From Prevotella sp. (GTDB lineage: Bacteria > Bacteroidota > Bacteroidia > Bacteroidales > Bacteroidaceae): a stretch of DNA of 39,215 nucleotides. The position numbers and the translations under genes are program-made. The notes beneath the pieces are model-generated. The model ran no database searches and was not told where the DNA came from. It saw nothing but the letters and a program-made list of their open reading frames with translations. The DNA lies in contig JAFUVB010000020.1 in NCBI GenBank assembly GCA_017471245.1, positions 1 through 39,215 on the forward strand, read 5' to 3'. Shown here piece by piece: positions 1 through 39,215 of the stretch (position 1 is its first letter; the number at the start of each line of letters is the position of its first letter).

Positions 1-920
1 AAGACAAATGTCTTGCTACAGATTGCGTGTACTCGAATGTATTCTCTTGCCTCTTGCTTCTAATAACTAAATCTCTTTTCGGAAACAAATTGGAATAATT
101 AGAACGAATTATATCCACAAATTACAATAATAATTATTTGTAGGATAGTCGCATAAATTATTAGTGGAAGGCCACTTTTGTGGCCGTAATTAATTCTAAT
201 AATTCCAATTCGTTTCCAAAGAAATCATGTGTCACATAGCTTGCGAACAACAATTATTTACGAGTGAAGGAGTAAAGGAGTTAAGGAGTTAAGACAAATG
301 TCTTGTTGCTGGTTACTTGTACTCGAATGTAATCTCTTGCCATTCCCGCTGACGCGCCTACCCGTAGCCTTTCTTGCCTCTTGCTTCTTGCTTCTAAAAT
401 AAACGCGAATGAGTCGTAAAGATTCAATGACTTGGTGGTGACATTGAACGATTCAATGTCACCCTGTGTAAATTATTTGTAATCAGTAGGATATGGCGAA
501 AGGTGACATTAAGCCGATTTTTGTCTTTGGAATTCTGAACGATGATCAGCTTATTGTTTCCAAAAAGAGGTTCACGACGATTCACTGAGCAGATGTGAAT
601 ATGTGTAACCACTCAGCACCGCCTAATAAACCCTATCTGCGAATCTTAAAAAGAGTCGCCTACGGCGAGAAATCTTACAAATCTATTCAAAATCTTTCAA
701 ATCTCTTTTTCTTTTTTGTAAGATTTGTTCAGATTTGTATGATATCTGCCCCCCAATGGGGGCACTCTTCTTGAGGGTGCAGAGTGGTTACCGAATATAT
801 GCTAAATGTTAAAATGATGTTAAACAATGATGGGTTCGTGGGGGGATTTTTCATTTTTCGGTCATAAAGGCAGAAAGTAACTAAAATAAAACGTTTGATG
901 TAGAAGAAAGAAAGATCGAA
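1..920. other. Gene-free repeat-rich intergenic region
   Basis: No convincing gene was found in these 920 bases. The stretch holds two copies of a core beginning AGACAAATGTCTTG (from 1 and from 291), runs of 8-nt units of the GGAGTKAA type (262-292), 7-nt CTTGCTT/CTTGCCT units (46-60 and 375-396), a long inverted repeat (81-217), AAATCTT/AAATCTA-like units (690-740) and a perfect G/C hairpin (GCCCCCCAATGGGGGC, about 749-764). The only reverse-strand reading frame (424-612) has low complexity, no recognisable domain and no promoter. I did not find a clear TAnnTTTG promoter for the receptor gene at 923, so its regulation cannot be read here. Confidence 0.8.
81..217. repeat. Long inverted repeat with internal GGCCAC hairpin
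   Basis: The left arm (81-111) starts GGAAACAAATTGGAATAATT. The right arm (about 191-217) ends with its near reverse complement, CCAATTCGTTTCC. Between them is a perfect hairpin GGCCAC-TTTT-GTGGCC at 170-185. A related half-element with a GGCCGC...GTGGCC hairpin followed by the same ATTCCAATTCGTT text lies at 32424-32475. This looks like a dispersed family rather than a terminator specific to one gene. Confidence 0.7.
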
Positions 921-922
921 AA

Positions 923-3658
923 ATGAGATTCAACGAAATGAAACGAAAAACGCTATTAGTGATGATGATGATCCTGCTGCCAGCGGTGATGTGCGCTCAG
1001 CACGCCACCCTGAAACAGCAGATGGAGAAGCTGCGCAAGGAGAAGGAGGTGAACTTCGTTTACGACAGCTCGTTGGAGCAGCTGCTGGTGCAACAGAAGG
1101 CAGTTGACCAGACAAGAGGGAGCAATTTAAGAGAGACGCTGCAAATGCTTTTCAAGGACACTGGCATTGAGTGGCAGCTGAAGGGCAGGTATGTGACACT
1201 GCGCAGGCAGAAGCGTGAAGCGCCGACCTACGGACAACAGCAGCAAGCTGCGAGTGTGCAGCAGCGCCACACCCTGAGCGGATATGTGCGCGATGAGAAC
1301 GGGGAGAGCCTGATCAACGCCACGGTGATGGCTCATGGCGCCGGCGCAACCACCACCAACAGCTATGGCTTCTTCAGTATGACGCTGCCTACAGGACACT
1401 ACGACGTGGAGGCTTCTTATGTGGGGTTTGACAACAGGCATCAGCAGGTGAAGCTCGACAGGGATCGCCACATCACCATACAGCTGAAGGAGAACAACAT
1501 GCTGGGCGAAGTGGTAGTTACAGGCGACCTGAACTCGCGCGTGCTCACCACGCAGACGGGAAAGAAGACGCTCACCCACGACGACCTGAACACTGAATTC
1601 GCACTGCTATCCTCGCCCGACCTCATCAAAACACTGCAACGCTCGTCGGGCGTGAGCGAAGGCATCGACGTGACTTCGGGTCTCTATGTGCATGGCGGCA
1701 ACGATGATGAGAACCTATATCTGCTGGACGGCACGTCAATGTATACGGTGAACCACGCGCTCGGACTGTTTTCGGCTTTCAACACGGAGGTGGTGAAGAA
1801 CGTTGACTTCTATAAGAGCGGATTTCCCGCCCGCTACGGCGGAAGGCTGTCGTCGGTGACCGACGTGCGCACTAACGACGGCGACATGCTGAACTATCAC
1901 GGTTCGTACAGCATCGGACTGATTGACGGCCGGTTCCAGATGGAAGGCCCTGTGAAGACGAAGCGCGAGCGGCAGTTGGTGGAAAGCGGAAAGATGGCAC
2001 ATTACAGCACCAGCTTCAATTTCGGCATCCGCCGCTCGTGGCTTGACGTGATCACTGAGCCCGTGTTCTATTTCGTGAACAAGAAAGCCGACGAGCGCAT
2101 CAAGATACACTATTTCCTTCACGACATCAACGGCAAGATCACCCATGTGTTCAACGACCGCAGCCGTGCCTATTTCAGCATCTACTCCTCGAAGGACATG
2201 ATGAAGAACACCTATTATTGGGACGACACGGAGTATACAACCGAAGGATACCACGACATTGAAGACGATGAGAACCACCTTTCATGGGGAAACCTGAACA
2301 TGGCACTAAACTGGAACTACCAGCTCAAACCCAATCTCTTTGCCAACTTCAGTGCCGTATACACTCACAACCGGAGCATCTATGAGTATTTTTCAGACTG
2401 GCGCTATGGCACGAAAGGAGCCATGAACGTGGATCACATCGAGCGGAAATACCGTTCCACCATCTACGACGGCACGCTGCGTGCCGATTTCGACTTCCGT
2501 CCTAATACGAGGAACCACATCCGTTTCGGTGGAGACATGACGTGGCATGAATTCCGTCCGCAGACGCAGAGCCGTCACGACTTCTCTGGTTATGAAGACG
2601 AACAGATGGATTCGGTGAAAACGGCAAGCCGAAACCACCAGCATGCGCAGGAAGTGAACCTTTATGCGGAAGACGAGATGAGGCTGAGCGACCGATGGAG
2701 CCTGAATGCAGGTGTGCATGCCACACTCTTCCACATCACGGGCAAGAGTTTCCTGCTGGTAGACCCGCGCACCGCCGTGAAATATCAGGCAAACAGCAGC
2801 ACGTCGATCAAGCTGGCATTCACCGAGATGTCGCAGACCATCCACCGTATGGGCAGCACCTACCTGAGTATGCCCACCGACTATTGGGTGCCAACCACGA
2901 AGCGCCTGCACCCCATGCACTCCTATCAGGTGGCAGCAGGCATCTATTCGCAGCTGAGCAAGCGATGGTTCGCATCAGTGGAGGGCTACTACAAGCTGAC
3001 GAACCACATGCTGCAATACACCAACTATAATTCGCTCACGCCTCCCGCCAAGCACTGGGATTATTTCGTGATGGAAGGCAAGGGGAAATTCTATGGAGTG
3101 GAGGCCGACGTGCAGTATAAAGACAGCCGCTTCGACGTGAATGCTTCCTACACGCTCTCATGGAACAAGCGAAAGTTTGAAGACTTCTATCCTTACTGGT
3201 TCTATGATAAGTTTGACAATCGCCACAAGCTGAACATCACGGGGCGCATGAAACTGGGAAGCAAGGCAGAGGTGTATGCCGGATGGACTTATCACACCGG
3301 CTATCATACCACCATGCCTACACATTATACTATCATGCCGTATACCCCCGACGGCTATCACGGCACCTCCATCACCGTAGACGGCGAGGAGCTGACCCTG
3401 CTGAACATGGATTACAATTACGAGCAGCCCAACAACGTGACCATGCCCGACTACCATCGTTTAGACATCGGGTTCAACCTTCACCATACCACCAAGCACG
3501 GGCATGAGCGCATCTGGAACATCAGTATCTATAATGCCTACTGCCGACTGAACACCATGTATGCCGAACTGAAAACAAAAAAGGACGGCAGCACATACCT
3601 GAAGGGTAGGGGATTCATCCCCATCATCCCGACGGCAAGCTATACGATTAGGTTTTGA
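923..3658 (+). CDS. TonB-dependent outer-membrane receptor with STN domain
   Basis: 911-residue TonB-dependent receptor of the outer membrane. A signal peptide ends near residue 25 (VMCAQ). An STN domain (about 27-95) follows; it is the type that talks to FecR-like anti-sigma factors. Next come a carboxypeptidase-regulatory-like beta-sandwich (about 115-200, starting HTLSGYVRDENGE), a plug domain (about 225-320, with GLYVHGGNDDENLYLLDG) and a barrel ending in the aromatic residue F (YTIRF). It is shorter than SusC-family proteins and has no SusD partner; its neighbour is a DUF4249-type lipoprotein, a pairing seen with this receptor subtype in Bacteroidota. The ligand is unknown. The STN domain and the FecR gene two genes downstream suggest transcription autoregulated from the cell surface (inference). 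ATG 923 is chosen because it opens a signal peptide; the ATG at 938 (MKRKTLL) is an equally good start. Confidence 0.9.
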   Translation: MRFNEMKRKTLLVMMMILLPAVMCAQHATLKQQMEKLRKEKEVNFVYDSSLEQLLVQQKAVDQTRGSNLRETLQMLFKDTGIEWQLKGRYVTLRRQKREAPTYGQQQQAASVQQRHTLSGYVRDENGESLINATVMAHGAGATTTNSYGFFSMTLPTGHYDVEASYVGFDNRHQQVKLDRDRHITIQLKENNMLGEVVVTGDLNSRVLTTQTGKKTLTHDDLNTEFALLSSPDLIKTLQRSSGVSEGIDVTSGLYVHGGNDDENLYLLDGTSMYTVNHALGLFSAFNTEVVKNVDFYKSGFPARYGGRLSSVTDVRTNDGDMLNYHGSYSIGLIDGRFQMEGPVKTKRERQLVESGKMAHYSTSFNFGIRRSWLDVITEPVFYFVNKKADERIKIHYFLHDINGKITHVFNDRSRAYFSIYSSKDMMKNTYYWDDTEYTTEGYHDIEDDENHLSWGNLNMALNWNYQLKPNLFANFSAVYTHNRSIYEYFSDWRYGTKGAMNVDHIERKYRSTIYDGTLRADFDFRPNTRNHIRFGGDMTWHEFRPQTQSRHDFSGYEDEQMDSVKTASRNHQHAQEVNLYAEDEMRLSDRWSLNAGVHATLFHITGKSFLLVDPRTAVKYQANSSTSIKLAFTEMSQTIHRMGSTYLSMPTDYWVPTTKRLHPMHSYQVAAGIYSQLSKRWFASVEGYYKLTNHMLQYTNYNSLTPPAKHWDYFVMEGKGKFYGVEADVQYKDSRFDVNASYTLSWNKRKFEDFYPYWFYDKFDNRHKLNITGRMKLGSKAEVYAGWTYHTGYHTTMPTHYTIMPYTPDGYHGTSITVDGEELTLLNMDYNYEQPNNVTMPDYHRLDIGFNLHHTTKHGHERIWNISIYNAYCRLNTMYAELKTKKDGSTYLKGRGFIPIIPTASYTIRF

Positions 3659-3661
3659 TTT

Positions 3662-3783
3662 TAGAAGCAAGAGGCAAGAAGCAAGAAGCACGAGAATGGA
3701 ACTATGATATAGAGATAAGAACAGAGCATTGTATCTCAGTGCATATCTCTCACCTCTAATAAACTCACCTCTCACCTCTAAAA
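3662..3783. repeat. Composite intergenic repeat (arms plus 60-bp core)
   Basis: Directly after the receptor stop codon come AGAAGCA/AGAGGCA units, then a 60-bp core at 3692-3751 (starts GAGAATGGAACTATGATATA, ends GCATATCTCTC), then CACCTCT-type units to 3783. The same core is at 17064-17123 and, inverted, at 31980-32039 and 12591-12653. It separates two genes that otherwise look like one operon. Confidence 0.75.
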
Positions 3784-3821
3784 ATCTCCTCTATTTCAAC
3801 AATAAACGAGAATACAAAAAG

Positions 3822-4847
3822 ATGAAGAAAAGAATACAGATAATGATATGCTGCGCAGCCGCGCTGCTGTGCGCTTGCAGCAACGAAATGGACATTGAAG
3901 TGCTGAACAGCAATCCGAAAATGGTGCTCTACTGTTTTCCAAATACGGAGCACGACACCACGATCATCAACCTGAGTGCCAGCGTTCCCGTGGCAAAGAA
4001 AACCAGAAACACCTCGCATGAGCAGGTGGTCGTAAGCAATCCCCGCATCATCTACCGCGTGAATGGCGAGGAGCGCATGGTGAGCCAGGCTGGTGAGAAC
4101 ACCGACTATGTGCCGAAGAACAGTTATTACGTGGTGGGTGCTAACCGTTCCGGCGACCGTATCAGCATTGAGGTGTCAGCCGAAGGGTATGCCGACATCC
4201 ATGCAGAAACGGTGATTCCCGACATGCCCGACGTGGCAGCGTTCAGGAATGCCATCCCCGTGCGCCGCGACGATATGAATTACGATCAGTATCGCATTGC
4301 GCTGAACAGCGATCCCGCAAGTGACGACTACTATGCCGTAAGTGCCGACTTCTTCTGCAATGAGAGAGAAGTGCGATATGATGAGCTGAATGATGAGTGG
4401 CAGGAATACACCGTCTACAGTCGCCATGGCTCAGCCATCAACGTGGATGATGAACCTGCGCTGAATCCGATAAGCACGCTCGACGACTTCTTTGAGTATG
4501 ACAATGCTTTCTATAACGATTTCTATATCTTCAACGACAATCTCTTCAACGGCAGCCAGTATACGCTGCGCCTGAACATGTCGCCTCTTTCATACGCTTG
4601 GGGGCGCGACATCATTTCCTATGGCTATGTGTTCAAGATTTATAAGATATCGCAGGAGTATTACCGTTTCATCAAGTCGCTCAACGACGTCTCCAACAAC
4701 TGGTTGGGTGAATACGGACTGGCTCCGCTATCGCCTACACTGAACAATGTGGCAGGCGGCTTAGGCGTGGTGGGCGGCTACAGCGTTGCTGAACACGCAT
4801 ATTCCTATGAACCAGATTACCCCAATCAATCTTATTTATATGAATGA
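3822..4847 (+). CDS. DUF4249-like surface lipoprotein
   Basis: 341-residue predicted lipoprotein. The start is set at ATG 3822 (MKKRIQIMICC), which gives a proper signal peptide and lipobox (LLCAC, lipidated cysteine near residue 18). The longer frame from 3729 would read through the intergenic repeat. After the lipobox comes an Ig-like region with alternating strands (VLYCFPNTEHDTTIINLSAS) typical of DUF4249 proteins, which accompany TonB receptors in Bacteroidota and are assumed to be surface partners of the receptor. Domain assignment is by pattern only. Its last bases overlap the start of the FecR-like gene (ATGAATGA, 4840-4847), which suggests translational coupling. Function beyond receptor partner is unknown. 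Confidence 0.75.
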   Translation: MKKRIQIMICCAAALLCACSNEMDIEVLNSNPKMVLYCFPNTEHDTTIINLSASVPVAKKTRNTSHEQVVVSNPRIIYRVNGEERMVSQAGENTDYVPKNSYYVVGANRSGDRISIEVSAEGYADIHAETVIPDMPDVAAFRNAIPVRRDDMNYDQYRIALNSDPASDDYYAVSADFFCNEREVRYDELNDEWQEYTVYSRHGSAINVDDEPALNPISTLDDFFEYDNAFYNDFYIFNDNLFNGSQYTLRLNMSPLSYAWGRDIISYGYVFKIYKISQEYYRFIKSLNDVSNNWLGEYGLAPLSPTLNNVAGGLGVVGGYSVAEHAYSYEPDYPNQSYLYE

Positions 4848-5682
4848 CCTGAAAGACAAAAGCCTTGATTTCGTAGTGAAATATTATGAACAAGGGAAGA
4901 TCGACACGAAACGCGCGCTGCGCAGTGTGAAAGAACGGGCAGGAATGCCTGTTGCGCGCACGGTGAAGATGCACCGTTGGGCAGCCGTCGCTGCATCGCT
5001 GTTGGTGTTGGTTGCAGTCGGCATAGCCTATTTCGGTCTGCGCGGCGAGCAGGAAATGCTGTTGGCAGCAGGAGATAGTGCGCAGACATTCATCCTTACC
5101 GATCAGACACGCGTGACACTGTCGCCTCATTCCACCCTCACATACAAGAAATCGGCACCACGAGCAGTGGCGCTCAGCGGCAATGCCTATTTCGAAGTAA
5201 CCCACGACCAGCAGCATCCCTTCACCGTGAGCAACGAACTGTCGCGCGTGAGGGTGTTGGGAACGAAATTCATGGTGACTTCGCAGATGGGCGCATCGCA
5301 TCACCTGAAACGCACAACGGATGTTTATGTGGCCGAGGGAATGGTGGGGTTCTCTCCGAAAAGCGGGGAATCGCAAGGGCTGGTGCTCACGCGTGGCATG
5401 AAGGCACGGCTGACAGAGGGTGAGAATACCCCCAAACTGGTGGAGGCAGGATCGGTGAACCAGACCGCATGGGCTACGGGCATGTTCCATTTCGACAATG
5501 CTCCCATCGACAGTGTGCTCAGTGACCTCTCGCAATTCTATTCCCTCCAGCTCAGCTGCAGCAATGTCTCGAAACGGCTCAGCGGCGATTTCAAGGCCGA
5601 CTCCTCGCGCAGCAATCTGCTGGAAATCATCAGTATCATAGAACAGACATTGGATGTGAACATCCGAATAAACAATGAATAA
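4840..5682 (+). CDS. FecR-family anti-sigma factor, no adjacent sigma gene
   Basis: 280-residue single-pass inner-membrane protein. It has a short cytoplasmic N-terminus (about 1-46), a membrane segment (about 47-66, WAAVAASLLVLVAVGIAYFG), a periplasmic FecR domain (about 85-200, with LSGNAYFEVTHD and VRVLGTKFMV) and a C-terminal STN-like DUF4974 module (about 205-278, starting FHFDNAPIDSVLSDLSQFY). FecR proteins hold an ECF sigma factor and release it on a signal from the STN domain of a TonB receptor. Here the receptor is two genes upstream. Start ATG 4840 is preferred over the upstream TTG/ATG codons because it begins the conserved N-terminus and overlaps the previous stop by 8 nt. No sigma gene lies next to it, which is unusual; the nearest are at 13423 and 28261. 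Confidence 0.85.
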   Translation: MNDLKDKSLDFVVKYYEQGKIDTKRALRSVKERAGMPVARTVKMHRWAAVAASLLVLVAVGIAYFGLRGEQEMLLAAGDSAQTFILTDQTRVTLSPHSTLTYKKSAPRAVALSGNAYFEVTHDQQHPFTVSNELSRVRVLGTKFMVTSQMGASHHLKRTTDVYVAEGMVGFSPKSGESQGLVLTRGMKARLTEGENTPKLVEAGSVNQTAWATGMFHFDNAPIDSVLSDLSQFYSLQLSCSNVSKRLSGDFKADSSRSNLLEIISIIEQTLDVNIRINNE

Positions 5683-5688
5683 ACGGCG

Positions 5689-6393
5689 ATGACCATCTTT
5701 TTTATCCTTTTCTTGTTGGCCTTCGGCACACTGTCGGCATCAGCGCAAGGCGAAGAACCATGGCGCAACAACGGACATATCGAATTAGGATTCTCGCAGG
5801 ATGCCTGGAATATGGAGATAGGCTATGCGCGGATGTTCACACCTTACATGGGAGTAGGTGCCAGTGTGCTGATGGATAATGAATACAATGGCAAGTCGTT
5901 AGTGGATTATCTCATGGAGAGCTATACCGACGAAAGCGATTATGACCCTGACGACATCATGCGCTTCAGTCTGATTCCTTCGCTCATCCTCCGCACGCCC
6001 GTACTGCCGCTCAGCAAAAGAACCGATCGTGGCGACGGAGTGCTGTTGCAAGTGGAGCCGGCACTGATGTTCAGTGTCCCGGTGAATGAGTCGGAAGACG
6101 TTCCCGATGCCGATTTCATTGCCCAGATACCGGCTCAGAAAGACGGCTTTCATGTGTATACCGTCCCCACCGTGCGCGTGAAGAACACAGGCGGCAAGTG
6201 GTTCTACTGGCGCATGAAGGCGTCGTTAGGCTACAAGCAGGGAGCGGGCTTCTTCTATGTGGCATATTCACTGTCGGACTACAGTGTGTATGACAGTCGC
6301 AGGAATATCCGTTTGAAGGGCAAACCTGTTCACAACTTCCCCAAAAGAAAATTCTGCGGCACGGTGTCGGTTGGTGTGAGTCTGTCGTTCTGA
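5689..6393 (+). CDS. Small outer-membrane beta-barrel-like protein
   Basis: 234-residue exported protein I cannot assign to a named family. A signal peptide (MTIFFILFLLAFGTLSASAQ) is followed by amphipathic strands (HIELGFSQDAWNMEIGYARM, VGVGASVLMDN-like) and a C-terminal strand ending in F (VSVGVSLSF), as expected for an outer-membrane barrel. It starts 6 nt after the FecR stop, so it is very probably cotranscribed with the receptor, lipoprotein and FecR genes. It converges on the lyase gene, with a palindromic repeat in between. Role unknown; it may be a structural or sensing component of the receptor system. Confidence 0.7.
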   Translation: MTIFFILFLLAFGTLSASAQGEEPWRNNGHIELGFSQDAWNMEIGYARMFTPYMGVGASVLMDNEYNGKSLVDYLMESYTDESDYDPDDIMRFSLIPSLILRTPVLPLSKRTDRGDGVLLQVEPALMFSVPVNESEDVPDADFIAQIPAQKDGFHVYTVPTVRVKNTGGKWFYWRMKASLGYKQGAGFFYVAYSLSDYSVYDSRRNIRLKGKPVHNFPKRKFCGTVSVGVSLSF

Positions 6394-6413
6394 GTTGTTA
6401 GCCTGAATAGTTC

Positions 6414-6537
6414 AAGGAGTTAAGGAGTAAAGGAGTGAAGGAGTGGAGACGATAGTTTAGCTAATAAAAGCTATATGCCAAAACAACGGATATCATTTGT
6501 CTTCACTCCTTAACTCCTTCACTCCTTAACTCCTAAA
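6414..6537. repeat. Inverted tandem-unit repeat between convergent genes
   Basis: The left arm (6416-6446) is built of GGAGTTAA/GGAGTAAA/GGAGTGAA units. The right arm (6504-6535) is the inverted equivalent (CACTCCTTAACTCCTT...). About 57 bp lies between. The arms can pair into a long imperfect hairpin. It sits between the stop codons of two convergent genes, so a transcription-termination role is possible. Confidence 0.75.
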
Positions 6538-6566
6538 AATAGTAGAGTTTTGATGTGAGCCTTGTT

Positions 6567-9221
6567 TTATTTCGCGATGAACTTCCTTCCGTTCCGGATG
6601 TTGATGCCGCGCTGAGGCTTGTCAAGGCGCTGACCTGTCAGGTTGTATACCGTATCAGTATTGGCAGAATGCTCATTTTGCAGTTCATGGATGCCTGTTT
6701 CGCCCCCTTGTACGGCAAAATGGAAATGTCGTGTGAATGAGATGCCGTCTTCGGTGACAGTTACATTCACTACTTTCAAGCCGCCTGTCGTGGCATTGAA
6801 GGTGAGCTCGTTGCCATTCACGGTTGCGCCTTCGGCCGTGGCAGTGAATTCTTTATATCCTGCAAAGTATGGTTTCAGGTCGATGGTCTTTGTCTCACCG
6901 GTGCTGACGATGAAGTTTGGCTCTGCCATCCAGTTGAGGTATTCCTCTAAGTCGGTATACAAATCACCGTCGCGGTCATCGTTGTTGTTGGCCATATCCG
7001 GGTTTGTGCCTGCCAACAGCTCAAACCAGTTGGGAATACCATCCTGATCTGTATCCCAGTCAGCATCGCGATGCGCTTCAATAATGTTCAGTCCGCCGAA
7101 TCCTTCTGCATCACTCTCGCAGTCGGGAAGTCCTTTTTTCTTGGTGTATTTGCCGGTAACTGAATACGTGCCGTTCAGGGTTTCGTCAACCATACGTATG
7201 TCGTGGTTGTCGAGTTCGGGCTGATTGCAGCCCACATCGCTGAGCACATTCTTGAAAGCAGCTTCGGCAGTCTCCACGTTGGCATACGAAGGGAAGAACG
7301 GTTCGCTGCTCCAAGGCTCCCAGTCGAGCACCTGCCCGTTTGACGTTTCATAGCGATAGGTGGTGTTCAGCTTGTCTTGGGTCTTCGTTCCGTTGGTTTC
7401 CTCGCGGATGTTTCCGCTTACGTATGCTCGCTGAGTGCCTTTGCCCACGCCTTCAAACTGATGGCGCAGCAGGTAGTTCTGCGTTGTGGCAGGTCCTTTC
7501 TTATAGTAGTTGTTCACGAAGTTCAGCTCGTGCGTGCCTCCGTCGCTGGCGCGCCCGCCCCAGTTGTACACCACATTATTAAATATGTCATGATGCCCGT
7601 CGTAGTAGCCTGCACCGTCCAGCCCGCCGGATATGCTCCAGTTGCGGCCTTCGCAGTGGGCGAGCAGGTTGTGGTGATACGAGCCCACCTGCGATCCCAT
7701 CTCACCGCCTCCGATGGTGGCGGCATAGCCGTGCTCCACATGATGTCCCTGTCGCTCATACTGAGTGGCGTGTCCTGCATAGTTGAGTGCTTCGCTGATG
7801 ATGGTGCGTTGCAGGGTCATGGTCTTTGCGTTGCGCGAAGAGAATCCTTCGTCGAGAGTCCATGCAATGGAGCAGTGGTCCATGATGCTATGGTCGTTGC
7901 CGGTCATGCCCATGCCGTCTGATGTGTTCTCGTTGGGGCTTGTCCCGTCCCAGTTGTCGGCACCGCCTAACCGCATACGTATGAAACGGGTGATGCCGTC
8001 GCTCTGCATGCCAAACGATTTGTTGCGCAGTTGGATGCCGCGACCTGGTGCTGTCTGTCCGGCAATGGTTACAAACTTGTCGGATATGGTGAGTCTCGAA
8101 TTCAAGGCAATGGTTCCAGCCACATCAAACACGATGGTTCGTGGACCGCTCACCTTTGTCAGTCCGTAGCGCAGCGTGCCTGGCGTGTCGTCGTCGGATA
8201 GCGAAGTGACGTGATAAACACTGCCGCCGCGCCCGCCAATGGCGTAGCGACCATATCCCTCGGCACCCGGAAAAGCCAGGCGGCGCGGTTGGAAAGTCCA
8301 TACAATGCCTTTGTGAGTGACACCTTCGGCATCCACTTCATCCACGCGCCACCAATAGCGCACTAACGGAGACAGTCCTTCTGCCGTGAAAGTGGCTTCT
8401 GAGCCTTCATATTGGTATGCCGTGGCATTTGCCACATCCATTGAATCGGTGCCAAACACGAGCCGGTGGCTCACGGCAATGTCGGCTGGTGTCCACTCGA
8501 AGGTGAGTTTCCCGCCGTCACCGTCGGCATGGAAGTCGTGGTTCTCAGGTGTCGGGTCCATGGCAAGCGTTGATGGCGGCATCACATCGAACTCCAATCC
8601 GTTCACCGTGATGCTTGTGGTGGAGTAAGTCACATCAGCCTCGGGGGTAGTGACATAGCGCACCACGACGGATGCTCCCTCCGTGACATCGAACTCCACA
8701 AACGAAACGCCCACGTCAGACATCTTCAGCCCGTCGGCATTGGTGGAATACTTGATGCCCGTTTGCTGAACCGTTCCGTTAACCTCAGCTTTGATGTCGG
8801 GCAATGTTTGGTTTTTGTCGGTGTTGTTGTGGTAGGCTTTCAGCGTATGATGTCCGGGAGTCATTCCTTCTATAGTCACCACGATGGCTGTAGGCTCACC
8901 GTTTACTTTCACGATATTGCCGTCTTCCAGGTTGCAGGCTAAGATGCCGTCGCCCACCAGCTTCAATCCCGACTGCACCGTCTGCTTGTTCCATGTTGAA
9001 CCCACAGCTGATGCTCCTTCGGCAGCCGATACGGTAATGGTGATGCCGTTGTCTAATGTCTTTGATTCACTTTCGATGCGCGGTACAGGCCACGGAATGT
9101 AGTTGGGTTCTGTTACCTCCGCGGTCTGGCGACCGGGGAAATCGAAGTCGATATTCTGTGCTGTGGCAGTGAGCACAACTGTGGTAAACAATAATCCTGA
9201 GAGAAAAAAACTTTTCATCAT
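6567..9221 (-). CDS. Secreted multidomain pectate-lyase-like protein (PL1-like)
   Basis: 884 residues, read right to left. It has a signal peptide (about 1-21), two N-terminal beta-rich regions (about 25-235), a fibronectin-III-like module (about 240-312), then a right-handed beta-helix of pectate lyase type from about 317 (FPGAEGYGRYAIGGRGG, TLRYGLTKVSGPRTIVFDVAG, MDHCSIAWTLDEGFSSR) to about 640. At about 718-765 are Asp-rich thrombospondin-3/EF-hand-like calcium motifs (DTDQDGIPNWFE, DDRDGDLYTDLEEY). The C-terminus (VYNLTGQRLDKPQRGINIRN) resembles sorting tails common in Prevotella secreted proteins. The likely role is cleavage of pectin or a related polyuronate outside the cell. Catalytic residues were not assigned with certainty. 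A promoter (-7 TACCTTTG) lies 42 nt upstream, divergent from the regulator gene at 9444, its probable controller. Confidence 0.85.
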   Translation of the reverse strand: MMKSFFLSGLLFTTVVLTATAQNIDFDFPGRQTAEVTEPNYIPWPVPRIESESKTLDNGITITVSAAEGASAVGSTWNKQTVQSGLKLVGDGILACNLEDGNIVKVNGEPTAIVVTIEGMTPGHHTLKAYHNNTDKNQTLPDIKAEVNGTVQQTGIKYSTNADGLKMSDVGVSFVEFDVTEGASVVVRYVTTPEADVTYSTTSITVNGLEFDVMPPSTLAMDPTPENHDFHADGDGGKLTFEWTPADIAVSHRLVFGTDSMDVANATAYQYEGSEATFTAEGLSPLVRYWWRVDEVDAEGVTHKGIVWTFQPRRLAFPGAEGYGRYAIGGRGGSVYHVTSLSDDDTPGTLRYGLTKVSGPRTIVFDVAGTIALNSRLTISDKFVTIAGQTAPGRGIQLRNKSFGMQSDGITRFIRMRLGGADNWDGTSPNENTSDGMGMTGNDHSIMDHCSIAWTLDEGFSSRNAKTMTLQRTIISEALNYAGHATQYERQGHHVEHGYAATIGGGEMGSQVGSYHHNLLAHCEGRNWSISGGLDGAGYYDGHHDIFNNVVYNWGGRASDGGTHELNFVNNYYKKGPATTQNYLLRHQFEGVGKGTQRAYVSGNIREETNGTKTQDKLNTTYRYETSNGQVLDWEPWSSEPFFPSYANVETAEAAFKNVLSDVGCNQPELDNHDIRMVDETLNGTYSVTGKYTKKKGLPDCESDAEGFGGLNIIEAHRDADWDTDQDGIPNWFELLAGTNPDMANNNDDRDGDLYTDLEEYLNWMAEPNFIVSTGETKTIDLKPYFAGYKEFTATAEGATVNGNELTFNATTGGLKVVNVTVTEDGISFTRHFHFAVQGGETGIHELQNEHSANTDTVYNLTGQRLDKPQRGINIRNGRKFIAK

Positions 9222-9262
9222 GCTATGGTTTGTTTTTTGATTTGTTACGGTTTATTTGGCTG

Positions 9263-9293
9263 CAAAGGTACGTATTATTCCATAAATACAAGT
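9263..9293 (-). promoter_or_regulatory. Bacteroidota-type promoter for lyase gene
   Basis: On the minus strand, -7 element TACCTTTG (9263-9270) is preceded 18 nt upstream by CTTG as a weak -33 element. The match to TAnnTTTG is exact. The predicted start of transcription would leave a leader of roughly 35 nt. Confidence 0.65.
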
Positions 9294-9381
9294 GGAAATT
9301 CGTTTCAATGTGGTGGATTATTGTGCAAGTGCTCTGCAACGGTGCTTTTTTCTGCCGTTTATGTTTTTTAGTGCGAATAGT

Positions 9382-9412
9382 TTTGCCGTTCCGAGGATAA
9401 TTCGTACATTTG
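9382..9412 (+). promoter_or_regulatory. Bacteroidota-type promoter for regulator gene
   Basis: -33 TTTG (9382-9385), a 19-nt spacer and -7 TACATTTG (9405-9412) match the Bacteroides consensus exactly. The leader to ATG 9444 is about 25 nt. Confidence 0.75.
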
Positions 9413-9443
9413 CAGTCCGACAAGTATACTAATCATCCGTTAT

Positions 9444-12400
9444 ATGAACCGAGGTGGCCGATATATTCTTTTGCTGATGCTTTGCCTGCTTCCACTGACC
9501 GCTATTCGTGTGGTGGGGCAGACCCGCTACAGGCTGACCACGTTTGAAGACTTCAACAACGAAACCTCGAAAGTGTCACGCATCGTGCGCGACGGGCAGG
9601 GCATGATTTGGTTTTCCACCAACGACGGCCTCTTTCGCTATGACGGATACGAATTCAGAAACTTCAAGTCGCACAGCGGCGATGGCATCAACATGTCGTC
9701 GAACCGCATCACGAGCATGTATCCGAGCAGCGACGGCTCCATCTGGTGTGTCGTTGGCGGAAGGGTTTTCCTGTTTGACATGCAGAGCTATCGCTATATC
9801 GACGTGATGGCTGACTATGAGCGGCAGCATGGAAAGACCTATCATATCAGCAAGTTGCGCCCGCTGCCATGCGGCACCACGTGGCTGTTCACCGACGACG
9901 GTCTGATGTTTGCCTTGCAGGATGCCCGCCCCACGCGTAGCATACAGCTGATGGCAACTCATGAACCCACCGACGGTCTTACCGTGATGTGCGACAGCAA
10001 GCAACGGTCGTGGGTGCTTACTTCTCAACATACCTATCTTCATCACGACAATGTGTTCAAACGTTTCGACCAAACGTTCTGGCGAGTGATCAGTACAGAG
10101 CAGTTTACATGGTTGGTGAGCGACGACGGGAAGCTGTGGATGTATGATGAAAGGGCAGGGCAGCCCCGCCCTTGGAACCATCCGTTGCTGACCGCCCCCG
10201 TGAAAGGCTATTCCACACTGAACGACAAGAACATCGTGCTATGCACGGAAGCAGGACTGCTGAAGCTATCACCCGACGGAAAGAAACTGGAAACGACCGC
10301 CGTGACGTGGAAGGTAAGCAAAGTTGTGCAAGACAAACACGGAAACGTGTGGCTCTTAGGCAGCGACGGCAGGCTGAGCATGGCCGACAGGCAGTTGCAG
10401 CATATTGTCAACATTGAGGGTGTGCGCATGAACGACCTCAACATTCATGCCGACAAATACGGAACACTGTGGTTTTTTGCTGACAATGGTGATGCCTATT
10501 ATGCATACGCTGACAATCCCGCTCGGCTCTATCCCTACAACAACGGCGAGGCGATAGGTAACATCAACAACACTATTTATGACGAACAGGGCGGCATCTG
10601 GTTCCTGCGCGACGGTGTGGTGTGCCGACTGGCATTCGAGTCGCAGCGCTTCAGGCAATTGCCGCTGCATCATCCCGACCAAGTGAGGAGCCTGATCATC
10701 GACCGGCAACAGCGCCTGCTCGTCACAACCCGCAACGAAGCCGACATCAGTGTGTTCTCAAGAACCGGCGCCCCCCTGGGTTGGCTTGGGCACGACGGTA
10801 CCATAGGCACCTCGTGGCAGCCGTTTGGGGCAGCCGTTTACAGCAGTTTCATCGATAAATACGGCACTTTGTGGTTAGGAACAAAGAAAGACGGAATATT
10901 CCGCTTGCACCTTCAGCAAGACGGAAACTATCAGGTTGACCAGTTCCGGCACGATGACAAGGATCCGTATTCGCTCAGCGACAACGAGGTTTACGACTTT
11001 GCCGCCGATGCCGACGGTCGGTTGTGGGTGGCAACGCGGCATGGCGGGCTGTGCTGCGTGGCTGATCCGAAGGCATCGACACTGCGCTTCACCCATGCCG
11101 CCAACGACTTAAAAGGCTGGACGGCAGGTCGTGACGTGGGCGTGAGTTCGTTGCTTTTGTTGCCTTCCGGTTTGCTTTTGGTGGGAACATACGACGGACT
11201 CTACATTGGCGACGCACGCGAAAAAGACTTCAAAAAGATGACTTTCAAGAAGCACCAGCGCGAAGCCAACCGCAAGGAAAGCATCAGCAGCAGTGCCATT
11301 GCCGACCTGATTCAGGTGAGCGACGGGCGCATCTTCATTACGACAGAGGATGGCGGAGTGAACGAAATACTCACGCAAGACCTGACGAGCGACCGGCTCG
11401 ACTTCCTCCACTACGACCTTTCCACAGGATTCCCCACCGACATCACGCGGATGATGATACAGGCAAAAGGCTCTTTATGGGTGACCACGCCTAACCGATT
11501 GGTGGAGATGAGGCTCGGACAGTCGCAACATCCCGACATCAACACGTTCCTGATGAAGGAGAATCCGCACTTTTCGGTGGCGGCTCCCGTGCCGATGGAC
11601 AGCACCAGATGGGCTTTCGGCACCGAGGAGGGCGTGATGATCATCGACTTGAACCAGCTGAAAACCAGTTCGTTCACCCCGCCAATCGTCGTTACGGGTG
11701 TTTCGAAAGAGGGAAGCTCCATAGATTATGCCGAGGGGCGTAACGACACCATCAGACTTTCATCGCATGAACGTGACCTCACCATTTGGTTTGCGGCTCT
11801 CGACTACGAAGACACGCGCCACGTGGTATATGCCTATCGCATGGGAGAGGATGGTGACCGTCCTTGGACCTATCTCGGTCATAACCACAGCATAGCCATG
11901 TCGCAGATGAAGCCCGGCACCTATTATGTGAACATCCGTTCCACCAACAGCGACGGGGTGTGGTGCGACAACCAGCGCACACTTGTCATCATTGTGAAAC
12001 CGGCTTTCTGGGAAACCACATGGGCATTGCTCCTGATGGTGTTGATGATTTCGGCTCTTGCGGCAGCCGTTGCCTATACGGTTCATTATATCCGCAAGCT
12101 GAAACGGCAGCGGCACGAGATGTTGGAGAAGTATCTGGCACTGCTTGAGAAGTCAGAACCGGCTAAAGAGCCAAAGCCGATCCGCGTGAGCGAGGCACCA
12201 GCGATAGACAAGACCGACGATGCCTTGATGCAACGATTAGTGGGTTTTGTGGAAGACAATTTAGGCAACAGCGATATATCCATCGACGATATGGCTCAGG
12301 CATGTGCCGTGAGCCGCACTGGTCTTCATCGCAAAGTGAAGGTGCTGTTGGGTACAACGCCCATGGAGTTCATGCGTGAGGCGCGGATACGCAAGAGCGC

Positions 12401-12542
12401 CCAGTTGCTGGTTAACACAAGTAAGCCCGTTTCGGTGATAGCCTATGAATGTGGCTTTGCCGACCCGAAGTATTTCAGCAAGTGCTTCAAGGCAACCACC
12501 GGCATGACTCCGTCGGAATATAAGACAAGGGGTGAGAAGTGA
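9444..12542 (+). CDS. Membrane sensor-AraC regulator lacking kinase domains
   Basis: 1032 residues. A signal peptide (about 1-26) is followed by a large periplasmic region of two-component-regulator-type propeller repeats (about 30-700; e.g. DGQGMIWFSTNDGLFRYDG, GTLWLGTKKDGIFR, GRLWVATRHGGLCCV) and a Y_Y_Y-type beta-sandwich (about 765-850). One membrane helix (about 858-880) leads into a basic linker (about 880-925) and a C-terminal AraC-type helix-turn-helix (about 930-1030; ISIDDMAQACAVSRTGLHRK, SVIAYECGFADPKYFSKCF). Classical hybrid two-component systems of Bacteroidota have kinase, ATPase and receiver domains between membrane helix and AraC domain; none is present here and the frame is unbroken. 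It is therefore probably a one-component membrane-tethered activator, likely of the divergent lyase gene. Its last codons lie in a GGTGAGAAGTGA repeat unit. Confidence 0.88.
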   Translation: MNRGGRYILLLMLCLLPLTAIRVVGQTRYRLTTFEDFNNETSKVSRIVRDGQGMIWFSTNDGLFRYDGYEFRNFKSHSGDGINMSSNRITSMYPSSDGSIWCVVGGRVFLFDMQSYRYIDVMADYERQHGKTYHISKLRPLPCGTTWLFTDDGLMFALQDARPTRSIQLMATHEPTDGLTVMCDSKQRSWVLTSQHTYLHHDNVFKRFDQTFWRVISTEQFTWLVSDDGKLWMYDERAGQPRPWNHPLLTAPVKGYSTLNDKNIVLCTEAGLLKLSPDGKKLETTAVTWKVSKVVQDKHGNVWLLGSDGRLSMADRQLQHIVNIEGVRMNDLNIHADKYGTLWFFADNGDAYYAYADNPARLYPYNNGEAIGNINNTIYDEQGGIWFLRDGVVCRLAFESQRFRQLPLHHPDQVRSLIIDRQQRLLVTTRNEADISVFSRTGAPLGWLGHDGTIGTSWQPFGAAVYSSFIDKYGTLWLGTKKDGIFRLHLQQDGNYQVDQFRHDDKDPYSLSDNEVYDFAADADGRLWVATRHGGLCCVADPKASTLRFTHAANDLKGWTAGRDVGVSSLLLLPSGLLLVGTYDGLYIGDAREKDFKKMTFKKHQREANRKESISSSAIADLIQVSDGRIFITTEDGGVNEILTQDLTSDRLDFLHYDLSTGFPTDITRMMIQAKGSLWVTTPNRLVEMRLGQSQHPDINTFLMKENPHFSVAAPVPMDSTRWAFGTEEGVMIIDLNQLKTSSFTPPIVVTGVSKEGSSIDYAEGRNDTIRLSSHERDLTIWFAALDYEDTRHVVYAYRMGEDGDRPWTYLGHNHSIAMSQMKPGTYYVNIRSTNSDGVWCDNQRTLVIIVKPAFWETTWALLLMVLMISALAAAVAYTVHYIRKLKRQRHEMLEKYLALLEKSEPAKEPKPIRVSEAPAIDKTDDALMQRLVGFVEDNLGNSDISIDDMAQACAVSRTGLHRKVKVLLGTTPMEFMREARIRKSAQLLVNTSKPVSVIAYECGFADPKYFSKCFKATTGMTPSEYKTRGEK

Positions 12543-12684
12543 GGGGTGAGAAGTTCGAAGTGAGAAGTCAGAGGTTTAGAAGTCAGAGGTGAGAGAAATG
12601 TTCTGAGATATGAGGCTCTATGTTCAAAGACAATAGCACGGTTCTATTCTCTCACCTCTAATTACTCACCTCTAACCTCTAAAA
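12529..12684. repeat. Composite intergenic repeat overlapping regulator 3' end
   Basis: GGGGTGAGAAGT / GAAGTGAGAAGT units start inside the last codons of the upstream gene. A core at 12591-12653 (inverted relative to the copy at 3692) follows, then CACCTCTAATTACTCACCTC units as the inverted right arm. It belongs to the same family as 3662-3783, 17026-17154 and 31927-32168. Confidence 0.7.
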
Positions 12685-12718
12685 TGTGAACATGTAACAT
12701 GAAATAAAACAACAGAAT

Positions 12719-13228
12719 ATGGCATTGATAAAAGAAGTGAACGGCTTGAAGCCGGTTTGGGGAAAGAACTGTTATTTCAGTGAGAACGCCACGATAGTGG
12801 GCGAAGTGGTGATGGGCGACGAGTGCTCGGTATGGTTCAACGCCGTGGTGCGCGGCGATGTGTGCCACATCCATATCGGCGACCGCACCAATGTGCAAGA
12901 CGGGGCGGTGCTGCATACTACATATAAGATTGGTCCGCTGCACATTGGCAGCGATGTGACCATCGGGCATAATGCCACGGTGCATGCCTGCACCATCCAC
13001 GATCATGCCCTGATAGGTATGGGCAGTACGCTGTTAGACAACTGTGAGGTGGGCGAGGGTTCCATCGTTGCTGCCGGTGCACTGGTGGTTGGCGGCACGA
13101 AGATCGGTCCGGGAGAGATATGGGGCGGCGTTCCAGCCAAGTTTATCAAGAAGACGCGCCCCGGACAGACCGACAATGCAGCCCATTATGTGGCATACAT
13201 GGACTGGTATCGTGAGCGCGAAGAGTAA
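12719..13228 (+). CDS. Gamma-carbonic-anhydrase-family hexapeptide protein
   Basis: 169 residues, cytoplasmic, the usual length for YrdA/PaaY-like proteins. Left-handed beta-helix hexapeptide repeats run through most of the chain. The three metal-binding histidines of the family are visible at H66 (GAVLHTT), H84 and H89 (GHNATVHACTI). Members form trimers with zinc or a similar metal between subunits. Some are true carbonic anhydrases, others act as acyltransferases or are inactive, so activity cannot be settled here. It stands alone between a repeat and a MITE-like element, with no sign of cotranscription with the regulator upstream. Confidence 0.9.
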   Translation: MALIKEVNGLKPVWGKNCYFSENATIVGEVVMGDECSVWFNAVVRGDVCHIHIGDRTNVQDGAVLHTTYKIGPLHIGSDVTIGHNATVHACTIHDHALIGMGSTLLDNCEVGEGSIVAAGALVVGGTKIGPGEIWGGVPAKFIKKTRPGQTDNAAHYVAYMDWYREREE

Positions 13229-13280
13229 TCCTCGTCGCCATTTCCAAACCCTATCTTCGTAAACAATCAAGAATATTAGA

Positions 13281-13423
13281 AGAAGGTGTTTCAAAATACA
13301 GATATTCATATAAAAACAACGGATTTCACGGATATTGCGGATTTAAGTCATGCTGATAGCCAGGAACTAAAATAACCTGTTTAATCCGTGAAATCCGTTG
13401 TGGTTTCTTTTAACACGCCCTCT
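13281..13423. mobile_element. MITE-like element, copy A
   Basis: 143 bp with imperfect terminal inverted repeats: AGAAGGTGTTTCAAAA on the left, and AGAGGGCGTGTTAAAA as the reverse complement of the right end. Inside is a second inverted pair, ACAACGGATTTCACGGAT (13317-13334) and its exact reverse complement (13384-13401). A second copy with the same ends and order is at 25063-25206. It has no coding capacity. The right end reaches the stop codon of the sigma gene (13423), so it lies between two convergent genes. Confidence 0.75.
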
Positions 13424-13983
13424 CAGATAGTCATTATCGTGATGAGCAATTGCATCATCTCGTTGTCCTTGAACCTTTCGCGCAGCAATGAAATCATCTT
13501 TGCCTTGCGCTTGTTGAATCCGTTCAAGGAGATGTTGAGCAGCCGCGCAGCCTCTTCGTTTTTCAGTCCCTGCTCAAAATTCAGTTCGAAAATCTGCTGA
13601 TACTTCTCGGGCAGTTCGTGGATGGCGGCATGCAGCATGTCGATGGTCTCCTGTTCGATGAGCGATGCAGAGATTTCCTGCTCCACTTCTTCGCGCGGCA
13701 GTTCGGTATATCCCTGATGCGTGGATACTCTTCTGAGCACCGACACGCAGCCGTTGTGAATGCAAGTGAAAAGAAAAGATTTCAGTTGCGACGGGGAAAC
13801 GAAAGTATCGCGGGTGTTATAGGCTTTCACGATTGACTCCTGCACGCAGTCTTCAGCCATCATCGCGTATTCGTTTGTCAGGAAGCGGGCAGCGTAAGCC
13901 ATCATCGAGGAATAGAATTCTGCATACAGCGTGTTTATATTCCCCTCTTTAAAATCATGATAAATTCTCTCGTCTCTGCCCAT
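13423..13983 (-). CDS. ECF RNA polymerase sigma factor
   Basis: 186 residues from the ATG at 13983. Region 2 (about residues 10-80, with AEDCVQESIVKAYNTRDTF) and region 4 (about 120-175, with LPEKYQQIFELNFEQGLKNE and the helix-turn-helix EAARLLNISLNGFNKRKAKM) identify a sigma-70 ECF protein. A longer frame from 14052 was rejected: the -7 box TATTTTTG at 14003-14010 lies inside it, so transcription should begin downstream of that ATG. It is divergent from the first thioredoxin gene and may drive it or the SusCD block. It may partner the FecR at 17171 or the orphan FecR at 4840; sequence alone does not decide. Confidence 0.9.
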   Translation of the reverse strand: MGRDERIYHDFKEGNINTLYAEFYSSMMAYAARFLTNEYAMMAEDCVQESIVKAYNTRDTFVSPSQLKSFLFTCIHNGCVSVLRRVSTHQGYTELPREEVEQEISASLIEQETIDMLHAAIHELPEKYQQIFELNFEQGLKNEEAARLLNISLNGFNKRKAKMISLLRERFKDNEMMQLLITIMTI

Positions 13984-14002
13984 AATCTTTTGATATCGTC
14001 TG

Positions 14003-14010
14003 CAAAAATA
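14003..14010 (-). promoter_or_regulatory. -7 element of ECF sigma gene
   Basis: TATTTTTG on the minus strand is an exact TAnnTTTG match, 19 nt before the chosen ATG. The -33 position reads TTCG, a weak match. Its position decides the start codon of the sigma gene. Confidence 0.6.
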
Positions 14011-14121
14011 GAAAAAATAACAACAATAACGAAATGTTTTTAAAAATTTCACATATTTTCACTACATACTTTTTCTTCTCGTGCGTATAGCAGATAAAAA
14101 AACAAAATAATATCTATTCAC

Positions 14122-15525
14122 ATGAAGTATTTCAAGACAATCAAGATGATGGCAGTGGCAGGCATGATGTGCATGCCGTTGCTGGCTCAGGCACAACTGC
14201 TGAAGGGCAAGTTCGTGGGTGTGGAAACAGATGACGTGGTCGTTGGCTACTCTCCCGACGGCAACATGATGAACATGCAGTATAACGATCTGAAGGTGGC
14301 AGATGACGGCACATTCACCTTCGACATGGAAATGTCGGATGCTGTTGCCGATGTATGTATCTACGTTGGCGAGAAAGGCACTTTAGGTGCACAGTTGGTG
14401 AAAGGCAAGACCGTGGAGATGAATGTTACCGCTAAAGGTGATGAACTGGAAGCCACGTTCAAGGGACCGAATGCAGCCGTTTGCCGATTGGTAAACCAGA
14501 AAGCGATGGCTTTCGACATGTCGAAATACTTTGCCATGGATCCTTCCAACCGTAAGACCAATGCGGAATATCGCGCCTTGTTGGAAGAGGAGAACGCTAA
14601 GGTAAAGGCTTTGCTGCCCAAGATCAAGGATAAGAATCAACGCGAATACTACACGAAGCTGGCTGACGCTGAGTATCGCTGGATGAAGATGCGTATCATC
14701 GCCGATGACTGCGACGAGAAGAAACTCGACCGCAACGAGAATGCAGAAGTGCAAGCTTTGTTGAAAGATATAGATATCAACGATGATATCAACTATCAGA
14801 CTAATTTCTCTCTCTGGAAACTCATCAGCATGCCCAAGGCAAAGATGGAAGGCAACTGTGAGGCATATTGCTACGAACTGATGGATTATACCAATAAATT
14901 AGTGACCAACCCCAATGTACGCAAGCAGATGGTGCGCATCATCGGACAGAATTATTACACCTACGGCGACGGTTCCGGCGACTATGAGACCTTCACAAAG
15001 CGCTTTAAGGAGTTTGCCGGCGAGGATGCAGCTATGGTTGACCAGATGTATGCTCAGTTCATGGAAGTGAAGAAGTCAAGAGAGAAGACCGCAGCCGGCA
15101 CACCTGCCCCGGATATCACGCTCGATCTTCCCGATGGCAGCCAAGTGCAGCTGAAAGATATTGCCAAGGGCAAGTTCACCTATATTGATGTGTGGGCTAC
15201 CTGGTGTGGACCGTGCAAGCGCGAGATTCCCCACATGGCGAAGCTCGTGGAAAAGTTCAAGGGCAACGACAAAGTGAATTTCATCAGCATCTCTGTGGAC
15301 GAGGATGTGAATGCATGGAAGAAAATGATTGATGCCGACAAACCCGCATGGCCGCAATATAACATTAACGGTGAGACCAACAGGAAGTTCTCTGCCGACT
15401 GGGGCATCACGGGCATTCCCCGCTTCATCATGATCGACAAGAACGGCAACATCTTCGCCGCCGATGCTTCCCGCCCGTCTAACGAGGAAACAGCAAATAT
15501 CATCGAGGAACAGACGAGAAAGTGA
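14122..15525 (+). CDS. Exported TlpA-like thioredoxin, DUF4369-like N-domain (A)
   Basis: 467 residues. A signal peptide (about 1-24, ending LLAQAQ) is followed by an N-terminal beta-rich domain of DUF4369 type (about 25-120, LLKGKFVGVETDDVVVGYSP), a helical middle region (about 125-325) and a C-terminal thioredoxin fold (about 328-467) with the active site WCGPC at 361-365 and cis-proline motif GITGIPRF. Such proteins act in the periplasm or at the outer membrane as thiol-disulfide reductases or oxidoreductases. It is the first of two tandem paralogs (next at 15627), 101 nt apart; their last 50-80 coding bases are almost identical. It is divergent from the ECF sigma gene. No clear -7/-33 pair was found upstream, which fits dependence on an alternative sigma factor (inference). 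Confidence 0.9.
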   Translation: MKYFKTIKMMAVAGMMCMPLLAQAQLLKGKFVGVETDDVVVGYSPDGNMMNMQYNDLKVADDGTFTFDMEMSDAVADVCIYVGEKGTLGAQLVKGKTVEMNVTAKGDELEATFKGPNAAVCRLVNQKAMAFDMSKYFAMDPSNRKTNAEYRALLEEENAKVKALLPKIKDKNQREYYTKLADAEYRWMKMRIIADDCDEKKLDRNENAEVQALLKDIDINDDINYQTNFSLWKLISMPKAKMEGNCEAYCYELMDYTNKLVTNPNVRKQMVRIIGQNYYTYGDGSGDYETFTKRFKEFAGEDAAMVDQMYAQFMEVKKSREKTAAGTPAPDITLDLPDGSQVQLKDIAKGKFTYIDVWATWCGPCKREIPHMAKLVEKFKGNDKVNFISISVDEDVNAWKKMIDADKPAWPQYNINGETNRKFSADWGITGIPRFIMIDKNGNIFAADASRPSNEETANIIEEQTRK

Positions 15526-15626
15526 AGAATGAAGAGTGAAAAATACTTTCAGGGACTGGCTTTGTCATGTGCCTGTCCCCTAAGATTACTCTAAAACATT
15601 TGATAACAAAGAATTATATACATTAT

Positions 15627-17021
15627 ATGAAACATTTTAGAACAATCAAATGGACAATGATGGCAGCCATGCTCTGCATGCCAGTATTGGTATCGGCACA
15701 GCTGATGAAAGGTAAGATTATCGGTAGTGATTTGAAGAACATCACCGTGGTGTATTCTACTACAGATGATGTCCTCGAAAGAGAATATCGGGAGACACAG
15801 GTGAATGACGGTGTGTTTACCTTCGACGCCGACATCCCCGGTGAGAGTACAGACGTAGAGATTGCTATTGACAATGGCAACGTGCTCGGTGCTCATTTAG
15901 TGAAAGGTAAGACCGTGGAAGTGACCATCGTACATCAGAACGGTGCTTTCACCGCTTCTTTCAAGGAAGAGATGAAAGGTGTCAGTCCGGTCGTCAGCAA
16001 GATGGCCACAGCGTATAACATCATGCGTTACTTCTCTCTGGATCCAAATGACAAGACCACTTATGAGGACTACCGCAAGTTGCTTGACAACGAATGCAAC
16101 GATGTCAAGGCACTGCTCAAGGGTATCAAAGACAAGAAGGCAAGACAGTACTATACCGCGCTGAACGAGGCTAAGTATAAGGAGCAGAAGCTCCGTCTGT
16201 TGAGTGATAGGGCATACAATGAGAAGAAAAAACCGGCAGACTATCCCGAATATGTGGAGATACTGAAGGATGTAGATATCAATGACATGATCAGTTTCCG
16301 GTCGGGCCTCTCCTTGACCAAGCTCCTCAGCAAGGTAGATGCCGAACAGGCTTTCAAAGGTGATATGGGTCCTTACTGCAAGGATATCATGCAACAGGCA
16401 GAGCAGTATGTCACCAACAAGGCGCTCCGTCGCTCTATCGTCAATACCGTGGGATACAACTACTTCACCTTCGGTGACAACTCCGGTGACTACCATGCTT
16501 TCTTTGATGAATATAAGAAGTTCGCCGGTGCAGAGAATGCTGATGTCCCCGCTAAGTATGCTTCGGTCATCGCCTCCTGGGACAAGACCAAGAGCGGCAT
16601 CCCGGCACCCGACATCACACTGACCGACAAGGATGGCAACCAAGTGCAGCTCAAGGATATCTGCAAAGGCCAGTTCACCTATATCGACGTGTGGGCTACC
16701 TGGTGCGGACCCTGTAAGAAGGAGATTCCTTTCATGGAGAAAACCGTGGAGCGTTTCAAGGACAATGACAAGGTGATGTTCATCAGCATCTCCATCGACG
16801 AGGATGTGAACGCGTGGAAGAAAATGATTGAAAACGACAAACCGCAGTGGCCGCAGTATAACATCAACAAGCAGACTGCCAAGCAGTTCTCCACCGACTG
16901 GGGCATCACCGGCATTCCCCGCTTCATCATGATCGACAAGAACGGCAACATCTTCGCCGCTGATGCATCCCGTCCATCAGAAGAGAAGACTGCAATGACT
17001 ATTGAGGAGCAGACGAAGTGA
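15627..17021 (+). CDS. Exported TlpA-like thioredoxin, tandem paralog (B)
   Basis: 464 residues from ATG 15627 (MKHFRTIKWTMM), which gives the same signal-peptide pattern as paralog A; the frame upstream to 15567 adds a non-signal stretch. Domain order is the same: signal peptide (1-24), DUF4369-like domain (LMKGKIIGSDLKNITVVYST), helical region, thioredoxin fold with WCGPC at 359-363 and GITGIPRF. The protein is clearly homologous to A throughout, but DNA similarity peaks at the 3' end, suggesting recent conversion or selection there. A composite repeat follows before fecR. Confidence 0.9.
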   Translation: MKHFRTIKWTMMAAMLCMPVLVSAQLMKGKIIGSDLKNITVVYSTTDDVLEREYRETQVNDGVFTFDADIPGESTDVEIAIDNGNVLGAHLVKGKTVEVTIVHQNGAFTASFKEEMKGVSPVVSKMATAYNIMRYFSLDPNDKTTYEDYRKLLDNECNDVKALLKGIKDKKARQYYTALNEAKYKEQKLRLLSDRAYNEKKKPADYPEYVEILKDVDINDMISFRSGLSLTKLLSKVDAEQAFKGDMGPYCKDIMQQAEQYVTNKALRRSIVNTVGYNYFTFGDNSGDYHAFFDEYKKFAGAENADVPAKYASVIASWDKTKSGIPAPDITLTDKDGNQVQLKDICKGQFTYIDVWATWCGPCKKEIPFMEKTVERFKDNDKVMFISISIDEDVNAWKKMIENDKPQWPQYNINKQTAKQFSTDWGITGIPRFIMIDKNGNIFAADASRPSEEKTAMTIEEQTK

Positions 17022-17025
17022 AAAG

Positions 17026-17154
17026 CAAGCTTTTAGAAGTTAGAAGTTAGAGGCGAGAGGTGAGAGAATAGAACTAAGATATTGGCATGATGAATGAGCG
17101 TTGTATCTCAATACATATCTCTCGCTTCTCACCCCTCACCTCTCACCTCTAAAA
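17026..17154. repeat. Composite intergenic repeat between thioredoxin B and FecR
   Basis: The left arm is AGAAGTTAGAAGTTAGAGGCGAGAGGTGA-type units (17033-17063, shown as short units), the core 17064-17123 (GAGAATAGAACTAAGATATT...CATATCTCTC) and the right arm CTTCTCACCCCTCACCTCTC-type units. Arms are mutually inverted. The core aligns without gaps to 3692-3751. Confidence 0.75.
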
Positions 17155-17170
17155 ATTAACAATCCCCACT

Positions 17171-18346
17171 ATGGCACAAATAGAAGAGCAGAACCTGATC
17201 ACTTGGCTGATATGCAAGCAGATGATCGGTGAAATAACGGAAGAAGAACAGCAGGTGCTCAATGCATGGCGCAGTGAGAACAAGTATAACGAGGCTGCCT
17301 ATCAGCGGCTGATGGATACCGACCGTCAGGCGATGGAGTATCGGCGCAGTAAGCTCACCGACTATCACCGTCCGCTCGATGATATGAAGCGGAGGTTGGG
17401 CATCGGTGAAGAAACAGCCGACAAGTCGCAGGCCCGCAGTGCCTTTATCTATAGGATTGTCTCTGCGGCAGCCGTCGTGCTGTTGATTTTCGGTGCTGCC
17501 TATTATTGGATACAGTCGCAGGTTCAGCCTGAAAACACGAAGCAACCCACCATTGCCAAAGTGGAAATCATGCCCGGCCGCACGCAGGCTGTGCTTACAC
17601 TCGACAACGGCAAGCAGGTGGAGCTGGGTTCCGACGTTCAGATGAACACACAGGCTATCGCCGAAGTTACCAATGGAGAAGCCGTCGCCTTCAATGATCT
17701 TACCACTCCTCGTGGCGGTGAGTTCAAGGTAACGCTCGAAGATGGCACTGAGGTGTGGCTCAATGCCGACAGCCGTCTGCGCTACCCCGAGACTTTCGAA
17801 GGCAACGAGCGCCGCGTGGAAGTAACGGGTGAGGCCTACTTCAAGGTGGCAAAGAATGCCGAGAAACCGTTCTATGTGGTGAGCGGCGGACAGGAAGTGC
17901 GCGTCTATGGCACTGAGTTCAACGTTCATGCCTACGATGATGAGGCAACCATCTTCACCACACTGGTTGAAGGGAGCATCTCCTTGCGCCCCGTCAACGG
18001 CAACAAGAGCGAGCTGATGCTCACTCCCGGCAAGCAAGCCCTGTTCAACAAGGACGAAGCAGCCGCCACCGTCCGCAATGTTGATACCGAGGTGGTCACC
18101 AGTTGGCGCAGTGGCGTGTTCGTGTTCGAAGATCAGAACTTGGAGCAGATCATGCGCACGCTGAGCCGGTGGTATGATTTCGAATATGAATTTGCCGATC
18201 AGCAGGTGGCTGCCACCGTATTCATGGGCAGCATTCCACGCTATGGCAGCTTTGCCGAAGTGGTGGAAATCTTCAAGAAATTAGGCGGCATCAATCTGCA
18301 CCAGCGCGGTCGCAAGGTGGTAATCTCCTCCACTCCCAAAAAGTAA
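17171..18346 (+). CDS. FecR-family anti-sigma factor
   Basis: 391 residues, the usual length of Bacteroidota FecR proteins. It has a cytoplasmic N-terminal sigma-binding region (about 1-92), one membrane helix (about 96-114, VSAAAVVLLIFGAAYYWI), a periplasmic FecR domain (about 175-280; TPRGGEFKVTLEDGTEVWLN, VEVTGEAYFKVAKN) and a C-terminal DUF4974/STN-like module (about 318-388, VFVFEDQNLEQIMRTLSRWY). It precedes susC by 36 nt, so the FecR-SusC-SusD arrangement is standard. FecR would hold an ECF sigma factor until the STN domain of SusC signals ligand binding. The sigma gene is not directly upstream as usual; candidates are the inward-facing genes at 13423 and 28261. Confidence 0.93.
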   Translation: MAQIEEQNLITWLICKQMIGEITEEEQQVLNAWRSENKYNEAAYQRLMDTDRQAMEYRRSKLTDYHRPLDDMKRRLGIGEETADKSQARSAFIYRIVSAAAVVLLIFGAAYYWIQSQVQPENTKQPTIAKVEIMPGRTQAVLTLDNGKQVELGSDVQMNTQAIAEVTNGEAVAFNDLTTPRGGEFKVTLEDGTEVWLNADSRLRYPETFEGNERRVEVTGEAYFKVAKNAEKPFYVVSGGQEVRVYGTEFNVHAYDDEATIFTTLVEGSISLRPVNGNKSELMLTPGKQALFNKDEAAATVRNVDTEVVTSWRSGVFVFEDQNLEQIMRTLSRWYDFEYEFADQQVAATVFMGSIPRYGSFAEVVEIFKKLGGINLHQRGRKVVISSTPKK

Positions 18347-18382
18347 AAACCTATACAATAACCACATTTTAAAATCACATTT

Positions 18383-21300
18383 ATGAAAAAGTTACAAGTC
18401 GTCATCGCGCTCGTGGCTGTGATGCTGCTCTCTTCATTGTCGGCAGCGGCGCAGACCTACAACGTGGATTACAAAAACCTTCCCATCGAGCAGGTGATCA
18501 AAGACCTGCGCAAACAGACTGGTCATCAGTTTGTCTACAAGAAAGAAGTGTTGCAGGGTGTGCCAAATGTCACCTGCAACTACAAAAACGCTACCCTCGA
18601 GCAGCTGCTCAACCGCATCTTCTACATGGGAGCCGGTCTTGAGTATGAAATCGTGAAAGGTACTGTCGTCTTGAAAAAGGCTACCAAGGATTTCAAATAC
18701 TTCAAGAAGAACGTTTCAGGTATGATTACCGATGAGAACGAAGAGCCTTTGCCCGGTGTCACCGTTATGCTGAAAGGTACCAACACTGGCGTGTCAACAG
18801 ACCTTGACGGTCAGTTCACCATTCTGACTGAGGGCAAGGAGCCGGTGCTGGAGATTACCTACGTGGGTATGAAGCCGAAGACCGTGCGCGTATCTCCCAA
18901 AGAACCGTTCCTCTATGTCAAGATGGAGGCCGATGAGAATATCCTTGACGAAGTGCTCGTAACTGGTTATCAGAACATCAAGCGCGAGAATGCCACTGGT
19001 TCTTATCAGCTGATCAGCTCAAAGAAACTTGATGAGCGCCACACCGGTACCATCGTTGAAAACTTGGAAGGACAGATTCCCGGTTTGATGAGCTACAACA
19101 ACGGAATGAACGGTGGCGGTGAGAACGCCCTTACCATCCGTGGTATCAGCTCATTCCAGGCACGCACCAACCCCTTGGTGGTTGTCGACGGACTGCCCAT
19201 CGAAGGTTCCATCGAGACCGTGAACCCCTATAACATTGAGAACATCACCGTATTGAAGGATGCTTCGGCAGCCGCCATCTACGGTGCCCGCGCTTCTAAC
19301 GGTGTGATTGTCATCACCACCAAGCGTGCCAACCAAGAGAAGTTAGAGGTGGATTTCAGCACGGATATCACCATCAGTGAGAAGCAAAATTATGACAACT
19401 ATGGTTGGATCTCTGCTGCTGACTTGATTAAGTTGGAGAAATATAACTTCAATTCCATGCGTGACGCGGCTGCACTGAAGGCAGCTGCAGATCAAGCAGC
19501 TCAAGACGAATCAGACAGAACTGGTGAGGATTTAGCAGAAGTGATGAAAAGATATGCTGTGAAACCATGGGTAACCAAAGGAGCCTCTTCTTTCAACGAA
19601 TTGCTGAACAGATACGACGTCTTTCGTCTTAACATCAGCCCTGTTACCCAACTGCTTACCGCCAACTATTTGGGTAATTTGAGCGACAGCGACATGAACG
19701 CGCAACTGAGCCGAATGGCTAACAACAACTATCGCAAGGAGTGGGCTGATGCCTACGATCGTCAGCAGGTGTTGCAGCAGTATAACCTCTCTCTTCGCAC
19801 CCGTGGCAAATACCTCAACTCCAGTGTCGTGCTGAACTATAAAGGCGACAACTTAGGCGCCGTGAAAGAGCACAACAACGCTCTCACCTTCAGCTATCGT
19901 GGTGACTTGGATATCACCAAGTGGCTCAAAGCTTCTTTCGGTACGAACATCATCAGCGAGCGTGCCAAGACACACATAACTGATATAGATGTGAGCGGTC
20001 GCAATACTTATCAGCCCTACATGAGCATGTATAACGCAGATGGCAGCGAGGCTCCTATGGAAGGATACATCGGGTTGTACGAGCCTGTACTTCAAGATCC
20101 CGAAATCGGGTTGAAGGATGCCGCTTACTATCCCCTTCGTGAGTTGAACATGAACTTCAACAACTCACGTCGCACCAACATCCGTTCATTCGTCAATGCC
20201 ACAGCCACCATCCTCCCAGGATGGACTGCCAGCGCACACTTCCAATATGAGGATATCTATTATAAGAGAAGCGCCTACACGGAAGCTGACTCTTACAGGA
20301 TGCGGTTTCTTTACAACAACTATACACAAGAAACCATCGAGATGCAGTGGGATTATGACTACGATACTTGGGAGATGATCCAAGTGCCTGTGTCGGTCAT
20401 CACACACCATATTCCAGAGGGTGGCATGCTCAGCAATTATACTCAAGAAGGTGCTCACTATACTTTCCGCGCACAGACAGGCTATGATCATGTCTTTGCC
20501 GGCAAGCATGCCGTGGAAGCACTGGCTGGTTTCGAGTTCCGCGAGTCGCATACCACCAGCAACAGCAGTATCTTGATTGGTTACGATGAGCAGACACAGA
20601 CCAACCGCACAGGATTTGTGAACTTGGGTGAGCTGAAGACTCTTTGGGGAAAGGGAAACGTTCTCGGTCCTAACTATTCTATGGGTGGCGCACCTGATTC
20701 CGATGATTATACAACAAGTGATGTGCTGCACCGCTTCTATTCTCTCTATTTCACAGGCAACTATACCTACGACAAGCGTTACTCCGCATCTGTAAGCTAC
20801 CGTGTTGACAAAACCGACCTCTTCGGCGCCGATCCCAAGTTTCGCGGTCGTCCGCTGTGGTCTGTGGGTGCCAGCTGGAACATCCACAACGAAGACTTCA
20901 TGAAGCAATATCCTTGGATTGATGCCCTGAAACTGCGTACCAGCTATGGTCTCACGGGTAACATCGACTCTTCTGTGTCATCGTATCTCACGGCATCACT
21001 CGAGAATGAGTTTATCTACGGAAACCTTGGGGCTTCACTTGACACACCGCCGAATGACCAGCTGCGTTGGGAGAAGACTGCCTCTTGGAACTTCGGTCTC
21101 GACTTCTCACTGTGGAGCAACCGACTGAGCGGTTCGTTGGACTATTACCTGAAGAAAGGATCAGACCTGCTTACACTTACCGACTTGGATCCCACTACGG
21201 GATGGACCTCTTTGACTATCAACAATGGTGAGATGACCAATAAAGGTATCGAACTGCAATTGAACGGACAGATCATCAAGCCAGAGACACGCAATTCCTT

Positions 21301-22090
21301 CGGATTAAATGCCGCCTTTAATATTGCCTATAACAAGAACGAGGTGACGAAGGTGACCCATGAGGTGAACTCTGGTTACACAAACCTCATGTCTTACACC
21401 TTGCACAAGGGTTATCCCGTTCACTCGCTCTTCTCATATCAATATGCCGGAATCGTTTTCAACGAGGATACCCATGAGCAAACCATCACATGGAATGACC
21501 ACAATGGTAAGCAACACTTCTCTGAGGTTTATTCTGATGACTTTACCGTAGAAGACGGTGTCTATAGCGGATCGCTCGATCCGAAGGTGATGTCAAGCTT
21601 CACGCCTGAGATTACTTGGAACGGTTTCTCGCTCTCAGCCATGTTCAGCTACTACGGCGGTCATGTAATGCGTGCGCGTATGAATGAGATGGATGCCACC
21701 TATGGCAGCTCATACGGTTATAGAAACGGTGAGGTGAACGCCAGTGCCTTGAATTACTGGGAGGATGATTCACATACACAGTATGTCGCCAACGGATATA
21801 TGGGACTGAGCAACGTTATCGGTTATACTACGATGCAATATATGGATGCAAACGTTGTTCCTGCCGACTATCTGAAACTGCGCAACATTGTTCTCGGCTA
21901 TAGCTTCCCGAAGAACTGGTGCCGCAAGCTCGGTATGAATTCCATCCGTCTGCGCGTGCAGATGAACAATGTGGCTACATGGGTGAAGAACAAGTATGAC
22001 ATCGACCCGGAAGCCAACAGTCCTATATATGGCACTGCTTCGAACAAGACTCCGCGCAGCTATACCATGAGTCTGAATGTGAACTTCTAA
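18383..22090 (+). CDS. SusC/RagA-family TonB-linked receptor with STN domain
   Basis: 1235 residues, long for SusC because of an N-terminal signalling domain. It has a signal peptide (about 1-24), STN domain (about 25-95, YNVDYKNLPIEQVIKDLRKQ), carboxypeptidase-regulatory-like domain (about 112-195, VSGMITDENEEPLPGVTV), plug with the SusC signature (about 210-320; LTIRGISSFQARTNPLVVVDG, VLKDASAAAIYGARASNGVI) and a 22-strand-type barrel ending NVNF. It imports a ligand across the outer membrane using TonB energy, with the SusD lipoprotein as lid. The STN domain links it to the FecR gene 36 nt upstream. SusD follows after 25 nt. No glycoside hydrolase lies nearby, so a glycan substrate is not indicated; the thioredoxin neighbours point elsewhere (peptide or thiol-containing ligand is speculative). 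Confidence 0.95.
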   Translation: MKKLQVVIALVAVMLLSSLSAAAQTYNVDYKNLPIEQVIKDLRKQTGHQFVYKKEVLQGVPNVTCNYKNATLEQLLNRIFYMGAGLEYEIVKGTVVLKKATKDFKYFKKNVSGMITDENEEPLPGVTVMLKGTNTGVSTDLDGQFTILTEGKEPVLEITYVGMKPKTVRVSPKEPFLYVKMEADENILDEVLVTGYQNIKRENATGSYQLISSKKLDERHTGTIVENLEGQIPGLMSYNNGMNGGGENALTIRGISSFQARTNPLVVVDGLPIEGSIETVNPYNIENITVLKDASAAAIYGARASNGVIVITTKRANQEKLEVDFSTDITISEKQNYDNYGWISAADLIKLEKYNFNSMRDAAALKAAADQAAQDESDRTGEDLAEVMKRYAVKPWVTKGASSFNELLNRYDVFRLNISPVTQLLTANYLGNLSDSDMNAQLSRMANNNYRKEWADAYDRQQVLQQYNLSLRTRGKYLNSSVVLNYKGDNLGAVKEHNNALTFSYRGDLDITKWLKASFGTNIISERAKTHITDIDVSGRNTYQPYMSMYNADGSEAPMEGYIGLYEPVLQDPEIGLKDAAYYPLRELNMNFNNSRRTNIRSFVNATATILPGWTASAHFQYEDIYYKRSAYTEADSYRMRFLYNNYTQETIEMQWDYDYDTWEMIQVPVSVITHHIPEGGMLSNYTQEGAHYTFRAQTGYDHVFAGKHAVEALAGFEFRESHTTSNSSILIGYDEQTQTNRTGFVNLGELKTLWGKGNVLGPNYSMGGAPDSDDYTTSDVLHRFYSLYFTGNYTYDKRYSASVSYRVDKTDLFGADPKFRGRPLWSVGASWNIHNEDFMKQYPWIDALKLRTSYGLTGNIDSSVSSYLTASLENEFIYGNLGASLDTPPNDQLRWEKTASWNFGLDFSLWSNRLSGSLDYYLKKGSDLLTLTDLDPTTGWTSLTINNGEMTNKGIELQLNGQIIKPETRNSFGLNAAFNIAYNKNEVTKVTHEVNSGYTNLMSYTLHKGYPVHSLFSYQYAGIVFNEDTHEQTITWNDHNGKQHFSEVYSDDFTVEDGVYSGSLDPKVMSSFTPEITWNGFSLSAMFSYYGGHVMRARMNEMDATYGSSYGYRNGEVNASALNYWEDDSHTQYVANGYMGLSNVIGYTTMQYMDANVVPADYLKLRNIVLGYSFPKNWCRKLGMNSIRLRVQMNNVATWVKNKYDIDPEANSPIYGTASNKTPRSYTMSLNVNF

Positions 22091-22115
22091 TTACCAATTA
22101 TATAAAGAAATTAAG

Positions 22116-23522
22116 ATGAAAAAGCTATATAAGAACATCGTTTGGGGTGCATTGGTTTGTTTAAGCCCAGTCTTCTTCTCATCCTGTGATGACGAATTGG
22201 ATATTGTACCCAAAGGCATGACGACATTGGAGAATGTCACCGACCTGGAGGCACTGCTCAATCAAGAATACATGATTAGTCCGGGGCCTGCCAGTAATCT
22301 TGGTATTGTCTGTGGAGAGGCATTCGGACAGTTTATGAATGTATCCTCCATTCTTGCACAGCCCAATACGGTTGATTATGCCATTGTCACCGGTGACGAA
22401 AGCATAGATCGTGCCATGTTGACTACTGAGGACACGCGCTACGCGACTTGCTATAAATATATCAACTATATGAATGTAGTGATCTCGAAAATGGATGATG
22501 CGTCGGGCGACAGAACCTTAAAAGAGCAGTATATCGCCGAAGCCAAGATCATTCGCGCCTATTTCCACTATCTGCTGGTTAACATTTATGCAAAACAGTA
22601 TGATGAGGCTACGGCTGCGCAAGAGGGTGGAGTTCCCTACGTAGATAATACCAACTTGGGCGAGGAGAAAACCAAACTGTCGCTGGCAGAGACCTACGAG
22701 CGCATCTTGGAAGACTGCTCTGATGAGGTGATTGCCAAGCTGCCACGAAAGAATCCCAATGTGGAAAGGGCCGACCAGGCCTTAGGCAATGCCGTGCGTG
22801 CCAAAGTGCTCATGCAGATGAAACGCTATGCAGAGGCTCTGCCTTATGCTCAGGCATCTATTCAGCTGAACAATGCCATCGAGGACCGTTCCACCATTGT
22901 TGAGACCATGACATGGGAACAGTCGCAGAGTGATGATAACAACCTGCTGTATGTGGGACCAGGCATGCGCGTATCGCCAACCTTCATAACCATTACACCG
23001 GAGACCTATTCCCTCTTCGAGGAAGGTGACTTTGTTATCAACTACGATTTGATGGGAGGATGGAGTCTTGAATCTGGAGAAGATTATTCTGGTATTCCTG
23101 GCTCTGCACTTTACTTTGGCTGGAGCACCATGGGTAATCCTTGGGGCGTTGTTACCGACCACATGTACTATGTTGCCGCAGAGTGTCTCATCCGCACAGG
23201 ACAGATTATGGACGGTCTGAGGATGGTTGACCTTGTGAGAGCCAAGCGTGTGGAGAACTACGAACCGTTTGCACAAGGCAGTCCTTCTGAGCAACAGGCC
23301 ATGGCAATGTTGCAGAAAGCCAAGTGGGTGGAGTGTATCGCCTCATACGAGAACTTCTTCGACTGCAAACGCTGGAACACCGAGGCTAACTACAAGCGTA
23401 CCATCATTCACAACTTAGGAAGTTACGGTACATACAGCATCTCGCCAGATTCAAAAATCTGGGTGTTCCCCTTCCCAGCCAATGCTACGCGCTACAATGC
23501 CAGCCTGACGCAAAACTATTGA
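22116..23522 (+). CDS. SusD/RagB-family surface lipoprotein
   Basis: 468 residues. A signal peptide with lipobox ends FFSSC (lipidated C24), followed by a helical TPR-like SusD fold (AEAKIIRAYFHYLLVNIY is the SusD signature near residues 145-162) and a C-terminal region with ENFFDCKRW. It is slightly shorter than typical SusD proteins (about 500-550). It forms the ligand-capturing lid of the SusC transporter at the cell surface. Six further cysteines are visible in the mature chain (IVC, ATC, EDC, AEC, VEC, FDC), more than I would expect for a surface SusD, which is worth noting beside four thioredoxin genes. It is followed after 67 nt by thioredoxin C, probably in one transcript. Confidence 0.93.
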   Translation: MKKLYKNIVWGALVCLSPVFFSSCDDELDIVPKGMTTLENVTDLEALLNQEYMISPGPASNLGIVCGEAFGQFMNVSSILAQPNTVDYAIVTGDESIDRAMLTTEDTRYATCYKYINYMNVVISKMDDASGDRTLKEQYIAEAKIIRAYFHYLLVNIYAKQYDEATAAQEGGVPYVDNTNLGEEKTKLSLAETYERILEDCSDEVIAKLPRKNPNVERADQALGNAVRAKVLMQMKRYAEALPYAQASIQLNNAIEDRSTIVETMTWEQSQSDDNNLLYVGPGMRVSPTFITITPETYSLFEEGDFVINYDLMGGWSLESGEDYSGIPGSALYFGWSTMGNPWGVVTDHMYYVAAECLIRTGQIMDGLRMVDLVRAKRVENYEPFAQGSPSEQQAMAMLQKAKWVECIASYENFFDCKRWNTEANYKRTIIHNLGSYGTYSISPDSKIWVFPFPANATRYNASLTQNY

Positions 23523-23530
23523 TAATTAAT

Positions 23531-23568
23531 AAGTTGACGAGTTGACAAGTTGACGAGTTGACAAGTTG
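23531..23568. repeat. 8-nt tandem repeat between susD and thioredoxin C
   Basis: Alternating units AAGTTGAC and GAGTTGAC occur between two genes that probably share a transcript. Unlike the other repeats this one has no inverted partner arm. Confidence 0.8.
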
Positions 23569-23589
23569 TTACTGCTTAATATATTAAGG

Positions 23590-25044
23590 ATGAAAGCAAT
23601 AATAAAGAAAATATGTATGATGCTTGTTGGGGCAGCCTTCGTGCTGCCCTCACAGGCACAGTTGCTGAAGCTCAATGTCAAAGACAAGGCTTTGCAGCAG
23701 AACTTGCAGTTGGTGAATCTCAAGTACAACGACTTCCTTCCCATCACTTTCGATGAAAAAGGCGCATGGTCGTATAACAACGACAAGGTGGACAAGCCTG
23801 TGGAAATCACCGTCTTCATGATGAGCAAAGGCATCTTCATCCCCGTTTTGATTGAACCGGGAAAGACTGCCATTGTCACCTTTCAGCAGAAGAAGGGCGA
23901 TGTTGCGGTGAAATATGCCGGCGACAATGCCGATGCTTCGAAGTTCCTGTACGAGGAAGTCAAGCTCTCTCCCGAGCGTTTGGCTCCCCGCAGCTTTGAT
24001 CCCGAGGATTATGAGGATATGAGTGAGGAGCAGATTAAGGAGATTAAGGAGAACATAGAAAAGCAAAAGAGCGACACCATCACTTTCGATGAGGCCTACC
24101 GCCGTCTGGATCAGCATTACGCCAGCACGCTGAAAGCCGCCAAGGCGGTGAAGAATGCTGAGCGCCAGGCCGAATACCTGCATCGCACAGAACTGCACTA
24201 TCTGGCAAGTCTGATCAATCTCACCCAGACCAAGGCTCATGCCTGGGGCTTCAATCTGAAGAACAACGCCTATTATCAGGAACTTTTACAGCGCATCAAT
24301 CCCAACGACGAGCTTGGAACAGACCAGATGTACAGTCTGCCGCAAACCTTCATTGAGAATAAACTCACCACCGACCGCCTTGATCAGGATCAGACTGCCT
24401 ACACGCTCGACTATATAAATAATGTGGAGAAGTATATCACCAACGAGAATGTGCGCCATAAGCTGCTCAGCGAATTGGGCATGATAGTCTTCAACAGCAG
24501 CTATTCAGGACAGGTGTTCGAGATGGATAAGTTCTGGCCCGCATTCAAGAAAGCTGCGCCCAAGCGCACCATCGACTATTTCCAGCCCATCTACGACTCG
24601 CGCATGGCTACAAAGGCTGGTCAGCCTTGTCCGGATGTGTCGTTCTCAGATCCTCAGGGCAATCCCCACAAGCTGTCCGAATATTTCGGCAAGGTGCTCT
24701 ATATAGACATCTGGGCAACGTGGTGCGGTCCTTGCTGCGCGGAGATTCCGCACATCGAGAAGCACGTGGCGCACTACAAGGACAACCCCAAGATCCAGTT
24801 CATCAGCATCTCTATCGACAGCAACAAGCAGGCTTGGCACAACAAATTGGAGAAAGACAAGCCCGAATGGCTGCAGTTCCTCTGCAACAAGCAGGAGTAT
24901 GAGCTGATCAGCAAGCAGTGGGGCATCACGGGCATCCCGCGCTTCGTCATCATCAATGCCGACGGAACCATCAACAACAGTGAGGCGTTCCGCCCCAGTG
25001 CTCCTGATTTCCGCGAGCGCATCGATAAGATCATCGGGGAGTAA
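23590..25044 (+). CDS. Exported TlpA-like thioredoxin (C)
   Basis: 484 residues from ATG 23590 (MKAIIKKICMM), which starts a clean signal peptide ending VLPSQAQ; the alternative upstream start at 23566 only lengthens it. It has an N-terminal beta-rich domain (about 25-120), a helical middle with an acidic Glu-rich stretch (about 138-160) and a C-terminal thioredoxin fold with WCGPCC (378-383) and GITGIPRF. An additional cysteine directly follows the CxxC, and there are GQPCPDV and FLCNKQ cysteines. It is placed directly after susD, so it is likely exported to act on or with the SusCD system. The N-domain resembles that of thioredoxin D (same AFVLPSQ signal end and LLKL/LLKV-DKALQ motif). Confidence 0.9.
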   Translation: MKAIIKKICMMLVGAAFVLPSQAQLLKLNVKDKALQQNLQLVNLKYNDFLPITFDEKGAWSYNNDKVDKPVEITVFMMSKGIFIPVLIEPGKTAIVTFQQKKGDVAVKYAGDNADASKFLYEEVKLSPERLAPRSFDPEDYEDMSEEQIKEIKENIEKQKSDTITFDEAYRRLDQHYASTLKAAKAVKNAERQAEYLHRTELHYLASLINLTQTKAHAWGFNLKNNAYYQELLQRINPNDELGTDQMYSLPQTFIENKLTTDRLDQDQTAYTLDYINNVEKYITNENVRHKLLSELGMIVFNSSYSGQVFEMDKFWPAFKKAAPKRTIDYFQPIYDSRMATKAGQPCPDVSFSDPQGNPHKLSEYFGKVLYIDIWATWCGPCCAEIPHIEKHVAHYKDNPKIQFISISIDSNKQAWHNKLEKDKPEWLQFLCNKQEYELISKQWGITGIPRFVIINADGTINNSEAFRPSAPDFRERIDKIIGE

Positions 25045-25632
25045 CACGTCTTGATTTCTGCAAGAAGGTGTGTCAAAATACAGATATTCCTATAGGAACA
25101 ACGGATTTCTCGGTTTTTACGGATTAAAGTCATGCTGATAATCATGAACTTAAATAATCTGTTTAATCCGTGGAATCCGTTGTGGTTTCTTTTCGGCACG
25201 CCCTCTTGTTCTGTTAAAAAGCACGTCGTTCTAAACGCTATAATGCCATAGAAATCGTTCAGGATCCTGCAAATCCGAGGACGAAAAAGGATAGTTGAAA
25301 GCGCCTCTCATGCGATGTTGAAAAAGTGTGACCGCGTGTTACTGCGAGTGTTTCTTTCAAAAACAGCTTCTTTTTGAACTGAAAACTGCTCCTTTCTGAA
25401 TTGAAAACTCACAGTTTTTGGCGCAAAAACTTTCGCGAACTATCAGATGTCGGAAGATGAAGGCTGTGAAATCGTTGTAACTATCTTGTTGTCAGGAAGT
25501 TGGAAAATGAGGTGGCTGATAAACAAAGTGACTTGCAATTCCGTATTTGAAATACCAATCAAAGGATTTTATTCACGGGAATTCATAAAAAAAGAATACA
25601 ATTATAAAAACAGTATATTATAAAAAACGACA
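25045..25632. other. Gene-free region with MITE-like element and unexplained sequence
   Basis: The first part is the MITE-like copy B. The remainder (25207-25632) has no open frame of note. It contains an imperfect direct repeat, TTTTTGAACTGAAAACTGCT and TTTCTGAATTGAAAACTCAC (25371-25415), followed by GCGCAAAAACTTTCGCG. The text then turns A/T-rich ahead of the lipoprotein genes. No promoter could be called with confidence. Confidence 0.6.
25063..25206. mobile_element. MITE-like element, copy B
   Basis: 144 bp, same orientation and structure as 13281-13423. Ends are AGAAGGTGTGTCAAAA and, inverted, AGAGGGCGTGCCGAAAA. Most internal positions agree between the copies, including GTCATGCTGATA in the centre and TCCGTTGTGGTTTCTTTT before the right end. 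It begins 19 nt after the stop codon of thioredoxin C. No transposase is present, so it would depend on one elsewhere. Confidence 0.75.
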
Positions 25633-26040
25633 ATGATGAAAACAAGAAACATATTAGCATTACTCTCTGTTCTGTTCCTGACAATTGGTATTTCAGGATG
25701 CAGTGGCGATGAAGATGGCATGGCCTCTAACAGTATTGTAGGAAAGTGGGTACTAAAAGAAATCCGTATAGGTTTTCCCGGTTATTCTTTTACTGATGGA
25801 AAAGATATTTATGAGTTTAAAGAAGATAATACCATTATTGTAAAAAGAAAAGATAGTAATGAAGTTTTATTTCTTGATAATGGCATTTATAACTATGATT
25901 ACAACAAAGAAAAGAATGTTGTAATTATTGATCAGAAGGAATTTTTTTGTTTCTTCCTATCTGAAAAGAAATTGCATATTGGCATTTCCTCCATTGATGA
26001 TAACGGGACTGTTTCCTATTTTTTTGATAAGATTGATTAA
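25633..26040 (+). CDS. Small lipocalin-like lipoprotein 1
   Basis: 135 residues. A signal peptide with lipobox ends ISGC (lipidated C23), then an acidic spacer (SGDEDGMAS) and a small beta-rich domain opening with GKWVLKEI, the G-x-W opening of lipocalin-like folds. Base composition is clearly more A/T-rich than the neighbouring susCD and thioredoxin genes, suggesting separate origin. A related gene follows 39 nt downstream with the same MKTRN start. Function unknown; such proteins are often annotated only as lipocalin-like. The second codon (ATG 25636) is an equally good start. Confidence 0.75.
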   Translation: MMKTRNILALLSVLFLTIGISGCSGDEDGMASNSIVGKWVLKEIRIGFPGYSFTDGKDIYEFKEDNTIIVKRKDSNEVLFLDNGIYNYDYNKEKNVVIIDQKEFFCFFLSEKKLHIGISSIDDNGTVSYFFDKID

Positions 26041-26079
26041 CAGAGAAAATAACTATCAAATGAAATAAACAGAATAAAC

Positions 26080-26523
26080 ATGAAAACAAGAAATGTATTA
26101 ACAATACTGCTTCTCCTATCCATTTCAATAGGATTTGCGGGATGCGGAGATGATAAAGAAGACAATGCTAATACTCCATCAGAAATGCTTGTGGGTAAAT
26201 GGAAACTTGTTAAAATAGCTGGTGGGATACCAGCGGATGATAGCTTTTTAATCCTAAATGCTAATGGTACTTTTTCAAAGGACGACTATGACCAAAGAAA
26301 AGAATGCAGAGTTATCGTTGAAGGTAATTATGAATTGTTAGAAGACTGGACGTATGATGAGTCAACGAACCATTACACCACAGTGATACAGTTGGGTGAC
26401 TCCTCAACATTCCTTTACTATTGTGCACTAAAGGAAAAAGAAATGATTCTAGTTCTTAAACTTCCTGGTGAATGGGAGAGTTTTGCAGACCCCAGGCAAT
26501 TTTATATAAAAGTAGAAGAATAA
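26080..26523 (+). CDS. Small lipocalin-like lipoprotein 2
   Basis: 147 residues. Lipobox FAGC (lipidated C22), spacer GDDKEDNANTPSE, then a small beta-rich domain starting VGKWKLVKIAGG. It shares the leader pattern MKTRN(I/V)L and the G-K-W motif with the preceding gene, so they are probably diverged tandem duplicates. It has the same A/T-rich composition. Function unknown; it is exported and probably anchored in a membrane by lipid. Confidence 0.75.
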   Translation: MKTRNVLTILLLLSISIGFAGCGDDKEDNANTPSEMLVGKWKLVKIAGGIPADDSFLILNANGTFSKDDYDQRKECRVIVEGNYELLEDWTYDESTNHYTTVIQLGDSSTFLYYCALKEKEMILVLKLPGEWESFADPRQFYIKVEE

Positions 26524-26535
26524 TAGCTCTAAATC

Positions 26536-26649
26536 ATGATGAAAACAAAATTATTAATAATAGTATTATTGTTTTCTGTGTCTTTTGTTATAAAAGCCAT
26601 CGTTAATGGTGAAACGCTCACAGAGAAAATCTATATTAACAACAAATAA
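26536..26649 (+). CDS. 37-codon exported peptide candidate or gene remnant
   Basis: ATG 26536 opens 37 codons ending TAA 26649: a Lys-start, 15-residue hydrophobic signal-like segment (LLIIVLLFSVSFVIKA) and a short tail (IVNGETLTEKIYINNK). It sits 12 nt after lipoprotein 2 and 9 nt before thioredoxin D, spacing that fits one operon. The leader MMKTK resembles those of the two lipoproteins. It could be a small secreted peptide or the remaining 5' end of a deleted exported protein. No family recognised. Confidence 0.4.
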   Translation: MMKTKLLIIVLLFSVSFVIKAIVNGETLTEKIYINNK

Positions 26650-26658
26650 GAACATCAA

Positions 26659-28185
26659 ATGAAAAAACTATTGTCGGTGATAATGATGATGCTTGCAGGG
26701 GTTGCCTTCGTACTGCCCTCACAGGTGCAGTTGTTGAAAGTGGTCGTTGCGGATAAGGCTTTGCAGGCGCAGACATCCATTCCTTGGCAGAAAGCACTGC
26801 AGTTTGACAACAAAGGTGTCGCCATACTGGAGAATCCGGAGATAACCGGGCGCATGGAACTGCTTGTGGAACTGGAGGAGCGAAAAGAGTTCTTCAACGC
26901 AATTGTTGAGCCGGGACAGACACTCACCATCACCGTCACGCTGAAGGATGATAAGACAGAGGCGAGCTATACCGGTAAGTATGCCGAAGAGTGTAAGTAT
27001 AAGAATGCCGACATGTATTTCTATCCCTCAACCTATATTCCCGTCAAGCCCGAAAAGCCTATCGACTTCGCTGCTGCAAAGGCTATGTTAGAAGATGTGC
27101 TCAGCGCAGCATCGGCATTAGCCCAGCAAACGTGTAAGGTGGTGGGCAATGTAAAAGATATAGCCGACGGCAAGACGCTGGTGTTGATGGTGGAGAGAAG
27201 CGAGCAGGTGATTGACTCTACCACGATCAAGGACGGGAAGTTTGAGTTTGTGATTCCCATCAACGACACCACCACCCAGTATCCGCTCATCGTCTCTTAT
27301 CCTGATAGCAGTCCGCTGCCCGTTCAGGTTCAGTTGTATGCCGAGCCGGGCGCTGTGCTGAAGGCCACGCTTTCGAATGACTTGGAGAATAACCATGTCG
27401 TCGGTTCACCGCTGAACTTCATCTATAAGGTGTTCACGGAGAAATACATGGCTGTCATGAAAAAGGCGATAGCCCTGCGCACCGCTTCTCTCGACGAGAG
27501 TCTGTCTGAGGAAGAGCGTGCGGAGAAAACCAGGCTTGCCAATGCCGAGCAGAACAAGATTATTGAACTGGAACAGGAGTTTGCCGAGCAGAACATCGAC
27601 AACATCATCGGCATCAACCTGCTGGCGCAGCGCGCGGTATTGTTCGACAAGAAGGAGGTGGCGCGCATCATGAAGGATGTACCTGCCAAATGGGACAACC
27701 ATCCCGACGTTATCCAACTGCGCAAGGACCTGATGGTGGAAGCAAAGACCGCTGAGGGAGAATCCTACATCGACCTCACCATGCCAGATCCGAAAGGCAA
27801 GAGCATGAGTCTTTCACAGCATATCAAGAAGAACAAGCTGACGCTGGTTGACTTTTGGGCATCGTGGTGCGGTCCGTGCCGCGCATCGATCCCCGGCGTG
27901 AAGCGGCTCTATGCCAAATATAAGAAGCAGGGCTTCGGCGTGGTGGGCGTTTCGCTCGACTCCAAGAAAGAGACATGGCTCAAGGCATTGAAGGAACTCG
28001 ACATGCCATGGCCGCAGATGAGCGACGTGAAAGGCTGGGACAGTGAGGCTGCCAAGGCGTACAACATCAAGGGCATTCCCTTCACGTTGCTTGTTGCCAA
28101 AGACGGCACCATCGTGGGACGTAACATCTGGGGCGAGCAAGCACTGGAAGAGCGCATCGTGAAGTTCCTTGGGGAACAGAAATAG
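26659..28185 (+). CDS. Exported TlpA-like thioredoxin with two N-domains (D)
   Basis: 508 residues. A signal peptide (about 1-24, FVLPSQ) is followed by an N-terminal domain (about 25-125) resembling that of thioredoxin C, a second classical DUF4369 domain (about 150-250; CKVVGNVKDIADGKTLVLMV, DGKFEFVIP), a helical Glu-rich segment (about 255-350) and a thioredoxin fold (about 370-508) with WCGPC at 403-407 and cis-proline GIPFT. It looks like a fusion of the thioredoxin C N-domain to a standard DUF4369-TlpA protein. It is the last gene of the block and converges on an ECF sigma gene. Role: periplasmic thiol-disulfide exchange; substrate unknown. Confidence 0.9.
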   Translation: MKKLLSVIMMMLAGVAFVLPSQVQLLKVVVADKALQAQTSIPWQKALQFDNKGVAILENPEITGRMELLVELEERKEFFNAIVEPGQTLTITVTLKDDKTEASYTGKYAEECKYKNADMYFYPSTYIPVKPEKPIDFAAAKAMLEDVLSAASALAQQTCKVVGNVKDIADGKTLVLMVERSEQVIDSTTIKDGKFEFVIPINDTTTQYPLIVSYPDSSPLPVQVQLYAEPGAVLKATLSNDLENNHVVGSPLNFIYKVFTEKYMAVMKKAIALRTASLDESLSEEERAEKTRLANAEQNKIIELEQEFAEQNIDNIIGINLLAQRAVLFDKKEVARIMKDVPAKWDNHPDVIQLRKDLMVEAKTAEGESYIDLTMPDPKGKSMSLSQHIKKNKLTLVDFWASWCGPCRASIPGVKRLYAKYKKQGFGVVGVSLDSKKETWLKALKELDMPWPQMSDVKGWDSEAAKAYNIKGIPFTLLVAKDGTIVGRNIWGEQALEERIVKFLGEQK

Positions 28186-28260
28186 CGCAGGCATGCAATC
28201 ATCCCCCGATGCCTTCATGAAGGCAGGCGCTTTCAGGTGGCGAACAAGAAGTCAGACGCT

Positions 28261-28758
28261 TCAGGCGGCGAACAGGAAATAGAAGAAGTCGCTCACTTTG
28301 CTGCGGAGCACGCGGATCGCCTTGCTGATCTGGTGCTCCACAGTCTTTTCTGAGATATTCAGCTCGCTGGCTATTTCGCGGTATTTCTTTCCGTCGCGCT
28401 TGCTCATGAGGAATATTTCGCGGCAGCGCAAGGGCAGGGCATCGATGGCAGTCCATAGCTGTGCTTCGCGCGTAGACACGTCGATAGCTTCTTCGTCGCT
28501 GATTATTCCGTCGATGTCGCACGGTGCGGCGATCGTTTCAATGGCGGACGACTGTTGCAGTTGTTTGATGCAGAGGTTGTGCACGGTGGAGTAGAGATAG
28601 CTCTTATGGTTTTCTATCTCTTCTTCGCTCATTTTCTCAATCAGGCGTAGAAAAGCATCCTGAACAATATCCTCGGCTGCATCCACATCCTTCAGATAGT
28701 GGATGGCATAGAGGCATAGCGGGCGGTAATGCTGTTGGAAAATGAGGTCGATGTTCAT
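28261..28758 (-). CDS. ECF RNA polymerase sigma factor, Bacteroidetes type
   Basis: 165 residues. Region 2 (DAAEDIVQDAFLRLIEKM, about 26-45) and region 4 (LPLRCREIFLMSKRDGKKY and REIASELNISEKTVEHQISK, about 105-145) match the Bacteroides-expanded ECF family whose members typically pair with FecR anti-sigma factors. By type it is the better candidate than the 13423 sigma to partner FecR at 17171, although it lies 10 kb away and points toward it. Its end converges on thioredoxin D. The start ATG 28758 gives the usual N-terminus (FQQHYRPLCLYA). Confidence 0.93.
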   Translation of the reverse strand: MNIDLIFQQHYRPLCLYAIHYLKDVDAAEDIVQDAFLRLIEKMSEEEIENHKSYLYSTVHNLCIKQLQQSSAIETIAAPCDIDGIISDEEAIDVSTREAQLWTAIDALPLRCREIFLMSKRDGKKYREIASELNISEKTVEHQISKAIRVLRSKVSDFFYFLFAA

Positions 28759-28786
28759 CTTTGGGGAAGTCCATAGTTTACAAATT

Positions 28787-28858
28787 CATAGTTCAAGGTT
28801 CATCATTTCAGTTGCTGTGTCAATCGCCGCATAACCGAACAATGAACCATGAACTATG
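28787..28858. repeat. Inverted repeat between mdh and sigma gene
   Basis: CATAGTTCAAGGTTCAT (28787-28803) pairs with ATGAACCATGAACTATG (28842-28858) with a single mismatch over 17 bp and a 38-nt loop. Further 7-8 nt units of the same text (GAACAATTAACTGTTAAC) follow. The structure matches other inverted tandem-unit repeats in this window. It lies upstream of the sigma start and after mdh in transcript order sigma-independent, so a regulatory role is not clear. Confidence 0.75.
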
Positions 28859-28888
28859 AACAATTAACTGTTAACTATGAATGGTAAG

Positions 28889-29881
28889 TTACAGGTTCGG
28901 GTTGATCTTGTTCCACTCGCTGATTGGCGGAACGATGTTCAGAGTTACCAACTCGTCGCGCATCTTGCACAGGTGCTCGTATGATGCATCCAGCTTGGCA
29001 TTCTCCTCGGGAGTACCCTGCGGCACTTCGAAGCTTGCGCCGTTCTGGTCGAGCTTGGTCTTCATGGCCATCATGATGTGGTCATACTTGTCTGTCTTCA
29101 CGTAGGTTCCAACGGGGAAGCGGAACGGTTCGCCGCCCATGGCAGAACGGATCATCTCAACAGAAAGGTATGCAGGGCTCTGGAAAGAGCTGCGTCCGCG
29201 AAGCTCGATGATCTTGGCACCGCCCTTGGTAACGGCTGTCTTCATGTCTTCCCACTCTGTCTCGGGAAATTCCTCAGTACCGATGATGTCGGTCAGCTTG
29301 CGGCCGGCGATGGTCACGTGGCTGCCGAATACTGCCATCTGCTCACCATGTCCGCCGTAAGTGGCGCAACCTGTGATTTCGTTCTGCATCACATTGAACT
29401 TCTTTGCCAAAGCGCTCTGCAGACGAGTGGTGTCGAGACCGGCAAGTGTTGTCACCTGACCTGGTTTCAGACCGGAATAGAGTAATGTAACCAAACCGGT
29501 GAGGTCGGCGGGATTAAAGATAATCACCACGTGCTTCACGTCGGGGCAATACTTCTTTATGTTCAGACCCAGTTCCTCAGCAATCTTGCAGTTGCCGGCG
29601 AGCAGGTCTTCGCGTGTCATGCCAGCCTTACGGGGAGCACCACCGGATGAGATGATGTACTTAGCGTTTGTGAAAGCTTCTTCAGGATCAGTGGTAGCGG
29701 TGATCTTCGCATCGTCGAAACCGCTCTGGCGCATTTCCTCAGCCACACCTTCCGGTGAGAAAACGTCGTAGAGACAGATGTCGTTAGTCAATCCCATCAT
29801 CAAGGCTGTCTGAGCCATGTTTGAACCGATCATTCCAGCTGCGCCGACGATGGTCAGTTTGTCGTTAGTTAAAAATGCCAT
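28889..29881 (-). CDS. mdh: Malate dehydrogenase
   Basis: 330 residues, cytoplasmic, NAD-dependent interconversion of malate and oxaloacetate, used in the reductive branch to fumarate/succinate in Bacteroidales. The N-terminal Rossmann motif GAAGMIGSN (about 14-22) is followed by the acidic residue of the NAD site (YDVF), substrate-side motifs NPAD (the usual family form is NPVD/NPVN) and LDTTR, and the catalytic histidine loop YGGHGEQM. Length and motifs fit the Bacteroidetes MDH group. A -7 box lies upstream at 29969. It is a single gene with no obvious operon partner. Confidence 0.93.
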   Translation of the reverse strand: MAFLTNDKLTIVGAAGMIGSNMAQTALMMGLTNDICLYDVFSPEGVAEEMRQSGFDDAKITATTDPEEAFTNAKYIISSGGAPRKAGMTREDLLAGNCKIAEELGLNIKKYCPDVKHVVIIFNPADLTGLVTLLYSGLKPGQVTTLAGLDTTRLQSALAKKFNVMQNEITGCATYGGHGEQMAVFGSHVTIAGRKLTDIIGTEEFPETEWEDMKTAVTKGGAKIIELRGRSSFQSPAYLSVEMIRSAMGGEPFRFPVGTYVKTDKYDHIMMAMKTKLDQNGASFEVPQGTPEENAKLDASYEHLCKMRDELVTLNIVPPISEWNKINPNL

Positions 29882-29968
29882 AGTTGTTTAATTAATATGA
29901 TAATAATTTGTTAAGAAATATCTAATTAGGTGCCTGAAGGATATGTATTCCATGGCTTTATCTGAGTG

Positions 29969-29976
29969 CAAAGATA
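29969..29976 (-). promoter_or_regulatory. -7 element for mdh
   Basis: Minus-strand TATCTTTG is an exact TAnnTTTG match about 88 nt upstream of the mdh start. No convincing -33 TTTG was seen at the right distance. Confidence 0.5.
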
Positions 29977-30025
29977 CGAAAAATCTGATTGCGAACTATA
30001 TATTTAATAAAAATTAATAGTGTAA

Positions 30026-30058
30026 CTTGGCGATTAAGCGAAAAATAAGTTACTTTTG
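30026..30058 (+). promoter_or_regulatory. Promoter for Xaa-Pro aminopeptidase
   Basis: CTTG (30026-30029) and -7 TACTTTTG (30051-30058) separated by 21 nt; the -7 element is exact. The leader to ATG 30133 is about 68 nt. Confidence 0.6.
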
Positions 30059-30132
30059 TGCTGACAATATGCCCGATTCATCAGCGGACAAGTGGTCTTG
30101 GCACGAATTAATAACCTACAGATAAACACAAA

Positions 30133-31926
30133 ATGAAAACAATCAATGAACGACTGGCGGCGCTGCGCGAGGTGATGCGGCGAGAGCGGCTCGATGCATT
30201 CATCTTCCCGAGCACCGACCCGCACAATGGTGAATATGTTCCCGACCACTGGAAGGGGCGTGAATGGATTTCCGGCTTCAACGGATCGGCAGGAGTGGCA
30301 GTGGTGACGATGAAAGAAGCTGCCCTGTGGACTGATTCCCGCTATTTCATTGCGGCGGCTGAGCAACTCAGTAGCACTGAATATGTGCTGATGAAGGAGA
30401 AAATACCTGGAACACCAACCATCACTGCGTGGTTAGGCAGCGTGCTGCGCGATGTGAGGTCTCCGCAGGTGGGTGTCGACGGGATGGTGAATTCCGCCGC
30501 TTCCGTGCAACAGCTGGTTGCAGAGCTGCGCAACGAGGGCGGTATCACTGTGCGCACCAATTTCGATCCGCTCTCACTGATATGGCGCAACCGTCCCGCA
30601 ATCCCCGCAAACAAGGTGTTTGTGCAGAAACTCGACTATGCCGGTGAGACTGCTCACGACAAGATACGCCGTGTGCGCGAGGCACTGCGCAAGTGCCATG
30701 CCGACGGCATGCTGGTGGCATCGCTCGACGATATTGCGTGGATGCTCAATCTCCGCGGCGATGACGTTCACTGCAATCCCGTCTTCGTGAGCTATCTGCT
30801 CATTTCTTCACAGAAAGCCACGCTGTTCATCAATCCCGACAAGCTTACGCCCGAGGTGGCAAACTATCTGCGCGGTGAGGGAGTGGACACTGACACCTAC
30901 GAGCATGTGGGCAAGGGACTGAAAGACTATTTCGAGTATAACATCCTGCTCGACCCCAACGAAATCAATTACACCTTATATAAAACGGTTACGCGCGAGA
31001 TTGTGAACGGCGAGTCGCCCGTGAAGCGCATGAAGACCGTGAAGAATGAAAGGGAAATAGCGGGTTTTCGTGAGGCGATGCTGAAAGACGGCATCGCCCT
31101 GGTGAAGTTCCTGATGTGGTTAGAGGATTCCTTGCGCCACGATGCGCCGACAGCACTCACGGAGGTGTTGGTTTCCGACAAGCTGGAACAGCTGCGCGCC
31201 GAGCAGCCTCTCTTTAGGGGTATTTCCTTTGACACCATTGCCGGCTATCAGGCTCACGGGGCTATCGTGCATTATGAGCCCACAGCCGAGACCGACATAC
31301 CGCTGAAGCCTGAAGGACTGATCCTGCTTGACAGCGGGGCGCAGTATCTCGACGGCACCACCGACATCACGCGCACCATCGCCCTCGGACCGCTCACCGA
31401 TGAGCAGCGCCATGTCTATACGTTGGTGCTGAAAGGTCATCTGCAACTGCAGAACCTGAAGTTCCCCAAAGGGGCAAGCGGCACGCAGCTGGATGCCTTG
31501 GCTCGCAAGGACATGTGGCGCGAGGGATACAATTTCCTGCACGGCACGGGTCATGGCGTGGGATCGTTCCTTAATGTGCATGAGGGTCCTCATCAGATAC
31601 GCATGGAATACAAGCCCGCTCCTCTGCTGCCGGGCATGACGGTGACCGATGAGCCAGGCATCTATGTGGAGGGACGCTTCGGCGTGCGCATTGAGAACAC
31701 CCTGCTCATCACTCCCTATATGAAGACCCCCTTTGGCGAGTTCCTGCAGTTTGAGCCTCTGACGCTCTGTCCCATCGACAAGACCCCCATTGTGAAAGAG
31801 ATGCTGACCGACGATGAAATCGCATGGCTCAACGAATACCACCAGCTGGTATACAATCGCCTGGCTCCCCATCTCAACGACAGTGAGCGCGAATGGCTGC
31901 GCGAAGCCACGGCTCCCATTGGGTGA
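30133..31926 (+). CDS. pepP: Xaa-Pro aminopeptidase (M24B)
   Basis: 597 residues, the long form common in Bacteroidales and eukaryotic APP1-like enzymes. It removes N-terminal residues before proline from peptides in the cytoplasm, using two metal ions. Two creatinase-N-type domains (about 1-310) precede the pita-bread catalytic domain (about 315-545). The five metal ligands are visible: D400 (LDSGAQY), D411 (TTDITR), H474 (HGTGHGVG), E507 (TDEPGIY) and E521 (RIENT). A C-terminal extension (about 535-597) follows. There is no signal peptide. It is divergent from mdh. Confidence 0.94.
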   Translation: MKTINERLAALREVMRRERLDAFIFPSTDPHNGEYVPDHWKGREWISGFNGSAGVAVVTMKEAALWTDSRYFIAAAEQLSSTEYVLMKEKIPGTPTITAWLGSVLRDVRSPQVGVDGMVNSAASVQQLVAELRNEGGITVRTNFDPLSLIWRNRPAIPANKVFVQKLDYAGETAHDKIRRVREALRKCHADGMLVASLDDIAWMLNLRGDDVHCNPVFVSYLLISSQKATLFINPDKLTPEVANYLRGEGVDTDTYEHVGKGLKDYFEYNILLDPNEINYTLYKTVTREIVNGESPVKRMKTVKNEREIAGFREAMLKDGIALVKFLMWLEDSLRHDAPTALTEVLVSDKLEQLRAEQPLFRGISFDTIAGYQAHGAIVHYEPTAETDIPLKPEGLILLDSGAQYLDGTTDITRTIALGPLTDEQRHVYTLVLKGHLQLQNLKFPKGASGTQLDALARKDMWREGYNFLHGTGHGVGSFLNVHEGPHQIRMEYKPAPLLPGMTVTDEPGIYVEGRFGVRIENTLLITPYMKTPFGEFLQFEPLTLCPIDKTPIVKEMLTDDEIAWLNEYHQLVYNRLAPHLNDSEREWLREATAPIG

Positions 31927-32700
31927 AGGTTTTTAGAGGTGAGAGTTTTTTAGAGGTGAGAGGTGAGTAGATTAGAGGTGAGAGATATGCACTGAGATAT
32001 AACGTTCTATTCTCATGCCTATATCATAGTTCCATTCTCTTGCTTCTTGCATCTTGCTTCTTGCTTCTTGCCTCTTGCCTCTTGCTTCTTGCCTCTTGCC
32101 TCTTGCCTCTTGCTTCTTGCTTCTTGTTACTTGATACTTGTCTCTCAGTGCATACTCTCACCTCTAAAATACTCACTGGATTTAACGGATTAAACGGGTG
32201 TCTTTCCAGTGCAGGCTAAATCCGTATAATCTGTAAAATCCGTGAAATCCGTTGTTTTAAAATTATTTGTCAGTCTGCGACGCTACGTGAATTTACGTAA
32301 ATATACATGAATTACTCGTAAATATTTACGATTCATTCGCGTTCATTCGCGCACATTTATGTTACGCCGTAGGCATTTAAATCCGTGAAATCCGTTGTTC
32401 TTAAAAGAATAATGGTTTGGGACGGCCGCATTTGTGGCCGTAATTATTCCAATTCGTTCTAATTCGTTTCTAAAAGAATATAGTCTACATAACTTGCGAA
32501 AGAAGAACAAAAATTATTTATGAATAATTCGCGTGTCATTTACGTATATTTACGTTTAAAGGAAAAAATGAGAAACGCGAATGAGCGTGAATGAATCACG
32601 AATTACTCGTAAATAATAAATATTAGGAGTGAAGGAGTTAAGGAGTGAAGGAGTGAATGAGTGTAGACAAATGTATTGCTACAGATTACAAGTTCTCGAA
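31927..32700. repeat. Large mosaic of intergenic repeats
   Basis: About 770 gene-free bases made almost wholly of repeat modules. In order: GAGGTGA units (31935-31979); the 60-bp core inverted (31980-32039); a long run of CTTGCTT/CTTGCCT 7-mers (32039-32127); CACCTCTAAAA; ACGGATTTCACGGAT-type text (32170-32255 and again 32379-32400), also found inside the MITE-like elements; ATTTACG/ATTCGCG units (32285-32350); a GGCCGC hairpin with ATTCCAATTCGTT (32424-32475, as at 170-217); GGAGTGAA units (32626-32658); and the AGACAAATGT core (32665-32707, as at 1 and 291). Confidence 0.8.
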
Positions 32701-32728
32701 TGTATTAAGCATTTTTCTGACAAAGTGG

Positions 32729-32758
32729 CTTGCAAATCAAATATTTTATGTATTTTTG
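32729..32758 (+). promoter_or_regulatory. Promoter for coiled-coil lipoprotein
   Basis: CTTG (32729-32732), 18-nt spacer and exact -7 TATTTTTG (32751-32758). It places the transcript start just before ATG 32779 and so excludes the longer reading frame from 32629. Confidence 0.65.
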
Positions 32759-32778
32759 CATCGAAAAAACGAAAAAAG

Positions 32779-33636
32779 ATGAAAAAACTCTATTACATTG
32801 CTTTGTCGGTTGCCGTGGTGACAATGATAGCGGCGTGCGGCGGAAAGACGGAAGGGAATCCCGAAGCCGATTCCCTGCGCAACGTGTTGAACGGAAAATT
32901 ATCGGAAATGAGCGAAATGGACCTTTTCCTCGATGCCGTGAATGCCAGTATGGACAGTGTGGTGAACATGGACGGGGAGATACTGCGCACCGTGGGCGAG
33001 AGTCCTCTCTCGCGCAAAGAGCAGATTCGCCAGAACATCGAAGCCTACAAGATGATACTGAAAAGACAGCGTGAAAGGCTCGCCGCATTAGAGGAAAAAC
33101 TAAAGGGCAGCAATGCCGCCAACGAAAAGATGCTGAAGACCATCGCCTCGCTGAAACAGCAGATAGAGGAAAAAGACCAGGCCATCGTGGAACTGACGGA
33201 GGAACTGGAGAAACGCAACTTCGACATCAAGACGCTGAAGACGCACGTGGAGAAGCTGAACACGCAGGTGGCGGAACTGAAGGAAGAAACCAAGAGTCAG
33301 GAAGAGGCACTGGTGGCGCAAAGCGACATGATGAACGAGGCGTATGTGATGATCGGTTCGAAGAAGGATCTGAAGGCTGCCGGGCTGATGTCGGGCGGTT
33401 CGCTGTTCAAGAAAAGCCGCCTCGACCTGTCGCAGGTGAATGCTTCCGCCTTCCAGAAGATAGACATCCGCAAAGACAAGTCGTTCAACATTCCGGCCAA
33501 GAAAGCCACCGTGCTGACGCAGATGCCCAGCGGGTCGTACACCATTACTGACAACGGCGACGGCACGAGCACGCTGACCATTACCGATGCGAGCCGCTTC
33601 TGGAGCGTTTCCAACTACTTGGTGGTAAGGTATTAA
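32779..33636 (+). CDS. Coiled-coil lipoprotein
   Basis: 285 residues from ATG 32779 (MKKLYYIALSVA), chosen because the promoter at 32729-32758 lies inside the longer frame. The lipobox MIAAC gives lipidated C20. A long coiled coil (about 75-190; repeated Lys/Glu heptads such as LKQQIEEKDQAIVELTEELE) is followed by a compact C-terminal domain (about 200-285, IDIRKDKSFNIPAKKATVLT). The architecture resembles coiled-coil envelope lipoproteins of Bacteroides, some annotated as collagen-binding adhesins, but I cannot confirm that relationship. Function unknown; it may span or tether in the periplasm. It is probably cotranscribed with the LysM gene 56 nt downstream. Confidence 0.75.
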   Translation: MKKLYYIALSVAVVTMIAACGGKTEGNPEADSLRNVLNGKLSEMSEMDLFLDAVNASMDSVVNMDGEILRTVGESPLSRKEQIRQNIEAYKMILKRQRERLAALEEKLKGSNAANEKMLKTIASLKQQIEEKDQAIVELTEELEKRNFDIKTLKTHVEKLNTQVAELKEETKSQEEALVAQSDMMNEAYVMIGSKKDLKAAGLMSGGSLFKKSRLDLSQVNASAFQKIDIRKDKSFNIPAKKATVLTQMPSGSYTITDNGDGTSTLTITDASRFWSVSNYLVVRY

Positions 33637-33692
33637 CAGAATATTCATGGGGATGGATGCCCCGAAACAGTAACCTATAAACGAATACAGCA

Positions 33693-35354
33693 ATGAAAAG
33701 TGCAAGATATATGCTGATGATGCTCGTGTGCTGCGTGGCCATGGGCATGCAGGCACAGCAGCGCGAACATGTGGTGCAGCGAGGTGAAGACTTTGCCTCG
33801 ATAGCCAAGAAGTATGCCATCACGGAGCAGGAACTCATGGATGCCAATCCCGCCAGCAAGGCATGCTATGTGGGAAGAAAACTGATAATTCCCCAGCACG
33901 GCGTGACTGTGGAGCGGAAAGCCGTTGAAGCAGAGCCGCTCGACATCAAGTTGCTCTCTGATGACAAGGACATCCTCACCAAAAGCAGTGCAACCACCTA
34001 TCAGGTGGGGCAGGCACTGTGGAGAAAAGGGAAATATGACGAGGCCGTTTCCTATCTGACAAAGGCTGTGGATGCTGGAGAGCCCCGCGCCTATTATCCC
34101 TTGGGCGAGTGCTATGCACAGAAAGATGCTAAATGCCATGATGACGGCAAGGCGGCGGAATGCTTCATGAAGGCTTCTGAGCAGGTGAAAAGCAAGTATG
34201 ATGAAAGTTACTGGCATTCGTGCGGAAATCTGGCAAAGTGGTACCAAAGCGGTAACGGTGTGAAGAAAGACTTGGCAAAGGCAAAGCACTATACGAATGA
34301 GTATCAATTGTATACCGACCCAGACGGAAGAGAGGATGCTTCGAAACTGATGAGGGGGATTCTTGCTGAAGAGCGCGCCATCGCAGAAAAGGAACTGGCC
34401 GAGAAGCGTGCCATCGCCATGCGGAAGTTACAAGAAAAGCGTGAAAGAGAGCGCCAAGTGGCAGAAAAAATGATGGCTCAGCAGGGCAGTAAGCAAGGGA
34501 AGGCTTTGGCCAGCGCAAACAAGGCAAAGGCTAACAATAATACAAGTAAGAGCCAGACAAAGGCCAGTCAGTATGCAAATACAAGTAAGAGTCAGGCAAA
34601 AGGCAGAACAGGAAAGTCTGACGAAGAACTGTTCCCGGGTTATACACGCAGAGCCCCGGGCATGCCACAGGTGGGGGAGACCAAGTATTGGCATCAGTCA
34701 GGAACATGCGGACTGTGTTCTTTGAGATGCTTCCGATCCAGTGATGGGACAGTATTGTACGCCGTGTCTCCAGATCCTCATTTCATGGACTTTGGCAACA
34801 TGACCTATGGCTATCGGCAAAATGGACAGCGCAACGGATGGATTGTACTGCAGAGAGTGAAAAGCGTGACATCGATGAATATGAGTATTATGAATATATA
34901 CAATCCGTTTCTTACGGATTTATCCAAACCACTTACATTCACCTTGGTGGATGTTGCTGGCGAAGTGTATGTTACACCAGATGGCAGCAGGGTGAAACTG
35001 GATGATGGAAAAGAATACGGGACTCCCGTTGATGAGAATACGGCAAATATCATCAAGAAAGAGTTGGACAGACAAGTCGCCAGGGCTGTGGGCATGGGAA
35101 TTATAAGGTATGACAACAGTCCCAGTGAGGTGGAACAGCAACTGAAGGCCGACATTGAAGAGATTGACCGCCGACAGGCCGAGCGCCGTCAGAAAGAAAT
35201 GAATACTTATCAGATGCGAGATGAACTGAACCGCGGCCATCGCACGACAAGGTACAAGTATACCAATGTGGAGTCTACCCCGACTGTTTGGTGCGACGTG
35301 TGCAATCGTTTTGCCAAACCGCATACCCATCCGATAAACGACGGCAGGCATTAA
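33693..35354 (+). CDS. Exported LysM/Sel1-like protein with Cys-rich motifs
   Basis: 553 residues. A signal peptide (about 1-22, MGMQAQ) is followed by a LysM peptidoglycan-binding domain (about 25-68; HVVQRGEDFASIAKKYAITE), TPR/Sel1-like repeats (about 105-215; WRKGKYDEAVSYLTKAVDAG, KWYQSGNGVKKDLAKAKHY), a charged helix (about 228-270), a low-complexity linker with repeated NTSKSQ(T/A)K (about 285-312), then a C-terminal region I do not recognise. That region has CGLCSLRC (about 337-344) and, near the end, WCDVCNRFAKPHTHP, a C-x2-C...H-x-H pattern suggestive of metal binding. It probably sits in the periplasm on peptidoglycan. The combination may be specific to this lineage; function unknown. 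Confidence 0.75.
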   Translation: MKSARYMLMMLVCCVAMGMQAQQREHVVQRGEDFASIAKKYAITEQELMDANPASKACYVGRKLIIPQHGVTVERKAVEAEPLDIKLLSDDKDILTKSSATTYQVGQALWRKGKYDEAVSYLTKAVDAGEPRAYYPLGECYAQKDAKCHDDGKAAECFMKASEQVKSKYDESYWHSCGNLAKWYQSGNGVKKDLAKAKHYTNEYQLYTDPDGREDASKLMRGILAEERAIAEKELAEKRAIAMRKLQEKRERERQVAEKMMAQQGSKQGKALASANKAKANNNTSKSQTKASQYANTSKSQAKGRTGKSDEELFPGYTRRAPGMPQVGETKYWHQSGTCGLCSLRCFRSSDGTVLYAVSPDPHFMDFGNMTYGYRQNGQRNGWIVLQRVKSVTSMNMSIMNIYNPFLTDLSKPLTFTLVDVAGEVYVTPDGSRVKLDDGKEYGTPVDENTANIIKKELDRQVARAVGMGIIRYDNSPSEVEQQLKADIEEIDRRQAERRQKEMNTYQMRDELNRGHRTTRYKYTNVESTPTVWCDVCNRFAKPHTHPINDGRH

Positions 35355-35445
35355 GGCTCTCTGGTATGACGTGAATGTTCTGTATCGGAAAAATGTAAAA
35401 TAGAAAGGCAAAATAGTTCTAATTCTGCAAATATTTGGCAAAAAA

Positions 35446-35477
35446 CTTGCTCGTTTGCTAAAATTAATGTAATTTTG
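35446..35477 (+). promoter_or_regulatory. Promoter for rpsU
   Basis: CTTG (35446-35449), 20-nt spacer and exact -7 TAATTTTG (35470-35477). The predicted leader is about 90 nt and contains a perfect 6-bp hairpin ACTGTC-A7-GACAGT (35496-35514). Confidence 0.65.
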
Positions 35478-35495
35478 CAGCCGCAAAACGTGGCA

Positions 35496-35514
35496 ACTGT
35501 CAAAAAAAGACAGT
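35496..35514 (+). promoter_or_regulatory. Hairpin in the rpsU leader
   Basis: ACTGTC and GACAGT pair perfectly around a seven-A loop, about 62 nt before the bS21 start. Ribosomal-protein leaders often carry autoregulatory structure, but nothing shows that here beyond position and the stem itself. Confidence 0.35.
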
Positions 35515-35575
35515 AAAAGCCCGTTGGAAACGCATATTATAACATAAGTTTAACATAAAATTTTAAAGCAAAGAC

Positions 35576-35767
35576 ATGATTATTGTACCAGTAAAAGATG
35601 GCGAGAACATCGAAAGAGCACTGAAGAAGTTTAAAAGAAAGTTTGAGAAGACAGGCGTAGTGAAAGAACTCCGCGCACGTCAGCAGTATGACAAACCTTC
35701 TGTTCTGAAGCGCCTGAAGATGGAGCACGCTATCTATGTACAGAAGCTTCGCCAGCAGGAAGATTAA
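35576..35767 (+). CDS. rpsU: 30S ribosomal protein bS21
   Basis: 63 residues, normal length. The N-terminus MIIVPVKDGENIERALKKFK and the basic helical tail (RARQQYDKPSVLKRLKMEHA) are typical of bS21. It binds the small subunit near the 3' end of 16S rRNA; in Bacteroidota, bS21 helps cover the anti-Shine-Dalgarno sequence (known from Flavobacterium ribosome work). No Shine-Dalgarno sequence precedes its ATG. Gene order with the recombinase, hpf and tufA is conserved in Bacteroidales. Confidence 0.97.
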   Translation: MIIVPVKDGENIERALKKFKRKFEKTGVVKELRARQQYDKPSVLKRLKMEHAIYVQKLRQQED

Positions 35768-35771
35768 TGTG

Positions 35772-35789
35772 GGCGCGCAAAAATGCGCC
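35772..35789 (+). terminator. Possible stem-loop after rpsU
   Basis: GGCGC (35772-35776) pairs with GCGCC (35785-35789) around an A-rich loop just after the rpsU stop. There is no U-tract, so termination is uncertain; it may only partly separate rpsU from the recombinase gene. Confidence 0.3.
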
Positions 35790-35874
35790 GCACGAAAATA
35801 TTACCTGAAAAATTTGGTGGTTTGAAATAAATTCCGTAAATTCGTTGCCGAAATACGATTGTTGAGCAGCGGAT

Positions 35875-36756
35875 ATGATGATAGAAGAGTTTTTGAACTA
35901 CTTGCAGTTGGAGCGGAACTACTCCGTGAAGACCGTGAAAAGCTACGGCGAAGACCTAAAGGCATTCGAGACGTACTTCAAAAATTTGGATAGTCATCTC
36001 TCGTGGAAGTCGGTTGATGCCGATGTCATCCGGGGCTGGATGGAGAGTATGATGGATAAAGGAAACAATGCTACTTCAATCAACAGACGATTGAGTGCTT
36101 TGCGTTCCTTTTATCGTTTTGCCCTCTCTCGCGGGGCGGTTGACCATGACCCTGCACATGCCATCACGGGTCCGAAGAAGAGCAAGCCGCTGCCACAGTT
36201 TGTAAGAGAAGGTGAAATGGACAGGCTGCTCGATATGAAAGAGTGGTCGGATGAATATATAGAAGTACGCGCGCGTACTATATTATTAACGTTCTACACC
36301 ACGGGCGTGCGTCTCTCTGAGTTGATCGGCTTGGATGACAACATGGTGGATTTCGCCAATCGGCAGCTGAAGGTAACAGGAAAGCGCAACAAGCAACGCG
36401 TGATTCCCTTTGGCGAAGAGCTCTGCGACGCCCTGACGCACTATATGGCAGTGAGGGACGAGCAGGTGGAGAAGGCATCAACAGCCTTGTTTCTCACAAA
36501 TAAGGGTGCGAGGATGAATGAGAGCCAGGTGCGCAATGAGGTGAAAAAATACCTGACGCTCGTCACCACGATGAAAAAGCGTACACCCCATGTGCTCAGG
36601 CATTCGTTTGCCACGGCAATGCTCAATCACGAGGCGGGACTGGAAAGTGTGAAAAAGCTGCTGGGGCATCAAAGTCTCACAACGACCGAGATTTATACCC
36701 ACACAACATTCGAGCAGCTGAAGAAAGTATATAGGCAAGCCCATCCGAGGGCATAA
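35875..36756 (+). CDS. xerC: Tyrosine recombinase XerC/XerD-like
   Basis: 293 residues. An N-terminal SAM-like core-binding domain (about 1-85, YLQLERNYSVKTVKSYGEDL) precedes a catalytic domain with all active residues visible: R146 (GVRLSE), K170 (TGKRNK), H239 and R242 (HVLRH), H265 (LGHQS) and nucleophile Y274 (EIYTH). Xer proteins resolve chromosome dimers at dif. Placement between rpsU and hpf is the usual Bacteroidales chromosomal setting, which argues against a phage or element integrase. XerC versus XerD cannot be separated with certainty from sequence alone. The start could also be the ATG three bases later (35878). Confidence 0.9.
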   Translation: MMIEEFLNYLQLERNYSVKTVKSYGEDLKAFETYFKNLDSHLSWKSVDADVIRGWMESMMDKGNNATSINRRLSALRSFYRFALSRGAVDHDPAHAITGPKKSKPLPQFVREGEMDRLLDMKEWSDEYIEVRARTILLTFYTTGVRLSELIGLDDNMVDFANRQLKVTGKRNKQRVIPFGEELCDALTHYMAVRDEQVEKASTALFLTNKGARMNESQVRNEVKKYLTLVTTMKKRTPHVLRHSFATAMLNHEAGLESVKKLLGHQSLTTTEIYTHTTFEQLKKVYRQAHPRA

Positions 36757-36773
36757 TCTTTAACCCTTTAAAA

Positions 36774-36781
36774 TTGGAGGT
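36774..36781 (+). promoter_or_regulatory. Strong Shine-Dalgarno sequence of hpf
   Basis: TTGGAGGT ends 4 nt before ATG 36786 and contains the full GGAGG complement of the anti-Shine-Dalgarno CCUCC. It decides the hpf start. Confidence 0.75.
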
Positions 36782-36785
36782 AACT

Positions 36786-37085
36786 ATGGAGATTAAAATT
36801 CAGTCGATTCATTTCGATGCTACTGAACAGTTAAAGGCATTTATCGAGAAGAAAACTGCCAAGTTGGAAAAATCCTATGAGGACATTCAGAAAGTGGAGG
36901 TACAGCTGAAAGTGGTGAAACCTGCCACCGCCATGAACAAAGAAACCACCATCACTGTGAGCGTTCCAGGAAATAAACTGTTCGTGGAGAAAGTTTGTGA
37001 CACTTTTGAGGAGAGTATAGACCAGTGCGTAGATTCTTTGAAGGTTCAACTGACGAAATTCAAGGAAAAACAGCGCAACAGATAA
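36786..37085 (+). CDS. hpf: Ribosome hibernation-promoting factor, short form
   Basis: 99 residues, the short HPF/RaiA type with only the S30AE-like domain (MEIKIQSIHFDATEQLKAFI; LEKSYEDIQKVEVQLKVV). It binds the small subunit and stabilises inactive ribosomes in slow growth. The start is ATG 36786 rather than TTG 36774, because TTGGAGGT at 36774-36781 is a strong Shine-Dalgarno sequence at the right distance from it. That sequence is unusual: most Bacteroidota genes lack one, and I see no comparable one before the other genes in this window. It lies 29 nt after the recombinase stop. Confidence 0.93.
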   Translation: MEIKIQSIHFDATEQLKAFIEKKTAKLEKSYEDIQKVEVQLKVVKPATAMNKETTITVSVPGNKLFVEKVCDTFEESIDQCVDSLKVQLTKFKEKQRNR

Positions 37086-37102
37086 AAAAACTCCCAAAAA
37101 AT

Positions 37103-37133
37103 TTTGGAGATTAAAAAAAACATCGTATCTTTG
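37103..37133 (+). promoter_or_regulatory. Promoter of the tRNA-tufA cluster
   Basis: -33 TTTG (37103-37106), exactly 19 nt, -7 TATCTTTG (37126-37133): a perfect Bacteroidota promoter. The -33 element lies in an inverted pair CTCC/GGAG (37091-37109) that may also serve to end hpf transcripts. The transcript begins about 47 nt before tRNA-Thr. Confidence 0.8.
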
Positions 37134-37186
37134 CAGCCGTTTTAGAACAAGTCCTCAGTGACAAGGCCTGACGGCTGCAAGGATTT

Positions 37187-37260
37187 GCCTCTTTAGCTCA
37201 GTTGGCCAGAGCACGTGATTTGTAATCTCGGGGTCGTTGGTTCGAATCCGACAAGAGGCT
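37187..37260 (+). tRNA. tRNA-Thr (TGT)
   Basis: 74 nt. Acceptor stem GCCTCTT/AAGAGGC, discriminator T, D-stem GCTC/GAGC, T-arm GTTGG-TTCGAAT-CCGAC. Anticodon loop TTTGTAA reads TGT. The anticodon stem CGTGA/TCTCG has a central T-T mismatch. No CCA is encoded. Confidence 0.95.
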
Positions 37261-37361
37261 CAAGGATAGGCGAAAGCCAATTGAGCAGTAAGGCTCAAGG
37301 ATAGGCGAATGCCAATTGAGTTGTAAGGCTCAAGGATAGGCGAATGCCAATTAGGAAGCAA
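37257..37361 (+). repeat. Three 35-bp tandem hairpin repeats after tRNA-Thr
   Basis: Units start at 37257, 37292 and 37327, each with GGCTCAAGGATAGGCGAA(A/T)GCC. Each of the first two can fold as CTCAA...GGC-GAA(A/T)-GCC...TTGAG; the first loop is a GNRA tetraloop (GAAA). The third unit loses the TTGAG partner. The first unit begins within the last four bases of tRNA-Thr. All lie in the tRNA precursor transcript. Confidence 0.8.
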
Positions 37362-37414
37362 AGCTTCAGTAGAGGGGTACCGTAACATTCCGAGTGCGTT
37401 CTAAAAATATAAAT

Positions 37415-37497
37415 GGGTGGTTTCCAGAGCGGCCAAATGGGGCAGACTGTAAATCTGTTGTCTTTCGACTTCGGTGGTTCGAATCCATCACCACCCA
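37415..37497 (+). tRNA. tRNA-Tyr (GTA)
   Basis: 83 nt with the long variable arm expected of tRNA-Tyr. Acceptor stem GGGTGGT/ACCACCC, discriminator A, anticodon loop CTGTAAA reads GTA, T-arm GGTGG-TTCGAAT-CCATC. Confidence 0.95.
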
Positions 37498-37527
37498 CTT
37501 CAGTAGAAGCTTAATTGCGGAATAGAG

Positions 37528-37577
37528 TGCAAGCCGAGTGCAAAAGCACGCTTATGCCGAGGCAAAGCAGAAATGCC
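37528..37577 (+). repeat. Hairpin-forming spacer between tRNA-Tyr and tRNA-Gly
   Basis: Contains AAGCCGAGTGC-AAAA-GCACGCTT (stem GTGC/GCAC plus AAGC/GCTT), then GGCA...TGCC. It is part of the tRNA precursor. No gene is present; a processing role is possible but not shown. Confidence 0.4.
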
Positions 37578-37583
37578 GTATTT

Positions 37584-37656
37584 GCGGAAATAGCTCAGTC
37601 GATAGAGCACTAGCCTTCCAAGCTGGGGGTCGCGGGTTTGAGTCCCGTTTTCCGCT
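37584..37656 (+). tRNA. tRNA-Gly (TCC)
   Basis: 73 nt. Acceptor stem GCGGAAA/TTTCCGC, discriminator T, D-stem GCTC/GAGC, anticodon loop CTTCCAA reads TCC, T-arm GCGGG-TTTGAGT-CCCGT. Confidence 0.95.
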
Positions 37657-37663
37657 CTTTCCT

Positions 37664-37735
<72 letters not shown>

Positions 37736-37805
37736 CTACTGTTTTTTTAATTAGTGTGAAGCAGAAAATACACGATTATTCATTTAATAAATAAAAAGTA
37801 AAGCT

Positions 37806-38999
37806 ATGGCTAAAGAAACGTTTGTGCGCACCAAACCGCACGTAAACATTGGTACTATCGGTCACGTTGACCATGGTAAGACTACTCTGACCGCTGCTAT
37901 CACTCTCGTGCTGTCAAAGCGCGTAGCTGGTAATGAGGGTAAGATCAAGTCTTTCGACCAGATTGACAATGCTCCTGAGGAGAAGGAGCGTGGTATTACT
38001 ATTAACACCGCTCACGTGGAGTATGAGACAGAAACTCGTCACTATGCTCACGTTGACTGCCCGGGACACGCTGACTATGTGAAGAACATGGTAACTGGTG
38101 CTGCTCAGATGGACGGTGCTATCCTCGTTGTTGCTGCTACTGACGGTCCTATGCCTCAGACTCGTGAGCACGTGCTGCTCGCTCGTCAGGTAAACGTTCC
38201 CCGTCTGGTGGTGTTCCTGAACAAGTGCGACATGGTTGACGATGAGGAAATGCTGGAGCTCGTTGAGATGGAAGTGCAGGAAATCCTCGCTCAGTATGAG
38301 TTCGAAGATGATACTCCTATCATCCGCGGTTCTGCCCTCGGTGCTCTGAATGGCGTTGATAAGTGGGAAGACAAAGTGATGGAGCTGATGAATACTTGCG
38401 ACACATGGATTCAGGAGCCTCCACGCGCTACCGACAAACCTTTCTTGATGCCTGTTGAGGACGTGTTCTCAATCACAGGTCGTGGTACAGTGGCTACTGG
38501 TCGTATTGAGACTGGTGTTATCCACGTGGGCGACGAGGTTGAGCTGCTCGGTCTCGGTGAGGACAAGAAGTCTGTTGTTACCGGTGTTGAAATGTTCCGT
38601 AAGCTCCTCGATGAGGGTCAGGCTGGTGATAACGTTGGTCTGCTGCTCCGCGGTATCGACAAGAACGAAATCAAGCGTGGTATGGTGCTTTGCCATCCGG
38701 GACAGATCAAGCCTTTCAAGAAGTTCAAGGCTTCTATCTACGTGCTGAAGAAGGAAGAGGGTGGTCGTCACACTCCATTCGGAAACAAGTATCGTCCTCA
38801 GTTCTATCTCCGTACAATGGACTGTACAGGTGAGATCTCTCTGCCAGAAGGTGTTGAGATGGTGATGCCTGGTGATAACGTGGAGATCACTGTTGAGCTG
38901 ATCTACGCTGTTGCTCTGAATCCGGGTCTCCGCTTCGCTATCCGTGAAGGTGGCCGCACCGTTGGTTCTGGTCAGATCACAGAGGTTTACGAGGATTAA
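37806..38999 (+). CDS. tuf: Elongation factor Tu
   Basis: 397 residues. Delivers aminoacyl-tRNA to the ribosome in a GTP-dependent way. GTP-binding motifs are visible: GHVDHGKTT (P-loop, about 20-28), the switch I region ending GITIN, DCPGH (switch II) and NKCD; domains 2 and 3 follow (from about 210 and 305), ending [13 protein letters not shown]. The codon choice is strongly biased, as expected for a very highly expressed gene. It is cotranscribed with the four upstream tRNAs from the promoter at 37103 and followed by a terminator and tRNA-Trp, the usual Bacteroidales arrangement leading to secE-nusG. Confidence 0.98.
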
Positions 39000-39109
39000 T
39001 CAATTCTGAAAGACTTTTGAGGGTGGTAGGTCTTATAAGACCAATAAGCCCTATAAGTCTTGTAGAGCAATAGGGCAAAACCTTAAAAGCTTTAGAATTT
39101 CAGAAATCA

Positions 39110-39139
39110 TAAAGCCCCCGTTTTTGGGCGGGGGCTTAT
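39110..39139 (+). terminator. Rho-independent-type terminator after tufA
   Basis: AAGCCCCC (39112-39119) pairs perfectly with GGGGGCTT (39130-39137) around GTTTTTGGGC. The 3' side is short of a T-run (ATCT), so efficiency is uncertain, but placement between tufA and tRNA-Trp and the G/C-rich stem support termination. Confidence 0.75.
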
Positions 39140-39141
39140 CT

Positions 39142-39214
39142 ACGGGAATAGCTCAGTTGGTAGAGCATCGGTCTCCAAAACCGAGGGTCGTGGGTTCGAG
39201 TCCTCCTTCCCGTG
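39142..39214 (+). tRNA. tRNA-Trp (CCA)
   Basis: 73 nt, complete just before the window end. Acceptor stem ACGGGAA/TTCCCGT, discriminator G, D-stem GCTC/GAGC, anticodon loop CTCCAAA reads CCA, T-arm GTGGG-TTCGAGT-CCTCC. Confidence 0.95.
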
Positions 39215-39215
39215 C

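Follow-up and report, generated by a model that had tools for sequence, protein, structure and literature searches.

Heptad-armed quasi-palindromes dispersed in a Prevotella genome, possibly remodelled by hairpin-templated strand switching

Introduction

In four gaps between genes, a 39,215-nt stretch of Prevotella sp. DNA (contig JAFUVB010000020.1; hereafter the window) carries one 60-bp core, twice in inverted orientation, between arms of tandem 7-nt units. What kind of element has this construction, and by what process does it arise and change? The initial annotation proposed a modular element, explained by no gene, that could be a non-autonomous mobile element, a hairpin terminator or mRNA 3'-end stabilizer, or an array grown by slippage around a transposed core. 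We put at about even odds (probability roughly 0.5) the reading in which all four elements belong to a single family, within a class of ~100-130 bp dispersed quasi-palindromes that change by hairpin-templated strand switching and spread by copying from site to site.

Results

The core was recovered to within a base or two at all four places where it had been proposed, in the proposed orientations (Table 1), using a profile built from 23 copies and a threshold of 50 bits. The arms are less uniform. Copies 1 and 4 have mixed arm types and fold no better than shuffled sequences, and the right arm of element 1 has no complementarity to its left arm; z-scores for whole elements 1 to 4 are 0.86, -1.71, -3.31, and -0.07. 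The window also holds elements of like design around other cores. One with 9-bp units (13303..13410) has a second copy at 25085-25193, the two sharing a 132-nt stretch that is 89% alike. Pieces related to the hybrid at 257..341 occur at 1-61 and 32623-32714.

Table 1. Coordinates of core-bearing elements and of related arrays in the window
Feature	Position	Strand	Description
Hybrid	257..341	+	8-bp-unit arm, then a core of a second type, with heptads beyond it
Element 1, left arm	3663..3690	+	Four heptads (AGAAGCA AGAGGCA AGAAGCA AGAAGCA); starts 5 nt past the stop codon of a TonB-dependent receptor gene (923-3658)
Element 1, core	3692..3750	+	74.5 bits against the 23-copy profile; alignment
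Element 1, right arm	3747..3784	+	CTCACCT-type units and one spacer unit, A-run behind
8-bp-unit element	6408..6541	.	Like design, different core; units GGAGTTAA/GGAGTGAA; fold z -8.63
Extra array	12528-12559		AGGGGTG/AGAAGTG, beside the element 2 low-side arm
Element 2, low-side arm	12560..12595	-	AGAAGTC/AGAGGTG units
Element 2, core	12592..12652	-	Inverted; most diverged of the four; 55.4 bits
Element 2, high-side arm	12649..12684	-	CTCACCTCTAATTACTCACCTCTAACCTCT
9-bp-unit element	13303..13410	.	Like design, 30-bp core family; units ACGGATTTC; fold z -6.95
Element 3, left arm	17031..17066	+	TTTTAG, then AGAAGTT/AGAGGCG/AGAGGTG units; 10 nt past the stop of a redoxin-domain gene
Element 3, core	17064..17122	+	80.3 bits
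Element 3, right arm	17120..17156	+	Followed by an A-run, then a FecR gene (17171)
Element 4, AGAGGTG-type arm	31934..31984	-	With a spacer unit; past the stop codon of an M24 aminopeptidase gene (30133-31926)
Element 4, core	31981..32040	-	Inverted; 85.7 bits
Element 4, TTGCTTC-type arm	32037..32126	-	Grown to ~12.7 units
Further 9-bp-unit element	32178..32256	.	Fold z -3.02

Across the whole genome the core reaches at least 50 bits in 36 places, plus a few split ones. The initial annotation is upheld in that the element is modular and dispersed and is accounted for by no gene. The core is mostly 59-60 bp long, the remaining copies carrying internal tandem duplications, inserts, or deletions. 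The common layout runs from heptad arms through AGAG, core, and CTCT to inverted heptad arms, with a conserved AGAG-AWWW-S junction between arm and core and T-rich/A-rich outer ends; the wider class has the same layout around other cores. A chance origin of this class is excluded by shuffling: arrays of 5-12-bp units number 99 in 400 kb vs 1 in shuffles, and long hairpins 28 vs 0. Exactly four heptads per arm is the mode both in this genome (29/54 arms) and outside it (45/104), while the largest array in the sample reaches 28.6 units.

Arm types agree within elements. The 37 typed rows of this genome, in which locus L059 is counted twice, once in each orientation, being so symmetric, comprise 21 with AGAAGCA-type arms on both sides, 10 with AGAGGTG-type arms on both sides, 5 mixed (all in one order, with none in the other), and 1 unclassed (Fisher p 1.2e-5). 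The arms are thus inverted to each other in 31 of the 36 rows with both types assigned, as the initial annotation had described; five are mixed and depart from it, among them window copies 1 and 4. Arms of the same type are not clearly more alike within a locus than between loci (p 0.24 for the 21 AGAAGCA-type rows, p 0.018 for the 10 AGAGGTG-type rows), and homogenization of arms is not to be concluded from this genome alone.

The core itself is a weak, imperfect palindrome. No pair covariation was found in the core alignment, and an Rfam search of the window returned tRNAs only; we rejected a structured RNA on these grounds. A comparison of conserved mismatches between the core ends with shuffled ends was not significant, the smallest p being 0.05 at one position. 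Unlike end types occur in 24/27 rows here vs 24/52 elements elsewhere, and a fixed polarity of the two ends was likewise rejected as inconsistent outside this genome.

The core is not confined to this DNA; such confinement is what the initial annotation had set against its own reading. Related cores occur in 6/397 other genomes of the genus; a view from 60 relatives had suggested that the core was unique to this genome, and this was abandoned with six more carriers among 398 genomes. The wider layout pattern was found in 25/149 other same-genus genomes and 1/197 other genomes of the order, 67 unscored genomes being left out of every count, and the true pattern was positive in 26/150 genomes vs 3/150 for a reversed-pattern control. 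A pattern scan of named organisms gave at least 116 stretches; 33 of the 80 listed are titled Prevotella or Prevotellaceae, and some of the listed matches from other phyla are single-unit palindromes, which chance may explain.

Two enzymes were considered as genomic correlates. The hairpin nuclease SbcD was found in 10/54 genomes, in a search that gave a signal in 12/14 control genomes and exceeded the cut-off in 8; it was not found in this genome. It does not split genomes by pattern (5/29 with vs 5/25 without), and its loss was discarded as a separating factor. The Y1 transposase domain PF01797 occurs in 18/26 pattern-positive vs 14/26 pattern-negative genomes (p 0.39), a weak comparison in that the "negative" G117 carries elements with cores like that studied here and some genomes are incomplete; it is absent from the element-rich G034, G124, and G146. 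Movement by such an enzyme, as in REP/BIME sequences mobilized by RAYT, was set aside for want of association.

Orthologous loci in close relatives differ in state. At seven loci compared between the sister species G117 and G202, the element differs in 7/7 while the flanks are 91-99% identical; the loci were picked for a G117 core like that of this genome, a choice that precludes estimating rates. The changes comprise an inverted core, rewriting of both arms, collapse to a unit and its mirror, and a different element. At the inverted-core locus identity is 0.66 as is and 0.89 after reverse complementation, with a 115-nt minus-strand BLAST match, and a second locus, between G117 and G339, shows the same (0.67 vs 0.81); the compared genomes are drafts, in which assembly error could in principle mimic small inversions between inverted arms. 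At L323 the G117 and G202 cores are 0.88 alike, the left arms 0.73 and the right arms 0.75, both arms having gone over from the AGAAGCA-type to the AGAGGTG-type; in G339 they remain of the AGAAGCA-type. At L321 each of four species has an arm unit of its own; the two arms are 0.87-0.93 alike within each species, and the left arms only 0.44-0.67 alike between species. Core and arms differ at once at three of the seven loci (L321, L324, L325), and one further locus holds an element with another arm family. Arms of very different sequence show like changes.

The presence/absence with clean borders that the initial annotation had sought exists at L319, where 124 nt of G117 are missing in G202 and AGAAGCATGCTTCT remains between flanks of 97.3 and 97.4% identity. 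For the window itself, the gap of element 4 has no core recognizable by eye in six relatives, the orthology of the next gene being putative, and one of the six, G252, has the remnant-like CTATTCTCTCACCTCTCACTT; the gap of element 3 holds a different heptad array (TTCAYAG/TGTAGAG) in G253.

The position of the copies relative to genes is biased. All 29 copies with two neighbors follow at least one gene end; in a comparison whose copies and background came from ORF callers with differing settings, none of the 29 lies in a divergent gap vs 33/147 background gaps (Fisher p 0.0029), and 11 lie in convergent gaps vs 24/147 (p 0.019). Among 34 loci of this genome none lies inside an ORF except for a 69-codon ORF at L012; outside it, 15/52 elements fall within reading frames free of stops for 200 codons or more. 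These in-frame elements mostly read as an EVRGERxEVR-like stretch, the core, and an SLTSHLSPLTS-like stretch. An AAA gene with an element exceeds three close homologues by 54 nt, and the native stretch is replaced and not recognizable. In dtnK, the array lies where the native sequence matches the unit, and arrays at this one site (+30 and +51 nt) differ by three units between species.

Discussion

Comparison of orthologous sites suggests that these elements keep their positions behind genes, their cores flipping and both arms being rewritten together. Hairpin-templated strand switching could produce such changes. When a replication fork meets an element, one strand may fold back; the polymerase would then copy one arm off the other, so that both arms change together. 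A middle copied from the wrong strand would leave the core flipped, and a skipped hairpin would leave the outer units alone. New copies could arise through short-match copying from other sites, without a dedicated transposase, and the lack of SbcD in most examined species of the genus may allow palindromes to persist. The copy number and identical layout, the agreement of arms within elements, and the four-unit mode count for this explanation, as do the core inversions and the states of L323, L321, and L319. Counting against it are the weak same-locus likeness of arms in this genome, the five mixed-arm copies, two of them nonfolding in the window, the lack of covariation in the core, and the failure of SbcD to separate pattern-positive from pattern-negative genomes. 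The joint changes of core and arms at three loci, and the other arm family at a fourth, go beyond in-place copying alone.

Several of these observations could be accommodated by a non-autonomous transposon (MITE), with the four-heptad arms as terminal inverted repeats moved by a cellular transposase and the arm types as subfamilies that replace one another at favored sites. The constant arm length, the T-rich/A-rich ends, the many copies, and the element-sized turnover at fixed sites agree with this reading, and it accounts for the joint changes at L321, L324, and L325. It is nonetheless unlikely in our judgment, and in its classical form it is not supported. Target-site duplication was not recognized by eye at the L319, AAA, and dtnK sites, which are few; L319, the sole clean presence/absence, keeps its outermost arm units and so fits an internal deletion; the AAA and dtnK cases replace native sequence or sit on a native match. 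The arms are mostly inverted, as terminal repeats would be, yet one and the same site can carry different arm sequences in different species, and core inversion and the rewriting of arms around a kept core are left unexplained. Y1, the transposase family profiled, was unassociated in the weak test available, and a transposase-driven form of the mobile element first envisaged is accordingly not established. Core inversion at two orthologous loci and the conserved junction would instead be expected if a site-specific recombinase, acting at the arms or at the AGAG/CTCT junction, flipped the core and swapped elements. Such invertible cassettes seem improbable: very different arms behave alike, a tolerance not to be expected of a sequence-specific enzyme, the rewriting of both arms does not follow, and end polarity is inconsistent outside this genome.

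A role as functional 3'-end RNA hairpins, terminating transcripts or stabilizing mRNA, would agree with the placement of copies after gene ends and in convergent rather than divergent gaps, although exclusion from promoters yields the same bias. We consider this very improbable, and the terminator proposed at the outset is not supported: a whole-window scan (loops 3-8) placed no terminator-like site at any of the four, what comes after the right arm is A rather than a T-tract, two of the four elements do not fold, and neither core covariation nor the Rfam result points to RNA. Ordinary slippage-grown tandem repeats, inverted by chance and compounded by assembly noise, are a similarly poor candidate. 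Slippage does contribute to unit number, as the initial annotation supposed and as the expanded arrays of element 4, of the wider sample, and of dtnK attest; but the common core at dozens of places largely refutes slippage as the whole account, and the reversed-pattern control and the peak at four units tell against it as well.

Under the strand-switching reading, the effect of the elements on fitness is probably neutral or selfish, with copies tolerated downstream of genes and in permissive protein loops. The elements are a steady source of in-frame peptide inserts in the proteins of these bacteria. Near-identical flanks around different palindrome states in close relatives also make the making, copying, and loss of inverted repeats testable by sequencing of sister strains.

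A close likeness in layout is to the GGGAATC heptads of Xanthomonas and the GGGGA(T/C)T heptads of Nostoc, described as dispersed 7-nt arrays with four units in most, mainly intergenic, near the upstream ORF end and rarely in divergent gaps, with 70 (Xcc) and 75 (Xac) facing array pairs in Xanthomonas (PMC4692102). The prominent arrays are there reported as poorly conserved between species and read as G-quadruplex formers (PMC4692102). Unit length, four-unit mode, facing pairs, and proximity to gene ends are shared. However, the Prevotella units lack G-tracts (AGAAGCA has no GG, AGAGGTG a single GG), so quadruplexes cannot explain four-unit heptad arrays in general; the common core and orthologous arm rewriting seen here do not appear in that paper's section on heptad arrays. 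More speculatively, and we hold this doubtful, the genus may have a palindrome-writing process by which symmetric arms of a preferred four-heptad length, made of any of several unit sequences, are written, erased, and rewritten on the two sides together at fixed docking sites after genes, the core being free, flipping cargo; the same process might lie behind the facing arrays of Xanthomonas, and its driver could be an enzyme dedicated to hairpin copying or end repair.

Other described systems share some of these traits. The TAACTGA heptads of Beggiatoaceae also form plentiful intergenic arrays, and occur in some Bacteroidetes, but are described as direct repeats just upstream of start codons, with one inverted case in BOGUAY (PMC4679880). 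BrickBuilt, a MITE of Porphyromonas gingivalis, is a Bacteroidales repeat that likewise joins inverted repeats and tandem units; its 23-nt units lie between terminal repeats matching known IS ends (PMC4596501), whereas the Prevotella tandem units are themselves the inverted arms and an IS match is not established. Rickettsia palindromic elements are alike in size, palindromic, and present both in frame in unrelated genes and between genes (PMC10969869), and the in-frame trait is found here outside this genome; unlike them, the Prevotella elements have tandem-heptad arms, cores specific to species groups, and mostly intergenic copies. In process, a close counterpart is strand switching at quasipalindromes, which is reported to homogenize arms and invert the spacers between inverted repeats (PMC8604942). 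The same two outcomes (PMC7202029, PMC8604942, PMC8794818) separate species here, in the arms changed around a kept core at L323 and the inversions at two loci; there they are treated as mutation at quasi-palindromes already in place, and here they befall a dispersed family.

Orthologous loci in sister species

Two same-genus genomes, G117 and G202, represent sister species at the compared loci, and seven G117 loci carrying a core-1-like element were set against G202, with the relatives G339 and G286 added where the locus was found. Flank identity by BLAST was 94.4-98.9% per side at five of the seven; at L323 and L320 a single match (93.6 and 91.2%) spans the element. Multiple alignment within the elements is unreliable, and the statements for each locus are based on reading of the sequences and on pairwise identities that are uncalibrated against random sequence. 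At L323 the core is kept (0.88) while both arms pass from the AGAAGCA type to the AGAGGTG type in G202; G339 still has AGAAGCA-type arms. At L321 every species has its own unit: G117 has AGAAGCA, G202 AGAGGTG with AGGATT spacers, G339 GGAGTGT and G286 GAGGAGTGTTTTC. The element is symmetric about a core in each species, with arm-to-arm identities of 0.87-0.93 and left-arm identities between species of 0.44-0.67.

Cores change as well. The arms are alike and the core inverted at L320/L307, where BLAST itself returns a 115-nt minus-strand match; at L324 the core is inverted between G117 and G339 (0.81 vs 0.67), and G202 has a different core with AGAGGTG arms. G202 also carries a different core and arm type at L325, and an element with CGGAAATAA-like arms at L322. 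The comparison of orthologous gaps that the initial annotation had proposed gives presence and absence at L319: the element is present in G117 and G339, G286 has none, and G202 is shorter by 124 nt and retains only AGAAGCATGCTTCT, which consists of the outermost unit plus its mirror image.

The core-1 family in the host genome

The host genome is a 3.73-Mb draft, 94% complete, with Prevotella-like relatives; the window makes up all of its contig C63. The four cores reported in the window are real, at coordinates that agree within 1-2 bases, and a core-1 profile built on 23 copies recovers all four among 36 sites genome-wide scoring at least 50 bits. A typical copy runs from (T)TTTAG through four heptads, then GAG-core-CTC and four heptads in inverted orientation, to CTAAA(A). 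Under a strict unit definition, the count is exactly four in 18 left and 14 right arms, of 33 each. Arm pairing in 37 rows is AGAAGCA/AGAAGCA in 21, AGAGGTG/AGAGGTG in 10, mixed in five and unclassed in one, and all five mixed rows run one way round, with none in the opposite order. Window copies 1 and 4 are two of these five, and they fold no better than shuffles; the inverted arms first described around the cores are therefore not a property of every window copy.

Gene calls flank 29 of 34 loci on both sides, as 18 tandem, 11 convergent and no divergent pairs. Background gaps of at least 60 nt in a 400-kb sample comprise 90 tandem, 24 convergent and 33 divergent pairs; elements are thus fewer in divergent (Fisher p 0.0029) and more frequent in convergent gaps (p 0.019), with the two sets of counts relying on different ORF thresholds.

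Coordinates of elements and other repeats in the window and on two further contigs of the genome
Feature	Contig	Position	Strand	Remark
Element 1, core	window	3692-3750	+	after TonB-dependent receptor gene
Element 2, core	window	12592-12652	-	after Reg_prop/Y_Y_Y/HTH_18 regulator gene
Element 3, core	window	17064-17122	+	after redoxin-domain protein gene
Element 4, core	window	31981-32040	-	after M24 aminopeptidase gene
9-bp-unit family	window	13303-13410; 25085-25193; 32178-32256
Local family of several thioredoxin-like genes	window	14122-17021; 23566-28185		300-nt stretches 81% alike
35-bp tandem repeat, 2.8 copies	window	37256-37352		starts within tRNA-Thr gene end, between tRNA genes
Heptad palindromes with second core type (L115, L338)	C6; C21	15800-16277; 28040-28494		near-identical pairs

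Spread among relatives and a wider class

Under strict filters, core-1-like elements occur in six of 397 other same-genus genomes: G117 and G339 (nine matches each), G202 (two), G237, G286 and G355. The heptad-palindrome pattern (heptad arm, AGAG, core, CTCT, inverted arm) is found in 26 of 150 same-genus genomes, the present one counted (reversed control, 3 of 150), and in two of 198 order-wide, again counting the present one (control, one). Elements found elsewhere by this pattern have AGAG-AWWW-S ends in common and different cores. Among 52 elements outside this genome, fetched with patterns requiring at least one unit per side and including a few non-Prevotella loci, the 104 arms include 45 of exactly four units, 20 of three and eight of five; both arms are four units long in 15 elements. 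AGAGGTG-like palindromes among the matches listed also come from Fibrella, Sphingobacteriales, Saprospiraceae, Gemmatimonadales and a cyanobacterium (L198, L233, L188, L212, L251 and others); chance may account for some of these, and in some each arm plainly contains several units.

Frames open for 200 codons or more hold 15 of the 52 elements; another 34 lie outside such frames, and three are too close to the locus end. Most of the 15 encode EVRGERxEVR, core, SLTSHLSPLTS, peptides for which a literature text search found no paper. An AAA-ATPase gene of G032 carries the element at a site where three close homologues (G006, G078, G063) are 54 nt shorter; the native stretch can no longer be recognised in G032. 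The dtnK genes of G034 and G032 carry one-sided arrays (+30 and +51 nt) at the homologues' AAAGRRGTNCC; the arrays differ by three units, so the reading frame is kept.

Core-1 elements are one family within a larger class. The 400-kb sample holds 99 tandem arrays with 5-12-bp units, vs one in shuffles (7-bp 51, 9-bp 21, 12-bp 19, 8-bp six, 10-bp two); crude ORFs exclude 87 of them, and for 41 there is an inverted partner no more than 130 bp away. The same sample yields 28 hairpins with arms of at least 22 nt, vs none in shuffles, and 17 have periodic arms; these include 12-bp families and a 9-bp family whose recurrent core is about 30 nt long. Samples of other genomes gave 26 arrays and 10 hairpins (G150, 180 kb), 18 and none (G034, 100 kb), and five and four, none periodic (G015, 120 kb), which indicates that the class is unevenly spread over the genus. 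The 9-bp family has ACGGATTTC arm units and a TAAGTCATGCTGATAATCAGGAACTTAA-like core (also at L122, L123, L126, L130, L132, L133); 12-bp-unit palindromes of types GCTGCGTTACCT and CACCCGATGCCA have differing middles (L119, L126, L129, L131, L132, L134). The paired palindromes at L115 and L338 make a within-genome comparison of copies possible.

Possible mechanism

Strand switching between inverted repeats could change both arms around a kept core and flip the core, and skipping of the hairpin could produce a deletion that leaves outer units. Several loci have core and arms changed together, so copying from elsewhere would also be needed. Three papers report that inverted-repeat strand switching changes both arms and inverts the spacer (PMC8604942, PMC8794818, PMC7202029).

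Of 54 same-genus genomes examined, only 10 gave a match to the hairpin nuclease SbcD (TIGR00619), although the same profile matched 12 of 14 control genomes, including a Bacteroides. The search found none in the present genome, G117, G202 or G339, drafts in which incompleteness could hide the gene in single genomes. SbcD is equally rare without the pattern (5 of 25) and with it (5 of 29), with no association; its absence is therefore, at most, a permissive condition for palindromes. Short-patch illegitimate recombination may be a route for copying from elsewhere; the literature search found no paper using that phrase.

Comparison with known systems

In the literature searched, which covers subscription journals poorly, no account of Prevotella elements of this type was found. 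No precedent was found there for the rewriting of both arms at fixed sites. The nearest published case (PMC4692102) is the facing heptad arrays of Xanthomonas, mostly of four units, which are interpreted there as quadruplex formers. The Prevotella elements resemble them in their four-unit mode and facing pairs; unlike the Xanthomonas arrays, however, their units lack G-tracts, which means that the quadruplex reading does not hold in general.
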